The notes below the pieces were generated by a model that worked only from the letters and a program-made list of their open reading frames with translations, had not been told where the DNA came from and searched no databases. A stretch of 64,000 nt of DNA, taken from NCBI RefSeq assembly GCF_024437735.1, contig NZ_JANFQO010000018.1, positions 1-64,000 of the forward strand, written 5' to 3'. This DNA is from Tahibacter harae (GTDB lineage: Bacteria > Pseudomonadota > Gammaproteobacteria > Xanthomonadales > Rhodanobacteraceae). The first letter of the stretch is position 1. The number at the start of each line of letters is the position of its first letter. The position numbers and the translations under genes were made by a program. Shown here one piece after another: positions 1 through 64,000 of this stretch.

Positions 1-111
1 CAGCTGAGTCATACAATCGCCACTGGCCACGGCCGGCCTCGATTTGTTGCCTAGACACCAGCAAGTCTGCCGGGTCGGCCGTGTGCCACCCACTCAGTTG
101 GGCGAAGAACC

Positions 112-143
112 AAAAAAAAGCCGCCCTGCCATTGCAGGGCGGC
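112..143 (-). terminator. Rho-independent terminator of the lysyl endopeptidase gene
   Basis: A perfect 10-bp stem (120-129 with 134-143, loop CATT) is followed on the minus strand by eight T residues (complement of A112-119). It lies 46 bases beyond the stop of the leftward protease gene, which it most likely terminates. Confidence 0.85.
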
Positions 144-188
144 CCGGTCAAAGTGCAGGCCCGGCCGCGGAACGGCCGGGCCGCCGCG

Positions 189-2891
189 TCAGCGGACCAC
201 GGCCTCGAAGCCGTTCCTGAAGATCTGGTCCGGCAGGCCCGAGGTACAGGCCGTACCGTAGAACAGACGCACGTCATCCAGCCAGAAGCCGGTGCGCGCA
301 AGCGAGGTATCGCTCTTGAAGCGGAAGCGGAACTTGGCGCTGGTGCCCGCGAAGGCGGACAGATCGACGCTGGAGCGGATCCAGGCCGTGTTGAAATCGC
401 CGTGCCAGGCGGTGCGCGCACCGAACGCGCCGTTGGCGTTCATCGCGCCGTTGTAGCCGCCGCTGAGGAAGCGGTTGGCATTGGCCGGGACCGCGCCCTG
501 GGCGTCGAGGATGTCGGTCCAGGTGGTGCCGCCGTCCAGCGAGTACTCCAGCAAGGTGCCGTCGTAGCCGGCCTCGGTGAAGTAGCGGATGTAGAACTCC
601 AGCGTGGTGTCCGGCGCGTTCGGCACGGTGATCGCATTGTTCAAGGTCAGGAAGCGCTCGCTGACATTGTTCGGATCCGGCACGAAGAACGAGCTGGTCG
701 GCGAATTCGCCTGGGTGGTCACCACCGCCCAGTTGGCGCCGACGCTGCCGGTGCCGGTCGCAGTCCAGTTGACCAGGCCGGCTTCGGCGTTGTCGCTGAA
801 CACGTTGCTGTCGGGACCGGACGGCGTAGCGCTCTTGCGTTCCGTATTGGCGTCTTCCAGGCCGGCCGCGCACAGGCCCGCGCCGCTGCCGTCGGAGCTT
901 TCCGCGTGCACGATGTACTGGTACGCATTGCCGCCGCCGACCGTCGTGTCGGTGAAGCTGGTGCCTGTGACGCAGCTCTGCACCAGGGTGGCCGCCGACG
1001 GGGTGAAGCCCGGCGTGGTCGAGCGGTAGACGTTGTAGCGCACGGTGCCGCCGCCGCCGCAGTTGGGGGTGGCCGCCGACCAGCTCAGGTTGACCGAGCA
1101 GGCGGCAGCGCCGGCGTTGGTCGCACTGGCAAGGCCGGCGAACGTCGGCGGCAGCGTGCAGGCGCCGGTGGCGGTCGCGCTGGAACAGGTGCTCTGGGCC
1201 GAATCGCAGGGCTGTACGGTGTCGCGCGAGCTGACCTTGTAGCTATAGGTCGTACCGCCGGAAACCGTGCTGTCGACATAGCTGGTGCCCGAGGTCACTT
1301 CGGCGATCTGCGTATAGGCCGAGCCCGGGCAGGCGCCGATGGAGCGGAAGACGCGGTAGGTGGTGATGCCCGACACCGCGGTCCAGTTCACCGTGATGGC
1401 GTTGGGCGCGGTCGCCGTGGCGGTCACGTTGGTGGGTTCGGCCGGCGCGGTGCATTCGCCGCGGCCGTCGATGAAGTCCGGATTGGCGCCGCCCGGGTCG
1501 AGGTAGCTCTTGACCGCGGTCGTCGGCGTGCCCAGGCCGTCCCAGGCATGGGCGAGCTTGCCGTAGAAATCGGACAGGTCGGCACCGGTGGCGCCGCAGG
1601 CGGACGGACCGCCCGAGAGCACACCGATCAGGCGCTGGCTGGCGTTGTACAGCGGCGAGCCGGAGGAACCAGGCTCGGTCACGCTGGGCGGAACCGTAGA
1701 GCCGGCCGGGAAGTTCGGCAGCAGCGGCGGCGTCGGATCCCAGAACGGATGCCAGTGCACGCCCGCAGCGCCGGAGATATCGCCGGTCTGCATGGTGGCT
1801 TCGACGAAGGTGATGCGCTTTTCGTCGACGCCCGGGTGATGGATGGACGCGCACAAGCCTACGGTCGAGGCCGGATCCGACGGATTGGTGCAGACCGGAT
1901 CGACATTGCGGCGGTCCCAGCCGGCCCAGTACAGATTGAAGGCCGGATTGGCCGGCTGCAGGAACTCCAGCAAGGTGAAGTCGGAACGGTTGCCGGCCGG
2001 CGCCGAGCCCGAGAACGGGTTCGCCGTCTGGGCGAGGAAGCGCACGCCGGTGCTGGTGGTGGACGGACGCGGCACGACCTGGCCGCTGGCGCTGGAACCC
2101 GGACGGCGGCAGGTGGCCGATTCATAGTTCCAGTACGCCACCAGGGTGGCGCCGATCGAGTCGCTGCTGACGCCGCAATGGGTCGCGGTGGCGAACAGCA
2201 TGCGCTTGTCGTTGGCGGTGTTGTTCACCAGCGAACCGGTACAGGTATCCGTGCCGCCGACGGTATAGGCCGCGACCGCGCGGCGCGGGTTGTTCCAGGG
2301 GTCGCCGGCGCTGAGGCAGGCCACGTCGGTGTTGCAGGCGCCGGACTTGCAGTGCTTGGCGGTGGCGCCGAAACCGCGATAGCCGTGGCCGATGCGCACG
2401 ATGCCGAACTTCAGCGCAGCCATCTGGGCGGCCGGTACGGTCAGCTTGATGATGGCCGAATCGCCCTTGAGCACCGGGGTCCAGAATGCATCGGCCGGGT
2501 TGTTTTCGCTGGCCGTGTACGGTCCCAGCTTGCCCAGCCCTTCCTGCCTGGACAGGATCAGCAGGCTGGCGCCGTCGGGCAGGTGGAAGGGCTGGAAGCC
2601 GAAGTTCAGGTGCGCCGCGTCCGGCGTATCCACTTCAAAGGTCCAGGTGTTATTGCCGTCGGCATCGACTTCCCAGGTGCCGTGGGCGGCGGTGTTGATG
2701 GATACATCGTGCGGTATGGCAAAACGGTATTTGCCGATGCCTTTCACATCGCCTAACTGGTCTTCCTGAGCGACCCTGTCCATGTCCAGGGCGTCGAAAG
2801 TCATCTTGGTTTTGTCCGCCGACAACCCGGCGGCGCCTGCGTGGCCCCACGCAATCGCCAGCACCAGGCCGGCACTCAATACTTTGCGCAC
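189..2891 (-). CDS. Secreted lysyl endopeptidase (Achromobacter protease I family) with FN3 and jelly-roll modules
   Basis: A 900-residue exported serine protease that should cleave after lysine. Residues 1-21 form a signal peptide ending AGA. A propeptide precedes the S1-type catalytic domain (about 205-475). Catalytic His238 lies in ATATHCG, Asp304 in NRSDFTLLE and Ser410 in EPGSSGSP. Counting from the active Ser by the spacing known for Achromobacter protease I, Asp441 in LSDFYG falls on the lysine-specificity Asp225 of that enzyme. The position of its His210 is Ser here (VLSGG instead of QLHGG). Two fibronectin-III-like repeats follow (about 482-690), then a MAM/jelly-roll-like module (about 697-885) resembling the one in the subtilase at 50000-53377. 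The protein ends with DQIFRNGFE, four residues before the C-terminus, a tail shared with two other secreted enzymes here. It is monocistronic and has its own terminator. Family assignment is strong; exact specificity is inferred. Confidence 0.9.
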   Translation of the reverse strand: MRKVLSAGLVLAIAWGHAGAAGLSADKTKMTFDALDMDRVAQEDQLGDVKGIGKYRFAIPHDVSINTAAHGTWEVDADGNNTWTFEVDTPDAAHLNFGFQPFHLPDGASLLILSRQEGLGKLGPYTASENNPADAFWTPVLKGDSAIIKLTVPAAQMAALKFGIVRIGHGYRGFGATAKHCKSGACNTDVACLSAGDPWNNPRRAVAAYTVGGTDTCTGSLVNNTANDKRMLFATATHCGVSSDSIGATLVAYWNYESATCRRPGSSASGQVVPRPSTTSTGVRFLAQTANPFSGSAPAGNRSDFTLLEFLQPANPAFNLYWAGWDRRNVDPVCTNPSDPASTVGLCASIHHPGVDEKRITFVEATMQTGDISGAAGVHWHPFWDPTPPLLPNFPAGSTVPPSVTEPGSSGSPLYNASQRLIGVLSGGPSACGATGADLSDFYGKLAHAWDGLGTPTTAVKSYLDPGGANPDFIDGRGECTAPAEPTNVTATATAPNAITVNWTAVSGITTYRVFRSIGACPGSAYTQIAEVTSGTSYVDSTVSGGTTYSYKVSSRDTVQPCDSAQSTCSSATATGACTLPPTFAGLASATNAGAAACSVNLSWSAATPNCGGGGTVRYNVYRSTTPGFTPSAATLVQSCVTGTSFTDTTVGGGNAYQYIVHAESSDGSGAGLCAAGLEDANTERKSATPSGPDSNVFSDNAEAGLVNWTATGTGSVGANWAVVTTQANSPTSSFFVPDPNNVSERFLTLNNAITVPNAPDTTLEFYIRYFTEAGYDGTLLEYSLDGGTTWTDILDAQGAVPANANRFLSGGYNGAMNANGAFGARTAWHGDFNTAWIRSSVDLSAFAGTSAKFRFRFKSDTSLARTGFWLDDVRLFYGTACTSGLPDQIFRNGFEAVVR

Positions 2892-3236
2892 AGTCTTTAC
2901 TCCTTAGCGGTTGACTTGCGTCACCGTCCCCCTGAAGTAACTCGCACGGTGCGTCCAGCGGATGGGTCTGGACTTGCTTGCCGACGCGCTCGGCACCCCT
3001 GCAACGAGGCGTTCGGCCCGGGGATTATGGATAGGGAAACGCGCGGAGTATTTCCGGCTGGAGGCGTGTTTTTTCTACGCCCGCCGGCCTATCGCAAAGC
3101 ACGGAAACTAGTCTTTCGGACGGGCGCAGCGGCCCAACGGGAAAACCACAAGGGGAAAAGTGAGCACAGTTTCACAAATAGGAAACGGCCGTGCCCGTTG
3201 CACGCATCCCAATCCCGGATCACCAATCCCGACAAT

Positions 3237-3269
3237 AAAAAAACCCGCCGCAGCGGACTGCGGCGGGTT
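3237..3269 (-). terminator. Orphan rho-independent terminator divergent from cysJ
   Basis: A perfect 12-bp stem (3242-3253 with 3258-3269, loop CGGA) is followed on the minus strand by a run of seven T residues. On the plus strand no T-run follows, so it acts leftward. The only room for a leftward transcript is the stretch up to about 3480, which lacks a convincing coding gene. It may end a small RNA or act as a roadblock. Confidence 0.7.
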
Positions 3270-3469
3270 CCCTCCCGGCAGACTCTTGGGCCTGCGCCCG
3301 CGCATTGTCGCCGGCACGGCGCCGCGGTCACGCCGCGCTGCAGCAGGCTGGCGGGCCCGACAGGGTTTGCGGGCCGCCGCGGCGGGCACATATCCCCCCG
3401 GCATAACCGAATAACCCCCCATCCTTTCCTGGCCGCCATGGGCGCGCCTAGCATGCCTGATTACAGGGC

Positions 3470-3485
3470 GTTTAGACGTCCAAAC
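3470..3485. promoter_or_regulatory. 16-bp palindrome ahead of cysJ, candidate operator
   Basis: GTTTAGACGTCCAAAC matches its own reverse complement at 14 of 16 positions and ends 17 bases before the preferred cysJ start. The core AGACGTC resembles the enterobacterial MetJ met box (AGACGTCT). MetJ is not expected in Lysobacterales, where an ArsR-type methionine regulator called SamR has been proposed from comparative genomics. Its exact motif is not something I can confirm here. The position fits a repressor site controlling the sulfate reduction operon. Confidence 0.45.
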
Positions 3486-3502
3486 GACTCAGGATGACGC
3501 CC

Positions 3503-5311
3503 ATGTCCGCGACCCCCGCCCTGCCCCTGATCCCGCTGCCCGAAAGCAAGGCCGGCGAGCTTTCCCGCCTGGTGGAAGGCCTGGACGCCAGCGCCCTGTG
3601 GTGGTTGTCCGGCTATGCCGCCGGCCTCGCCAGCCAGCCCGGCGGCGTGGCCCGGGCCGTGTCCGCGGCGCTGGCCCGGGAACCGGTCAACCTGCCGCGC
3701 CTGAGCGTGGTCTACGGCAGCCAGACCGGCAATGCCAAGCGCCTGGCCGAGCAGTTCGCCAGGACGGCCGAGACCGCCGGCCTGCAGGTGCGCCTGCTGC
3801 GCGCCGACGCCTACCCCACCCGCGAACTCAAGAACGAGCGCCTGCTGGTCGTGGTCATCAGCACCCAGGGCGACGGCGATCCGCCGGACGACGCCCGCGG
3901 CTTCGTCGAATTCGTGCTCGGCAAGCGCGCGCCGCAGCTGGCCGAACTCAAGTTCGGCGTGCTCGGCCTGGGCGACAGCAGCTATCCCAAGTTCTGCGAG
4001 ATCGGCCGCCTGCTGGACGAACGCCTGGCCGAGCTGGGCGCCAGCCGCCTGCTCGACCGCGCCGAGGCCGACGTGGATTTCGACCGCGTCGCCAGGCCCT
4101 GGGCCGAGCGCGCCCTGCAGGTCGCGCGCGAACAGCTCAAGGCGCATGCGCCCCTGGCCACGGTCACGCCGCTGCGCCCGGCCGCGGCCGCCGCCGGCTG
4201 GACCCGCGAGAAGCCGTTCAGCGCCGAAGTCATCGCCAACCAGCGCCTGACCGGCCGCGGCAGCGACAAGGACATCCGCCATATCGAGCTGTCGCTGGAA
4301 GGCGCCAGCCTGCACTACGAACCCGGCGATGCGCTGGGCCTGTGGCCGCGCAATCCGCCGGCCCTGGTCGACGCGGTGCTGGAGACCCTGCAGCTGGACG
4401 GCAATGCGCCGGTCAGCGTGGACGAACTCACCCAGCCGCTGCGCCTGTGGCTGAGCGAACACCGCGAACTGACCCGCCTCTCGCGCCCGCTGCTGGCCCA
4501 GCACGCCGCCCTGGCCGGCAGTGCGGATCTGAACCGCCTGCTGTCGCCCGAGCATTCCGCCCAGCTGCAGAAAATCCTCGCCGACTACCAGATCATCGAC
4601 CTGCTGCGCAGCTGGCCGGCATCCTGGTCGGCCGAGGAACTCGTCGCCGCGCTGCGCCCGCTGACGCCGCGGCTGTATTCCATCGCCTCCAGCCGCAGCG
4701 TGGTCGGCGACGAAGCCCACCTCACCGTCGCCCATGTCGCCTACGAGGCTTTCGGCAGCACCCACTGGGGCGCAGCCTCGCACTACCTGGCCAGCCGCGA
4801 GGAAGCCGCGCGCGTGCCGGTGTTCATCGAGCACAACGAGCGTTTCCGCCTGCCGCGCGACAGCTCCCGCGACGTGATCATGATTGGCCCCGGCACCGGC
4901 GTGGCGCCGTTCCGCGGCTTCGTGCAGGAACGCGCCGCCACCGGCGCGGCCGGCCGCAACTGGCTGCTGTTCGGCAACCCGCATTTCCGCAGCGATTTCC
5001 TCTACCAGACCGAATGGCAGGAGGCGCTGAAGAAAGGCAGCCTGAATCGCCTCGATCTCGCCTTCTCGCGCGACCAGGCGGAAAAAATCTACGTGCAGCA
5101 CCGCCTGGCCGAACACGGCGCTGAGCTGTATCGCTGGCTGGAGAACGGCGCCCACCTCTACGTCTGCGGCGACGCCACGCGCATGGCCAGGGATGTGCAC
5201 GAAGCCCTGATCGAAGTTGCCGTCAGCCACGGCGGCAAGAGCCGCGAGGACGCGGTCGAGTATGTGAACCAGTTGCAGCAGCAGGGCCGCTACGCCCGGG
5301 ACGTGTATTGA
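3503..5311 (+). CDS. cysJ: Assimilatory sulfite reductase (NADPH) flavoprotein alpha subunit
   Basis: It carries electrons from NADPH through FAD and FMN to the hemoprotein CysI, which reduces sulfite to sulfide in the cytoplasm. About 602 residues, the usual CysJ length. A flavodoxin-like FMN domain comes first ([16 protein letters not shown] near residue 73), then an FAD-binding domain (RLYSIASS) and an NADPH-binding domain ([19 protein letters not shown]). The C-terminus [11 protein letters not shown] is typical of CysJ. An in-frame ATG also exists at 3494. I prefer 3503 because the AGGA at 3491-3494 is then correctly spaced, whereas for 3494 it would overlap the start codon. It is first in an operon with cysI one base downstream. 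A palindromic site lies just upstream. Confidence 0.95.
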
Positions 5312-5312
5312 G

Positions 5313-7001
5313 ATGAGTGCCACCCTTTCCGCCAACGAGAAGCTCAAGGCAGACAGCAATCTGCTGCGCGGCACGCTCAAGCAAAGCCTGGCCGACGCCC
5401 ACACCGGCAGCCTGCGCGAAAACGACCAGGTACTGCTCAAGTTCCACGGCAGCTACCAGCAGGACGACCGCGACCTGCGCGAGGAACGCCGCCTGCAGAA
5501 GCTGGAGCCCGACTACAGTTTCATGATCCGCACGCGCACGCCCGGCGGCGTCGCCACGCCGCAGCAGTGGCTGCAGCTGGACGCCATCGCCACGCGCTAC
5601 GCCACCGGCGGGCTGCGCCTCACCACGCGCCAGGCCTTCCAGTTCCACGGCGTGATAAAGCGCGAGCTGAAGGCCACGCTGGCAGCGATCAACGCCAGCC
5701 TGATCGACACCATCGCCGCCTGCGGCGACGTCAACCGCAACGTGCTGTCGGCGGCCAATCCGCTGCTGTCGCCGGTGCACGGCGTGGTCTACGAACAGGC
5801 CAAGGCACTGTCGGCGTATTTCCTGCCCAAGACCCGCGCCTATTACGAAATCTGGCTGGACGAGGAACAGGTCGCCGGCACGCCGGAGGAGGAAACCATC
5901 TACGGTGCGACCTACCTGCCGCGCAAGTTCAAGACCGCCTTCGCCGTGCCGCCGCTCAACGACGTGGACGTGTTCGCCAACGATCTGGGCTTCATCGCCA
6001 TCATCGAGAACGGCGCCGTAGCCGGCTACAACGTCACGGCCGGCGGCGGCCTGGGCGCCACCCACGGCGATGCCAACACCTATCCGCGCCTGGCCGACGT
6101 GCTCGGCTTCGTCACGCCAGACGAAGTCATCGCCGTGGCCGAAGCGGTGCTGACCACCCAGCGCGACTGGGGCAACCGCAGCGACCGCAAGCGCTCGCGC
6201 CTGAAATACACCATCGACGACCGCGGCCTGGATGCGTTCAAGGCCGAAGTGGAACGCCGCCTGGGCCATGCCCTCGCGCCGGCACGGGAATTCCATTTCG
6301 ACCACAACGGCGACCGCTTCGGCTGGGTGCAGGGCCAGGACGGCGACTGGCACCTGACTCTGCGCATCGAAGCCGGCCGCGTGCTGGACCGCGGCCCGCG
6401 CCGCCTGCTCAGCGGCCTGCGCGAGATCGCGCGCATCCATGTGGGCGATTTCCGCCTGACCGGCAACCAGAACCTCGTCATCGCGCGCGTACCGCCGGCG
6501 CTCAAGCCGCGCATCGACGCCCTGGTCGAGGAATACGGCCTGGATCTCTACCGCAGCGCCAGGCCGCTGCACCTGGCCGCGCTGGCCTGCGTCGCGCTGC
6601 CGACCTGCGCGCTGGCCATGGCCGAGGCCGAACGCTATCTGCCCGAACTGGTGGAAAAGCTGGAACAGCGCCTGGCCGCGCACGGCCTGCTGGATGCGCC
6701 CATCCACCTGCGCATCTCCGGCTGCCCCAACGGCTGCTCGCGGCCCTACCTGGGCGAGATCGCCCTGGTCGGCAAGGCGCCGGGCCGCTACAACCTGATG
6801 CTGGGCGCCGACCACCGCGGCCAGCGCCTGAACCGCCTGCACAAAGAAAACATTGCAGAAATGGAAATCCTGGAAACAGTGGACGCGCTGTTCGGCCGCT
6901 ACGCCGCCGAGCGCGAGGCCGAGGAACGGTTCGGCGATTTCCTGGTGCGCAGCGGCATCGTCGCCGCCAAGCCGGGCATCGCCCTGGAGGTAAGGACATG
7001 A
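5313..7001 (+). CDS. cysI: Assimilatory sulfite reductase hemoprotein beta subunit
   Basis: A 562-residue siroheme/4Fe-4S enzyme that reduces sulfite to sulfide by six electrons, partnered with CysJ. The four cluster ligands are visible as Cys426-x5-Cys432 and Cys471-x3-Cys475 ([19 protein letters not shown]). Other family motifs include TRQAFQFHG and CGDVNRNV. The start codon lies one base after the cysJ stop, and the last codons overlap cysH by four bases (ATGA), so translation of the three genes is probably coupled. Confidence 0.96.
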
Positions 7002-7720
7002 GCTTTCCCGATCTGCTGAGCGCCGCCGAAGACGCCCGCGCCCTGGCCGAACTCAATCAGAAACTGGAAGCGCTGCCGGCCGAGGAGCGCGTGGCCTGGG
7101 CCCTGGCCACGCTGCCGCAGAGCCGCGCCCTGTCCTCCTCCTTCGGCGCCCAGTCGGCGGCTTCGCTGCACCTCATCACGCGCCAGACGCCGGATATCCC
7201 GGTCATCCTGATCGACACCGGCTACCTGTTCCCGGAAACCTACCGCTTTGCGGACGAGCTGGCCCAGCGCCTGCAGCTCAACCTCAAGGTCTACCGCCCG
7301 AACATCAGCCGCGCCTGGATGGAGGCGCGCCACGGCAAGCTGTGGGAAAAGGGCGTGGAAGGCATCGACCAGTACAACGCCCTGCGCAAGGTCGAGCCCA
7401 TGCGCCGCGCGCTGGACGACCTGGCCGTGCGCACCTGGTTCGCCGGCCTGCGCCGCGCCCAGGCGCGCACGCGCAGCGAGGCCCAGGTGCTGGAACTGCG
7501 CAACGGCCGCTGGAAGTTCCAGCCGCTGGTGGACTGGAGCGATCGCGATATCTACGTCTACCTGCAGCGCTACGACCTGCCCTACCACCCGCTGTGGGAC
7601 GAAGGCTATGTCTCCATCGGCGACACCCACACCACCGCGCGCTGGGAAGCCGGCATGAACGAGGAAGACACGCGCTTTTTCGGCCTGAAGCGGGAGTGCG
7701 GCATCCATGTCGACATCTGA
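6998..7720 (+). CDS. cysH: Phosphoadenosine phosphosulfate (PAPS) reductase
   Basis: A 240-residue thioredoxin-dependent enzyme that reduces PAPS to sulfite. The N-terminal part has the [14 protein letters not shown] nucleotide-binding stretch and [10 protein letters not shown]. The catalytic cysteine is Cys234 in the C-terminal KRECGIH. The paired cysteines that bind a 4Fe-4S cluster in APS reductases are absent, so PAPS rather than APS is the likely substrate. That agrees with an APS kinase encoded next door. The ATG overlaps the cysI stop codon in ATGA, with AAGGA as ribosome binding site. Confidence 0.95.
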
Positions 7721-7893
7721 ACGCGCCCGCCAGCTCGCGCTGGCGCGATGTTGCCGCAACGCCTGATTCACGGCGGCGCAACGCGCCGCCGCCCGCAGGT
7801 TCCAGCGGCCCCGCGCCGCCCATCTCCCCAGATCAGGCACCGGCCGCCGCCGGCGCCACGGGCGAACCCCGCGCCCGCACAAGGAAAACACCC

Positions 7894-9648
7894 ATGTCCA
7901 CCAATACCGCCACCGCCCTGGACAGCGTCTACCAGGACAGCCTCAATCCGCCGCACGGCGGCGAGCTGAAGGAACTCTACCTGCCCGCCGAACAGGCCGA
8001 GGCGCTCAAGCAGCACAGCGCCACCTTGCCCGGCTGGGACCTGAGCCAGCGCCAGCTGTGCGACCTGGAGCTGCTGCTCAACGGCGCGTTCTCGCCGCTG
8101 ACCGGCTTCCTCACCCGCCGCGACTACGACCGCGTCGTGCGCGAGCTGCGCCTGGCCGACGGTACGCTGTGGCCCATCCCGATCACGCTGGACGTGAGCG
8201 AGGCCTTCGCCGCGTCCATCCAGGTCGGCAGCGACATCGCCCTGCGCGACGTGCAGGGCGTGCCGCTGGCCGTGCTCACGGTGGAAGACATCTACTTCCC
8301 GGACAAGCTGGTCGAGGCGCGCGAAGTCTTCGGCACCACCGACGTCACCCATCCCGGCGTGGCCGACCTGCTCCAGCGCAGCAACCCGGTCTACCTCGGC
8401 GGCACCCTGCGCGGCATACAGCCGCCGCAGCACTATGACTTCGCCGAGCTGCGCGACACGCCGCGCAGCCTGCGCGAAACCTTCGCGCGCCAGGGCTGGA
8501 GCACCATCGTCGCGTTCCAGACGCGCAATCCCATGCACCGCGCCCACCGCGAGCTGACCCTGCGCGCGGCCGAGCAGGTCGGCGCCAAGCTGCTGATCCA
8601 GCCGGTGGTCGGCCGCACCAAGCCCGGCGACGTGGATCACTTCACCCGCGTGCGCTGCTACCGCGCCCTGCTCAAGCACTATCCGAAGAACGATGCCGCG
8701 CTGTCGCTGCTGCCGCTGGCCATGCGCATGGGCGGCCCGCGCGAAGCCGTGTGGCACGCCATCATCCGCAAGAATTACGGCGCCTCGCATTTCATCATCG
8801 GCCGCGACCATGCCGGCCCGGGCAACGATGCCAGCGGCAAGCCGTTCTACGATCCCTTCGCTGCGCAGGAACTGCTCGCGCGCCACCAGCAGGAAATCGG
8901 CATCCGCGTAGTGCCGTTCCCGGCCATGGTCTACGTCGCCAACCGCGACACCTACGTACCTTCCACCGAAGTGCGCAAGGATGACGTAGTGCAGGATATC
9001 TCCGGCACCGAACTGCGCCGGCGCCTGGTCACCGGCGAGGAAATCCCGGCCTGGTTCACCTTCCCCGAAGTGGTCGACATCCTGCGCGAACGCTATCCGG
9101 CCGGCGCGCGCAAGGGCGTGGCCCTGCTGTTCACCGGACTTTCCGGCTCGGGCAAGTCGACCCTGGCCGAAGCGGTGATCGCCAAGCTGCTGGAGCGCTC
9201 CAGCCGTTCCATCACCCTGCTCGACGGCGACGAGGTGCGCAAGAACCTTTCCAAGGGCCTGGGCTTCTCGCGCGAGGACCGCATCGCCAATGTCACGCGC
9301 ATAGGCTGGGTGGCCAGCGAGATCGTGCGCCACGGCGGCATCGCGATCTGCGCGCCGATTGCACCGTACGCGGAGACCCGCGCCGAAATCCGCCGCCTGG
9401 TCGAGCAGCACGGCGCCTTCGTGGAAATCCACGTATCCACGCCGATCGAAGTCTGCGAAAGCCGCGACCGCAAGGGCCTCTACGCCCAGGCCCGCGCCGG
9501 CAAGATCCCGCAGTTCACCGGCGTCAGCGATCCGTACGAGGCGCCGGTGTCGCCCGAACTCGCCTTCGACACCAGCAGCGCCGACGCGGGGCAGCTGGCG
9601 AATCAGGTGCTGGCATTCCTGCGCAATCGGGGACTGCTGGAGAATTGA
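7894..9648 (+). CDS. Bifunctional sulfate adenylyltransferase / APS kinase fusion
   Basis: A 584-residue protein that should activate sulfate with ATP to APS and then phosphorylate APS to PAPS, feeding CysH. Residues 1 to about 395 are a homo-oligomeric (Sat/MET3-type) ATP sulfurylase with QTRNPMHRAHRE, GRDHAGPG and FPAMVYV. About 405-575 is an APS kinase with the P-loop GLSGSGKST (near 415), LLDGDEVR and GFSREDR. Many gammaproteobacteria instead use CysD with CysN or a CysNC fusion, so this is a different sulfurylase type. It starts at the ATG preceded by AAGGA. It lies 173 bases after cysH on the same strand and is followed by a strong terminator, so it is probably the last gene of the operon. 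Confidence 0.93.
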   Translation: MSTNTATALDSVYQDSLNPPHGGELKELYLPAEQAEALKQHSATLPGWDLSQRQLCDLELLLNGAFSPLTGFLTRRDYDRVVRELRLADGTLWPIPITLDVSEAFAASIQVGSDIALRDVQGVPLAVLTVEDIYFPDKLVEAREVFGTTDVTHPGVADLLQRSNPVYLGGTLRGIQPPQHYDFAELRDTPRSLRETFARQGWSTIVAFQTRNPMHRAHRELTLRAAEQVGAKLLIQPVVGRTKPGDVDHFTRVRCYRALLKHYPKNDAALSLLPLAMRMGGPREAVWHAIIRKNYGASHFIIGRDHAGPGNDASGKPFYDPFAAQELLARHQQEIGIRVVPFPAMVYVANRDTYVPSTEVRKDDVVQDISGTELRRRLVTGEEIPAWFTFPEVVDILRERYPAGARKGVALLFTGLSGSGKSTLAEAVIAKLLERSSRSITLLDGDEVRKNLSKGLGFSREDRIANVTRIGWVASEIVRHGGIAICAPIAPYAETRAEIRRLVEQHGAFVEIHVSTPIEVCESRDRKGLYAQARAGKIPQFTGVSDPYEAPVSPELAFDTSSADAGQLANQVLAFLRNRGLLEN

Positions 9649-9707
9649 GGCGTTGGCGGGCAGGCCGCGAGTCGCGGCCTGCGGCTTGAAGAATCGAGGC
9701 GCGAAGA

Positions 9708-9743
9708 GCGCGGATAAGCCGGATGGCTTGTCCGCGCTTTTTT
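9708..9743 (+). terminator. Rho-independent terminator of the cys operon
   Basis: A 13-bp stem with one G-U-compatible mismatch (9708-9720 with 9725-9737, loop GGAT) is followed by six T residues (9738-9743). It lies 60 bases after the stop of the sulfurylase-kinase gene. Confidence 0.9.
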
Positions 9744-10175
9744 GCTTGGGATGGCCTTGTAGGGCAGGCGCGGCAGCTGCGATTGACCTGGACGTGCGTG
9801 TCCCGCAGATCGCGACCTTTGCCTGCGATGCGCTGTGTATTGCATCGCACGGTTTCGCTCATGACAGCGTGTACTCGCCTGCCCAGTGGGCGCAGCTCGC
9901 CTGATGCCCGGTAAATCGGCTTGTGCGCGAACAGCGGCTGGCCACTCGCCTATCCGTTTTTCGGGCAGTGTCCGGCCCGTAGCGGGCGAATCCGTTCTGC
10001 GCGCCGACCAGGCTGACAACCGGAACACCGTGCTCGCAACCATCTGCTGCAGGCGAGCCTGCGCAAGCGCGCAGCCTCACGCCGGAAGATTCCCAGGCCG
10101 ATCCCGGCCTGATACGCAGGCGCGGCTGCAGCGCCGGACCTAGCCTGGAGGCAACTCCCCTGCGGAATCGCCGCC
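9744..10175. other. Gene-poor stretch
   Basis: About 430 bases between the cys terminator and the DUF4124 gene. Short open frames exist on both strands, but none has a recognisable domain, a plausible start with ribosome binding site, or natural composition. I see no RNA gene. It presumably holds the promoter of the next gene. Confidence 0.4.
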
Positions 10176-10775
10176 ATGCTTCGTCTGCTGCTTGTCACCG
10201 CCCTTGTCCTCGCCTTCGCTGGCCTCGCCGCGCCGGTCACCGCGGCAACCGTGTACAAATGCACGGATGGCGAAGGGAACATCGCCTACCAGAACACGTT
10301 CTGCGCCACCCACGAAAACGCGCGCGTGATGCGCTTCGCGCCTGCGCCCAAACCCGGCAGTGCGGCGCCTGTGGCCGAGAGCCGTACCGGCAAGAGCAAG
10401 GCCCGCGGCAAGCCAGCCGGCAACCGCGGCAGGGCCGCATCCCGCGCCTCCCGTTCCCGGGGCCAGCGCGCAACCGCCGCGGCCGCACCGGCCGAAGATC
10501 AATCCTGGGAATGCCGCCTGGGCAACGGCGAAGTGTTCTACCAGCACGCGCCCTGCCCCGGCGGCGCCTACGCCAGCCACGACGAAACCCATTCAGCCAC
10601 CCGCGGCCGCCGCAAGAGCGGCCTGCAACTGACACCTGTCTCATCCAAACCCATCTCCCGCGCCGAAGCCTGCCGCCGCATACACGCCCCCAGCGCCAGC
10701 AGCCGTCCAGGGCACGAGCGCGACGAGGACGTCAGCACGTATGAACGGAATCTGGGGAGGGATCCGTGCCGGTAG
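10176..10775 (+). CDS. DUF4124 domain-containing exported protein
   Basis: A 199-residue protein of unknown function. A signal peptide (about 1-24, ending AAPVTAA) is followed by a DUF4124 domain with the usual VYKCTDGEGNIAYQN opening. A low-complexity, basic Ala/Arg/Gly linker (about 70-105) leads to a second, shorter cysteine-containing segment (WECRLGNGEVFYQHAPCPGG) that looks like a degenerate repeat of the same fold. DUF4124 proteins are frequent in Lysobacterales, and their role is not established. A second family member lies at 62444-63091. The gene stands alone and converges on the next leftward gene. Confidence 0.8.
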   Translation: MLRLLLVTALVLAFAGLAAPVTAATVYKCTDGEGNIAYQNTFCATHENARVMRFAPAPKPGSAAPVAESRTGKSKARGKPAGNRGRAASRASRSRGQRATAAAAPAEDQSWECRLGNGEVFYQHAPCPGGAYASHDETHSATRGRRKSGLQLTPVSSKPISRAEACRRIHAPSASSRPGHERDEDVSTYERNLGRDPCR

Positions 10776-10779
10776 GGCC

Positions 10780-10836
10780 GGGGTTGGGAGTCGGGAGTCC
10801 GCTCTGGACTTGAATCCCGACTCCCAGCTCAACCCC
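10780..10836. repeat. Inverted repeat between convergent genes
   Basis: GGGGTTGGGAGTCGGGA (10780-10796) is mirrored by TCCCGACTCCCAG...AACCCC (10815-10836). This forms a long, slightly bulged stem-loop between the convergent genes ending at 10775 and 10829; its right end overlaps the stop region of the latter. There is no T-run, so it is at best a transcription barrier or mRNA 3' end stabiliser. Confidence 0.45.
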
Positions 10837-11218
10837 CGCCACCCGTGGCATGCGGCGGCGGCCTGCAGATCACCTGCGGATCACAGACGATCAGCTCGCC
10901 GGTCTTCTCGTCGCGCAGTATCAGTCCCACCTGGATGATGTAGGGCAGGCTGTTGTCCACCACGACTTCCACCGAGCGGGAGAAGTTAGTGATCGTCGGC
11001 GTGCCGAGCTGGCCGCGGGCGTCGCTGCTGACCAGGCTCTCGATGATGATTTCCTGCGGCGTGTCCGGCGACAGCGTGATCGTGAGCAGGGTCTTGGCTT
11101 CCTGCACCAGGATGGAATCTGTGGAGAAATCGAAGAAGTAGCGTCCGCGGCCGGCGTTGCCGCCGAAATTGACCCGGGCCAGGGTCAGGCTCACGGGCAG
11201 GTTGATCAGGTTAGTCAT
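10829..11218 (-). CDS. Small protein of unknown family, coupled to the STAND regulator
   Basis: A 129-residue protein beginning MTNLINLPVSL. No domain is recognised. It has no signal peptide or membrane segment and is rich in beta-forming residues (RYFFDFSTDSILV, SRSVEVVVDNSLPYIIQVGLIL). It ends with a Pro/Gly-rich tail. Its ATG lies inside the last codons of the STAND gene (ATGACTAA, 8-base overlap), so the two are translationally coupled and probably act together. The frame is open further upstream, but that part only shadows the STAND gene. Being encoded with a sensor-type NTPase, it might be a ligand, partner or output protein; this is inference. Confidence 0.7.
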   Translation of the reverse strand: MTNLINLPVSLTLARVNFGGNAGRGRYFFDFSTDSILVQEAKTLLTITLSPDTPQEIIIESLVSSDARGQLGTPTITNFSRSVEVVVDNSLPYIIQVGLILRDEKTGELIVCDPQVICRPPPHATGGGG

Positions 11219-14200
11219 GCAAGTCTCCAGGGAAAGGATGCCGCTCGATGAAGCGCAGATAGTCCGGATGGCGATAGCCGGCCGTCTGCAAGGTCTGGCG
11301 CAGGATGAGCGCCGCCGGGGTGTCGCCTTCCAGGCGCGCGGCGCGCAGGCGCAGATCCAGCGCGACGGCATCGCCGGACTGCTGCGCGGCGTCCAGCAGC
11401 TGGCGCGCCTGGGCGGCGTAGCCGTCGCTGTCCGATCCCTGCCGCGCCGTGAGTTCGGCCCGCGCCAGCAGTGCCTGCAACAGCACCTGCGCGGCCAGCG
11501 CATCGGCCGGCGAGCGGCGCAGCTGCGCGATCATGGCCTCCAGCTGCCGCGCCGCAGTATCCGGCGGCGGCGGCGCCAGCCGCAGCAGGCGCAGCTGCAC
11601 CAGCTGCTGCAACACGGGCAGGTCGGCCGCACCGGCTTCGTCGGCAAGCAGGGCGGCCAGGCGCGTGCCGGCGCTGCGCACACAGTCGGCAGCCTGTGCG
11701 GGATCGATCGATTCCAGCGCCAGTCCGGCCTGCAGCCCCGCCACCACCGTGTCGCGCGCCCATTCGCGGTTGGCCGGATCGGCCTCGGCCAGCCGGCGCA
11801 GCGCGTCGCGCGCATGCAGCAGCAGCTGGGTAGCCTGTAACGTTTCGCCGCGCGCCAGCAGCACGCGCGCCAGATGCTGGCGCGCCAGCGCCTCGCGATG
11901 CAGCCAGCGGCTGTCCTCGGGGCTGCGCGCGCGCAGTTCGCCCAGGGTCTGCAGCGCGTGCTGATAGTGCTGCTGGGCCGCGGCAAGCTGCAGCGCGGCT
12001 TCTTCTACGCGGCCCTGCCAGGTCAGGCTGTCGGCCAGATCGGCGGCAACGCCGTCGTCGGCCGGCTGCGCCGTGCGCACGCGCTGCTTGAGCGCGGCCG
12101 ATTCGCCGAAGCGGCCGCGTGCGGCCTCCAGGCGCCGTGCGTCGAAATCCAGGGTGGCCAGGTTGTTCAGCGCGTAGGAAAGTTCCAATTGCGCTTTTGC
12201 ATCGCCCAGGCGCAGTTCCACCAGGCGCTGGGCCGCGGCGTGATAGCGCAGCCAGTAGCGTTCAGCCGCCGCCGCGTCGCCCTGCTGGTAGGCCACCTGA
12301 CCGCACCAGAACGCGGCATTGCCCAGCTCCAGCCAGGCGTCGGAATTGTCCGGCTCGCGCAGCAGCAGGCGTTCGGCCAGCTCCAGCGCATGGGCGAAGG
12401 CATCCAGCGCGGCGGCTTCACCGCGGGCGAAGCGGATCTCGCCAATCTGGCGCGAAGCGCGTATGCGCAGCAGTTGAGTCGAGGCGCTGCCGCTGTCCTC
12501 GGGCAGCTCCACCAGATAGCGCAGGGCCTCGTTGCCGACCGAATCGAGCACGTCCAGCTTGCCCAGTGCGCGCAGGCGCTCGGCCAAGTCGCCGAGCATG
12601 TAGCCGACCAGGCCCTCGGCCTGCACCCGGCGCCGGTCCGCCTCGACCTGGGCCAGCCTCGCCAGCACGCCCAGGATGCTGGCCGCGGCGGCAAGCAGCA
12701 GCACCATGGCCAGGCCGAACAGGTTGCGCCGGCGCTGGCGCCGCCAGCGCTGCGCGGATTCCTCGACAAACTGGTGCGTGGTCGCATCCAGCGGCGGCCG
12801 GGCCTGGGCCGACAGCTCGCGCGCGTCGTCGAGCTGGCTGCCGGCCGGCAGCAGGAAATCGCGCCGGCGGCCTTCCTCGTTCCAGCGCCGGCAGGCGTAG
12901 TCCAGCCGTGCGCGGGTCAGGAACAGGCGCCGGTTGCCGGCGATCCAGTCGCGCGCCCGCGGCCAGTTGCGGAACAGCGATTCATGCGCCGCAGCGATGC
13001 CCGCTACACCGGCCGCGCGCGCGGCGACGAACAGGCGCTGCTCGACGAAGGCCTGGGCCAGCTGGCGCAGCGGCGCCTCCTGCAGCTCGCTCCAGGCAAC
13101 ATGGCGCCCGACCGGCGCCAGATCGTCCCCGGCCAGCACCACCATGGCGCGCAGCAGTGCCGGCAGCTGTTGCTGCGCGGCCGCGGGCAGCGCGGCGAAG
13201 GTCTGCTCGGCGCGCTGCGCCAGCGCGCCTTCCAGCCCGCCGATGGCGCGGTAGGCGGCGAAGGTCAGCGTGCCGCCGCTGCGCTGCTGGTAGATCTCCT
13301 GCAGCGCGTGCTGCAGCAGCGGCAGCGGCTGCGGCTGGCGCACCGCGTCGTCGCGCAGCACATCGTCCAGGCGCGCCGACGTGGTCAGGTCTATGTCGAA
13401 GCGCAGTCCCGCCGCCAGCGCCGGCGCACGGATGATCTGCGCGATCTCGCCGGCATTGAGCAGGGGCAGGTCCAGGCTGCCGCCGTCGTCCTTGAGCGCG
13501 ACCAGGGCCGGTACGGCGACCAGACGCGGATAGAAGTCGTCGCGGCAGGCCGCCACGGCCACGATGTGTCCGCCGCGCAGCAGGCCGGCCAGGGCCTGGA
13601 ACAGACGCTGCGGCTGGGGCGAATCCGGCCCGGCGGCGAGCAGGAACTGCTCCAGCTGATCCAGCAGCAGCAGCGCCGCATGGCGCAGGCCGGCGGCGCG
13701 ACGGCGCGACAGGCGTTCGCCCAGGCGCGCGGCCAGCGCGGCCGGGTCCTGCGCCAGCGCGGCCAGCACGTAGTCGCGTTCGCCGGGCAGGAACAGCGCC
13801 TCGTCGCCGTCCTGCCAGGCCAGCAGCGCATCGGCCAGGGCGACATGGGCGTCCAGCGCCGCACGCACGCCGTCCACTTCTGCACAAGCCAGCACACGAC
13901 AGCCGTCGAAGCCGCCGGGCTGGCACAGCAGCGGCAGCACGCCGGCGCGCAGCAGCGAACTCTTGCCGCCGCCGCTGGGGCCCAGCACCAGCAGGAAGGC
14001 GCGTTCCTCGTTGAGGCGGCGGCGCAGCGCATGCAGCACCTCGGCCTGGGCGCGCGCGCGGCCGAAGAACACGTCGCGATGGCTGGCCTCGTAGGCGCCC
14101 AGGCCGACATAGGGGGAGCCCTGGGTCCAGCGCGCAGTCGCCGCGCCGGCGCGGCGGGGAAAATCCTGCGGGAACGTGACATCGGCGACCAGGCGGTAGC

Positions 14201-14549
14201 CGCGCTTGCGCACCGTGGCGATGTAGCGCGGCTCGGTCGCGCTGTCGCCCAGCGCGCGGCGCAGCTGGGCGATGCTCTTGTGCACCGGATTATCGCCGTA
14301 GAACGTGCCGCGCCAGCATTCGATCAGCAGCTGCTCGGTGCTGACCACTTCGCCGCCGTATTCGCTGAGCACCACCAGCACTTCCATCAGGCGCGGCTCG
14401 ACCGCGCTGCGGCGGCCGTCGCGCTCCAGCGCGCAGGCGGCGGGATCGACCAGCCAGTCGCCGACGCGGAAACGCAGGCCGGCGGCCGTGCCGGCGGCGT
14501 TCATCGCCGTGGCGCGCGCGGCGGCGACAGAACCCGTGGATCGCAGCAC
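11211..14549 (-). CDS. Winged-helix DNA-binding / STAND NTPase / TPR membrane regulator
   Basis: A 1112-residue protein. About 25-122 is an OmpR/CadC-type winged helix (ALERDGRRSAVEPRLMEVL, IATVRKRGYRL). About 148-600 is a STAND-class NTPase (nSTAND1-like) with the entry motif FFGRARAQAE, Walker A GPSGGGKS at 190-197 and a Walker B-like LLLLDQLEQ. A single transmembrane helix follows at about 607-632 (LAMVLLLAAAASILGVLARL), then a C-terminal TPR-like helical repeat region, probably periplasmic. The architecture suggests a one-component membrane sensor. The TPR region would receive the signal, the NTPase act as switch, and the winged helix bind DNA, plausibly in the shared divergent promoter at 14550-14842. 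A second candidate start is Met16 (14504). It overlaps the small downstream gene by eight bases. Domain calls come from motifs; target and signal are unknown. Confidence 0.85.
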   Translation of the reverse strand: MLRSTGSVAAARATAMNAAGTAAGLRFRVGDWLVDPAACALERDGRRSAVEPRLMEVLVVLSEYGGEVVSTEQLLIECWRGTFYGDNPVHKSIAQLRRALGDSATEPRYIATVRKRGYRLVADVTFPQDFPRRAGAATARWTQGSPYVGLGAYEASHRDVFFGRARAQAEVLHALRRRLNEERAFLLVLGPSGGGKSSLLRAGVLPLLCQPGGFDGCRVLACAEVDGVRAALDAHVALADALLAWQDGDEALFLPGERDYVLAALAQDPAALAARLGERLSRRRAAGLRHAALLLLDQLEQFLLAAGPDSPQPQRLFQALAGLLRGGHIVAVAACRDDFYPRLVAVPALVALKDDGGSLDLPLLNAGEIAQIIRAPALAAGLRFDIDLTTSARLDDVLRDDAVRQPQPLPLLQHALQEIYQQRSGGTLTFAAYRAIGGLEGALAQRAEQTFAALPAAAQQQLPALLRAMVVLAGDDLAPVGRHVAWSELQEAPLRQLAQAFVEQRLFVAARAAGVAGIAAAHESLFRNWPRARDWIAGNRRLFLTRARLDYACRRWNEEGRRRDFLLPAGSQLDDARELSAQARPPLDATTHQFVEESAQRWRRQRRRNLFGLAMVLLLAAAASILGVLARLAQVEADRRRVQAEGLVGYMLGDLAERLRALGKLDVLDSVGNEALRYLVELPEDSGSASTQLLRIRASRQIGEIRFARGEAAALDAFAHALELAERLLLREPDNSDAWLELGNAAFWCGQVAYQQGDAAAAERYWLRYHAAAQRLVELRLGDAKAQLELSYALNNLATLDFDARRLEAARGRFGESAALKQRVRTAQPADDGVAADLADSLTWQGRVEEAALQLAAAQQHYQHALQTLGELRARSPEDSRWLHREALARQHLARVLLARGETLQATQLLLHARDALRRLAEADPANREWARDTVVAGLQAGLALESIDPAQAADCVRSAGTRLAALLADEAGAADLPVLQQLVQLRLLRLAPPPPDTAARQLEAMIAQLRRSPADALAAQVLLQALLARAELTARQGSDSDGYAAQARQLLDAAQQSGDAVALDLRLRAARLEGDTPAALILRQTLQTAGYRHPDYLRFIERHPFPGDLHD

Positions 14550-14842
14550 AGTTTCACCAGACTTCTCCGCACGGAACTCCCGGAGCCAGGCCGGGCAGGC
14601 CGCTGTTCGAGCTTTCAGGCCCGGCGCCGCGCCACTTATGTAACCGTAGCCAATGCGGCAAGCGCGCCAACCGCACTATGTTACATGCTGCAACCGTTCC
14701 TTGTAGACAAGGGTAATTGGCGCAACAGCAGCTGCGTATCGTTGCTCCTGCGCCACGGCAGCGGCAGCAACGCCCTGCGGCGGCGCATCCGTCAAGCCGC
14801 GGCCGTCCCGTCCGGCCCATTCCTACCCTGAGGAGCAAGACC
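14550..14842. promoter_or_regulatory. Divergent promoter region with spaced inverted repeat
   Basis: The 290-base region between the STAND regulator and the divergent unknown gene contains ATGTAAC at 14638-14644 and its exact inverse GTTACAT at 14680-14686. The stretch is less GC-rich than its surroundings. This is a reasonable candidate target for the winged helix of the adjacent regulator, but no factor can be assigned from sequence alone. Confidence 0.4.
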
Positions 14843-15538
14843 ATGCCCGACTATCGCCTGCAACTGCTGATCGACCCCGCCGATCTCAACGTCATCCGCG
14901 CCGCCGGTCAGCGCATCACCCTGGCCAAGCCGGTGAATTCCGATTCCTCGCCCAACGTGGTGTGGCTGTCGATCGATCCGTTCCAGAGCACCGAAGTGCA
15001 GTGGGCCGAGGAATACGGCATCTACGCCTCGACCACGGCGGTGCAGCAGGGCGCGTCCATCACCAAGCTGTCGGAGACCGGCGTGCCGGCCCAGGATGGC
15101 GCGACCTATTCCTTCACCGCGGGCGCCACGTTCAACGGCCCGTTCGGCGGCGGCGTGCCGCGCGGCACTTACGGCGCGCAGAACGACATGCCCAACAGCA
15201 ACTATCCGATGCTGACCTTCGGCCTGACCCAGTCGGCGCTGATCAACCAGAAGCCGGTCGAGCGCAAGCCCATCTCCGCCACGCCGGTGCTGGCCACGCA
15301 GTTCGCCAGCATGACGCCGTTCACCTCGGTCTATATCTGGCTGCAGTCGCAGTTCGCCAGCGAGACCATCATCACCAAGATCGTCGGCCGCACCTCCAAG
15401 GCGCGCTTCGGCGGCGGCGTCACCGACCTGTCGCTGAAGTACGACGCCGGCCTCGGCGTGTTCGTGCCGGTCAGCGCCGCCGGCAAGGCGGTCAAGGCCG
15501 ATCACGACAGCGTCGAGATCTCCGCGCCGCAGTTCTGA
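14843..15538 (+). CDS. Unknown protein, paralogue A of a two-member local family
   Basis: A 231-residue protein without signal peptide or membrane helix, starting MPDYRLQLLI after a good GAGGAG site. No named domain is recognised. It is related along its whole length to the protein at 16170-16877. Shared elements are the opening DYxLxLxI..ADL...AAGQxI.L, a W..xYxxYASxT block near residue 65, a V(Y/W)(I/V)(W/Y)L segment in the second half, and a closing Y.A.LG.F.VP. Composition is typical of a soluble all-beta protein. It is divergent from the STAND/winged-helix regulator and probably the first gene of a rightward operon of three. Function unknown. Confidence 0.8.
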   Translation: MPDYRLQLLIDPADLNVIRAAGQRITLAKPVNSDSSPNVVWLSIDPFQSTEVQWAEEYGIYASTTAVQQGASITKLSETGVPAQDGATYSFTAGATFNGPFGGGVPRGTYGAQNDMPNSNYPMLTFGLTQSALINQKPVERKPISATPVLATQFASMTPFTSVYIWLQSQFASETIITKIVGRTSKARFGGGVTDLSLKYDAGLGVFVPVSAAGKAVKADHDSVEISAPQF

Positions 15539-15599
15539 GCCCGCGCGGCGCGCCGCCCCGGCGGCGGCGCGCCGTTCCATCGCCAGCGAGGAATCCATC

Positions 15600-16112
15600 A
15601 TGCTGAAGAATCTCCGCTTCCGCCGCGCCGCACTGCCGGCGCTGCTGCTGACCGCCGGCGCCGCCAGCGCCCAGGTGCCCGTCTGCGACGCGCTGACCCT
15701 GTACGGCAATGCCGCCAACAGCGGCCTGTGCACGTCGCTGAGTCCGACTACGCAGAATCTCTGGGTCTGCGCCATGACCACCGGCGTCACCGACGTGCAC
15801 ACCACGTTCAACGCCGCCACGGCCTTCCACATCACGGTGCGCATCAATCCGGCGCCGCCGAACTGCGAAGGCAATTCCTACCTCACCGGCAACTGGCCCG
15901 GCGGCCTGGCGAGACAGGCGGGACAGCCGGCCGTCGTCTGCGGCGTGAACATCGACAACTACGTCGCCCGTCTCAATGCTGTTCCGCAGGTGCCGCCGGG
16001 CGGTACGACGAACTGCCGCGCAGGCTTCCTCGCCGCGGGCGCGGCGGGACGCATCTCGCAGGCGACCATGCAGTCGTACCTCAACACCTGCGCTGCGCAG
16101 GCCTGTCCGTAA
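15600..16112 (+). CDS. Small secreted cysteine-containing protein of unknown function
   Basis: A 170-residue protein with a clear signal peptide (LPALLLTAGAASAQ, cleavage near residue 25) and seven or more cysteines in the mature part (VPVCDAL, GLCTSL, WVCAM, PNCEGN, VVCGVN, TNCRAG, CAAQACP). This suggests a disulfide-stabilised periplasmic or extracellular fold. A ribosome binding site (GAGGAA) precedes the ATG. It lies between the two paralogous unknown genes on the same strand, so it is probably co-transcribed and functionally tied to them. No family is recognised. Confidence 0.78.
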   Translation: MLKNLRFRRAALPALLLTAGAASAQVPVCDALTLYGNAANSGLCTSLSPTTQNLWVCAMTTGVTDVHTTFNAATAFHITVRINPAPPNCEGNSYLTGNWPGGLARQAGQPAVVCGVNIDNYVARLNAVPQVPPGGTTNCRAGFLAAGAAGRISQATMQSYLNTCAAQACP

Positions 16113-16169
16113 ACCAGGTCCGTGCCCGGGCCGCAGGGCCCGGGTGCGGCGCCGTGCCCGGGCCACGCC

Positions 16170-16877
16170 ATGACCGACTACACGCTCACCCTGCAGATCA
16201 GCAGCGCCGACCTGCCCACGCTGCAGGCCGCCGGCCAGCAGATCGTGCTGGTGCGCAAGCTGGCGGATGCAGGCCAGACCGTGGCCTGGGCGGTGCTGCC
16301 GCTGGCGCTGAACCGGCGCGTGGGCTGGAACGACAGCTACACGCTGTACGCCTCGAACACACCGAACCTGATCGGCAACATCATCGTCGTCGCGGCGCAG
16401 GCCGGCGCGACGTTCCAGTGCGACTACAGCCTGTCGGTCAGCGGCTTCCAGGGTCCCGTGCCGGATCCGGCGCTGGGCCCGGCCACGGTGCAGATCGTCA
16501 ACACGGTGCCGGCCGGCAGCAGCGCTTCGATGCTGCTGGGCCTGGCCCAGTGCTACGGCCTGGACGGCGGCGCCAGCGGCAGTGTCCAGCCGCTCAACGC
16601 GCAGACCGTGCCGGCGCAGCAGATCGCCCGCTTCAGTGCGGCGCAGCAGGTATGGGTCTACCTCGCCAGCGGCTGCGCCACCGGCATGATCGTGCCGCCG
16701 CCGCTCAGCACCACGACCGCGAGCGCCAAGCAGGTCTTCAGCACCGCCCTGCTACTGAGCTTCAGCGCTGCCGCGGCCAGCCAGACGGCGCTGTACAGCG
16801 CCACCCTGGGCCGCTTCTACGTGCCCGGCGCCACGCCGGCTGCCGAGTCGGACGCCACATCGCAGTCCAGGCGATAG
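16170..16877 (+). CDS. Unknown protein, paralogue B of a two-member local family
   Basis: A 235-residue protein related to the product at 14843-15538: the opening reads MTDYTLTLQISSADLPTLQA, followed by a W..SYTLYASNT block and a closing LYSATLGRFYVPG. It has no signal peptide or transmembrane segment. The ribosome binding site before the ATG is weak, so translation may depend on the upstream gene 57 bases away. The last 61 bases overlap, tail to tail, the 3' end of the leftward response regulator. The overlapping end lies beyond the part conserved with the paralogue. Function unknown. Confidence 0.75.
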   Translation: MTDYTLTLQISSADLPTLQAAGQQIVLVRKLADAGQTVAWAVLPLALNRRVGWNDSYTLYASNTPNLIGNIIVVAAQAGATFQCDYSLSVSGFQGPVPDPALGPATVQIVNTVPAGSSASMLLGLAQCYGLDGGASGSVQPLNAQTVPAQQIARFSAAQQVWVYLASGCATGMIVPPPLSTTTASAKQVFSTALLLSFSAAAASQTALYSATLGRFYVPGATPAAESDATSQSRR

Positions 16878-17542
16878 CCCAGGCCGCGCTCCGCCGCGAT
16901 CACGCTGCGCGCGGGCCCCAGCTTGCGCCGCAGCCGCGCGACCACGACGTCGATGCTGCGCGCGGTGGCCTGCTCCGCATCCGCATGCACCGCAGTAAGC
17001 AGGCGCGACCGGCTCAGCAGCTTGCGCGGCGCTGCCGCCAGCGCGCGCAGCAGGGCGCATTCGCCGCGGGTCAGGCGCTGCTCGCCGCTGTCGGGCGCTA
17101 TCAGCCGGTGTTGCGCCGGCAGGAAGCGCCAGCCGGCGAAACGATAGCCCAGGCCGCCCTCGTGCCGCCGCGCCGCGGCGACGCGGCGCTGGAAGCCGCG
17201 GATGCGCGCCAGCAGCTCGCGCGGCTGCAGCGGCAGGGCGAGTACGTCGTCGGCGCCCATTTCCAGCGCGAGGATGCGGTCCAGCGTCTCGCCGCCGGCA
17301 TCGGCCACGATCAGCGCCGCCGCGGTCTGCTGGCGCAGCAGGCGCAATTCCTCCAGCGGATCGGCGCCGCAGGCGCGCAGGTCCAGCACAATGACGTCGG
17401 CGCTGGCGCGCTCCAGGCGCCGGCGCAGGTCGCCCAGCCCGGCAGCGGTGCTGACCCGGTAGCCGCGCGCGACCAGATAGCTGGCGACGCTGCGGCGGGA
17501 GTGGGTATCGGCATCCAGGGTGAGTACGTGCCAGGTGTCCAT
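16817..17542 (-). CDS. OmpR-family response regulator with degenerate receiver domain
   Basis: A 241-residue protein. The receiver domain (about 1-120) keeps the likely phospho-acceptor Asp (VIVLDLRACG) and GADD. However, the conserved Thr/Ser after beta-4 is replaced (LIVADAGG), and the conserved Lys of the TKPF motif is Leu (ALPLQP). Normal phosphorylation-driven switching is therefore doubtful. About 130-230 is an OmpR/PhoB winged helix (LTRGECALLRALA, RSIDVVVARLRRKLG, GLGYRLD). No histidine kinase lies nearby. It converges on paralogue B with a 61-base overlap and is divergent from the TonB-dependent receptor. It could regulate either neighbour; this is inference. Confidence 0.85.
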   Translation of the reverse strand: MDTWHVLTLDADTHSRRSVASYLVARGYRVSTAAGLGDLRRRLERASADVIVLDLRACGADPLEELRLLRQQTAAALIVADAGGETLDRILALEMGADDVLALPLQPRELLARIRGFQRRVAAARRHEGGLGYRFAGWRFLPAQHRLIAPDSGEQRLTRGECALLRALAAAPRKLLSRSRLLTAVHADAEQATARSIDVVVARLRRKLGPARSVIAAERGLGYRLDCDVASDSAAGVAPGT

Positions 17543-17952
17543 GCGCCTGCTCCGGTCGGTTGCAGGCCGGCGGGCTGCCGGCCGTTGCGTCTGGCCTGCA
17601 AACTAGCCCGCGGCACCGCCGCCGCGCCTTACCGCAGCCTTACCCTGCGGCGGCGGCAATAAATCCATAAATACAAAGATTTGCGCAAAGCTTACGGAAA
17701 CCCTACGGAGCCCGCGGCGCGGCGCGGGAGAAGTCGCCGGGACGGCCGCCGGACATATCCGTCCGCCTTCCGGACTGTGACCTTATAGCCAAAAGCATCT
17801 ATCCACGACTGTACACAGGCCCGCCGAATCCGCGACACTCGCGCCGCGTCTACACGCACCCGCGGGGGCGGGGGGAATTTTTCGCATAGCCACACATCGG
17901 TGCGCCGCACCGGTGCGCGGTGCCGTGCCAAATTTGCACTGGGAGTCCTGCA
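17543..17952. promoter_or_regulatory. Divergent intergenic region, response regulator / TonB receptor
   Basis: About 410 bases carrying the presumed promoters of both flanking genes. The stretch around 17655-17700 is locally AT-rich and includes TTTGCGCAAA, a perfect palindrome. GGGAG at 17941 is the ribosome binding site of the receptor gene. No further gene is seen. Confidence 0.4.
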
Positions 17953-20445
<2,493 letters not shown>

Positions 20446-20547
20446 GGTCGGGATTCGGGATTCGGGATTCGCAGGGAATGTGCGGCGGAATCCGGAGTTT
20501 CCGGCAAGTGAAATTTGTCGGATTTCTTCGAGAAAAAGCGGAAAGCT

Positions 20548-20743
20548 CCCTCTCCCCCAAGCTCGCTTGGGGGAGAGGGCCGGGGTGAGGGGGCAACGAT
20601 CAACGCGCCTCGCCGTTTGGATTTTCACCAAAACCTTCAACACGCAAAGAACACCGCGAAAACCGAAGTTCTTCGCAAACCGAAGCGCCGCCCCCTCACC
20701 CACCCCTCTTCCCCAAGCGCATAAACGCGCTTGGGGAAGAGGG
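20548..20743. repeat. REP/BIME-like double hairpin element
   Basis: Two perfect hairpins face each other: 20548-20562 with 20565-20579 (15-bp stem) and 20704-20720 with 20727-20743 (17-bp stem). Both have a CCCTCTYCCCCAAGC-type arm. The inner sides carry inverted GGGGTGAGGGGGC and GCCCCCTCACC. This matches the extragenic repeats scattered through many proteobacterial genomes. The rest of the 20446-21169 gap holds a triple CGGGATT direct repeat just after the receptor gene (20450-20470) and no gene. The hairpin may stop read-through from the receptor gene. Confidence 0.75.
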
Positions 20744-21169
20744 CTTTCCGGCGCTGCATACTCGCCACGCCAACCCGGCCGTTCCTCTCCAGGCCGCACA
20801 GCCTGCCTACCGTCGAGCCGCTTCAAACCGTACCGCTCACATACGCCAGGGCCGACCTTTCCAAGCCCTCTCAGCCCGCTGCCTCACCACCTCACGGCCC
20901 TCCCCCAACTCCCCGCGCATTCCCGGCCGCCCGCGTTCCCTCCGCCAACCCCCTGCATCCCGCGCCCATCCGCCCCCGTACCCGATCCGCCGCCGCTCGC
21001 GCCCGTTCATCTTGCGGCAACGTAATCCCCGTTCAGCTGCGCTAGAGTGCGCCCCGTGCCGTGTCTGAGCACGGTCCTGCGGCGGATGGGGATGTTCGCT
21101 GGACGGCCGCCGCAACGTTGTTGCTTCATCGCCGGTGTCCGGCGATGCCATCGTACTGAGGAGATATCG

Positions 21170-21613
21170 ATGATCCGTATTGCTCGCCCGCTGCTCGTCG
21201 CCTGCGCCGTTCTCGCCCTGGCCGCCTGCGAAAAGCAGGCTGAACCGGCCAAGCCGGCTGCACCGGCCGCTCCGGCAACGGCCCCGGCCGCTGCGCCGGC
21301 CACCACCACCCCGCCGCCGGCCGCCCCGGCTGCTCCGGCCACCGAAACCCCGGCCGCCGCCGCGCCCGTCACCGCCGACAGCATCGGCGTGCCGGAATGC
21401 GACAACTACATCAGCAAGTACCTGGCCTGCGTTTCCGGCAAGGTTCCCGAAGCCTCGCGCGCCCAGCTCCAGGCCAGCCTGGACCAGATGCGCACCGCGT
21501 GGAAGCAGGCCGCCGCGACCGACGCCGGCAAGGCCAGCCTGGCCCAGGCCTGCAGCGCGGCGAACGACGCTGCCAAGCAGTCCATGACCGCGTTCGGCTG
21601 CACCGACTTCTGA
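21170..21613 (+). CDS. Small lipoprotein with Ala/Pro-rich linker and four-cysteine domain
   Basis: A 147-residue predicted lipoprotein. The signal ends in the lipobox LAAC (Cys at about residue 18). An Ala/Pro/Thr-rich linker (about 22-70) then leads to a C-terminal domain of about 75 residues with cysteines in VPECDNY, LACVSG, AQACSAAN and FGCTDF. That domain probably holds disulfides in the periplasm. Start chosen at 21170: GAGGAGA precedes it, and the lipoprotein signal begins there. It is monocistronic, with a terminator directly behind. Function unknown. Confidence 0.85.
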   Translation: MIRIARPLLVACAVLALAACEKQAEPAKPAAPAAPATAPAAAPATTTPPPAAPAAPATETPAAAAPVTADSIGVPECDNYISKYLACVSGKVPEASRAQLQASLDQMRTAWKQAAATDAGKASLAQACSAANDAAKQSMTAFGCTDF

Positions 21614-21634
21614 TAGTCGGCGCCCTCCGCAGAA

Positions 21635-21665
21635 CAAAAACCCCGGCTCAGGCCGGGGTTTTTGT
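21635..21665 (+). terminator. Rho-independent terminator of the lipoprotein gene
   Basis: A perfect stem with arms AAAAACCCCGGC and GCCGGGGTTTTT around TCAG, followed by a further T-rich stretch. Its symmetry means it could also work leftward for the convergent transcript. Confidence 0.9.
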
Positions 21666-21773
21666 TTGCGCAACCTGCTCCGCCTCCATCGCTGTCCGCT
21701 ACCGCCCGATGGCCGCGAGCGTGCCGGACCGTCTTCGGCCTGGCACCGATGCCGGCGGCGCCGGACGGCGGCC

Positions 21774-22315
21774 TCAGTCCAGCGCACGCCCCTTGAGCAT
21801 CACCTGGCCGTGCTTCCAGGCCGCGTCCCACTGCGCTTCCGGCGCCTCGAAGAACATCAGGTGCAGACTGTCGGCGTTGTCGTCGGCGATGAGGAAATAG
21901 TGCACCAGGGCCGGATTGCCGTCCGCCAGCCTGATGCGCATGCCCAGGCCGTTGACGCCTTCGGCCAGCGGCCTGGCGAAGGAATCCAGCACCTCGTGCC
22001 GGTCCGCCGCCGCGGCGAGGAAATTCCTCGCATACTCGGTACTCGACACCTGGGCTTTGCCGCGAATGCCGGTCACGTAGTTCAGCGACAGGCCCGTGAG
22101 AATTTCCCGCCGGGCCCTATCGGCTCCTGGGTGATGAACAACGCCTGGGTACCGTTGCGCGATTCCGTTTTCACATGCCAGCCGTCGGGCTTGAGCAGGG
22201 CGATCTTGCCGGGCTTGAACTCCTGCCAGGAGTAGCCGGCCGGGGCATCCAGCGCCGCAGCCGCGGCGGACAACAGCAGCAGGAGCAGGAACAGGGCACA
22301 GCGCGACAGATTCAT
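21774..22315 (-). pseudogene. Frameshifted gene for a small exported protein
   Basis: Two overlapping leftward frames together encode one about 180-residue protein. The first (from 22315) reads MNLSRCALFLLLLLL, a signal peptide, and continues to ITQEPIGPGGKF near 22105. The second picks up as LTGLSLNYVTGIRGKAQ and runs to the stop at 21774. Adding one base within the AAATT around 22101-22105 joins the frames as GGKF-LTGL. The protein resembles small secreted proteins of unknown function. This is either a real one-base deletion or a sequencing error in a short homopolymer. Confidence 0.7.
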
Positions 22316-22375
22316 GGCAGGCTCCTCTACGGCGTCGCGGGATCGGGAACGCACAGCACCGGCAGGCACCGGCGG

Positions 22376-22879
22376 TCAGAACCAATCCGGCATTTCCGCC
22401 GCCGTCAACGCCGGAATATTGCCGATGGCCGCGACGTTACGGCGTACGTCGACCAGTTCGGGATCGGTGGCGAAGGCGAAGCAGTCGCGGCCGGCCAGCA
22501 CCTTGTTCGCATCGCGGCAGCCGGCATTGATCGCCACGCGCACCTGGCTGAAGCGCCCGCCTTCGGCCAGATGCGCCTGCACCGCGTCGCATACGGCCGC
22601 GTCGAGGCGCAGCAGCAGCTCGGGCGTGGCGTAATGGGGAAATTCCTCGGGATTCCACAGTAACTGGAAATCCGAATCCGAACGCCGCCCGGCGCGGTAT
22701 TTCTTCTCCACCGCGCGCGGCAGCACGCCGACGGCCAGCGGGAACAGCGTGCTGCTGCCCTCGTCATACACGAACACGATGCGGGCCGGATCCTGCGCCG
22801 CATGATGCTCGGCGCACTGCAGCGCGAAGGCGCCGACGGCTTCGCGGATCGCAGCGGACAAGGTGATCCATTCAGACAT
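22376..22879 (-). CDS. Unknown protein at the distal end of the T6SS cargo cluster
   Basis: A 167-residue soluble protein starting MSEWITLSAAIREAV (start chosen here; the frame is open further upstream without support). It contains FVYDEGSSTLFPLAVGVLP and FQLLWNPEEFPHYATPE, the latter reminiscent of DUF4303-type proteins often found among immunity genes, but the match is weak. It lies on the same strand as the Rhs/immunity genes, 276 bases beyond the second Imm11-like gene, so it may be a further immunity or accessory protein. Function unknown. Confidence 0.6.
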   Translation of the reverse strand: MSEWITLSAAIREAVGAFALQCAEHHAAQDPARIVFVYDEGSSTLFPLAVGVLPRAVEKKYRAGRRSDSDFQLLWNPEEFPHYATPELLLRLDAAVCDAVQAHLAEGGRFSQVRVAINAGCRDANKVLAGRDCFAFATDPELVDVRRNVAAIGNIPALTAAEMPDWF

Positions 22880-23155
22880 GAAAAGCACTCGCTGGGCATG
22901 GTCGCCGACGGGCGGAATCGTACACGCGAGTCGGGGCAAGGCGGGAGCGGGAAGCGCGGCGAATGCTGAATTCAGTCGGGCCCCGCCAGGTGCGGGCCGG
23001 TACCTGAAAGCTTCCCGGGCGGCGAGACCGTTCAATCCTGTTTCGGGCGGCGGCTGCGGCGTTGAGTTCGCGATGCGACGTATAGGCCGACGGCACGCGG
23101 GATTCTTCCACCGCCCGTCGCAGCGCGTGGGAAAACCAGGCGCAGCCCGCCGAAG

Positions 23156-23767
23156 TCAGGCAGAAAACCAGGGAATCTGCTGATAGCTCTCGATGGGTCT
23201 GAACTGCAGGCCGATCAGCCCGGCCTGTTCACAGTCGGCGCGGAATTTCTCCGTACAGACCAAATCGAAATCCAGGTCTATGCACTTGAACACCTGGCGG
23301 CCGTCCAGCTTGGCCGGGTCGACGACAAAGCGCCGTATCGCCTCGCAGCGCGGCACGGACGGAAATTGGCGGTGATGGATGAGCGCGCCGGTTTCCAGCT
23401 CCCGGTCCAGCGTGATGTCGGAAGCGTCGAAATCCAGGATGGACAACCAATCCGCCCACAGCAGATAGCAATAGTCCTTTTCCGTGCGCTTCTTGTTGCT
23501 CTGGATGATTTCCAGCGGCACCGTGCGTGTGCGCGCATCGTGCCGCCGGCCTATCTCGACGAAATGGCTGGAGGCGATGGATTTCTCGTTCCGGAAGTCG
23601 AAGTCGATCAGCGCATGCTTGACGCGGTAGACATAGTCATAAGTGATCGCAAACTGGAACGGATCCGGGTCGTAGGTATCCCATTCCCAGTCATGATTGA
23701 GGTCGCCGCGCAGCACCAGCGGACAACCGCGCTGCTCGGGGCCGTACTCGATGACGTATAAACTCAT
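23156..23767 (-). CDS. Imm11-like (DUF1629) immunity protein, second copy
   Basis: A 203-residue cytoplasmic protein starting MSLYVIEYGPEQRGC. The C-terminal part (VFKCIDLDFDLVCTEKF, then EQAGLIGLQFRPIE) has the layout of the Imm11/DUF1629 family: a core beta strand, a VCTEKF-like helix start and a final GLQF. It lies 119 bases after another Imm11-like gene behind the Rhs toxin gene. Its base composition is visibly less GC-rich than the flanks, suggesting acquisition by transfer. It may protect against a related toxin tip lost or replaced at this locus; this is inference. Confidence 0.68.
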   Translation of the reverse strand: MSLYVIEYGPEQRGCPLVLRGDLNHDWEWDTYDPDPFQFAITYDYVYRVKHALIDFDFRNEKSIASSHFVEIGRRHDARTRTVPLEIIQSNKKRTEKDYCYLLWADWLSILDFDASDITLDRELETGALIHHRQFPSVPRCEAIRRFVVDPAKLDGRQVFKCIDLDFDLVCTEKFRADCEQAGLIGLQFRPIESYQQIPWFSA

Positions 23768-23886
23768 TCGCGCGCAGTCGTGTCCGAAGCGACAAAAGGA
23801 ACCGGCAGGTTCATGCGCAGCGCGTCCGCCGCCAAACGCTGCGGCTGCAAACGAATGACCGTGTGGCCGGGCAGCGGGCTGGTTGC

Positions 23887-24444
23887 CTACGCGACCAGCG
23901 CCGCTTCGAAACCGATGCCGAGCTTGTGCTGTTCGACCATGGCCTTGAAGCGCTCGCTGGCGATGAACACGTAACACTTGAGTTCGTGCTGTTCCCGGGC
24001 CAGGAAGAAATCCGGCTCCAGGTCGCCGCGCAGATAGTTGGCCTGGAAACGAGGACCGCCCTCGACCATGCCCGAGGCGGGATAATCCAGCAGCTGCATA
24101 CGCCGCAGCAATCTTGCAACGAAGAATTCGTACGGCGCCTGTTCACAGATCACGGTACAGGGATGGAACTCGACCTCGTCCTTGAGCACTTCGCCCAGGG
24201 TTCGCACGAAAGCCGCTGAAAACAGCGGCACGCCGCCGAAGGACGGCAGATAGTCGAGCTTGGGCAATGCCGAGGCCTTCACGCCCTCCTGCAGCTGCCC
24301 GACCAGCGGCGGCACGAACGGCGTTCCCGGAGGATCGCTGCCGACGACGAAGAACTCCTCAATGCGATCGAAGACCTTGCCCGCCTTGAACACGACGTTG
24401 TGCGCGGAACTCTTGGTCTTGGCGCGGAGGTAATACCCGGTCAC
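23887..24444 (-). CDS. Imm11-like (DUF1629) immunity protein of the Rhs toxin
   Basis: A 185-residue protein starting with GTG (VTGYYLRAKTKSS) that overlaps the TGA stop of the rhs gene in the sequence GTGA. The tight coupling marks it as the cognate immunity gene. The C-terminal YVFIASERFKAMVEQHKLGIGF and the internal PDFFLAREQHELK fit the Imm11 family, which has been associated with Rhs and polymorphic toxins. It should bind and neutralise the nuclease tip in the cytoplasm. GC content is lower than that of the surrounding genes. Confidence 0.78.
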   Translation of the reverse strand: MTGYYLRAKTKSSAHNVVFKAGKVFDRIEEFFVVGSDPPGTPFVPPLVGQLQEGVKASALPKLDYLPSFGGVPLFSAAFVRTLGEVLKDEVEFHPCTVICEQAPYEFFVARLLRRMQLLDYPASGMVEGGPRFQANYLRGDLEPDFFLAREQHELKCYVFIASERFKAMVEQHKLGIGFEAALVA

Positions 24445-27400
24445 GGCCAAGTGCGCCTCCCGGCGTTGAGTTCGCGACGCGAGGTCTTGGCGATGTCCAT
24501 AAGCTCCTTCTGCACCCGCGACGTGTCCCACTTGTTCGCTTTGGCCTGGCGCTGCACATCGTCGAGCAGATTCTGCATGTAATCGTCGTACTTGCTGTGG
24601 TGGCAATCACCCAGGCGGAAATGCGAATGCCGGGTCTTGGTGCCGGCACCGCCGTCCTTGCGCGGCAGGTACATCATGTTGTGGGCCGCATTGATGTTCA
24701 GCCCGGACGCCTGGAAGACCGGGTGGTCTTTCAGATGGTAAGGGATGATGTGATGCCGCTCCATGCCTTTCTTGGACTTCATCCAGGCCGGGTAGGACGT
24801 CTTGGGGCAGCGTGCGAGGCCCCAGGGGTCGATCCAAGCCTGCGCATTCGGCGCGTACTGGTAGGAGTTGGCGCCGCCCCAGAGTCCGATCGGGTCCTGG
24901 GTGACGAAACGGCCTATGTCCGGATCGTAGTAGCGGAAACGGTTGTAGTGCAGGCCGGTTTCCGCATCGAAATATTGCCCTTCGAAGCGCATCGGCTGAT
25001 GCACGGACTCGGCAGCCGATGCCACGCCCAGCGCCGCTTCCGGATATTCCACCGTCAGCGTATTGCCCCAGGCGCGATAGTTCGCGCGCCAGACCAGGCG
25101 GCCTTCGGCATCGCTCATTTCGCGCGGCAGTCCGATCTGGTCGGCATGGAAGTAGTGGATTTTTGCTCCCGCCGCGGTTGAGCCGGCAGCCGGTGCGAGA
25201 TTGCTTTCCAGTTGCGCCAGCGGCACCGAGTTATCGGCTTCGTACAGATAGGTCAGGCAGCGCTCGCCGCGAACCTCCTGCAACAGCTGGTTGCCATCCC
25301 AGCAGAAATACGTGATCCCGAACGCATCGCGCTTCCAGCTGCGGCGGCCGAAGGCGTCGTAGCCGTAGCTCACCCGCTGCTCGACACCATTGCGCGTGAT
25401 ATGCGCCAGCTCCAGCTGATGCTCCGGATCGTAGTCGAAGCGCAGCACACTATGGCTGCCCACGCGTTTCTCCACCAGGTTGCCGTGGGTATCGTAGGTG
25501 AAGCGCTTGTCCTCGTAGGTCGCGATGCGGTTGCCGCGGACAGCGCCGCCACCGGCATCGATCAGGTTGTGCGCCGGATCGAACGCGAAGCGCTCGGCAT
25601 TGGCGCGGGTGATGCGTCCCAGCGGATCGTAGCCGTAGGCGGTCTGGCCGAAGCGCTGGTCGACCATTGCGTCGAGGTTGCCGGCGCGATCATAGACATA
25701 GCGGCGATCCACTTTGGTCCGCGCATCGACTGAGTTCTTGCGCGCGCGCTGGCCGACCAGGCGGCCCATGACGTCATAGTCGAAATAGCTGCGCAGCGCG
25801 CCCTGGCTGCGCACGGTCTCGCGCTGCATGACGTCGCGCTCGATTTCGCTCACCAGCGCGCCGTCGATCTCGATGCGATGCAGATAGCCTGGACCGTAAT
25901 AGGAACGGCTGACACGGCGGCCATCCGGAAGCACGGTCTCGATGCGGTTGTCGAGGGCGTCGTAGCTGTGCGTTACGGTCTGGCTACGCCCCTGGCTCTG
26001 CGTTGTTTCGGAGACCAACCGGCCCAGCTCGTCGTAGGCCACCTCGACGCGGCCGCCGCCGTTCACGGCCGACACCATGCGACCCATCGAATCGTAGCTG
26101 TAGCGGCTGTGCGACACACGCTTGTCGCGCGCGCGGCCGGTGATCTTCTCGATCAGGTTGCCGACGGTGTCGCGGATGTACTGCGTGCGCAACACTTCCG
26201 GCAGCACGCCGGCCGCCAGGTCCACACCCGGTCCTTGCTGGATACCCAGGTCCCGCCGCTCGGCCAGGTTTCCCGCGGCGTCGTAGCGGTAGAGGGTCAC
26301 GCGGCCATCGAAGCCTTGTTCGCCGATCAGGTTGTCGACGGCGTCATAGGCGAAGCGGAAATGAGCGCCGTTCCCGTCGGTCAGCACGGTCAGTCGCCGC
26401 GCGCTGTCGTATTGGTAGCGCAGGCGCTGGCCCAGCGCATCGATGCGCGACAGCGGCAGGCCGTCGGGAGCCAGTTCCCAGCGCGTGACCTGGCCGCTGC
26501 GGTCGGTATGGGCAATCAGCCGGCCTGCGTCATCGTAGGCATAGGACTCGTGCGTGCCGTCGGCGTAAGTCGCCTGCTGCAACCGGCCGCTGGCATCGTA
26601 GCGATACTCGGTGCGACTGCCATCAGGTTCCTCCACATACTGGGGATTGCCATAGGCATCCCAGCCGTAACGGGTGGTGTTGCCGAGGCAGTCAGTACGC
26701 GACAAGGGCAGACCGCGCCAGTCGTAGTCAATGTGCTGCCTGCCGCCGTGCGCGTCGGTGATGCGCACCAGCAGGCCGCGTGCATCGTGGTTGTAGTGGG
26801 TCGCGTGGCCCAGCGCGTTGGTTTCGCGGATGAGGTTGCCGGCTGCGTCGTAGTCGTAGCGGGTGACCGCGCCGTTGGCATCGGTGATCGCCGTCGGCAA
26901 TGCCCAGCGCTCGTCATACTGGTACAGCGTGCGCGCGCCAGAAGCATCGACGATGGCGGTTACGTTGCCCTGGGCATCGTAGTCGTAGCGCGTCTTGCGG
27001 CCCATGGGATCGGTGACGAGGGTGGGCCGGCTCCATGTATTCACTTCGACCTGGGTATGGCCGCCGGCGGCATCGACGATGCCGATCAGATCTTCGTCGG
27101 CATTGAAGCGATAGCGCGTCTGCCGGCCGCTGTCGTCCGTAAGCACGGTTTCCTGCGGCAGATAGGTGATCTGCCACGCGTCGCCGAGATTGGAGGTATG
27201 CCGCAACACCTTGCCGGCCGGGTCGTAGCGGTCGTATTCATAGCGCGCGATCACGCCACCGGGGACGCGGTGCTCGATCAGGATGTGGTTGTTGTAGGCG
27301 TATTCGCGCCGCACTTGGCCGCCGGGCCCGCGTACACACACGAGGTCGCCTTGCGCGTCGTAGTCGTATTGCACCAGCGGCTCGATCTGGTTGGCCGCCC

Positions 27401-28526
27401 AGGCTCCGGCGGCATTGGGTTCGCCGTGCAGCAGCGCCACCTGGCGCAGCCGTGCTCCAGCCGCACCGGCGGCGGATTCACCGCCTGCGAAACCCAGCGC
27501 CAGCCAGCGACCGGCAGCGTCGACCAGCATCGTCGGCAGGCCGTCTTCGTCGTACAGGATACGGATGCGGTTGCCGTTGCGGTCTTCGATCGCGACCAGC
27601 GGAAAATAGCCGGCGCGCTCGCCCCGGGGATCGAGGCCATCCAGCTCCAGCGGAGCGAAAATCTGATGCGTGGCACCGTCGGCGGAGCTGATGCGGAACC
27701 GCCCATTGACGTCGTTGTTTACGAAGATGCCTTCGTAGTAATCGAACTCCACAATACCTTCGGAAGGCTCGGGCAATTCGATCTCGCGGCCCTGCTCGTC
27801 GATCAGCAGCAGGCCGTCAGACAGACGCCGCAGCCGGATCGACAGCGGCAGCGACCAGCCCTGGCCCAGCCAGCCGTTGCCCACCTGGTCGGAAAAATAG
27901 CTGCGCTGCCACCGCAGCGCGAGCGGCGCCGGCAGTTCGAAATCCAGATCGTCCAGGCCGTCGAGAAACTTGATGCCGAGAATAGGGTTGATCGGCCGCA
28001 GCTTGCAGGTCTTGGACTTGCAGGTCTTGGCCTTCTTGCCCTTGCCCTTGGCCCCGCCGCCGGCCTCGCTGCCCGCCTTCTTCGCCGCCTTCTGGCCGAC
28101 TTCCTCCGCCCCTTCCTTGGCGACTTTCTCCGCGCCTTCCTTGAGGACTTTCTCGGCACCTTCCTTGACGACCTTTTCGGCGCCTTCCTTGACTGCGGTC
28201 TTGGCCACCTGCTTGCCGACCGCGACGGCGGCCTTGCCGGCCTTCATCGCCGCACCGCCGCCCGGGATCAGGTTGGCCGCGGCGGAGGCGCCGGAGATGG
28301 CTGCGTTGACGTAGTCGCCCTCGGCCGCGTAGATCGCGGCGTTGGCGCCGTCGGCGACGATGCCGATGACGGGCACGGCGCCGAGTATGTCCAGGCCGGT
28401 GTGGACGGCATCGCCCCACTTGCTCCACCAGCTTTTCTTCTCAGGAGGATTGCCGCTGCCGGCCGGCGTGGTCTTCGGCAGCATCGGCTCGGCGGTGAGT
28501 TTCCCTATCGTATTCCCTACGGCCAT
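24441..28526 (-). CDS. rhs: Rhs-family type VI effector with C-terminal AHH/HNH-type nuclease
   Basis: A 1361-residue polymorphic toxin. The N-terminus (about 1-110) has a hydrophobic glycine/alanine-rich region (VPVIGIVADGANAAIYAAEG), as in T6SS Rhs proteins. Next come four 8-residue KEGAEKV repeats (about 107-138) and a Lys-rich segment. The DUF6531-like start of the Rhs shell follows (about 180, PINPILGIKFLDGLDDLDFE). Some 900 residues of YD repeats (YDYDAQGNV, RYDYDAAGNLIRE) lead to the core-closing RYYDPDIGRFVTQDPIGLWGG and a toxin tip of about 145 residues. The tip contains ERHHIIPYHLKDHP and LNINAAHNMMYLP, typical of AHH/EndoVII-fold nucleases, so DNA or RNA is the expected target. The stop codon overlaps the immunity gene. 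It lies in the vgrG cluster and has no PAAR domain of its own. Confidence 0.9.
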   Translation of the reverse strand: MAVGNTIGKLTAEPMLPKTTPAGSGNPPEKKSWWSKWGDAVHTGLDILGAVPVIGIVADGANAAIYAAEGDYVNAAISGASAAANLIPGGGAAMKAGKAAVAVGKQVAKTAVKEGAEKVVKEGAEKVLKEGAEKVAKEGAEEVGQKAAKKAGSEAGGGAKGKGKKAKTCKSKTCKLRPINPILGIKFLDGLDDLDFELPAPLALRWQRSYFSDQVGNGWLGQGWSLPLSIRLRRLSDGLLLIDEQGREIELPEPSEGIVEFDYYEGIFVNNDVNGRFRISSADGATHQIFAPLELDGLDPRGERAGYFPLVAIEDRNGNRIRILYDEDGLPTMLVDAAGRWLALGFAGGESAAGAAGARLRQVALLHGEPNAAGAWAANQIEPLVQYDYDAQGDLVCVRGPGGQVRREYAYNNHILIEHRVPGGVIARYEYDRYDPAGKVLRHTSNLGDAWQITYLPQETVLTDDSGRQTRYRFNADEDLIGIVDAAGGHTQVEVNTWSRPTLVTDPMGRKTRYDYDAQGNVTAIVDASGARTLYQYDERWALPTAITDANGAVTRYDYDAAGNLIRETNALGHATHYNHDARGLLVRITDAHGGRQHIDYDWRGLPLSRTDCLGNTTRYGWDAYGNPQYVEEPDGSRTEYRYDASGRLQQATYADGTHESYAYDDAGRLIAHTDRSGQVTRWELAPDGLPLSRIDALGQRLRYQYDSARRLTVLTDGNGAHFRFAYDAVDNLIGEQGFDGRVTLYRYDAAGNLAERRDLGIQQGPGVDLAAGVLPEVLRTQYIRDTVGNLIEKITGRARDKRVSHSRYSYDSMGRMVSAVNGGGRVEVAYDELGRLVSETTQSQGRSQTVTHSYDALDNRIETVLPDGRRVSRSYYGPGYLHRIEIDGALVSEIERDVMQRETVRSQGALRSYFDYDVMGRLVGQRARKNSVDARTKVDRRYVYDRAGNLDAMVDQRFGQTAYGYDPLGRITRANAERFAFDPAHNLIDAGGGAVRGNRIATYEDKRFTYDTHGNLVEKRVGSHSVLRFDYDPEHQLELAHITRNGVEQRVSYGYDAFGRRSWKRDAFGITYFCWDGNQLLQEVRGERCLTYLYEADNSVPLAQLESNLAPAAGSTAAGAKIHYFHADQIGLPREMSDAEGRLVWRANYRAWGNTLTVEYPEAALGVASAAESVHQPMRFEGQYFDAETGLHYNRFRYYDPDIGRFVTQDPIGLWGGANSYQYAPNAQAWIDPWGLARCPKTSYPAWMKSKKGMERHHIIPYHLKDHPVFQASGLNINAAHNMMYLPRKDGGAGTKTRHSHFRLGDCHHSKYDDYMQNLLDDVQRQAKANKWDTSRVQKELMDIAKTSRRELNAGRRTWP
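28111..28206. repeat. Four 24-bp tandem repeats inside rhs
   Basis: Units start at 28111, 28135, 28159 and 28183, each beginning CCTTCCTTG on the plus strand and encoding an 8-residue KEGAEK(V/E)x unit in the Rhs N-terminal region. The predicted structure is a charged helix or short coiled coil. The copy number could vary between strains. Confidence 0.8.
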
Positions 28527-28637
28527 GATCGCTTCCGCATAGAAGATTGCATTTCCGTATCGTGTCTGTGCCCCCCGGCCGCCCGCTTGCGCGAGCCACG
28601 AACACTCCCCTGTACTAGTTCACCTGGATGGTCCTGC

Positions 28638-29462
28638 TCATTGCAGTCGCAGCGGCTTGCCGGGCTCCTGGCCGCGCGCGCGCATGCGTTCGCGCTCGGC
28701 CTCGCGCGAGAGCGGTGGCCAGGCCACGCCCTGGGCGACGATGCGATCTCGGATCTCCAGCATCTTGCGTTGCGCCGGCGAACCCTGTTGCTGGCGGCCG
28801 AGCTGGAATTCCAGCTGGCCAGCGAAGGACACGCCGTTGATGTTGACCACGTCGGCGCGGGCGCCGTGCTGCAGCAGGTATTCGACCTGGTCCAGCTGCA
28901 TCGCGGTCAGGGCTTCCATCGCCGCGGTGGCGCCCAGCGTATCCTGCTGGTTCGGATCGGCACCGCGCTGCAGCAGCAGCTTGAGCGTGTCGAAGGTGTG
29001 CTCGGTGGCGGCGTCGAACAGGATGGGCGTGCCTTCCTTGCGCGTGTCCGGGCTGACGCCGCCGTCCAGCAGCGCCTGCACATAGAGCGGGCTCTTCGCC
29101 TTCAGCGATACGCCGAGCACGCTGCCCAGGTCGGGCACCTGCTGCAGCGGGTCGGCGCCCGCCTTGACGAGATGGCTGAGGATTTCCAGCTGCTTCGGCT
29201 TCTCGCCGAACGCGCTGTGCAGCGCAAAGAACAGCAGGGTCATGTCCTCGGCACCGGGCTTGTTGAGGTCGACCGTGCCGGCAAGGGCGTCGACTTCGGC
29301 CACGTCGCCCTGTTCTATCGCCTGGGCCAGGGTCAGCGTGGGACCGCTGAAGAATTTTTCCGCCGGTGGTGTTTTCATGCCTGCACTTTCCAATGTCCAG
29401 GACGACAGGATCGTCGCCACAACTACGCAACAACGCCGCAACCAGGTGGACCAGCCGCGCAT
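28638..29462 (-). CDS. Ankyrin-repeat protein, candidate immunity to the adjacent lipase
   Basis: A 274-residue protein. A short N-terminal hydrophobic stretch (CCVVVATILSSW, preceded by WLRR) suggests export or membrane anchoring. The rest consists of ankyrin repeats (TLAQAIEQGDVAEVDALAG, LLFFALHSAF, LLLQRGADPNQQDTLGATA, LLQHGARADVV) and a charged C-terminus. The ATG directly follows the lipase stop (TAGCATG); an alternative GTG four codons upstream would overlap that gene. Ankyrin proteins occur beside T6SS phospholipases, and a periplasmic location would fit protection against a membrane-attacking lipase. That role is inferred. Confidence 0.8.
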   Translation of the reverse strand: MRGWSTWLRRCCVVVATILSSWTLESAGMKTPPAEKFFSGPTLTLAQAIEQGDVAEVDALAGTVDLNKPGAEDMTLLFFALHSAFGEKPKQLEILSHLVKAGADPLQQVPDLGSVLGVSLKAKSPLYVQALLDGGVSPDTRKEGTPILFDAATEHTFDTLKLLLQRGADPNQQDTLGATAAMEALTAMQLDQVEYLLQHGARADVVNINGVSFAGQLEFQLGRQQQGSPAQRKMLEIRDRIVAQGVAWPPLSREAERERMRARGQEPGKPLRLQ

Positions 29463-29463
29463 G

Positions 29464-30759
29464 CTAGCCGCCACCCGCGCCGCGGATGATCGCCTGGTCT
29501 TCGTCCTTCTGCTTTTCTATGCCGTCGATGACCTGGTCCATGCCGTGGCGCGCGACCGGGTTGCCGTGGCCGTCCAGCGGGAATTTGTTGCCGACCGCAT
29601 CGGGCATCGCCGCGCTGAGTCCCAGCTTGGCCAGGCCGCCGGCGAGGAAGCCTACGGCCGCGCCGAACGGCCCGCCGAATGCGCCTATCGCCGCGCCGGC
29701 CGCGGCCGTGCCCAGCGTGCCCTTCCAGCCCTGCTGCTGCAGACCGGTCAGCACTTCGTTGGCGACCTGGTAGGCGTTGATGTTCTCGCTGGCCGGAATG
29801 TGATTGGTGCCGCCGTAGCGCGTGACCGTGTTCGGGTTGAGGCCGGCGGAGTTGAAGGTCCAGCCCGGCGCACCGCTGGCACGCGAGGCCGCCGAAGCCA
29901 TGCCGCCGCCCAGCGAATGGCCGACGATATCGGCCGAAGCCCCCGAGGCGCCGACCTTGTTGCCGATACTGACGGCCTGGTTGTAGTAGGGCGAGTTCAT
30001 GTTCAGGCCCTGGGCGAAATTGTTCTTCCAGTCCGTCATGCTGGAAGGATTGGTGCCCTGGAACACCACCGAAGGCTTCATGCTGTTGCCGAAGACGGCC
30101 GGATCCGGCTCGTAGACGCCGGCGCGGAAGCTGGGCGTGCCTTCGATCTTCAGATCACTGGGCTTGAGACCATACTTGGCCAGCGCCTCGGGATCGTTGC
30201 TGATGTTCTTCCAGCCTTCCGGCGGCCCCTTGTCGGGGTTATAGATGTCCTGGGCCAGCTTGGCCTTTTCCACGCCGACATTGTTGCGCTCCAGGCGTTC
30301 GGCCGCTGCGCGCACTTTCGGATCGGAACTCTGCTTGCCCTGCTCGATCAGGCGCCGGCGTTCTTCCCAGCGCTCCTTCTTGGTGAGGTTCCCGCCCGGC
30401 GGCTTGTTGAAATTGCCGTTCATGTGGAACAGCTCGCCGTTGCGCACCACATATTTGTGGCCTATGCGCGTATCCGGCGAATGCATGATCGGCCAGCAGT
30501 CCTTACCGACAGTGCGGCTGACCACGCCCTTGTTGACGCCGGCTTGGTCGCCCAGGGTCAGCGGCGATTTGCTCGCGTCGAACACGAAGGCCGGCTTCTT
30601 GTTGATGCGCACCGACTTGATCACGTTCTTGGAATTGCCCAGGTCGGACGTGACCGGATAGGGCACCGGCGAGGGCACGCCGGGGGTGAAGCAGAAATCC
30701 GGCGCCAGGAATACGATGCGCCATTTTGCATCTTTTCTTGCGGCGAGCTTGCTAGCCAT
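29464..30759 (-). CDS. PAAR-like (DUF4150) lipase effector of type VI secretion
   Basis: A 431-residue protein. The N-terminal about 125 residues match DUF4150, a PAAR-like tip domain (FCFTPGVPSPVPYPVTSD, SPLTLGDQAGVNKGVVSRT). The C-terminal half is a class-3-type lipase with the nucleophile elbow GHSLGGG and a preceding VVFQGTN oxyanion-loop motif, followed by a glycine/alanine-rich hydrophobic stretch (GTAAAGAAIGAFGG). It would be mounted on VgrG and attack phospholipids of a target cell. It overlaps the DUF2169 gene by eight bases upstream and abuts the ankyrin gene downstream. Confidence 0.88.
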   Translation of the reverse strand: MASKLAARKDAKWRIVFLAPDFCFTPGVPSPVPYPVTSDLGNSKNVIKSVRINKKPAFVFDASKSPLTLGDQAGVNKGVVSRTVGKDCWPIMHSPDTRIGHKYVVRNGELFHMNGNFNKPPGGNLTKKERWEERRRLIEQGKQSSDPKVRAAAERLERNNVGVEKAKLAQDIYNPDKGPPEGWKNISNDPEALAKYGLKPSDLKIEGTPSFRAGVYEPDPAVFGNSMKPSVVFQGTNPSSMTDWKNNFAQGLNMNSPYYNQAVSIGNKVGASGASADIVGHSLGGGMASAASRASGAPGWTFNSAGLNPNTVTRYGGTNHIPASENINAYQVANEVLTGLQQQGWKGTLGTAAAGAAIGAFGGPFGAAVGFLAGGLAKLGLSAAMPDAVGNKFPLDGHGNPVARHGMDQVIDGIEKQKDEDQAIIRGAGGG

Positions 30760-31915
30760 GGCGGGCCTGTCCGGCAGGTTGCGTCATCAGGCTGGGCGGC
30801 AGCGGCACGAATTCGCGCACGGCCGGGTCGGGGTTCATGCGCGCGGCCAGGGCGCGCTGGTGGTCGCGGTCGTGCGCGGCGATGTAGCGCAGCTGCACTT
30901 CGGTGATCTCCAGCTCCTCGGCCAGGGCCAGGCGGTAGGTGCAGTACACCTTGCGCTCGTCCATCTCGACGCGGATGGTGTCCAGGATCAGGTCGCGGGT
31001 CAGGCCTATGCCGCTCTGCAGGCCGACCAGGGCGAAGATCGTCTCCACCGGCACTTCAAAGTACACGCCCTGCCCCGGCACGTCGCGCGCGGCGACCAGG
31101 TTCTGTGCGGCGATGGGTACGCTGCTCAGCGGCCTGGGATGCGGAAACTGCAGCGCGGGCGGCGCGCCGTTCCAGTATTCCATGCGGAAATCGCGCGGCA
31201 GCAGCGGGTGGCGCTGCTCCTGCCAGGCCGCATCGGCGGTGCCGCCGAATTCCAGCCGGCCGCGCCAGCCGCGGCCGATGAAGCCGAAGCCGGCTGCGGG
31301 CACGAGATCGCTGATGCCGCGCAGGCGGTGTTCCGGCGCCTCGATCTGCGGCGCCGGCAGCTGCTCGCCCTTGAACTGGCGCAGGTATTCCGGCGGATAC
31401 CAGCCCATGCCCACGGTATTGGTCGGCGCGGCGACATGATCGCCGTCGATCTCGTACAGGCCGCCGCTGGCGTATTCGTAGCGCAGGTCCAGCCGGGCGA
31501 TGGGCGCGGGCTCGCTCAGGCTCCAGCCCAGCACGCTGCGCTTCCACCAGCGCGGGCCGCAGACCAGCAGGCTGCTGGCACGGTCGTAGACGCGCACGGC
31601 CACGCCGAAGGCCGGCGTGGGCTGGTCGCCGGGCGCGTGGGCGCTGCCGTTGAAGACCACGTCCAGCCTGGGCTTGTAGGTGGACAGGTCGCTCTCGACT
31701 TTCACCCCGGTGCGCACCGGATCGGCGTAATGCTCGTCGCCGAAGCACAGCGGCTTCTGCTCGGCGCTGAACTGCAGGGTGGCGACGCCGTCTTCGGGAC
31801 GGATCAGCAGGTCGTAGCTGACGTGCGCGGCCAGGATGCTGTAGCCGGCGTCGTCCTGGTCGAGCGCATCGAACAGCAAGGCCGGAAAGGCGCTGTGATT
31901 GATCAGTTCGGCCAT
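30752..31915 (-). CDS. DUF2169 adaptor protein for type VI effector loading
   Basis: A 387-residue cytoplasmic protein of the DUF2169 family. Visible features are the opening INHSAFPALLFDALDQ, the internal GWYPPEYLRQFKGEQLPAPQ and LRGISDLVPAAGFGFIGRGW. Members are known or proposed chaperones that help load PAAR-bearing effectors onto VgrG. That fits its place between vgrG (4 bases upstream) and the PAAR-like lipase (8-base overlap downstream). Confidence 0.85.
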   Translation of the reverse strand: MAELINHSAFPALLFDALDQDDAGYSILAAHVSYDLLIRPEDGVATLQFSAEQKPLCFGDEHYADPVRTGVKVESDLSTYKPRLDVVFNGSAHAPGDQPTPAFGVAVRVYDRASSLLVCGPRWWKRSVLGWSLSEPAPIARLDLRYEYASGGLYEIDGDHVAAPTNTVGMGWYPPEYLRQFKGEQLPAPQIEAPEHRLRGISDLVPAAGFGFIGRGWRGRLEFGGTADAAWQEQRHPLLPRDFRMEYWNGAPPALQFPHPRPLSSVPIAAQNLVAARDVPGQGVYFEVPVETIFALVGLQSGIGLTRDLILDTIRVEMDERKVYCTYRLALAEELEITEVQLRYIAAHDRDHQRALAARMNPDPAVREFVPLPPSLMTQPAGQARHG

Positions 31916-31919
31916 GGCT

Positions 31920-34127
31920 TCAGTTCAGATCGATCAGCTTGCCGTTCACATCCACATGTTTTTCGCCGATGACCTTGATCTTGTTGCCGCTGATCGTGAT
32001 GGTCCCGTTCTTTTCCAGCACGATCATGGAATCGCCGCAGATCAGCGAGAGCTTGTCGCCGGCTTCGTAGGTAGCCGAGTTGCCGGCGCTGACGCTGATG
32101 GTCTTGCCCGCGGTGATGGCCAGCTTCACGCCGACATTGTGCATGTGCATCAGGCCGACGTTGCTCATCCAGCCGGCGCCGACGTTGAGCGCATACGCGC
32201 CGCCGATATTCGTCATCTGCGCCAGGCCGACGTTGAGTATCGAGCCCATGCCTATGGTCTCGGACTTGTTCTTGCCGATGTTGACCGTGCGGTTCTTGCC
32301 GATGCTGACCTTCTCGTTCTGGCCCACGTCCTCGGTGCGGTTCTGGCCGATCGTGATGGTCTCGTTCTTGTCGACGGTCTCGGTGCGGTTCTTGTGGATG
32401 GTGATGGTTTCGTGGCCATCCACCGTCTCGGTGCGATCCTTGTGGATGGTGATGGTCTCGAAGCCGTCCACGGTCTCGGTGCGGTCGTTGTGCACCGTGA
32501 TGGTTTCGTTGTGATCGACGGTTTCCGTGCGGTCGTGCTTCACATGCACGGTTTCATCGTGGTCGATGGTCTTGGTGCGGTCATGACCGACCCAGTGGGT
32601 CTCGTCGTTCTCGACTTCGATGTCCTGGTTCTTCTCAGCGTGCAGCCAGACCTGTTCCTCGCCCTTCTTGTCCTCGAAGCGCAGCGCATTGGCGTTCTGC
32701 CAGGTCGCGCCCATGGAGCTGCGGGTGAGGAAGCCCGACTGCGTCGCGTTGGCCGGCAGGCCCCACGGATGCGGGTTGTTCGTGTTGTAGACGCGGCCGA
32801 CGATGATGGGCTGGTCCGGGTCGCCGTTCAGGTGATCGACCAGCACTTCCTGGCCGATGCGCGGGATATGCACGCCGCCGAAGCCGGTGCCGGCCCAGGG
32901 ATGCGATACGCGGATCCAGCAGGACGAATTCTCATCCTTCTTGCCGTAGCGGTCCCAGTGGAACTGCACCTTCACCTGGCCGTGTTCGTTGGTGTAGATC
33001 TCCTGGCCGGCGGGGCCGGTGACCACCGCGGATTCCGGGCCCATGGTGTGCGGCTTGGGCGTACGGCGCTCCGGCCGGTACGGCTGGTCGGTCGGATGCA
33101 CTTCCGCCGCAATCGTCAGGCGGTGCTCGCCGCTGTCCTCGGTCGCCTCGTAGTCGTTGTCGCTGAAATCGTATTCGGCACCGACGACCAGGTATTCCTT
33201 GTTGTAGTCGCCGACGGCGTGCTTCTCCAGCGTGAACAGCCGCCCCGGCGCGACGCCGCGCGCGCGGCCCTGGGAGAAGCTGCGCAGATGGCTGGATTGC
33301 AGTTCCTCCAGACGCACGCGGGCGTACGGATCGCCTTCGCCCAGCGTGGGATAGCTGCCGGGATAGTCGAAGATGTCGTAGCTCGCGTGCGGATGGCCGG
33401 CGGGCTGTGCGCGCTGGGTGGTCAGGTCCGCACTCGGCATCACGAAGTTGTAGTCGCGCGCGGCGTACTTGCCGCTCTGCACATTGCCGCCGGCGGCCCA
33501 GCCGTTGAAATGATCCTTGTCGGGGACCGACACATCCTGCGGATAGAACGGGATCGTGGCATAGCCCGGATACGGCGTGGCCAGGCCGATGTCGTCCGTC
33601 ATCACCAGCGTGTGCTCGCCGGCCGAATGCTCGAACCAGTACCAGATGCCTTCGTGTTCCAGCAGGCGCTGCACGAAATTCGCATCGGTCTCGCGGTACT
33701 GCACGCAGTAGTTCCACTTGCGGTAGCTGCGCGACAGCAGCCACTTGGTCTGGAACGGGTACATCGCCAGCACCTGCTTGACGATGTCGGGTGTCGTCAT
33801 CTGCTGGAAGATGCGGTAGTCGCTGCGCCGTGTCGCATACCACAGCCACGGCTTGAGCTGCGCCACGTACAGATGCCGCCGCCCGGCTCTGCCGGCCGAG
33901 CGGAAATGCACGCACTGGCCGTTGAGATAGCGCCGCGCGCCGCCTTCCAGCTCGAAATCCACCGTGATCGGCTGGCCCAGCAGCGCGGGCGCCGCCAGGC
34001 CCTTTTCCTCGCTCGTCAGCGTGAGCTGGAAATCGAACAGCTGCGACAGCGATTCCCGTCCCTGCAGGCTGTCGAAGCGCAATACTTCGGGGCCCAGGGG
34101 CGTGGTGACGTTCAGGGTACGGTTCAT
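31920..34127 (-). CDS. vgrG: Type VI secretion spike protein VgrG (TssI)
   Basis: A 735-residue spike protein. The gp27-like base comes first (LRFDSLQGRESLSQLFDFQL; YRETDANFVQRLLEHEGIWYWFEH), then the gp5-like OB fold (GQVKVQFHWDRYGKKDENSSCWIRVSHPWAG) and a long triple-beta-helix needle. The needle has 16-residue repeats (DRTETVDHNETITVHN and variants, about residues 505-615) before a C-terminal PAAR-binding end. It leads the leftward cluster and lies four bases ahead of the DUF2169 gene. No other structural T6SS genes are present, so this is an orphan vgrG island served by an apparatus encoded elsewhere. Confidence 0.95.
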   Translation of the reverse strand: MNRTLNVTTPLGPEVLRFDSLQGRESLSQLFDFQLTLTSEEKGLAAPALLGQPITVDFELEGGARRYLNGQCVHFRSAGRAGRRHLYVAQLKPWLWYATRRSDYRIFQQMTTPDIVKQVLAMYPFQTKWLLSRSYRKWNYCVQYRETDANFVQRLLEHEGIWYWFEHSAGEHTLVMTDDIGLATPYPGYATIPFYPQDVSVPDKDHFNGWAAGGNVQSGKYAARDYNFVMPSADLTTQRAQPAGHPHASYDIFDYPGSYPTLGEGDPYARVRLEELQSSHLRSFSQGRARGVAPGRLFTLEKHAVGDYNKEYLVVGAEYDFSDNDYEATEDSGEHRLTIAAEVHPTDQPYRPERRTPKPHTMGPESAVVTGPAGQEIYTNEHGQVKVQFHWDRYGKKDENSSCWIRVSHPWAGTGFGGVHIPRIGQEVLVDHLNGDPDQPIIVGRVYNTNNPHPWGLPANATQSGFLTRSSMGATWQNANALRFEDKKGEEQVWLHAEKNQDIEVENDETHWVGHDRTKTIDHDETVHVKHDRTETVDHNETITVHNDRTETVDGFETITIHKDRTETVDGHETITIHKNRTETVDKNETITIGQNRTEDVGQNEKVSIGKNRTVNIGKNKSETIGMGSILNVGLAQMTNIGGAYALNVGAGWMSNVGLMHMHNVGVKLAITAGKTISVSAGNSATYEAGDKLSLICGDSMIVLEKNGTITISGNKIKVIGEKHVDVNGKLIDLN
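32284..32619. repeat. 48-bp tandem repeats inside vgrG
   Basis: TCGGTGCGG-like blocks recur exactly every 48 bases (32332, 32380, 32428, 32476, 32524, 32572), with more diverged copies at both ends. Each unit encodes 16 residues of the VgrG beta-helix needle. Unit number sets needle length and may vary by slippage or recombination. Confidence 0.85.
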
Positions 34128-34364
34128 CGTTCAGTCCTTGCGCGAGTCCGAGCGGTGACACGCCGCCGGCCATGCAGGCCGACAGCCTTGCCGACTGCTG
34201 AGGTCGGCGGCATTCCCAACTGCCAGGTTTGGCGCGCGAAACAATCGCGCGTCAACAACGGACCAAGGGGTGCGAGCGCCCTGGTCCTGCTGCGCTACCG
34301 CGCCACGCGGTGGCTTGAACCCAGGCTGTACCTTAGCGTTTGCGACGGCCAAGTAAACAGCAAC

Positions 34365-34381
34365 TGCGTCACATTGACGCA
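34365..34381. promoter_or_regulatory. Palindrome in the vgrG upstream region
   Basis: TGCGTCA-CAT-TGACGCA has perfect 7-bp arms and lies about 240 bases ahead of vgrG, in a stretch (34310-34470) clearly less GC-rich than the genes. The whole 34128-34619 gap has no supported gene and presumably contains the promoter of the cargo cluster. No regulator can be named. Confidence 0.35.
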
Positions 34382-34506
34382 AGGCAACAATACTTGTCCA
34401 GCGGACAGCGCGGAAATCCTTACAGATTTGCACTCTGCAATTCCTTGCCTGCCCGGCGGCACGGTTAAGGAAATGTCGAGACCGCTTTGCGCGGCCGGCC
34501 ACGCGC

Positions 34507-34535
34507 AAAAAAAAACGGGCCGCAGAGCGGCCCGT
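34507..34535 (-). terminator. Rho-independent terminator of the endonuclease I gene
   Basis: A perfect 9-bp stem (34515-34523 with 34527-34535) is followed on the minus strand by nine T residues. It lies 85 bases beyond the stop of the leftward nuclease gene. Confidence 0.88.
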
Positions 34536-34619
34536 CCGGTAACACAGCGGTCATGGCGCGGACGGAACGTGCCGCCCCGCTGCCCGGCCCGGGCCGGCAG
34601 CGGGGCGTTCCGCGGCGGC

Positions 34620-36677
<2,058 letters not shown>

Positions 36678-37149
36678 CGGAAGATCCCCTGAGACTGAAG
36701 ACGGACCCGCGCATCCGGCGCAAGCCCGACAAGCAACGACCGGAACGCTTCCGGTCAAACGGTGTGGTTCGGGATGAACCTGCTGTGCGCAGCCGCCGCG
36801 GCTGCGCCTCCGGCACTGCGTGTCCACAGCGGCGCCGGCGTTCCCGGGCGGCCATGGCCCGGGCATCAGCGGAATATAACCAGCTTGCATGACGACTGCA
36901 TGGCGCAGCGCGGAAAAGTTGGCGGGCTGGCGCAAGCTGAACAGCCCCGGCAGGCACGGCGAGGGGGCAGCGGCCGGTGGCCCGCCCAAGTCTCCGCACA
37001 ACCGGGGCGCGGGCGGGGTTGCAGCCTCCCGGCAGCGCCCCGCGGCGCAAGTGGCTCCGCGGTCCAAATGAACAGTGGTCCTGTGTGCGGCCGCGGCGCG
37101 CGCGTAGCATGGCGGCGCGGGACGGGGGGCCGTTTACCTGCGACAAGCC
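36678..37149. other. Divergent intergenic region, nuclease / EamA exporter
   Basis: About 470 GC-rich bases with no convincing gene or RNA. It must contain the promoters of the leftward nuclease and the rightward transporter. I see no distinct operator. Confidence 0.4.
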
Positions 37150-38049
37150 ATGAGCGAGCAACCTAGCGTGACCGCCGCGCTGCGTTTTTCACCGCGCCTG
37201 CTGGTGCCCCTGGCGCTGATCGCGCTGTATCTCGTATGGGGTTCGACCTACCTCGCCATTCGCATAGGACTGGAAAGCTATCCGCCGTTCTCGATGGCGG
37301 CGCTGCGCTTCCTCGCCGCCGGCGCGGGGCTGTACGCCTTCCTGCGCTGGCGCGGGGCTGCAAATCCCACATTGCTACAATGGCGCAATTGCGCCATTAC
37401 CGGCACCCTGCTGCTGGGCTTCGGCAACGGCCTGGTGTGCTGGGCGCAGCAAAGCGTTTCCTCGGGCCTGGCCGCGGTCGCGGTGTCGAGCATGCCGCTG
37501 TTCGCGGCGGTGTTCGGCACCTTCTTCGGGCAATGGCCGCGGCGGCTGGAACTGATCGGGCTGCTGGTGGGCTTCGTCGGCGTGATCCTGCTCAACCTCG
37601 GCGGCGACCTGGCCGGTTCGCGCCTGGGCGCGCTGGCACTGCTCGCGGCCGCGGCGAGCTGGGCCTTCGGCTCGCTCTGGTCCAAGCGCCAGGATATGCC
37701 CGAGCCCATGATGAACACCGCCGCGCAGATGCTCACCGGCGGCGTCGCCCTGACCGTGCTGGCCCTGCTCAACGGCCAGGGCTTGCCGGCCGAACCCAGC
37801 CTGCGCGCCACCCTGGCCCTGGTCTATCTCGGCGTGTTCGGCTCCATCGTCGGTTTCAGCGCCTACCTGTACCTGCTGCGCACGGTGCGGCCGGCACTGG
37901 CGACCAGCTATGCCTACGTCAACCCGCCGGTGGCCGTGCTGTTCGGCGCCGCGCTCGCCGGCGAGCGCGTGCATGCGCTGGACGTGATCGGCATGGCGGT
38001 GATCCTGGCCGGCGTGGCGGTGATTACCCTGGCGCGGGACAAATCCTGA
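37150..38049 (+). CDS. EamA/DMT-family inner-membrane exporter (YedA-like)
   Basis: A 299-residue membrane protein with about ten hydrophobic helices in two EamA repeats. The first starts with ALIALYLVWGSTYLAIRIGL, the hallmark of the family; the second contains YAYVNPPVAVLFGAALAGE. Family members export amino acids, drugs or metabolites, and the substrate cannot be predicted. The ATG lies close to a region lacking a strong ribosome binding site, but the family start fits. Monocistronic. Confidence 0.9.
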   Translation: MSEQPSVTAALRFSPRLLVPLALIALYLVWGSTYLAIRIGLESYPPFSMAALRFLAAGAGLYAFLRWRGAANPTLLQWRNCAITGTLLLGFGNGLVCWAQQSVSSGLAAVAVSSMPLFAAVFGTFFGQWPRRLELIGLLVGFVGVILLNLGGDLAGSRLGALALLAAAASWAFGSLWSKRQDMPEPMMNTAAQMLTGGVALTVLALLNGQGLPAEPSLRATLALVYLGVFGSIVGFSAYLYLLRTVRPALATSYAYVNPPVAVLFGAALAGERVHALDVIGMAVILAGVAVITLARDKS

Positions 38050-38089
38050 GCCGGCCGAAAAGCGCCGTTGATTTTCAACGCAGCCGCGC

Positions 38090-38605
38090 CTAGCGCCGGA
38101 TCAGGGTAGTGTGCAGCTCCAGTACCGCATTGAGGTTGTGGTTCTTGGCGAAGGCCTGTTCCTGCGGCGGGCGCTGGGCGACATCGGGCATCAGGCGGCC
38201 GGCGTATTCGATATCGAAGTCGCAGTGGATGCCGTAGTGCTGCACGCCCATGCCCTCGCGCTGCGCGGCATTGAAATACAGGTAGGACTGCTCGGCGATC
38301 GGTGGCCATTTGTGCGTGGGATCCTGGATCGCGCCCACCCAGGTCCAGTACGGCGTGATGATCAGCGCGCGCGCGCCGGGCTTCATCACGCGGTACAGCT
38401 CGTTCATGAAGACGATGCGCTCGGCGCCGTCGAGGTGTTCCAGGAAATGCGAGCAGTTGACCTCGTCCACGCTGGCGTCCTCGAACGGCCAGGGAATCAC
38501 GTTGAGGTCGTGTACCACATCGGCGCCGCAGTCGGGCGAGGAATCCACGCCGAGAAAGCCCTCGCGCTTGTGCCGGCCGCAGCCCAGATCCAGTTTCAGC
38601 GTCAT
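38090..38605 (-). CDS. SAM-dependent methyltransferase (class I)
   Basis: A 171-residue protein with the SAM-binding motif LDLGCGRHKREGFLGVD at its very start, then VVHDLNVIPWPFEDASVDEV and HFLEHLDGAERIVFMNELYRVMKPGA, the usual methyltransferase_11-like order. The substrate is unknown. The start at 38605 puts the SAM motif at residue 6 with GAGG upstream; an in-frame ATG at 38626 would add seven residues. It converges on the EamA gene. Confidence 0.82.
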   Translation of the reverse strand: MTLKLDLGCGRHKREGFLGVDSSPDCGADVVHDLNVIPWPFEDASVDEVNCSHFLEHLDGAERIVFMNELYRVMKPGARALIITPYWTWVGAIQDPTHKWPPIAEQSYLYFNAAQREGMGVQHYGIHCDFDIEYAGRLMPDVAQRPPQEQAFAKNHNLNAVLELHTTLIRR

Positions 38606-38797
38606 CGTTCGTCTTGCCTCGTTCATGCCAGCGCGCGACTTTAGTGCAAATCGGCCGGGCGCGCCGCGGCAGTGGTGCGCAACGGCGCACCGCGGCATGG
38701 GCGGGATCGCGTCGGCGTCGATCGAAACGTCCGTGCGGGCCTGGCCTTGTGCGGTGTCCGGTCCGGCGTGGCGACCAAAGACCGCCGCTGCGGAAGC

Positions 38798-39231
38798 TCA
38801 GGCCGCCGGCAGCAGGCGCTCGCCCTGCTTCGCCGCGTGCCGCCACAGCGCCGGCCAGTGCTCGCGCAGGTCGGTCATGGCATTCAGCTCGCCGGCCAGC
38901 AGGCGGGCGCATCCGGCCTCGTCGGTCTCCGGCGCCCAGTCCGCCAGCGGCGCCTGTCGGCGGGCAGCGCCCTGGCCTGTACCTGCACCATCGCGCGCGC
39001 ATCGGCTTCCCAGCGCAGCGGCGCGGCGGCACTCGCCTGCGAATACGCTTCGGGCACGACGGAGAGATCCAGGTGCATCACGGCGATATCGCCCGCAGGC
39101 CCGTCGCCCAGCCCGGCGGCGGCGCTGACCTCGTGCCCGGCCTCGATCCAGTGCCGCGCCACGGTGCCGAGCAGGAATTTGCGACGGCGGAAATCGTCGC
39201 AGGTATGCGTGATCAGGACGATGCGGGACAT
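38798..39231 (-). pseudogene. Frameshifted gene of unknown function
   Basis: The leftward frame from 39231 reads MSRIVLITHTCDDFRRRKF and, further on, DIAVMHLDLSVVPEAY. It degenerates after about residue 87 into arginine-rich shadow sequence. Natural-looking protein then continues in the next frame (PLADWAPETDEAGCARLLAG, ending KQGERLLPAA) to a stop at 38798. The switch lies near 38955-38965. The first part resembles a family of uncharacterised proteins in which MHVDLSVVP is followed by a longer conserved region, so part of the gene may also be missing. Confidence 0.55.
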
Positions 39232-39324
39232 GCCTCCCGCTCGGCGGCAGCGCGCGTGCGGGCAACCGCGCGAACAGCCATGGCACACAGGAAGCGGGCT
39301 CGTCGTAACGCCGGCCTGCCGCGC

Positions 39325-39368
39325 AAAAAGAAAACGCCCGCCGCGGCGTAACAGCCGGCGGCGGGCGT
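39325..39368 (-). terminator. Rho-independent terminator of the ABC exporter operon
   Basis: ACGCCCGCCGC (39334-39344) pairs with GCGGCGGGCGT (39358-39368). On the minus strand the stem is followed by TTTTCTTTTT. It lies 15 bases after the stop of the last permease gene. Confidence 0.85.
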
Positions 39369-39382
39369 CGCAGGGCGCCGGC

Positions 39383-40585
39383 TCAGAGTTCGCGCAGCGC
39401 CGTGGTGATCGGCATGCGCGCGGCGCGGGCCGCCGGCAGCAGGCCGCCGAACAGGCCTATCACCAGCGAGATAATCACGCCGTAGAGCACCAGGGCCGGC
39501 GTCACCTTGAAGGCGAACACAACCTGGGTGAAGTTCGCGCCCAGCGTGGACAAGGACACATTGTTGAACAGCACATAGGCGATGGCCGCGCCGATCAGGC
39601 CGCCGACCAGCGACAGCAGCAGGGCTTCGGCCATCACCGACACCAGCACCGGCAGCGAGCCGAAGCCGATCGCACGCAGCGTGGCGATCTCGCGGGCGCG
39701 GGCGGCGACGGCGGCGTACATGGTGTTGAGCGCGGCGAAGATCGCGCCCAGGCCCATGACGATGACGAGGAACACGCCCAGGGTCTGGATCATCGCGCGG
39801 AATTGCTTGGTCTGCGCGCCGAGGTATTCACGCTGCGTGGTCACGTCGCTGGCCAGGCGCGGATCGGCGGCCAGTGCGGCCTTGATCTTGTCCAGCGCAT
39901 CGGGCCCGTCGAGCTGGGCCAGCACCGAGCTGAAGCCGTTGCGGCCGAAGGAGGTCTGCGCCGTGCCCACGTCCACCCACAGTTCGCTCTCGTAGGCGTC
40001 GCCAGACTCGAAGATCCCGACCACGGTCCATTCCGAACCGCGCATGCGCACCACATTGCCTATGGCCGCGCCTTCGAACGAATTGACCACGCCGCGGCCG
40101 ACCAGGATCTCGCGCAGGCCGGCCTGGAACTTGCGTCCCTCGACGATGCGCAGGTGCGGCCGCAGGGCGAACGAGGCTTCTTCCACGCCGCGCAGGGACA
40201 CGTTCACGCCAGTCTGGCGCTTGCCCTTGGCCGCGGGCGGCTCGCCTTTCTTGGGCAGTTCGGAAATGATGACCAGTTCCGCCGCTGCTTCGGGCTTGCC
40301 GTCGGCGCCGCGGCGTATGCCTGGCACCTGGGTGGTCAGGGTGACGGCGTCGCGGCTCAGCGCCGAGTTGAGTTCCGAATTGCTGGAACCGCCGCGCAGG
40401 ATCAGGGCGAGGTCGTCGCGACCGCGGTCGGCCAGCGTGCTGGCAAAGCCCTGGGCCATGGCAAACAGCGCGGTGAACACGGCCACCACGCCGGCCAGGC
40501 CGACCACGATGACCAGGGAAGGGCCCCAGCGTTCGGGGATGCTCTTGATGTTGATGCCGGTGATGGCGATGAGTTGGCTCAGCAT
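39383..40585 (-). CDS. ABC transporter permease, MacB/FtsX type (second)
   Basis: A 400-residue permease with an N-terminal membrane helix (SLVIVVGLAGVVAVFTALFAM), a large periplasmic domain and three C-terminal helices (FLVIVMGLGAIFAALNTMYA; LLLSLVGGLIGAAIAYVLF; LVLYGVIISLVIGLFGGLLP). This is the layout of FtsX-like permeases. It is the last gene of a four-gene operon, 12 bases after the other permease. Together they probably form a heterodimeric exporter for lipids, peptides or drugs. Confidence 0.9.
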   Translation of the reverse strand: MLSQLIAITGINIKSIPERWGPSLVIVVGLAGVVAVFTALFAMAQGFASTLADRGRDDLALILRGGSSNSELNSALSRDAVTLTTQVPGIRRGADGKPEAAAELVIISELPKKGEPPAAKGKRQTGVNVSLRGVEEASFALRPHLRIVEGRKFQAGLREILVGRGVVNSFEGAAIGNVVRMRGSEWTVVGIFESGDAYESELWVDVGTAQTSFGRNGFSSVLAQLDGPDALDKIKAALAADPRLASDVTTQREYLGAQTKQFRAMIQTLGVFLVIVMGLGAIFAALNTMYAAVAARAREIATLRAIGFGSLPVLVSVMAEALLLSLVGGLIGAAIAYVLFNNVSLSTLGANFTQVVFAFKVTPALVLYGVIISLVIGLFGGLLPAARAARMPITTALREL

Positions 40586-40597
40586 GAGTGCGCTCCG

Positions 40598-41755
40598 TTA
40601 GCGGCCGGCAAGGGCATCGACGATCTTCAGGCGCTGCGCGCGCAGCGCCGGCAACAGGCCAACGGCCAGGCTCAGCACCACGATCGCGACCAGGCCGGCG
40701 ACCCAGACCGAACCGTCCACGCTGATCGGCAGGAAGGCGCCGGCGACTTTCTGGATCACGATGCCGAGCAGGGTCGCCAGCGTCAGCCCGATCAGGCCGC
40801 CGATCGCGCACAGGGCGATGGCTTCGGCCATGACGAAGCCGAGCACGCTGGTATCGGAAAAGCCCAGCGTCTTGAGCACCGCCAGTTCCGGCACGCGCTC
40901 GCGCACGCTCTGCGCCATGGTGTTGCCGACTACCAGCAGCAGGGTGAAGAACACGGCGAACAGGATCCAGCGCACCAGCAGGCCGATGTCGCCGATCTGC
41001 TTGACGAAGCCGGCCTGCCAGTCCTTCTCGGTCTGGCTCTTGGTTTCATCCGGCGAGTTCTCGTACTTGCTGTCGATGGCTTCGGTCACGCTCTGCGCCA
41101 CGTCGCCGTTGGCCAGGCGCAGCATGTAGATGCCGGCCGCGCCCTGGCCGAACTGGTTGGCTTCGTTGAAATAGTCGTAGTTGATGAAGACGGTGTTGGT
41201 CTGGCGCTGCCACTGCTCGTCCTTGCCGTCGAAGATGCCGACGATGTCGAAGGCCCAGTCCTTGCTGCCGTTCTTTTGCGGAAAGATGCTGGATTTCAAC
41301 GGCAGCTTGTCGCCGACCTTCCATTTGAACTGGTCCGCCAGCACGCGACCGACGATGGCGCCGGTGCGGGTCTGGCCGAACGCGGTCCACTGCTGCTCGG
41401 GCATCACGTATTCGGGATAGACCGCGTGCAGCCGGGCCGGGTCGACGGCGAAGGTGAATACCTGCTGATTCTCGCCGACCACGCCGCCGAACCACTGCTG
41501 GTACATCACCTTCTCCACGCCGGGCACGGCTTCGAGTTCCGGCAGGATGCGCAGCGGCAGCGACTGGGTGAAGGAGACGCGCGCCTGCACCACGACGCGG
41601 GTGGCGCCGACGAAATCCGCGCCGGCATTGAACATGACGTTGACGGCCTGCAGCAGGCCGAACAACAGGAAGGCCATGATCACCGAAAGCAGGGTGAGCG
41701 TGGTGCGGGTCTTCTTGCGAAACAGGTTCGCAATGACGAATCCGGTCTTGGTCAT
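40598..41755 (-). CDS. ABC transporter permease, MacB/FtsX type (first)
   Basis: A 385-residue permease starting [20 protein letters not shown], with one N-terminal helix, a periplasmic MacB-PCD-like domain and three C-terminal helices ([62 protein letters not shown]). It lies 19 bases after the ATPase gene and is paired with the following permease. Confidence 0.9.
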
Positions 41756-41774
41756 GGGATTGGCTCCGGGCGCT

Positions 41775-42461
41775 TCAGTGCGCGGCCTGTTCGGCGAGCT
41801 GGCCCTTGTCCAGATGCAGGGTGCGCTTGGCGTATTCGGCGGCGCGCGGATCGTGGGTGACCATGACGATGGTCTTGCCGTGCTCGCGGTTGAGCGTCTG
41901 CAGCAGGGTCAGGACTTCATCGGCGGTCTTGCGGTCCAGGTCGCCCGTGGGCTCGTCGCAGACCAGCAGGTTGGGATCGGACACGATGGCGCGGGCGATG
42001 GCCACGCGCTGCTCCTGGCCGCCGGAGAGTTCGCGCGGCTTGTGCTTGCCGCGCTCGCCCAGGCCGACCACCTGCAGCGCGATGGCGACGTTCTTCCTGC
42101 GCTGGGCGGCGCTGAGGTTGGTCAGCAGCAGCGGCAGTTCCACATTGGCTTCGGCGGTGAGCACCGGCATCAGGTTGTAGAACTGGAACACGAAGCCGAC
42201 ATTGCTCGCGCGCCACTTGGTCAGCTCGCCGGCGCTGTATTTGTCAATGCGCTTGCCGTCGATGGAGATTTCGCCGGAGGTGGGCTGGTCCAGTCCGCCG
42301 ATCAGGTTGAGCAGGGTGGTCTTGCCCGAGCCCGAAGGCCCCATCAGCGCGACGAAGTCGCCCTTGGGGATGTCGAGGGTGAGGCCGTGCAGCACCTCGA
42401 CTTTCTGCTTGCCGCGCACATAGCTCTTGGTCAGGTCGCGGATGCTGATGAGATTGCTCAT
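41775..42461 (-). CDS. ABC transporter ATP-binding protein (MacB/LolD-like)
   Basis: A 228-residue ATPase with Walker [10 protein letters not shown], signature [14 protein letters not shown], Walker [13 protein letters not shown] and the H-loop MVTHDP. The signature has Glu after LSGGQ where Gln is common (LSGGQQQR), a tolerated variant. It energises the two downstream permeases. The upstream adaptor gene is 100 bases away on the same strand. Confidence 0.94.
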
Positions 42462-42561
42462 GGGTGACTCCGTAGGCGAATGACGGGCCGAAAGGAAACG
42501 AGGAAACAGGGAATGCAGGACGGATCCCGCCCGGTTTGCGGGCAGGTTCCTGATGCGACGA

Positions 42562-43800
42562 TCAACGGGTCCGGGTTTCGACCTTGTCGCCGGATTTCAC
42601 GCCGTCGGGCGGCGCCAGCGCGACGCGGTCGCCGGCACTGAGGCCGCTGAGCACCTGGCGCGAGGAGGACATGGTCTGGCCCAGGGTGAGCTTGCGTTCT
42701 TCCAGGCGGCCGTCCTTGACCACATAGGCCAGGCTGGCGTCGCCGACGTTCTTGATCGCCTCGGCAGGCACCAGCACGCCGGGAATGGGCTTGGCATCGG
42801 TGGCCGGAGCCGGCCGGGCCTCGCCGAGGAAGGCGACGCGCGCGCCCATGTCGGGCACGATGCGGCCGTCCTTGATATCCAGGCCTATGCGCACTTTCAC
42901 CGTGGCCTTGCTGCGGTCGGCGGTGGGAATGATGGCAATGACCTTGCCGGGGATCTTCCAGTCCGGATAGGCGTTGAGCGTGCTTTCCACCGGCTGGCCG
43001 GGCTGCACGCGGCCGATGTAGGACTCGTTCACGTCGACTTCGATCTCCAGCGAGTTCATGTCGACGATGGTGCCTATGCCGGTGCGGGTGAAGCCGCCGC
43101 CGGCGGACATCGGCGAGACGATCTCGCCGGGCTGGGCTGCCTTGACCGTGACCACGCCGGAGAACGGCGCCTTGACCACCGTGTTGTCCAGCTGCACCTG
43201 GGCCATGTCCAGGCCGCTCTGGGCGACGGCGACCTGGCGCTCCTGCGCGGCGATGCGCGCACGCAGCGCGGCCACTTCGGTGACGGCGTCCTCGCTGGCC
43301 TGCTGGCTGGTCAGCTTGCGTGCGACCAGGTCCTGCTGGCGCTTCTGATCGCGCTCGGCCCGGGCCAGCTGCACGCGCTGCTCGACCAGCAGGGCGCGCG
43401 CGGCGTCAAGCTGGGTACGCGCCTGTTCGAGCGCGGCCTGCGCATCGACCGGATCCAGCCGCGCCAGCACTTCGCCTTCCTCGACGCGCTGACCTTCCTC
43501 GATACGCACTTCGGCGACGCGGCCGGTGACCTTGGCCGATACCGTGGCCTGGCGCCGCGCGGTGACATAGCCGCTGGCATCCAGCACCGAGGAGCTGGCG
43601 GCCGCGGCCGGCGTGATCGGCTGCGCCACCGCGGTGGCGACGACCCAGGTGGTGCCGCGGCCGAAGGCCAGCCAGCCGCCGATGCCGGCCACGGCCAGCA
43701 CGGCCAGGCCCAGGCCTATCCAGCGTCCCTTGTGCGCAGCCGGTTCCGGCGGCGCGCTGCGGTCGATGCGCAGCTGTTTGAGCATTTCCGTGTTGTCCAC
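42562..43800 (-). CDS. Periplasmic adaptor (HlyD/MacA family) of the ABC exporter
   Basis: A 412-residue membrane fusion protein. An N-terminal anchor helix (WIGLGLAVLAVAGIGGWLAF) is followed by split lipoyl motifs (VTGRVAEVRIEEGQRVEEGE; VVKAPFSGVVTVKAAQPGE) around an alpha-helical hairpin (about 130-220), then beta-barrel and membrane-proximal domains. I place the start at GTG 43800 (VDNTEMLKQLRI); Met at 43785 is an alternative. It leads the operon adaptor-ATPase-permease-permease, the MacAB-like arrangement. No outer-membrane TolC gene lies nearby. Confidence 0.88.
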   Translation of the reverse strand: MDNTEMLKQLRIDRSAPPEPAAHKGRWIGLGLAVLAVAGIGGWLAFGRGTTWVVATAVAQPITPAAAASSSVLDASGYVTARRQATVSAKVTGRVAEVRIEEGQRVEEGEVLARLDPVDAQAALEQARTQLDAARALLVEQRVQLARAERDQKRQQDLVARKLTSQQASEDAVTEVAALRARIAAQERQVAVAQSGLDMAQVQLDNTVVKAPFSGVVTVKAAQPGEIVSPMSAGGGFTRTGIGTIVDMNSLEIEVDVNESYIGRVQPGQPVESTLNAYPDWKIPGKVIAIIPTADRSKATVKVRIGLDIKDGRIVPDMGARVAFLGEARPAPATDAKPIPGVLVPAEAIKNVGDASLAYVVKDGRLEERKLTLGQTMSSSRQVLSGLSAGDRVALAPPDGVKSGDKVETRTR

Positions 43801-43935
43801 GATTCCACCATGTCCTGCGGGAGGTTTGCGCGGCGGTGTGCGGGCTGCGGGTCGCCGCAATCGCCAAGTGTGCCATAGACTGCCGGCGCGGCCGGGCGGC
43901 CGGAAGAGCCGTCGATCAGCATTTGGAGATGACAG

Positions 43936-44361
43936 GTGTCAGACGTCACGCCGGCCGGCTATTCCGGCAAACCGCTGTCGCAAAAATTGGGATTGAAACC
44001 CGGCCAGCGCATCGTGCTGCGCAACGCGCCGGCGGACTATGCCGCGTTGACCGGTTTCGATCTCGCCCAGGCGCAGCTGCTCAGGCGCGCCGGCGCCTTC
44101 GATTTCGGCCACGCATTCGCCGCTTCGCGCGCGCAGTTGCAGCAGGCGCTGGATGCGCTGGAACCTCACTTGGCCGACAGCGGCATGCTGTGGATTTCCT
44201 GGCCCAAGAAAGCCGCAAAGAGGGCAACCGATCTGAACGAGGACGGCGTGCGCGAACTCGCCCTGCCGCGCGGGCTGGTGGATGTGAAGGTCTGTGCGGT
44301 CGATGCGACCTGGAGCGGGCTGAAGCTGGTGCGGCGGGTGAGCGAGCGCAAGCCGCGCTAG
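43936..44361 (+). CDS. DUF3052 family protein
   Basis: A 141-residue cytoplasmic protein starting with GTG (MSDVTPAGYSGKPLSQKLG). The opening, the YSGKPLxxKLGLKPGQR block and MLWISWPKKAAKRATDLNEDGVRELAL are characteristic of DUF3052, whose function is not established. It is divergent from the exporter operon and convergent with rsgA. Confidence 0.85.
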   Translation: MSDVTPAGYSGKPLSQKLGLKPGQRIVLRNAPADYAALTGFDLAQAQLLRRAGAFDFGHAFAASRAQLQQALDALEPHLADSGMLWISWPKKAAKRATDLNEDGVRELALPRGLVDVKVCAVDATWSGLKLVRRVSERKPR

Positions 44362-44549
44362 CCGCAGATTTTGCGTGGTGCCGATGCGGGATGCGGACGC
44401 AAGAATGACGCCCATCCAGGCAGTGACGGCCATACGCGCGGCCGCCCGTGCACGGCGACTGTCCGCTGTTTCCCGGCCGGGTACCGGCCTTGCACCCTTT
44501 CGGCGACTTTGGCTTCGCGCCTGCGCTTCGGATCTATGACAGATCGATT

Positions 44550-45632
44550 TCAGCGCTGACCGTACTTCTCGTTCAGCCGCTTGCCCAGCGCCTTGTTGGC
44601 GACCTTGGCCTCGCCCTTGCGCTTGAGCTGCGCTTCCAGGCTGCTGGCCTGGGCTTGCAGTTCATCGCGCAGTTTCTGGTAGCTGGCCCAGCGCTCCGGA
44701 TCAAGCTCGCCGCTTTCCAGCGCCGCGCGCACGGCGCAGCCGGGTTCGGTCTGGTGGGCGCAGTCGCCGAAGCGGCATTGCATGGCCAGGGCGTCGATAT
44801 CGGCGAACTGGCCGGCTTCGAGGTCTTCCTCGCCGGTGAGCTTGAGTTCGCGCATGCCGGGCGTGTCGATCAGGCAGCCGCCCTGGGGCAGCGCGATCAG
44901 CGCGCGGAAAGTGGTGGTATGGCGGCCGCGGCTGTCGTGCTCGCGCACGGCCTTGGTGGCCTGGCGTTCCACCCCGAGCAGGGTATTGGTCAAGGTCGAC
45001 TTGCCTACGCCGGAGGAACCGACCACCACCGCGGTGCGGCCCGGCCCCAGATAGGGATGCAGCACGGCGACGCTGGCCGGATCCTTGGCATTGACCGCAT
45101 GCACGACGATGTCCGGCGGCAGCACGTCGAGCACGTCTTCGAGCAGGGCGTCCAGATCTTCGTGCTGGTCGGCCTTGGTCAGCACCACCACGCACTGCGC
45201 GCCGGAGGACTGGATCAGGGCAAGGTAGCGTTCCAGCCGGCGCGGATTGAAGTCGCCGTCCAGGCCCATCAGCACCAGCACGCTGTCCACGTTGGTCGCG
45301 ATCAGCTGACGCTGGTAGCGCTCGCCCGCGGCGGCGCGCGAGAGCGTGGCATGGCGCGGCAGCACGATCTCGATGGTGGCGGGCTTGCCCGGCTTGAGCA
45401 GGACGAAATCGCCGACGGCGGGGCGTTCCACCGGGTCCAGGCTGCGGCGCAGGAAGCGCGCGGCCGGCTGCACGGTGAATTCCTGGGCGCCGTCGTGCAC
45501 CACGTAGCCGTTGCGGTGCTGGATGATGACCCGCGCCGGCACATGCTCGGCGCGGGCGTCCTCGGGCAGGGTGATCGCGTCGCTCCAGCCTACGGTGGCC
45601 AGGCGCGCGAGGGTCTCGGGAGGCAGTTGCAT
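44550..45632 (-). CDS. rsgA: Ribosome small-subunit-dependent GTPase A
   Basis: A 360-residue circularly permuted GTPase that helps mature the 30S subunit. An N-terminal OB fold is followed by the permuted G motifs, G4 (VLTKADQ) before the P-loop GSSGVGKST and G3 (DTPGMREL). A C-terminal zinc-binding segment follows (CRFGDCAHQTEPGCAV, the C-x5-C... pattern with His). The start at 45632 matches the family; the frame upstream is open but overlaps the adaptor gene. It lies 55 bases after the RND-type adaptor gene on the same strand and may be partly transcribed from it. Confidence 0.95.
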   Translation of the reverse strand: MQLPPETLARLATVGWSDAITLPEDARAEHVPARVIIQHRNGYVVHDGAQEFTVQPAARFLRRSLDPVERPAVGDFVLLKPGKPATIEIVLPRHATLSRAAAGERYQRQLIATNVDSVLVLMGLDGDFNPRRLERYLALIQSSGAQCVVVLTKADQHEDLDALLEDVLDVLPPDIVVHAVNAKDPASVAVLHPYLGPGRTAVVVGSSGVGKSTLTNTLLGVERQATKAVREHDSRGRHTTTFRALIALPQGGCLIDTPGMRELKLTGEEDLEAGQFADIDALAMQCRFGDCAHQTEPGCAVRAALESGELDPERWASYQKLRDELQAQASSLEAQLKRKGEAKVANKALGKRLNEKYGQR

Positions 45633-45687
45633 GGCGCGGATTGTAGCTGCGCCGGTGCCGGGCCCGGCAGACGGTGCGGGCGGGTTT

Positions 45688-46779
45688 TCAGCGCTTGGCC
45701 AGGGTATCCGCGGCCGGCTTGTCGGCGGCGCGCAGGGCCTGCACTTCGCTGCCCTCGTGCAGGGCGCTGTGGCCGGCGACGACGACATCCGCGCCCGGGC
45801 TCAGGCCCTGCAGCACCTGCACATTGTTGCCGGACTCGTAGCCGAGCTTGACCGCCACGCGCTGGGCCTTGCCGTCGCGCACCACGAACACGCTGCTGTC
45901 GCGATCGCCGCTGAGCAGGGCGGACTTGGGCACCAGTATGGCCGCGGCGACATTGTCATAGGCCACATCCAGGCGCGAGAACAGACCAGGGCGCAGCTTG
46001 CCGTCGGTATTGTCCACCGCGACCGTGATTTCCACCGTGCCGCTGGCCGCGTCCACCACCGGGCTGACCCGCTCCACTTCGGCACGGAAGGCCTGCTGCG
46101 GCAGCGCATCGGCGCGGTAGTCGACCAGCTGGCCGGGCTTGAGCGCGGTGCTGGCACGTTCCGGTACGCGCAGGCGGGCCTTGAGTTCGCGGAAATCGGC
46201 CATCTCGAAGGCGACTTCATTCATCTTCAGCAGCTGGCCCTGCTTGATCCAGCGCCGCGTGACCACGCCGTCGAACGGGGCGATCACGGCGCACTTGGAC
46301 AGGCTCAGGCGGGCCAGGTCGACCTCCGCCTTGCGCGTGGCCAGATCGGACTTGTTCTGTTCATAGGCGTTGCGCGCAATCAGCTGGCGCCGGAACAGGT
46401 TCTCGTTGCGCACGTCCTGGTGCTTGAGGCGTTCCAGCTCGGCCTCGGCCTGGCGCAGCAGCACGCTGTGGCGCTCGGCGTCCAGCTTGGCCAGCACCTG
46501 CCCCTTGCGCACGAACTGGCCTTCCTCGGCGTTGAGCGCCAGCACGATGCCGCCGATCTCGCTGACCACCTTGGCCTCACGCTCGGCTTCCAGAGTGGCG
46601 GTACCGGCATAGGTGGCCGTGATGTCGCCCTGGGACACGGCGGCGACCTCGACAGGAATGACCTCGGCCTTGGGCTTCTCCGCGGTGGCGGCGGACTTGG
46701 CATCGCCGGCACATCCCGTCAGCAGCGGCGCACCGGTCACCGCAAGCAGGATCAGGGAGGCAAACAGGGAGGTCTTCAT
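45688..46779 (-). CDS. RND efflux periplasmic adaptor lipoprotein, orphan
   Basis: A 363-residue membrane fusion protein. The lipoprotein signal ends in LLTGC (Cys23). Lipoyl halves (VVSEIGGIVLALNAEEGQFV; AVIAPFDGVVTRRWIKQGQL) flank a coiled-coil hairpin, followed by a beta-barrel domain (ILVPKSALLSGDRDSSVFVV). Such adaptors connect an RND pump with an outer-membrane channel. Neither an RND pump nor a TolC gene follows; the next gene is rsgA. Upstream is a good promoter overlapped by a TetR-type palindrome, so expression is probably drug- or stress-inducible. Confidence 0.9.
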   Translation of the reverse strand: MKTSLFASLILLAVTGAPLLTGCAGDAKSAATAEKPKAEVIPVEVAAVSQGDITATYAGTATLEAEREAKVVSEIGGIVLALNAEEGQFVRKGQVLAKLDAERHSVLLRQAEAELERLKHQDVRNENLFRRQLIARNAYEQNKSDLATRKAEVDLARLSLSKCAVIAPFDGVVTRRWIKQGQLLKMNEVAFEMADFRELKARLRVPERASTALKPGQLVDYRADALPQQAFRAEVERVSPVVDAASGTVEITVAVDNTDGKLRPGLFSRLDVAYDNVAAAILVPKSALLSGDRDSSVFVVRDGKAQRVAVKLGYESGNNVQVLQGLSPGADVVVAGHSALHEGSEVQALRAADKPAADTLAKR

Positions 46780-46798
46780 GGCGATCTCTATTGAGATA

Positions 46799-46838
46799 GT
46801 GTTGTAGCGAACTATAACACCAGTACTGGACCGGTCAA
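46799..46838 (-). promoter_or_regulatory. Promoter with overlapping TetR-like operator
   Basis: On the minus strand TTGACC (46833-46838) and TATAGT (46811-46816) are 16 bases apart, a good sigma-70 promoter about 30 bases ahead of the adaptor ATG. The palindrome GTGTTGTAG-CGAA-CTATAACAC (46799-46820, eight of nine pairs) overlaps the -10 element and the transcription start. Its size and AT-rich arms are typical of AcrR/TetR-family repressor sites. The repressor gene is not in the window. Confidence 0.65.
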
Positions 46839-47082
46839 GCGGAATCTTACGCAGCCCCTGTTACCGCCCACATCTGCCGGTGGAGACAGTGACTTTCGAC
46901 TAGACACGGCGCTTTCTGATGCAGCAGAGGCGGCAAAGGTTGCGCAGGAGCCGGCGATCCGGGCCGCTGTCCGGCACAACGCAGCAAAATGCCCGCGATT
47001 TGCCACAAATCCGGCCAAGGGTTGGTTGGACATTCGCCCGTCTGCCGCTAGGATTCGGCGGACCCGACCAGGACTCACCGCA

Positions 47083-48327
47083 ATGCCGCAGCGCACAGTA
47101 CCCGTCAGTTCCCGTCTCGGTGATGTTCGTTACGAGATCCGCGGGGCCCTGTCGCGCCGAGCCCGCGAGCTGGAAGCCGAAGGCCGCGACATCGTCCGCC
47201 TCAATATCGGCAACCCGGGCCTGTTCGGCTTCAGCGTGCCGGAGCACCTGCGCCGCACGGTCGAGACCCAGCTGCCGCGCAGCGAGGCCTACTGCCACCA
47301 GCAGGGCCTGCAGGGCGCGCGCGAAGCCATCGCGGCGCGCGAAGCGGCCCGCGGCGCGGTCGGCGCGCATGCGGACAATGTATTCATCGGCAACGGCGTG
47401 TCGGAACTGATTGATCTGACCCTTCGCGCCCTGCTCAACAGCGGCGAGGAAGTGCTGCTGCCCAGCCCGGACTACCCGCTGTGGAGCGCCGCCACCGTAC
47501 TCAACGGCGGCCGGGCGCGCTACTACCCCTGTCCGGCCGGCCGCGGCCATCTGCCCGACCCGGACGAGATCGAAGCCCTGATCACCCCGCGCACCCGCGC
47601 CCTGGTGCTCATCAACCCGAACAACCCCACCGGCGCGGTCTATCCGCGCGAACTGCTGCAGGCGCTGGTGCGCGTGGCCGAGCGCCACCGCCTGCTGCTG
47701 CTGTCCGACGAGATCTACGACGGCATCCTCTACGACGGCGCCGAATTTCATCCGCTGGCGCCGCTGGCCGGCGAAACGCCGTGCATCACTTACAGCGGCC
47801 TGTCCAAGATGCACCGCGCCTGCGGCTACCGCGTGGGCTGGATCAGCCTTTCCGGCACGCCGGCGCGCTTCGGCGAATTCCGCGCCGCGCTGGATCTGCT
47901 CTCGGCCCTGCGCCTGTGCGCCAACGTGCCCACGCAGTGGGCGGTGGAACCGGCCCTGACCGGCCCGGACACCATGGCCGAACTGGTCGGCAGCGGCGGC
48001 CGCCTGCACGCCGCGCGGCGCGCGGTGCTCGACGGCGTGGCGCGCAGCGAGTTCCTCGACGTGGTCGCGCCGCAGGGCGCGCTGTACGCCTTCCCCAGCG
48101 TGCGCACCCAGCAGTTCGGCAGCTTCGACGACGAGGATTTCGCCCTCAACCTGCTCGAAACCGAAAACGTGCTGGTCGTGCCCGGCACCGGCTTCAATAT
48201 CCGCGAGCGCAACCATTTCCGCCTGACCCTGCTGCCGCAGCCGGAAGAGATCGGCGACGTATTCAGCCGCATCGAGCGTTGCCTGGGCCGCCTGGCCCGC
48301 TCGGCGCCGGCGCGCCATGTGGCCTGA
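47083..48327 (+). CDS. PLP-dependent aminotransferase, AlaA-type
   Basis: A 414-residue class I/II aminotransferase. It shows the substrate loop RLNIGNPGLFGF, the cofactor-contacting NPNNPTGAVYP, LLSDEIYDGILYDG, the catalytic lysine in TYSGLSKMHRACGYRVGW and the C-terminal RNHFRLTLLP. The closest pattern is the glutamate-pyruvate (alanine) aminotransferase AlaA. The start at 47083 lies inside a longer frame; upstream sequence has no protein-like character. It overlaps the next gene by 11 bases. Confidence 0.9.
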   Translation: MPQRTVPVSSRLGDVRYEIRGALSRRARELEAEGRDIVRLNIGNPGLFGFSVPEHLRRTVETQLPRSEAYCHQQGLQGAREAIAAREAARGAVGAHADNVFIGNGVSELIDLTLRALLNSGEEVLLPSPDYPLWSAATVLNGGRARYYPCPAGRGHLPDPDEIEALITPRTRALVLINPNNPTGAVYPRELLQALVRVAERHRLLLLSDEIYDGILYDGAEFHPLAPLAGETPCITYSGLSKMHRACGYRVGWISLSGTPARFGEFRAALDLLSALRLCANVPTQWAVEPALTGPDTMAELVGSGGRLHAARRAVLDGVARSEFLDVVAPQGALYAFPSVRTQQFGSFDDEDFALNLLETENVLVVPGTGFNIRERNHFRLTLLPQPEEIGDVFSRIERCLGRLARSAPARHVA

Positions 48328-48988
48328 GCTGCTGCTGACCGGCGTGCTGGCCGGCCAGACCGTGGCGCAGGCCGGCAGCCTGCGCTTCCTGGCCCTGGGC
48401 GATTCCTACACCATCGGCGAAGGCGTGGCGGAAGCCCAGCGCTGGCCGCGCCAGCTGGCCCAGCGCCTGCGCGCCGACGGCGTGGACCTGGCCGATCCGC
48501 AGATCATCGCCACCACCGGCTGGACCACCGACGAACTCTCCGCCGGCATGGATGCAGCCACCCTGGTGCCGCCGTATGACTTCGTCACCTTGTCGATCGG
48601 CGTGAACAACCAGTACCGCGGCCGCGATCTCGACAATTACCGGCGCGAATTCGCCGCCCTGCTGCAGCGGGCCATCGCCCTGGCCGGGCTGCGGCCGCAG
48701 CGCGTGCTGGTGGTGTCGATACCGGACTGGGGCGTGACTGCCTTCGGCCAGGGCAGCGGCCGCGATCCGGCCGTGATCGCGCGCGAGCTGGATCAGTTCA
48801 ACGCCATCAACCGCGAAGAAGCACGGCGTGCCAACGTGGCCTGGGCCGATGTCTGCGCCATCTCGCGCCGCGCCGGCGCCACGCCGGCACAGCTGGCCGA
48901 GGACGGCCTGCACCCCTCCGGCGCCCAGTACACGGCTTGGCTGAGCCAGATACTGCCGCCCGCGCGCATCGCCCTGTCATCGCCCTGA
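48317..48988 (+). CDS. SGNH/GDSL-family hydrolase
   Basis: A 223-residue esterase or lipase-like enzyme. Block I is FLALGDSYTIGEG with the nucleophile Ser, block III is LSIGVNNQYRG, and the catalytic Asp-x-x-His is DGLHPSG. A short hydrophobic N-terminus (LLLTGVLAGQTVAQAG) could be a signal peptide. It starts within the last codons of the aminotransferase gene, implying co-translation. Substrate unknown. Confidence 0.88.
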   Translation: MWPELLLTGVLAGQTVAQAGSLRFLALGDSYTIGEGVAEAQRWPRQLAQRLRADGVDLADPQIIATTGWTTDELSAGMDAATLVPPYDFVTLSIGVNNQYRGRDLDNYRREFAALLQRAIALAGLRPQRVLVVSIPDWGVTAFGQGSGRDPAVIARELDQFNAINREEARRANVAWADVCAISRRAGATPAQLAEDGLHPSGAQYTAWLSQILPPARIALSSP

Positions 48989-49057
48989 CCCCGGCCGGCA
49001 ACGCAACGGATACCTTGCGCGGCTAGCCTTTTCCCGGCTTGGCTACCGGGGCGTCCC

Positions 49058-49888
49058 ATGGACCGCCTGCGTTTCCGCAGCATCTTCATTTCCGACGTAC
49101 ACCTGGGCACCCGCGACTGCCGCGCGGACTTTCTGCTGGATTTCCTGCGCGCGACCCGCTGCGAACGGCTGTACCTGGTCGGCGACATCATCGACATCGA
49201 AGCCATGGAGCGCTCGCCCTACTGGCCGGCGCGGCATGGCGAGGTGCTGGCGGAATTTCTCCACATCGCCGCCAACGGCACCGCGGTCATTTACCTCCCG
49301 GGCAATCACGACGCGCCGCTGCGCGGCCTGGCCGGGCAGCGCGTAGGCCAGATCGAGGTGGCGCTGGACGCGATCCACACCACTGCCGACGGCCGCCGCT
49401 TCCGCGTCAGCCACGGCGACGAGTTCGACCCGGAACACCAGGGCAAGACCTGGCTGACCTGGTTTGGCGATTACGCCTACCGCCTGATCTGCTGGGCCAA
49501 CCGCAGCGTCAACACCTTGCGCCGGCGCCTGCGCCTGCCCTACTTCGCCCTGTCCATCCTGGCCAAGTCGCGCATCGGCAAGGCGCTGGCCTATATCCGC
49601 CGCTACGAGGGCCTGGCCACGCAGCGCGCACGCGAACTGGGCCTGGACGGGCAGATCTGCGGCCATATCCATTTCGGCGCCATGCGCGCGCACGACGGCG
49701 TGCTGTACCTCAACGACGGCGACTGGGTGGAACACTGCACGGCGCTGGTCGAGCACGCCGACGGCACGCTGGAACTGCTGCACTGGAGCGAACGCCGCGC
49801 CGCGCTGATGCGCGCGGCCGCGGGCGAACGCGCGCCGCAGCCGCAGCCCGTGCCGGCCTGGGCGCAGGTGCTGAACGCGCGCGCCTGA
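49058..49888 (+). CDS. LpxH-like metallophosphoesterase
   Basis: A 276-residue calcineurin-like phosphoesterase. Metal-binding motifs appear in order: SDVHLG, GDIIDI, GNHD, HGDEFD and GHIHFG. Family members related to UDP-2,3-diacylglucosamine hydrolase act in lipid A synthesis, but the long alpha-helical insert (WANRSVNTLRRRLRLPYFAL) places it in the broader LpxH-like group whose substrate is often unknown. It is co-directional with the two preceding genes (69-base gap). Confidence 0.87.
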   Translation: MDRLRFRSIFISDVHLGTRDCRADFLLDFLRATRCERLYLVGDIIDIEAMERSPYWPARHGEVLAEFLHIAANGTAVIYLPGNHDAPLRGLAGQRVGQIEVALDAIHTTADGRRFRVSHGDEFDPEHQGKTWLTWFGDYAYRLICWANRSVNTLRRRLRLPYFALSILAKSRIGKALAYIRRYEGLATQRARELGLDGQICGHIHFGAMRAHDGVLYLNDGDWVEHCTALVEHADGTLELLHWSERRAALMRAAAGERAPQPQPVPAWAQVLNARA

Positions 49889-49934
49889 GCGGGCCTGCCG
49901 ATGCGGCGCGGCGCGGCGTCGCTGTGGCAGGCCG

Positions 49935-49971
49935 AAAAAGAAAAAAGCCGCAGGAATCGCTTCCCGCGGCT
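49935..49971 (-). terminator. Rho-independent terminator of the subtilase gene
   Basis: An 11-bp stem with one mismatch (49946-49956 with 49961-49971) is followed on the minus strand by TTTTTTCTTTTT. It lies 28 bases after the stop of the leftward subtilase. The rightward phosphoesterase ends 46 bases before it. Confidence 0.87.
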
Positions 49972-49999
49972 GTTCCTTGCGCCGACCGCAATGCCCGCG

Positions 50000-52900
50000 C
50001 TACGGCGCCGGCTCGAAACCGCTGGCGAAGATCGAATCCGGCGACTGCGCCGCGCAGCTCTGCACGCGGATGTTGTCGACGTACCAGCCGTGCGGCAGGC
50101 GGCCCTGGGTGGTGTCGCTGGTCATGCGGAAGCGGATCTTCACCGCCTGGCCGGCGTAGGCGCTCAGATCGACCACCGACTTCATGTACGGCTGCGGATC
50201 GCCGCACCAGGCCGGCTTGTTGATCGCGGGGCCGGCCTCCAGCGGGCCGTCGAAGGGATCGGTCAGCATGGCCGTACCCGGCAGCGCGGTAAACGTGGTG
50301 CCGCCGTCGCTGGAAACCTCGATAAAGCCGCCGTCCCAGCAACCGGTGGAGCCGCGCGGCTCCAGGGTCTGGTCGTTCTGGAACTGCAGGGTCAGCGGGT
50401 TCTCGCCGCCGGGCAGCGTGATGCTCGGCGAAGTCAGGCGCTGGTCGCTGCTGCTATCGATGTCCTGGGCCAGCCAGGAGCTGCCGCTGCCGCCGTAGGG
50501 CCGCGCGGTGCTGATCGCCCAGGTGGTGCTGCCGCTGCCGGCCGAGGCGACCCAGCCGTTTGCGCCGTTTTCCACGTTTTCACTCAGCAGCACACGCGCC
50601 GCCGAACCCACGCCGCAATCGCCGGGCAGGGCCACGGTGCTGAACGGCCGGCCGGCCGAGGCCGCGCCGGTGCCGCAGATATTGTCCGAGCGCACGCGCC
50701 AGTACAGCGGGGTGTTGCTGGGCAGGTCGATATCCGGCGTGGCGCTGGTCAGCCGGGTGGTGGCGCTGAACAGGATGCTGCCGAAGGCCGCGTCGCTGGC
50801 CACTTCGAGTACGTAATCGCGGCCCTGCGCCGCGGCGGCCCAGCTGAAGGTCGGCCGCAGCGGGACATTGGTGGCGCCGGCCGCCGGCGCGGCCAGGACC
50901 GGCGCCGCCGGCGCGGCATTGGCCACGGCCAGTTCCAGCGCGCGGCTGCGGTTGGCCGAGGTCGAGGCGGCCTGCAGCTGGAAGCTGTAGTTGCCCGGCG
51001 CGACCGCGTCCAGGGTGCTGAGGTCCACGCTGGCGCTGTTGCCCGGCGCCAGGCTGGGCGGCGTGACCACGCCGGTAGCGCCGGCCGGCAGGCCGGCCAG
51101 GCTCAGGTTCACCGGCGTGACATAGCTCATCACCGAACCGACCGCGACCGCGTAGCTGGTCGTGCTGGCCGAGGTGGTGCACACCTCCTGCGAGGTATCG
51201 GGGATGCTCAGCGTGTAATCGGGCTGGGAGACGCAATTGACGCAGACCAGGGCGAAATCCTGGTCGGTGGTGTCGCCGCTGTTGGGCAGCGCGTCGGAGC
51301 TGATGTTGGCCGCCGCCACGCGCACTTCCAGCGCGCCGCCGGCCAGTGCGGCCGGCGTGAGCACCACCGATTCCACATTGTTGCGGTTGTCCGCGCTGCC
51401 GCCGGTGGCGCTGTTGCCGTCGGCGCCGAACACATTGCCAAGGTAGACGCTGGCACCGACGCCGACGCTGAGATCCAGGTCGTTGTTCCAGGCCGGCGTG
51501 GTGCCGCCCAGGCCATGGCCCGGCGCATCGGTATAGGCCAGCACGATCTGCACCGGCTTGGCCGGATCGGGCGGGGCGACATTGAGGGTCCAGCTCTCGC
51601 CGGTGTTGTCGAATACGCGGGTGTCCTGGTCGTAGTACAGCACCGGCGTGGCCGGGCCGATCAGCCAGTCGGCGCGCACGCGGCCCCAGCCCTGCCGGGA
51701 ATCCGGGCGGTGGCCCATAGCCACGCCGTCGGCGTCGAAATGGCCGTTGAGATCCATGGCCGCGGCGATCAGCGCGGCCTTGATCAGCGCCGTGCTGGGC
51801 GAGGCGCCGGCGTGGGCCGTGCGGTATTTCTCGATGAACAGCGCGGACAGGCCGCTGACCTGGGGCGAGGCCATGCTGGTGCCGCATTTGTAGCCGTAGC
51901 CGGTGGCGCTGACCGGCGAATCCACCGAGCAACCTGGCGCGACCAGGTGGGGGATGCGGCGGCCGTCCAGGGCCGGGCCATGGCCGCTGTTGTCGGAAAG
52001 ATCGTTGAACTGGGGAATGGCGGCGCCGGTGTTGGTCTGCGCCTTGGTCGAGCCGACGGTGATGACGTTCTTGGCCTCGTCGGGCGAGCCCTGCGAGCTG
52101 GTGCCGCCGTAGCCGTTCATGATCGACAGCACATAGGTCAGCGGCTGGTCGCCGGCGATGTCAGGCTTGGTGTCGCGGGTGCCCACGTCGACCTGGCGCG
52201 TGTCCGCGTCGTAGCCGCGCGGCGAGCCTGCCGGCCCCCAGCTGTTGCCGGAAATGTCGGCACCGTTGTCCTGCGACTGGCGCATCAGCTTGAGCATGCC
52301 GCCGGCCTGGGTGAACGTCGGGTCGTAGACCTGTTCGATCAGCTTGGCGCCCGGCGCCATGCCCAGACCGCGGCGGAAACCGTTGGCATCGTTGCTGCCT
52401 GAGCTGCCGTCGCCGGCCATGATGCCGGCGGTGTGGGTGCCGTGATCGTCGGTGGCCGTGCCGCCGCAGGTGTCGCCGGTACACGGCAGCATGCGGCCGA
52501 CCAGGTCGGGATGGGTGTCGAAGATGCCGCCGTCCACGTTGGCGATCTTCACGCCGTTGCCGGTGACGCCGGCCGTGCCCAGCCAGGCCAGGTAGCCCGG
52601 CACCGGCAGATTGGTGGCGCCGAGGTTGTTGGCGGTGATCTGGTTGGCCAGCTCGGCGCGCTTGCCGCCATCGCGCGGCACCGGATCCAGTGCGTATACG
52701 CCGGGCATCTGCGCCAGCTGTTGCAGCGCCTGGGCGTTGGCGCCTTCGAGTTCGACGATCTCGAATTCGCGGTCGATCACGCTGCGCTTGCCCACGCTGA
52801 CGCCGCTGGCGCGCAGCGCCGCGTCGGCGATGCCGGCGCCGCGATACAGCATGGCGCGCCATTGCTGCTCGCCGCGCAGCAGGCCGTCGTTGACATTGGC

Positions 52901-53377
52901 AGTCTTGTACTTTGCAAGAAAGTCGCCACTCCAGCGCAACGCGCCGCTGCGCTGGCGCGCCTGCGCCAGGGCCGCGCTGTCGGCCCAGACCACGTAGCTG
53001 AACGGCGCGATGTACTGCAGCGGCCGCACGCCGGCGGCGGTGAGGGAATCCAGCCACTCCTGCTTGACCGGGCCGTCGAACTGGACCAGGCGCAGCGCCT
53101 TGCCGTCGCCATATTCCTTGGTGTTGGCCGCGCTGTCCTGGCGCGGATCGAAGCTGCGGTAGCCCAGGTCCAGGCTGAAGGTTTCCGCCTCGCCGGCACC
53201 GCTGCCGCTGCCGCGCACCCAGGCGAAGCTGCCGTAATCGTGCACCACGCTGGCGCCGCGGGCGACGGCGCGCGGCACCTGGTCGCGGGGAATGCGGGCG
53301 TAGTCCGCGGCCAGGGCGGATCCGGAAACCAGCGCGGCAATGGCCAGCGCCAGCGCTGAACGATGCGGTAGTGACAT
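50000..53377 (-). CDS. Secreted subtilisin-like (S8) protease with jelly-roll tail
   Basis: A 1125-residue exported serine protease. A signal peptide (LALAIAALVSGSALAA, cleavage near 23) is followed by a long N-terminal propeptide region and the S8 catalytic domain. Its triad motifs are KIANVDGGIFDTHPDL (Asp about 284), DDHGTHTAGIMAGDG (His about 313) and GTSMASPQVSGLSALF (Ser about 503). Next come a P/beta-sandwich region, an Ig-like domain (AAPAAGATNVPLRPTFSWAA) and a MAM/jelly-roll-like module (LLSENVENGANGW to HGWYVDNIRV). The latter resembles the module of the lysyl endopeptidase at 189-2891. It ends SCAAQSPDSIFASGFEPAP. The start at 53377 has GAGG six bases upstream. Monocistronic. Confidence 0.92.
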   Translation of the reverse strand: MSLPHRSALALAIAALVSGSALAADYARIPRDQVPRAVARGASVVHDYGSFAWVRGSGSGAGEAETFSLDLGYRSFDPRQDSAANTKEYGDGKALRLVQFDGPVKQEWLDSLTAAGVRPLQYIAPFSYVVWADSAALAQARQRSGALRWSGDFLAKYKTANVNDGLLRGEQQWRAMLYRGAGIADAALRASGVSVGKRSVIDREFEIVELEGANAQALQQLAQMPGVYALDPVPRDGGKRAELANQITANNLGATNLPVPGYLAWLGTAGVTGNGVKIANVDGGIFDTHPDLVGRMLPCTGDTCGGTATDDHGTHTAGIMAGDGSSGSNDANGFRRGLGMAPGAKLIEQVYDPTFTQAGGMLKLMRQSQDNGADISGNSWGPAGSPRGYDADTRQVDVGTRDTKPDIAGDQPLTYVLSIMNGYGGTSSQGSPDEAKNVITVGSTKAQTNTGAAIPQFNDLSDNSGHGPALDGRRIPHLVAPGCSVDSPVSATGYGYKCGTSMASPQVSGLSALFIEKYRTAHAGASPSTALIKAALIAAAMDLNGHFDADGVAMGHRPDSRQGWGRVRADWLIGPATPVLYYDQDTRVFDNTGESWTLNVAPPDPAKPVQIVLAYTDAPGHGLGGTTPAWNNDLDLSVGVGASVYLGNVFGADGNSATGGSADNRNNVESVVLTPAALAGGALEVRVAAANISSDALPNSGDTTDQDFALVCVNCVSQPDYTLSIPDTSQEVCTTSASTTSYAVAVGSVMSYVTPVNLSLAGLPAGATGVVTPPSLAPGNSASVDLSTLDAVAPGNYSFQLQAASTSANRSRALELAVANAAPAAPVLAAPAAGATNVPLRPTFSWAAAAQGRDYVLEVASDAAFGSILFSATTRLTSATPDIDLPSNTPLYWRVRSDNICGTGAASAGRPFSTVALPGDCGVGSAARVLLSENVENGANGWVASAGSGSTTWAISTARPYGGSGSSWLAQDIDSSSDQRLTSPSITLPGGENPLTLQFQNDQTLEPRGSTGCWDGGFIEVSSDGGTTFTALPGTAMLTDPFDGPLEAGPAINKPAWCGDPQPYMKSVVDLSAYAGQAVKIRFRMTSDTTQGRLPHGWYVDNIRVQSCAAQSPDSIFASGFEPAP

Positions 53378-53443
53378 GTCTTGACCTCGATTCGGGAAAA
53401 GCGCGGCTTGCCCCTGGTTCGCGCCGTGTTCTGTTGCGGTCGT

Positions 53444-53464
53444 CAGCACCGCGCGGCGGTGCTG
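53444..53464. promoter_or_regulatory. Inverted repeat upstream of the subtilase gene
   Basis: CAGCACCG and CGGTGCTG (perfect 8-bp arms, 5-base spacer) lie about 70 bases ahead of the subtilase ATG, where an operator or mRNA leader hairpin could act. The rest of the 53378-53807 gap shows no supported gene. Confidence 0.35.
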
Positions 53465-53768
53465 AATTGTCGATATTGCAAGATTTCAGGGCCGGCCGAC
53501 TGCACGGAGCCTGCAATCCGTACAGGTCTGAACGAAGCGTGGCTGCGCTCCGCTCCGGCGCGCGCCGGAGGCGGATCGCGCCCTGCAGAAATGGCCATGC
53601 GCCGCCGGCAGGCGCCGGACCTGAAGACCCAGAAAAGATGCATCCCGCGAATGAGTTTTTGCCGGCAACACCTGGGCCGGCGGACCCATGTCTGGTTTTT
53701 CCGCCCGCAGAAACGCAAACACCGGATGACGGGCATCCGGTGCGGCGGGGTCAGGCGCGGGAAGGCAG

Positions 53769-53797
53769 AAGGCCGCACCGGTGGCCGGTGCGGCCTT
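53769..53797 (-). terminator. Hairpin after the OmpA-family gene
   Basis: A perfect 13-bp GC-rich stem (53769-53781 with 53785-53797) lies 11 bases after the stop of the leftward OmpA gene. No T-run follows (TCTGCCTTCC), so it is a weak or factor-assisted terminator, or an mRNA-stabilising structure. Confidence 0.5.
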
Positions 53798-53807
53798 CCC
53801 GCGCGGA

Positions 53808-56135
53808 TCAGAACGGGATTTCGGTAATCCGGATCACCACTTCGGCCGAGGCTTCGTGGCCGTGGTCGTCGGTGATGGTGTAGCGCAGCTTGCCGCGGCC
53901 GTTGGTGCCGTGCTGGTGCTCGAAGCGGATGGTGCCGTCCGGGTTGATGCTCACGGTGCCGCGGTGCGGGCCGAGGTTTTCCACCGCGATCACGCGCAGG
54001 GTGTCGCCGTCGGGATCCGAGTCGTTGGCCAGCACGGCGAGGTTGGCCCCGACGCCCTTGAGCATGCCGAACTCGTCCGGCATAGCGACCGGGGGCCGGT
54101 TGCCGCCGCTGCCGCCCACGGTGACGCTGACGCGCGCGGTCGCCGTCTGGCCGCGCGAATCGCCGGCCACGTAGGTGAAGCTGTCGGTGCCCTCGAAGCC
54201 GGCGGCCGGCGTATAGGTCACGCTGGCATCCCGGTTGATGACGACCTGGCCATGCGCCGGCGTGCCGACCGAGGCCACCGTGAGCGGATCGTTTTCCGGA
54301 TCGCTGTCGTTGTCCAGCACGCGGATATTCACCGGCGTGCCCACCGCGGTGCTGGCGCTGTCATCGGCGGCGACCGGCGGCCGGTTGACGCCGTCGCCGC
54401 CGACGGTGACGCCGACGAAGGCGGTGTCGGTGCCGCCGTGGCCGTCGCTGATGGTATAGGTGAACACCTGGATGCCGACATGGACCGGCGACGGCGTGAA
54501 CGTGACGCCGGTGGCGGTGTAAGTGACCGAGCCGTGCGCCGGCTGGGTCACGCCGGTCACCGTCAGCGTATCGTTTTCAGGATCGGTGTCGTTGCCCAGC
54601 ACGTCGATGGTTACGGCCGGCGAACCGAACGGGATTGCGATGGCATCGTCGACCGCGTCCGGCGCGGTGTTGGCGTAGGTGCGCGGCCCCAGCGTGGTGG
54701 TGGTCGTGGCGCGCTCGAAGCGGTAGACGTCGACGGTGCGCTTGTGCTGGGCCGGATTGCGCAGCGCGCGCTCGATCCAGGCCGCCGGCGCGGCGACCGG
54801 CTCGCGCTTCCATTCCACCGAGTCCTTGCCCGGCTGGGCGGCCGGCGCCGGGGTCGAGGTTTCCTCGACACTGAGGAATTCGATATCGACGCGGCGGTTC
54901 TTCTGCCGGTTGGCTGCGGTGTCGTTGGGGAAGCTCGGATTCAGCTCGCCGGCGCCGCGGGTGTCGATCTGCTCCGCCGGCACGCCGCGCGAAACCAGGT
55001 AGGCCTTGGCGCTGGCGGCGCGGCGCTCGGACAGCGCCTGGTTGTAGGCCTCGCTGCCGACGCTGTCGGTATGGCCGGTGATGGTGATGCGGCTGACGCG
55101 GGTGTTGCCGTTGAGCTTGGCCAGCAGCGCATCCAGCGCCGCGATCGCGTCGGGGCGCAGGTCCGCATGGTCGAAATTGAAGAAGGCATCGCCGTCCAGG
55201 CGCACGTCGTTGCGCACCAGGGTGGGCTCGGCCGCCGCCTGCGCGACCTGCGGCGCCGGCGTGACCACCTCGACCATGCGGTAGGGCTCGCGCGGGCGGT
55301 AGCTCTGGCCGAATTCGTAGCGCAGGCTGAGCCAGCCGCGGGTGTCGTTCTCGTCAAACTCGAAATCGCCGGACTTCTTCAGCTGCTCGCCGTCCAGCGA
55401 CAGGCTCCAGCCGGTGTTGCGGATGTACTTGTCCACACCGAGCGAAAGCGTCAACTGGTCGGAATTGTACTTGCCGCGCTCGTAATCCAGGCCGCCGCGG
55501 ATGCGCCACAGGGAATCGTCGAAATAGCGGCCCAGGCGCAGGCCTATGCCATGGTCGTAGGGATGCTCGAACGCGTCGGTGATGAGCGTCGTGGTCTGCA
55601 GCTGGGTATAGGCGTGGCCGTTCTCCACGCCGCTCAGCGTCGCAGTGGTGACATCGGTGGTGCTGCCGATGAAACGCTTGCCGCTGATCGCGCCGGACAG
55701 ATAGCCGTCGACGAAGAAATCGTTCTTCTGGTAGCCCACGCCGACCGTCGCCTTGCGGTCATTCCACACGTTCTGGTCCACCGCGACGAAGGCCTTGGCC
55801 ACGCGCACGCTGTCGGGATTGTCGATGGTGTCCTGGCGGGTCTTGCCGCCGAGTAGCCAGTGGTAGTCGAACTGTACGCCGCCGGCGCCGCCCTGGGCCA
55901 GCCAGAGCTGGCCTATCCAGGCGGAATCGCCGTCGAAGCCGAAGATGCCCAGGGCCTCGCCGTTGACGTCGCCGTCCTCGTTCACCCCCAGGCTGACGCG
56001 GGCGTTGGCGCCCACATAGGTCAGCGGAATGCTGGGATCGTTGGCCGCCGGCCTGTCCGGGGCGGCGGTGTTCTGCGCGGCGGCGGCGGAGCACAGGGCG
56101 AAGGAAATGCTCAGGGCGAGCAGCGAACGGCGCAT
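53808..56135 (-). CDS. Outer-membrane OmpA-family protein with cadherin-like C-terminal repeats
   Basis: A 775-residue protein. A signal peptide (LSISFALCSAAAAQ) is followed by a beta-rich region of about 260 residues (IGLRLGRYFDDSLWRIRGGL and similar), which may form a barrel. The OmpA peptidoglycan-binding domain lies at about 345-445 (TITGHTDSVGSEAYNQALSE, RQKNRRVDIEFL). After it come three tandem cadherin/Ig-like repeats of about 90 residues, each with an NDxDPxxDxLxV motif (VLGNDTDPENDTLTV, VLDNDSDPENDPLTV, VLANDSDPDGDTLRV). Having adhesin-type repeats C-terminal to an OmpA domain is unusual and raises a question of topology. Probable role: cell envelope structure or adhesion. Confidence 0.85.
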   Translation of the reverse strand: MRRSLLALSISFALCSAAAAQNTAAPDRPAANDPSIPLTYVGANARVSLGVNEDGDVNGEALGIFGFDGDSAWIGQLWLAQGGAGGVQFDYHWLLGGKTRQDTIDNPDSVRVAKAFVAVDQNVWNDRKATVGVGYQKNDFFVDGYLSGAISGKRFIGSTTDVTTATLSGVENGHAYTQLQTTTLITDAFEHPYDHGIGLRLGRYFDDSLWRIRGGLDYERGKYNSDQLTLSLGVDKYIRNTGWSLSLDGEQLKKSGDFEFDENDTRGWLSLRYEFGQSYRPREPYRMVEVVTPAPQVAQAAAEPTLVRNDVRLDGDAFFNFDHADLRPDAIAALDALLAKLNGNTRVSRITITGHTDSVGSEAYNQALSERRAASAKAYLVSRGVPAEQIDTRGAGELNPSFPNDTAANRQKNRRVDIEFLSVEETSTPAPAAQPGKDSVEWKREPVAAPAAWIERALRNPAQHKRTVDVYRFERATTTTTLGPRTYANTAPDAVDDAIAIPFGSPAVTIDVLGNDTDPENDTLTVTGVTQPAHGSVTYTATGVTFTPSPVHVGIQVFTYTISDGHGGTDTAFVGVTVGGDGVNRPPVAADDSASTAVGTPVNIRVLDNDSDPENDPLTVASVGTPAHGQVVINRDASVTYTPAAGFEGTDSFTYVAGDSRGQTATARVSVTVGGSGGNRPPVAMPDEFGMLKGVGANLAVLANDSDPDGDTLRVIAVENLGPHRGTVSINPDGTIRFEHQHGTNGRGKLRYTITDDHGHEASAEVVIRITEIPF

Positions 56136-56422
56136 AGAAATTCTCCAGAATCCATGGAACAGGGGCCAGGCGCGGCGATTATTACCGAAGCGTTGCGGGG
56201 CCAGAATCCGGGAAGTTCACCGCTGAACGTGAAATTTCTCTGGATTGCGACGCGCTTCGCGCCACCTCTGCGGCCCGCGTGGCGTTTTCGCCCCGCGGCC
56301 GGCCCGGCGTGTAGACGCGCGAGCGGCGCCTTCCCCCCAAGCCGGCCTTGCGCCGGCGCCGGCCCGCCCGCATCTGGCCAGGCGTTATCATGCCCCTCTG
56401 TCCGCCAGGCCTAGCCAAACTC

Positions 56423-57343
56423 ATGAATCTCGATCCCGCCGTCCGTACCCGAATCGACCAGCTGCTGCAGGGCAATCGCATCGTCCTGTTCATGAAAGGC
56501 ACGCGCCACGCGCCGCGCTGCGGCTTCTCCGCCGGCACGGCGGGCATTCTCAACGGCCTGCTGGACGACTATGTCAGCGTCGACGTGCTGGCCGACCCGG
56601 AGATCCGCGAGGGCATCAAGGTCTACGGCAACTGGCCGACCATCCCGCAGCTGTACGTGGACGGCGAACTCGTCGGCGGCGCCGACATCGTCGCCGGCAT
56701 GGCCAATTCCGGCGAGCTGCACGAACTCCTGGGCCTGCCCAAGCCCGACCGCACGCCGCCAGACATCACCATCACCGACGCCGCCGCAGAAGCCATGCGC
56801 GCCGGCCTGGCCGAGGCAGAAGGCGCCCTGCATCTGTCCATGGATGCGCGTTTCCAGGCCAACTTCTTCCTGCGCGAAGCCGAGGGCAACGAGATCCGCG
56901 CCCAGTCCAACGGCATCGAAGTGCTGATGGACATAGCCACCGCCCAGCGCGCCCGCGGCATCGTGATCGACTGGGTGGACACCGTGCAGGGCAGCGGCCT
57001 GTCCATCACCAACCCGAACGCGCCGCCGGCGGTGCAGCCGCTGGACGTGCAGACGCTGAAGACGCGCCTGGAGCGCGGCGATATCCGCGTGATCGACGTG
57101 CGCCCGGCGCAGGACCGTGCGCTGGCGCCCTTCCCCGCCGCGCAGGTGCTCGACGAGGACAGCGTGGCCCAGCTCGCCGCCCTGCCCAAGGAGCAGCCGC
57201 TGGCCTTCCTTTGCCACCACGGCAATTCCAGCCGCGGCGCCGCGGAGCATTTCCGCGGCCTGGGCTTCCGCCAGGTGTTCAATGTGGAGGGCGGCATCGA
57301 TGCGTGGTCGCGGCTGGTCGACCCGTCGGTGCCGCGTTACTGA
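56423..57343 (+). CDS. Grx4-type monothiol glutaredoxin / degenerate A-type carrier / rhodanese fusion
   Basis: A 306-residue three-domain protein. About 1-105 is a monothiol glutaredoxin with CGFS (Cys33) and NWPTIPQLYVDGELVGG, a domain that binds 2Fe-2S clusters with glutathione. About 110-203 resembles an A-type Fe-S carrier (HesB/IscA fold; ITITDAAAEAM... SGLSITNPNAP), but the three cluster-binding cysteines are absent. About 205-300 is a rhodanese with active-site loop CHHGNSSR (Cys264), which could transfer sulfane sulfur. The combination suggests a role in Fe-S cluster assembly or trafficking. The start at 56423 is the family start. It stands alone. Confidence 0.88.
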   Translation: MNLDPAVRTRIDQLLQGNRIVLFMKGTRHAPRCGFSAGTAGILNGLLDDYVSVDVLADPEIREGIKVYGNWPTIPQLYVDGELVGGADIVAGMANSGELHELLGLPKPDRTPPDITITDAAAEAMRAGLAEAEGALHLSMDARFQANFFLREAEGNEIRAQSNGIEVLMDIATAQRARGIVIDWVDTVQGSGLSITNPNAPPAVQPLDVQTLKTRLERGDIRVIDVRPAQDRALAPFPAAQVLDEDSVAQLAALPKEQPLAFLCHHGNSSRGAAEHFRGLGFRQVFNVEGGIDAWSRLVDPSVPRY

Positions 57344-57602
57344 AGGCCGGGATTCGCTATTCGGGGTGTGGGACTGGAGACGCTGGCGGGCGTGATGCGG
57401 CGCAACTCGGGGCGTCTTTCACATCCGCTTAGCGTCTTGCACGCCAGGCGGCGCGGCATGTTGCAGGTGCACGCAATCTCTGCGCCGGACTTAATGAAAA
57501 TGGCACAGCGGATGCAAAAGCCGCTGCTATACTTGGGCGAGAACTGACTATTCCAGGTAGCGCGCACGAACGCGCTGCGTACCGCAACAGGGGGGACAGT
57601 CG

Positions 57603-57938
57603 ATGCGCTCAGCCATGACAGCAATCGCCATGGCGGTATTGCTCACAGCCTGCGGCGGCGGCCGCGAGCAGACCGCCGCCAGCGCCTGCGAGGCGGCGGT
57701 CAAGGCCAAGCTGGCCAACCGCACCTTTGAACTCGATCTCAAGGACTTGGCCGCAAGGGCCAAGGCCGAGACGCCCGATACCTTGTACCTGACCTCGCAG
57801 ATCGTGTTCGACAAGGGATTGACCAGCGAATACCGGCAGTCGGTCGAATGCAAGGTGCGTTTCGAGAACGGCAAGGAGCCGTCGGTGATCCTGCTCCAGT
57901 TCAACTGGAGCATGGATGACGCCAACAAGGGCAAGTAG
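57603..57938 (+). CDS. Small lipoprotein of unknown function
   Basis: A 111-residue predicted lipoprotein with lipobox LLTAC (Cys17) followed by GGG. The mature part has two cysteines (SACEAA, VECKVRF), probably a disulfide, and a beta-rich end (PSVILLQFNWSM). No family is recognised. It converges on the AMP nucleosidase gene. Confidence 0.78.
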   Translation: MRSAMTAIAMAVLLTACGGGREQTAASACEAAVKAKLANRTFELDLKDLAARAKAETPDTLYLTSQIVFDKGLTSEYRQSVECKVRFENGKEPSVILLQFNWSMDDANKGK

Positions 57939-58066
57939 CCCGTCCGACTGCACCGCGGCCTGCGGCGGAACGCCGGGGCCGTGACGGTGCTTGCGCCGCG
58001 CGAAGGTGTTGCGCCGGCTGCAACGGCACTGCAACCGTGCCGCCGCAGCCGCCACGGGGCGGCGCC

Positions 58067-58837
58067 TCAGAAGCGCAGATGCTTGACCGACTGCCCTTCG
58101 TCGCGGATTTCCTTGAGCGCGTCGATGCCGATGCGGATTTGCGCCTCGACGAATTCGCCAGTGACCTTGCGGTCGCTTTCCTCGGTCTTCACGCCTTCGG
58201 GAATCATGGGCTGGTCCGACACCAGCAACAGCGCGCCGGTGGGAATCTTGTTGGCGAAGCCGACACTGAAGACCGTTGCAGTTTCCATGTCGATGGCCAT
58301 GCAGCGCGTGCGGCGCAGATAGGCCTTGAATGCGTCGTCGTGTTCCCACACGCGGCGGTTGGTGGTGTAGACCGTGCCGGTCCAGTAATCGCGGCCGTGG
58401 TCGCGCACCGTGGAGGACACCGCGCGCTGCAGCGTGAACGCCGGCAGGGCCGGCACTTCCGGCGGGAAATAGTCGTTGGAGGTGCCTTCGCCGCGCAGTG
58501 CAGCTATGGGCAGGATCAGGTCGCCGAGCTGGTTCTTTTTCTTCAGCCCGCCGCATTTGCCGAGAAACAGCACGGCCTTGGGCATAACCGCCGACAGCAG
58601 ATCCATGATGGTCGCCGCGGTCGGGCTGCCCATGCCGAAATTGATGATGGAGAGCCCATCGGCATGGGCGCTGGGCATGGCCTTGTCGCGTCCGCGGACT
58701 TCAACACCATGCCACTTTGCAAACAGTTCCACATAGTTGCTGAAATTGGTCAGCAGTACGTACTTGCCGAACTCTTCCAGCGGCACGCCGGTATAACGCG
58801 GCAGCCAGTTGCTGACGATCTCGTTCTTGTCTTTCAT
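58067..58837 (-). CDS. AMP nucleosidase (short, phosphorylase-like form)
   Basis: A 256-residue enzyme of the purine nucleoside phosphorylase fold that should hydrolyse AMP to adenine and ribose 5-phosphate. It contains INFGMGSPTAATIMDLL, VLFLGKCGGLKKKNQLGDL, AIDMETATVFSVGFANKI and LLLVSDQPMIPEGVKTEESD, matching the catalytic half of AMP nucleosidase. The N-terminal regulatory domain of the E. coli enzyme is lacking, as in many short forms. The start at 58837 (MKDKNEIVSNWL) fits the family. Confidence 0.87.
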   Translation of the reverse strand: MKDKNEIVSNWLPRYTGVPLEEFGKYVLLTNFSNYVELFAKWHGVEVRGRDKAMPSAHADGLSIINFGMGSPTAATIMDLLSAVMPKAVLFLGKCGGLKKKNQLGDLILPIAALRGEGTSNDYFPPEVPALPAFTLQRAVSSTVRDHGRDYWTGTVYTTNRRVWEHDDAFKAYLRRTRCMAIDMETATVFSVGFANKIPTGALLLVSDQPMIPEGVKTEESDRKVTGEFVEAQIRIGIDALKEIRDEGQSVKHLRF

Positions 58838-59048
58838 GGATTTCCCCGTGCATTCCCGCGCCGTGCGGGACAGGGTTACCGGCGACGCCACGCCGGCGAT
58901 GTTCTGATTTTTGTGGCGCGGAGTCTAACAGGCCGCCCCTGCGCCGGGAATGAACGAAAACCCATGAAACCTGCACAGCACCGCTGCGCACGGCACAGCG
59001 GCCAGGCGGCATAATCGCCGCGCGCGGATACGCGAGCGGGGGACGGCT

Positions 59049-59909
59049 ATGGCATCGGGCGCGATCGACCTGCATCGGCACGACTCGGCCCTGGGCGTCT
59101 GGGACATCGCCCAGCGCCGGCCGCATCCGGCCCTGCGCCGCCATGTGCTGCAGTTCTGGCATGGCGCCGGCCGGGTCACCTACCAGCGCGACCGTATCCT
59201 GCCCCAGGCGCGCAGCTATCTGCTGATCAACCTCGGTCCGCCGCAATACCTCTGCCTGCCCGGTCCGCCGGAAGTGCGCATCGTCTTCGACGACATCTGG
59301 TTCTCCGGCCTGTACGAAGGCCCCATCGAATGCGCCGCGCCGTACGGATCGGTACTGCTGGGCGTCGCTTTCGGCGCCGCCGGCGCGGCCAGCCTGCTGC
59401 CCTGGTCCCAGGCCGAACTGGCCAACCGCACCGGTCCGCTGCGCGAGCTGGCCGGCCCGGCGGCGACGCGGCTGCGCGAGCAGTTGCTGAATACCGCCTC
59501 GGTCGCGCAGCGCCTGGATCTGGTCGAGGACTGGCTGCTCGACACCTGCCTCAGCGGCCGCAGCGTGCATCCGCTGGTGCACTGGACGCTGGGACGCATC
59601 GCCGACAGCGGCGGCCGCGTGCGCACCGAGGATCTGGCCCGCGACGCCGGCTGCAGCCGCAAGCACCTGAGCGCCCTGCTCAGCCGCGCCGTAGGCCTGC
59701 CGCCCAAGTCGCTGGCGCGCATCCACCGCTTCCAGCACGCGCTGGGCTGCCTGGGCGGCGGCGCGCCGGACTGGGCCGCGCTGGCGGCCGACTGCGGCTA
59801 TTACGACCAATCCCATCTGATCCGCGATTTCCAGCAGTTCAGCGGCCTGAGCCCGGCCGCCTTCCTGCGCAGCGCGCAGCCGGATCCGGGCAGCGTCGTG
59901 GTCCGGTGA
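59049..59909 (+). CDS. AraC-family transcriptional regulator
   Basis: A 286-residue protein. The N-terminal about 165 residues form a DUF6597-like sensor region (HPALRRHVLQFWHGAG, LPQARSYLLINLG). The C-terminal AraC double helix-turn-helix (about 185-275) shows VRTEDLARDAGCSRKHLSALLSRAVGLPPK and CGYYDQSHLIRDFQQFSGLSPAAF. It lies 66 bases before the DUF1761 membrane protein gene on the same strand, the likely target or partner. Confidence 0.88.
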   Translation: MASGAIDLHRHDSALGVWDIAQRRPHPALRRHVLQFWHGAGRVTYQRDRILPQARSYLLINLGPPQYLCLPGPPEVRIVFDDIWFSGLYEGPIECAAPYGSVLLGVAFGAAGAASLLPWSQAELANRTGPLRELAGPAATRLREQLLNTASVAQRLDLVEDWLLDTCLSGRSVHPLVHWTLGRIADSGGRVRTEDLARDAGCSRKHLSALLSRAVGLPPKSLARIHRFQHALGCLGGGAPDWAALAADCGYYDQSHLIRDFQQFSGLSPAAFLRSAQPDPGSVVVR

Positions 59910-59975
59910 CATTTTTCCAATACCCGGCGCCGCCGGGGTGCCAGTCTGGTCGCACGTCAACACAGGAGGGGTGTC

Positions 59976-60374
59976 ATGCCGGCAATCAATTATTGGGCGG
60001 TAGTGGCGGCGGCAATCGCCGGTTTCGTCATCGGTGGCCTGTGGTATTCGCCGCTGCTGTTCGGCAAGGCCTGGCAGCGCGAGGTGGGCCTGAGCGACGC
60101 GGAGCTGGCGCGCGGCAACATGGCGCGCATCTTCGGCCTGTCCTTAGTCCTCAGCCTGCTCGCGGCCTGGATGTTCGCGATCTTCCTCGGGCCGCGGCCG
60201 CCGATGGCCTTCGGCCTGGGCGCGGGCTTCGCCGCCGGCCTGTTCTGGGTGGCCACCAGCTTCGGCACCAACTATCTGTTCGCGCGCCGCAGCCTGAAGC
60301 TGTTCCTGATCGACGGCGGCTATCACACGCTGCAGTTCAGCGCGATCGGACTGATCCTGGGCCTGTGGCATTGA
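59976..60374 (+). CDS. DUF1761 membrane protein
   Basis: A 132-residue integral membrane protein with four predicted helices: VAAAIAGFVIGGLWYSPLLF, FGLSLVLSLLAAWMFAIFLG, FGLGAGFAAGLFWVATSFG and LQFSAIGLILGL. The WYSPLLFGKAW motif is typical of DUF1761, whose role is unknown. It has a strong AGGAGG site before the ATG and is probably co-transcribed with the AraC gene. Confidence 0.88.
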   Translation: MPAINYWAVVAAAIAGFVIGGLWYSPLLFGKAWQREVGLSDAELARGNMARIFGLSLVLSLLAAWMFAIFLGPRPPMAFGLGAGFAAGLFWVATSFGTNYLFARRSLKLFLIDGGYHTLQFSAIGLILGLWH

Positions 60375-60644
60375 ACGCAGGATTCCGGCCGTAGGAGATC
60401 ATCCGGCGGCGGCGCCTGGAAAAGCGCACGCCGCCAGCCCGGTCCAGCTGCGACTGAACGCGGGATTCGTCGCGACTCCGCTGCCGTGCGCAAGGCACGC
60501 CACGAACCCGGGCGGCCGCTGGCAGCGCGATTGCGGCCCGCAAGAGCCGCGCGGCAGGCCGTCTCCGCCAGCCTGGCGCGCCCGCCCCTGTTCGTCGCGG
60601 CGGCAGGCAGCGTAGGGTGCGGCTTCCTCACCCGGGATTCCGCC

Positions 60645-61277
60645 ATGCAAGCCGACTGGTATTTCGATTTCATCTCGCCCTTCGCCTGGCTGCAGTTACG
60701 CAAGGTGCTGGCCCTGCGCGAGCGCATCGCCGTGCGTCCCGTGCCCATCCTGTTCGCCGCCGTGCTGGACCAGCACGGCCAGCTCGGACCGGCCGAGATC
60801 CCGGGCAAGCGCGGCTTCACCTACCGCTTCGTGCAATGGCAGGCCGCGCGCCAGGGCGTGCCGCTGCGCTTTCCGCCGGCGCATCCGTTCAACCCGCTGC
60901 AGGCGCTGCGCCTGTGCATCGCCGCCGGCACGACCTGGCCGGCGGTGGAACGCATCTTCGAATACATCTGGCAGCACGGACAGCCCGCCGACAGCATCGC
61001 CAGCCTGGGCGAGGCCGCCGCCGCGCTGGGCATCGCCGATCCGGAAACCGCGCTGGGCGCCGAATCCGTCAAGCAGCAGCTGCGCGACAACACCGCCCAG
61101 GCCCTGGCGGCCGGCGTGTTCGGCGTGCCCACGCTGCGCCTGGACCAGGAACTGTTCTGGGGCGACGATGCCACCGGCATGGCGCTGGACTACCTCGCCG
61201 ATCCGCATTGCTTTGAGCGCGGCGAATACGCGCGCATCGCGGCGCTGCCGCAGGCGGTGCAGCGCCGGCGGGGCTGA
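60645..61277 (+). CDS. 2-hydroxychromene-2-carboxylate isomerase / DsbA-like (kappa GST fold)
   Basis: A 210-residue protein of the HCCA isomerase family. It opens with WYFDFISPFAWLQL, where Ser replaces the thiol of DsbA proteins, as in kappa-class GST-like isomerases. It also contains PFNPLQALRLCIA, ADSIASLGEAAAALGI and GVFGVPTLRLDQELFWGDD, the cis-Pro loop and end of the family. It probably binds glutathione; the substrate is unknown since no aromatic degradation genes are nearby. The start at 60645 is chosen because the open frame upstream lacks any family homology. Confidence 0.87.
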   Translation: MQADWYFDFISPFAWLQLRKVLALRERIAVRPVPILFAAVLDQHGQLGPAEIPGKRGFTYRFVQWQAARQGVPLRFPPAHPFNPLQALRLCIAAGTTWPAVERIFEYIWQHGQPADSIASLGEAAAALGIADPETALGAESVKQQLRDNTAQALAAGVFGVPTLRLDQELFWGDDATGMALDYLADPHCFERGEYARIAALPQAVQRRRG

Positions 61278-61317
61278 GGCCGGGATTCGGGATTTGCAGA
61301 GCGGTGTCGCGCCGTGG

Positions 61318-62358
61318 CTAGTGCTGTGCAAGGGTTTCGCGCAGCGCCTGCAGGGCCAGTTCGACGGCGGCGGCGTCCACGTCGAGATGGGTCACCGCGC
61401 GCAGGGTGCGCGGGCCCATCTCGCTGACGCGCACGCCGCGGTGCAGCAGTGCGGCGCTGAGGCGCGGCGCGTCCAGGTCCGGGCGCAGCACATCGAAATA
61501 GACCAGGTTGGTCTGCACCGCCGCCAGGTCTATGCCCAGGCCGTCGATGGCGGCGATGCCGCGGGCCAGGGCCTGGGCATTGGCGTGATCCTCGGCCAGG
61601 CGTTCCACGTGATGGTCCAGCGCGTAGTCGCAGGCCGCGGCGATGATGCCGCTCTGGCGCATGGCGCCGCCCCAGCGCAGCTTGAGGCGGGTGGCCTCAT
61701 GGATGAAATCGGCCGGGCCGGCCAGCACCGCGCCGCCGGGCGCGCCCAGGCCCTTGGAGAAGTCGATCCAGACCGAGTCGTAGTGTTCCGCGTAGCGCGC
61801 GACGCTCACGCCCGAGGCCACTGCCGCATTGAACAGCCGCGCACCGTCCATGTGCGTGGCCAGGCCGTGGGCCCTGGCCGCCGCGGCGACCTCGTCCAGC
61901 TGCGCCAGCGGCCAGATCGTGCCGCCGCCGAGGTTCGCGGTCTGCTCCACTTCCAGCAGGCGCTGGCGCGGCGCGTAGGGGCGGTCCGGCCGCAGCACGG
62001 CCCGCAGCTGGGCCGCGTCGAAGCGGCCGCGGTCGCCGGCGATGGCAGTGAGCATGACGCCGGCCAGCGCGGCCGGGCCGCCGCCCTCGAAGCCGATCAG
62101 GTGCGAGGTCACATCGCAGATCACCTCGTCGCCGGGACGGCAGTGCACGGCCAGGGCGATCTCGTTGCACATGGTGCCCGAAGGCAGGTACAGCGCCGCC
62201 GGCTTGCCCAGCAGCGCGGCGCAGCGTTCGACCAGGCGATTGACGCTGGGGTCCTCGCCGGCGCGCTCGTCGCCCACTTCGGCCGCAGCCATCACCGCGC
62301 GCATGGCCGCGCCGGGGCGGGTCTTGGTATCGCTGAAGAAGTCGACGAATCCAGCCAC
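61318..62358 (-). CDS. Low-specificity L-threonine aldolase (beta-eliminating lyase family)
   Basis: A 346-residue PLP enzyme that splits threonine or allo-threonine into glycine and acetaldehyde. It shows the opening FFSDTKTRPGAAMRAVM, GEDPSVNRLVERCAALLGK, LPSGTMCNEIAL, HMDGARLFNA and the PLP lysine in DFSKGLGAPGGAVLAG. I place the start at GTG 62358 (VAGFVDFFSDT) with GGGAG eight bases upstream; an ATG at 62388 would add ten residues. It is divergent from the following DUF4124 gene. Confidence 0.88.
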   Translation of the reverse strand: MAGFVDFFSDTKTRPGAAMRAVMAAAEVGDERAGEDPSVNRLVERCAALLGKPAALYLPSGTMCNEIALAVHCRPGDEVICDVTSHLIGFEGGGPAALAGVMLTAIAGDRGRFDAAQLRAVLRPDRPYAPRQRLLEVEQTANLGGGTIWPLAQLDEVAAAARAHGLATHMDGARLFNAAVASGVSVARYAEHYDSVWIDFSKGLGAPGGAVLAGPADFIHEATRLKLRWGGAMRQSGIIAAACDYALDHHVERLAEDHANAQALARGIAAIDGLGIDLAAVQTNLVYFDVLRPDLDAPRLSAALLHRGVRVSEMGPRTLRAVTHLDVDAAAVELALQALRETLAQH

Positions 62359-62443
62359 GGCGCTGCTCCCGGCAAAGAAGCCAAGCATTGCGGTACTGGC
62401 CGCACTACCGCAAGCGGCGCCGGCGCGTAGAATCGGCGGCACC

Positions 62444-63091
62444 ATGAAAGCCCTGACCTGCCTGCTCGCCGTGCTGGGCGCCAGCGCCTGCACCGCCGCC
62501 ATCGCGGCCTCCAACACCGCCTACCGCTGCACCGATGCCAGCGGCGCGATCGCGTTCCAGGACAAGCCCTGCCGCAGCGGCCAGCAGAGCCAGTCCTTCG
62601 AATACCAGCGCGATCCGCCGCCCGCGCCGGCCGATCCCGCCGCCAGCCCGGACCCGGCAACCCTGACCGCCGAAGCCGAGCCCGAACCGCCCGCCTCCGT
62701 GCCCGCGCCGCCGCCGCCGCGGCCACCCGTCCCGCCGGTGTTCAAGTGCGTGCGCGCCGACAACGACAAGGTCTACTACAGCGACACCGGCGAAACCCGG
62801 CCCTACCAGGTGCCCGCCGGCGTGCTGGGCGCGCCGGGCAGCTCGCTGGGTTCCAGCGCCGTGCCGTCGGCGCCGGAACTCAACCGTCCGGGCGTCGCCG
62901 CGCCCAGCATCGCCTCGGCCTATGTGGAAGTGCGCGACCGCTGCGAACAGCTCAGCCCCGCCGAAGCCTGCCGCGTACTGCGCGGCCAGCTGGACGAAAA
63001 CCTGACCCGCCAGCGCAACGCCAGCCGGGAAGAGCGCGAAGGCCTCGCGCGCGAGGCCCATGCCCTGGCCGACAAGGTCGCCGGCTGCTGA
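62444..63091 (+). CDS. DUF4124 domain-containing exported protein
   Basis: A 215-residue protein. A signal peptide (LTCLLAVLGASACTAAIAAS) is followed by a DUF4124 domain (YRCTDASGAIAFQDKPCRSG, about 25-50). A long Pro/Ala-rich linker (about 58-100) leads to a second DUF4124-like segment (FKCVRADNDKVYYSDTGE) and a C-terminal helical part with two cysteines (RDRCEQLSPAEACRVL). The repeated layout matches the other DUF4124 protein at 10176-10775, but the two are not close copies. Role unknown. It is followed directly by the DnaA-box-like repeat array. Confidence 0.82.
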   Translation: MKALTCLLAVLGASACTAAIAASNTAYRCTDASGAIAFQDKPCRSGQQSQSFEYQRDPPPAPADPAASPDPATLTAEAEPEPPASVPAPPPPRPPVPPVFKCVRADNDKVYYSDTGETRPYQVPAGVLGAPGSSLGSSAVPSAPELNRPGVAAPSIASAYVEVRDRCEQLSPAEACRVLRGQLDENLTRQRNASREEREGLAREAHALADKVAGC

Positions 63092-63112
63092 TGCGTTTTC
63101 GCCCAGACCGGG

Positions 63113-64000
63113 CGAGAGCCAGCAACGGCGCGGCCTGCAGCGATTCATCCACAGGCTTTTCCGCGCGCTTGTCCACAGCGGCTGTGGACAACCCGCAGGG
63201 GATTTTTACTCAAATAAACTTTGAGCAATTATCCACCCAACACAGCGGAACCTGCTCAATCTTTGCGCAAAGCGGGCCGCACCCGCGCCAGCACTGGCAC
63301 AGCGGCCACTGTGCACAGACTTGTCACCACGGTTGTCCACAGGTCCTGTGGATAGCGCGCGCTGCACTGGCGAAGAATTGCGCAAAGCGTGCGAAAGCGA
63401 GCTGCACCAACGCCTGCAGCGTTTCATCCACAGGCTTGTTCCGGGTAGTTTCCACAGCCGCTGTGGATTACGCGGCGCAGAGAAACCCACAGGGAAAAAC
63501 CCTCAGGCGCCACGGGCCCGCGCAACGCTGCGCGCAGGCGCGGAAGACGGCGAAAAACCGCTGCGGAACGCCTGTACGCCGTGCTGCACCGACGTGCGAT
63601 CGGCAGCGAAGCTGCGCGCACACACAAGACGGCGGCGCCGGCGAGGGCCGCAGGGACGCACGGCAGCAAGCGCTGGCGAAAGTTTGCGCAAAGCGTGCGA
63701 AAGCCAGCTGCACCAAGGCCTGCAGCAATCCATCCACAGGCTTGTTCCGGGTGGTTTCCACAGGCGCTGTGGATTAACGGCGACACCGCGGCGTTCGATG
63801 CGCGCTCACGCTGATCGCGCCACCCTTGCTGCGGCGGCACGCCGATTGCCGTCACCGATCAGTGTCAGCGTCGCGCGCAGACGACGTCCGCCGATCACGC
63901 CGACAACGCCTCACCCAGCCCGCGAAAGCCCGCTGGCCAAAGATTGCGCAAAGCGTGCGGAAGCCAGCTGCACCAAGGCCTGCAGCAATCCATCCACAGG
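63113..64000. repeat. Four-copy repeat array with paired DnaA-box-like sequences (candidate origin)
   Basis: Four copies of a roughly 95-base unit start near 63113, 63377, 63683 and 63943, the last cut by the window edge. Each of the first three has a direct box (TCATCCACA or CCATCCACA) followed 16-21 bases later by an inverted pair. Pairs: TTGTCCACA 63169-63177 with TGTGGACAA 63183-63191; GTTTCCACA 63448-63456 with TGTGGATTA 63462-63470; GTTTCCACA 63754-63762 with TGTGGATTA 63768-63776. A further pair lies at 63333-63355, and a lone TTATCCACC at 63229-63237 sits next to an AT-rich stretch (63201-63234) carrying the hairpin CTCAAA/TTTGAG. Three units also hold a TTGCGCAAAG motif. These features resemble a DnaA-controlled origin. 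No gene in this stretch is supported. Confidence 0.6.

What the first reader, a model, noticed from the sequence alone, without database searches (positions are those of the whole stretch)
189..53377. Three unrelated secreted enzymes share a C-terminal DxIFxxGFE tail
The lysyl endopeptidase (189-2891), endonuclease I (34620-36677) and subtilase (50000-53377) have unrelated catalytic domains. All end with Cys, 5-8 residues, D-x-IF-x-x-GFE and one to four final residues: DQIFRNGFE, DAIFASGFE and DSIFASGFE. Two of them also share a preceding jelly-roll module. The tail lacks the hydrophobic helix and basic end of PEP-CTERM or GlyGly-CTERM signals, so it could be a different sorting or processing signal. 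I recall similar endings in Lysobacterales proteins but know no characterised function or system for it.
Basis: partly seen in the sequence, partly recalled or inferred. Interest (0 to 1): 0.75.

Follow-up and report, generated by a model that had tools for sequence, protein, structure and literature searches.

The report
Short C-terminal tag on exported proteins
Dozens of otherwise unrelated exported proteins in this bacterium and its relatives end with the same nine-residue tag, which tends to be present in genomes that also carry a particular second type II secretion machine, so it may be an address label for that machine.

Summary
The DNA pattern for [ILVMF]-F-x-x-G-F-E occurs 52 times in the whole genome (reversed control 1); 43 of 52 sites lie within 12 residues of a stop. 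The proteins before the tail are unrelated; 43 of 44 score as having signal peptides (crude scorer). The tail has no transmembrane helix or basic end and is disordered in two AlphaFold2 models. Consensus: D-x-[IL]-F-x-[DN]-G-F-E-x(0-11)-stop. High counts were seen only in one gammaproteobacterial order and are nearly bimodal there. The best-correlated gene tested is a second type II secretion system, "system A" (gspC with PDZ domain, gspD, gspE): leaving out two genera with a changed (G to R) tag, 62 of 64 genomes with it are tag-rich against 9 of 120 without. Endonuclease I shows the tag as an add-on. I propose a linear targeting tag read by system A. Not proven: some family-f8 genomes have tags without system A, two genomes show the reverse, and exosortase H is a weaker rival.

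The parts
204..230 (-). C-terminal tag DQIFRNGFE of the lysyl-endopeptidase-like protein (CDS 189-2891), followed by AVVR and stop
264..797 (-). MAM/choice-of-anchor-J-type jelly-roll module just before the tag
   Evidence: PF20773 residues 749-876 over cut-off; NCBIfam NF038112 residues 699-876 and NF038128 704-875, both below their curated cut-offs
2832..2891 (-). signal peptide of the lysyl-endopeptidase-like protein (predicted, 20 aa)
   Evidence: crude scorer
34626..34652 (-). C-terminal tag DAIFASGFE of endonuclease I (CDS 34620-36677), followed by Q and stop
   Evidence: model residues 270-279 all have pLDDT under 50
34698..35417 (-). Endonuclease_1 catalytic domain
   Evidence: PF04231
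36603..36677 (-). signal peptide of endonuclease I (predicted, 25 aa)
   Evidence: crude scorer
50012..50038 (-). C-terminal tag DSIFASGFE of the subtilase (CDS 50000-53377), followed by PAP and stop
   Evidence: last two pLDDT blocks of the model 52 and 43, no secondary structure
50063..50587 (-). choice-of-anchor J / MAM module just before the tag
   Evidence: NF038128 32.3 bits (cut-off 30); PF20773
53309..53377 (-). signal peptide of the subtilase (predicted, 23 aa)
   Evidence: crude scorer

Best explanation
The tail D-x-[IL]-F-x-[DN]-G-F-E-x(0-11) is a short linear C-terminal targeting tag for proteins that have crossed the inner membrane by Sec (or Tat) and folded in the periplasm. It hangs off the folded protein as a flexible peptide and is bound by a periplasmic part of a second type II secretion system (system A: gspC with a C-terminal PDZ domain, gspD, gspE; gspF beside them in 12 of 27 loci), most likely by GspC and/or the GspD N-domains, which recruits the protein for passage to the cell surface or the medium.
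For: Genome-wide excess 52 vs 1 control; 43 of 52 within 12 aa of a stop. 43 of 44 tail proteins score as having a signal peptide (crude scorer); with the same scorer 22 of 25 tail ORFs vs 52 of 293 other ORFs of those loci. Replicate in G003, another family: 17 of the 20 sites examined (of 79) within 6 aa of a stop, 13 of these 17 with signal peptide, the other four being frames of 68 aa or less. Nearly bimodal counts in 200 genomes of the order. GspD counts and tree: clade A holds one GspD from each of 24 tag-rich genomes and from 3 of 3 R-variant genomes fetched, and none from the 23 tag-poor panel genomes except a long-branch sequence of unsure place from G057. Clade-A profile on the same 200 genomes, R-variant genera left out: 62 of 64 vs 9 of 120 tag-rich; in the 137 of these outside the panel 38 of 40 vs 9 of 97. 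GspC (PF11356): 31 of 34 tag-bearing, 3 of 25 tag-poor genomes. GspC of system A matches a Pfam PDZ model in 5 of 5 scanned, over a cut-off in 4. Add-on character on endonuclease I. Several tail proteins match families whose NCBIfam names refer to other C-terminal anchors. Precedent: an exposed 9-residue loop of PelI is a T2SS signal that acts through GspC and GspD (PMC7949064, passages); the EpsC PDZ domain is needed for VesB secretion (PMC12369372, passages).
Against: G088 (family f8) has clear C-terminal tags (4 of 6 loci read), and G058 and G133 (f8) a few (1 of 6 each clear, G133 one more in a 78-residue frame), yet each shows only one, low-scoring secretin and no GspC. Three more f8 genomes (G026, G053, G083), G086, G047 and G114 pass the count threshold without a detected system A. 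G073 and G180 have system A but site counts at control level (4 vs 2, 3 vs 0). Concordant losses look few (crown f1, crown f2, f9 g33, partly f8), so other genes lost on those branches would correlate too; no genome-wide profiling was possible. Exosortase H shows a similar, weaker pattern. The number of residues after the motif varies (0-11), so it is not a canonical PDZ C-terminus. Some motifs are internal or just after a signal peptide. The system A loci fetched gave no hit with the B-type gspG, H, K, L, N queries used, so a complete separate machine was not demonstrated.
Confidence: 0.42

Rival explanations
1. The tag is a surface-retention tag: proteins leave through a type II system by other determinants, and the tail then docks (without lipid or covalent link) to an outer-membrane or surface receptor, keeping enzymes on the cell. 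It would do the job of GlyGly-CTERM/MYXO-CTERM by another chemistry.
For: Members of the choice-of-anchor, ExeM and rhombotarget A families, whose names refer to other C-terminal anchors, end in the tag here. Wenzhouxiangella strain AB-CW3 was reported to excrete no proteolytic activity, its lytic proteases being assumed to be outer-membrane anchored (PMC7691419, one passage); the genus has tagged genes, but that strain was not examined here. Internal and N-terminal copies suit a binding peptide.
Against: No receptor candidate; does not by itself explain the link to system A; recurrent neighbour families gave no candidate that I took further.
Confidence: 0.25
2. The tag is processed by exosortase H (XrtH), which co-occurs with it, perhaps on an unusual substrate.
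For: Exosortase hits (Pfam PF09721) in 23 of 34 tag-bearing and 3 of 25 tag-poor genomes; present in G088, G058, G133 (tags, no system A) and not found in G073, G180 (system A, hardly any tags). 6 of 6 hits scanned are XrtH over cut-off. The Pfam matches are weak (E 1e-6 to 1e-10), so some of the 11 absences may be misses.
Against: The tail has no transmembrane helix (1 of 44 with a TM-like stretch in the last 60 aa, lying before the motif) and no basic end (2 of 44 with two or more K/R after the motif), both part of known exosortase signals. XrtH is present in tag-poor f8 genomes G007, G017, G078. XrtH is recalled to pair with IPTL-CTERM.
Confidence: 0.08
3. The tag is read by some other factor (chaperone, protease, outer-membrane protein) whose gene shares the same history, and system A is only a fellow traveller lost on the same branches.
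For: Few independent losses; exceptions in f8; no unbiased profiling done.
Against: Among the few genes tested, GspD-A/GspC associate best (62 of 64 vs 9 of 120; 31 of 34 vs 3 of 25), against exosortase (23 of 34 vs 3 of 25), endonuclease I (19 of 29 tag-bearing vs 6 of 24 tag-poor genomes) and rhombosortase. Only these were tested.
Confidence: 0.2
4. The tail is a structural strand or a truncated start of a following jelly-roll module with no separate role.
For: By eye, the tail heptamer (IFASGFE, IFRNGFE) resembles the first strand of the choice-of-anchor J/MAM module in the same proteins (LLSENVE, VFSDNAE, LLNTDFE). Occasional internal copies.
Against: Tail outside the fold at low pLDDT in both models (the alignments were shallow, 24 and 8 sequences); equally present on proteins without such a module; 43 of 52 at the C-terminus; absent from homologues in tag-poor genomes.
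Confidence: 0.05

Closest known systems
GlyGly-CTERM / rhombosortase and MYXO-CTERM / myxosortase (T2SS-linked C-terminal sorting signals)
   Same: C-terminal, many proteins to one presumed reader, on exported hydrolases and choice-of-anchor proteins, linked to type II secretion and the cell surface (PMC3237569, PMC11980579, passages)
   Different: No transmembrane helix, no basic end, no required Cys or GlyGly; rhombosortase over cut-off in 1 of 53 panel genomes, and that one is tag-poor
Type II secretion recognition elements: PelI/Pel3 loop 3 with GspC and GspD; VesB Ig-fold with EpsC PDZ
   Same: About nine residues and flexible (PelI), on folded periplasmic cargo; a GspC with PDZ domain is the correlated component (passages)
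   Different: Those determinants are internal and particular to a substrate; here one linear consensus is shared by dozens of unrelated proteins at the C-terminus
PEP-CTERM/exosortase, IPTL-CTERM/XrtH (pairing of the latter recalled)
   Same: C-terminal tag in Gram-negative bacteria; XrtH present in many of the same genomes
   Different: Tripartite signal with TM helix; not met here
Type IX secretion C-terminal domains (recalled)
   Same: C-terminal targeting without a TM helix
   Different: Folded domain of about 80 residues in Bacteroidota; here nine disordered residues in Gammaproteobacteria

Membership tests
Tripartite C-terminal sorting signals (PEP-, GlyGly-, MYXO-CTERM) | short signature motif near the C-terminus on exported proteins | tested here: met
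   43 of 52 sites within 12 aa of a stop; 43 of 44 score as having a signal peptide
Tripartite C-terminal sorting signals (PEP-, GlyGly-, MYXO-CTERM) | transmembrane helix after the motif | tested here: not met
   in the 43 terminal sites 0-11 residues follow the motif; 1 of 44 has a TM-like stretch in the last 60 aa, before the motif
Tripartite C-terminal sorting signals (PEP-, GlyGly-, MYXO-CTERM) | basic C-terminal end | tested here: not met
   2 of 44 have two or more K/R after the motif
GlyGly-CTERM | rhombosortase in the same genomes | tested here: not met
   1 of 53 genomes over cut-off, a tag-poor one; weaker rhomboid hits in all 53 and in all 14 controls
Exosortase signals (XrtH) | cognate exosortase in the same genomes | tested here: inconclusive
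   26 of 59 genomes by a weak model: 23 of 34 tag-bearing, 3 of 25 tag-poor; 6 of 6 scanned are XrtH
Type II secretion cargo | Sec or Tat signal peptide and periplasmic folding | tested here: met
   signal peptides by crude scorer, one Tat-like by eye; that folding happens in the periplasm is inferred
Type II secretion cargo | secretion depends on the T2SS | not testable with these tools
   needs a gsp mutant
Dedicated signal of T2SS system A | signal and system jointly present or absent | tested here: inconclusive
   62 of 64 vs 9 of 120 genomes, with exceptions in both directions
Canonical PDZ ligand | motif at a fixed distance from the free carboxylate | tested here: not met
   0-11 residues after the motif in the own genome; 0 in 13 of 17 terminal sites of G003
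Strand of the jelly-roll fold | tail ordered and paired in the fold | tested here: not met
   no strand in the tail, low pLDDT, in two models from shallow alignments
Type IX C-terminal domain | folded C-terminal domain of about 80 aa; T9SS genes | not tested
   the tail is nine residues; T9SS genes were not searched

The most novel reading that the evidence does not exclude
Type II secretion has been held to lack any common linear signal.
Probability: 0.33. Interest if true: 0.92.

Novelty: new variant of a known kind. Interest (0 to 1): 0.77.

Why it matters
How type II secretion systems choose among folded periplasmic proteins is an open question; two papers seen in passages state that no common linear signal is known (PMC12369372, PMC7949064). 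A short, portable C-terminal tag tied to one T2SS subtype would make the question directly testable in non-pathogenic bacteria.

Tried and rejected
Rejected or unsupported: (1) chance. (2) Cys as part of the motif. (3) Rhombosortase as partner. (4) Neighbouring-gene search for a dedicated partner around tag genes: the larger recurrent families were tag proteins; a few small non-tag clusters (3-6 genes) were not pursued. (5) NCBIfam models for the tail: 0 families for three tails at E up to 10. (6) IPTL-, PEP- and GlyGly-CTERM proteins by simple patterns in the 3.4 Mb of loci held: nothing convincing; this is a biased sample, not whole genomes. (7) Literature: searches listed no paper that describes this tail as far as titles and abstract starts show; two searches listed only 25 of 239 and 20 of 2,291 papers; only open-licence PMC papers are held, and a 2024 paper by Haft on new C-terminal signals is not held. 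(8) Crude gene calling in GC-rich loci picked antisense frames in places, so gene order was re-read by tblastn.

Choices that could bias: the tag-rich threshold (excess of 11 or more over the reversed control) was set after seeing the counts; other thresholds are (for example at 20: 59 of 64 vs 5 of 120, R-variant genera left out; with them in, at 11: 64 of 80 vs 9 of 120). The 16 genomes of genera g28 and g65 were left out of the main table because their tag is changed; 5 of these 16 were tested for the variant (5, 19, 4 and 2 sites by the strict pattern; 40 R-type among 51 relaxed sites in G130 by my count of the list), 11 were not. Five genomes were counted as system A on fragments at contig ends. 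System A status was read from the list and typed into. The signal-peptide scorer is home-made and picks the best start codon.
Full report
OBSERVATION. The three tails are in the window exactly as described. The pattern IFxxGFE occurs 3 times in 64 kb, only there; 0.01 expected by chance.

GENOME SCALE. In the genome that holds the window (5.99 Mb, 79 contigs) the pattern with a relaxed first residue has 52 sites against 1 for the reversed control. I took stretches around them. 43 of 52 sites end 0-11 residues before a stop; the other 9 lie 36-718 residues from it. With D allowed in place of the final E a few more terminal cases appear. 47 terminal cases were found in all; three were left out of the alignment (a fragment repeated in another locus, and two frames without signal peptide, L061 and L062). 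In the alignment of the other 44 the one conserved run is the tail, consensus D-x-I-F-x-D-G-F-E; single G and P columns elsewhere are scattered. 43 of 44 score as having a signal peptide by a crude scorer that picks the best start codon (the miss is L070 at 5753, where the start is uncertain); one looks Tat-like by eye. As the scorer is lenient I ran it on other ORFs of the same loci: 52 of 293 non-tail ORFs reach the score that 22 of 25 tail ORFs reach (the gene caller recovered only 25 tail ORFs). Domains found include subtilase (5 of 44), MAM (5), P-domain (4), lamin-tail (3), fn3 (3), DUF11 (3), beta-propellers, nucleases and a phospholipase C. At E up to 0.01, not always over curated cut-offs, members match families named after other C-terminal anchors: choice-of-anchor J (5), D (3), Q (3), rhombotarget A (2), MXAN_5453 (1), and ExeM/NucH nucleases (2). 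The tag has neither TM helix nor basic end.

REPLICATION. In G003, a genome of another family, I examined the 20 sites listed of its 79: 17 end within 6 residues of a stop, 13 of these at the very end; 13 of the 17 score as having a signal peptide, and the other four are frames of 68 residues or less.

STRUCTURE. AlphaFold2 models of the endonuclease catalytic domain with tail (24 sequences) and of the subtilase's last module with tail (8 sequences) leave the tail without secondary structure and at low pLDDT (under 50 for residues 270-279; block means 52 and 43), outside better predicted folds.

DISTRIBUTION. In 200 genomes of the order the counts run from 0-11 in most of the two large families f1 and f2 to 23-156 in most other groups, with family f8 (1-36) and f7 (11, 13) in between. 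In 229 genomes of other orders of the class the largest count is 21; a handful lie above their control, for example G326 (18 vs 1), G373 (16 vs 1) and G206 (16 vs 2), and were not followed up. For endonuclease I, 30 of 35 matches came with DNA: 16 end in the tag or a variant of it, all from genomes with system A; 13 do not; one could not be read. The 13 are three homologues from tag-poor G057, G127 and G092 that match the tagged ones up to the tail and stop short of it, a second type without tag in six tag-rich loci and in tag-poor G067, and L209, L199 and L201, which end otherwise. So the tag behaves as a detachable module.

VARIANT. Genus g28 looked tag-poor, but its endonuclease ended in IFADRFE. 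A pattern for an R/S variant gave 19, 5, 4 and 2 sites in its four panel genomes, 0 in the f1, f2, f8 and f9 tag-poor genomes and 0-5 in the tag-rich ones; reversed control 0. 7 of the 8 g28 loci read end within 6 residues of a stop. G130 (genus g65), which has system A but few GFE sites, has 40 R-type sites among 51 relaxed matches, terminal in 4 of 5 loci read.

PARTNER. Rhombosortase is not it. Counting T2SS secretins in a 51-genome panel, 24 of 24 tag-rich and 4 of 4 g28 genomes have at least two over cut-off; of 23 tag-poor ones 18 have one, two none and three two or three. A tree of 80 secretins splits into clade B, with copies from tag-rich and tag-poor genomes alike, and clade A: one from each of 24 tag-rich and 3 g28 genomes, plus one long-branch sequence from tag-poor G057 whose place the program calls unsure. 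I call clade A's machine system A. A profile of clade A over the same 200 genomes separates well: over 640 bits (75 genomes) or fragments at contig ends (5), against 450-576 bits in some f2 genomes (Xcs-like, a recalled name) and about 190 or less in the rest. Without g28 and g65, 62 of 64 genomes with system A are tag-rich and 9 of 120 without; in the 137 of these outside the panel, 38 of 40 and 9 of 97. GspC (PF11356) is in 31 of 34 tag-bearing and 3 of 25 tag-poor genomes. By eye an ORF ending in a PDZ-like stretch lies upstream of gspD-A in 27 of 27 loci (one gene between in two); tblastn finds gspC in 21. Pfam finds T2SSC and PDZ in 5 of 5 scanned, PDZ over a cut-off in 4. gspE follows in 25 of 27 loci and gspF in 12, with ftsE-like and ftsX-like genes beside 11 of these (gspE, gspF, ftsE, ftsX named by resemblance). 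System B looks like an Xps-type cluster (recalled) and has downstream a gene that resembles the S-layer gene npdA, whose neighbourhood with a T2SS is described in PMC10765051 (by resemblance only).

EXCEPTIONS. G088 (f8) has clear terminal tags in 4 of 6 loci read, some unusual (IFFNDFE, IFMNNFE); G058 and G133 (f8) have at least one each; these three have a single secretin and no GspC hit. G073 and G180 have system A but control-level counts; one short frame of G073 ends in VFVDSFEQ. G047 and G114, draft genomes, have many sites but no system A was found; G086 and three more f8 genomes pass the threshold narrowly and were not examined. Exosortase hits occur in G088, G058 and G133 and not in G073 and G180, but also in tag-poor G007, G017 and G078, and were not found in 11 of 34 tag-bearing genomes.

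MECHANISM. The best reading is a linear targeting tag read by system A. Known T2SS recognition involves flexible loops, GspC's PDZ domain and GspD (PMC7949064, PMC12369372; passages), which suits a flexible nine-residue peptide. The variable distance to the carboxylate argues against a canonical PDZ ligand. The main rival is surface retention after secretion, in line with the choice-of-anchor families and with a Wenzhouxiangella strain whose proteases are not released (PMC7691419, one passage).

NOVELTY. In function it resembles T2SS-linked C-terminal sorting signals, but it fails their defining TM helix and basic end, so it is not filed as a member. I found no description of it in the searches named under Tried and rejected.

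Noticed in passing
L031:774, L046:3191, L057:2943 (own genome): Three DUF11-repeat-like proteins carry LFxxGFE followed by a 128-156 residue C-terminal region with weak mutual similarity (E 0.02-0.9), so the tag may here precede an extra domain.
   Followed up: partly
L043:9352, L102, L218: The motif also occurs right after a signal peptide, at the mature N-terminus, in a few proteins, and between domains or in a loop (L066, L033).
   Followed up: no
L384-L403: Exosortase-like genes in 20 genomes fetched, XrtH (TIGR04177) in 6 of 6 scanned, with shared neighbours that look like shikimate kinase and hemE; their substrates were not found.
   Followed up: partly
L247, L263, L288: A conserved gene (MKKNxLTTxVVAGLAGVAGIA...LNPDGLGQVLIYPYYT) lies downstream of the T2SS of system B and resembles the S-layer gene npdA by position.
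   Followed up: partly
window 264-797 and 50063-50587: The first strand of the MAM/choice-of-anchor J modules (VFSDNAE, LLSENVE) resembles the tail heptamer, so the tail may have arisen from, or mimic, that strand (by eye).
   Followed up: no
L051:9049: A tail that seems doubled: VFWNGFEPPGTEDGLFCDDFD, then 22 more residues.
   Followed up: no
   Followed up: partly
G326, G373, G206 (other orders of the class): A few genomes outside the order have 16-18 sites against 1-2 in the control.
   Followed up: no
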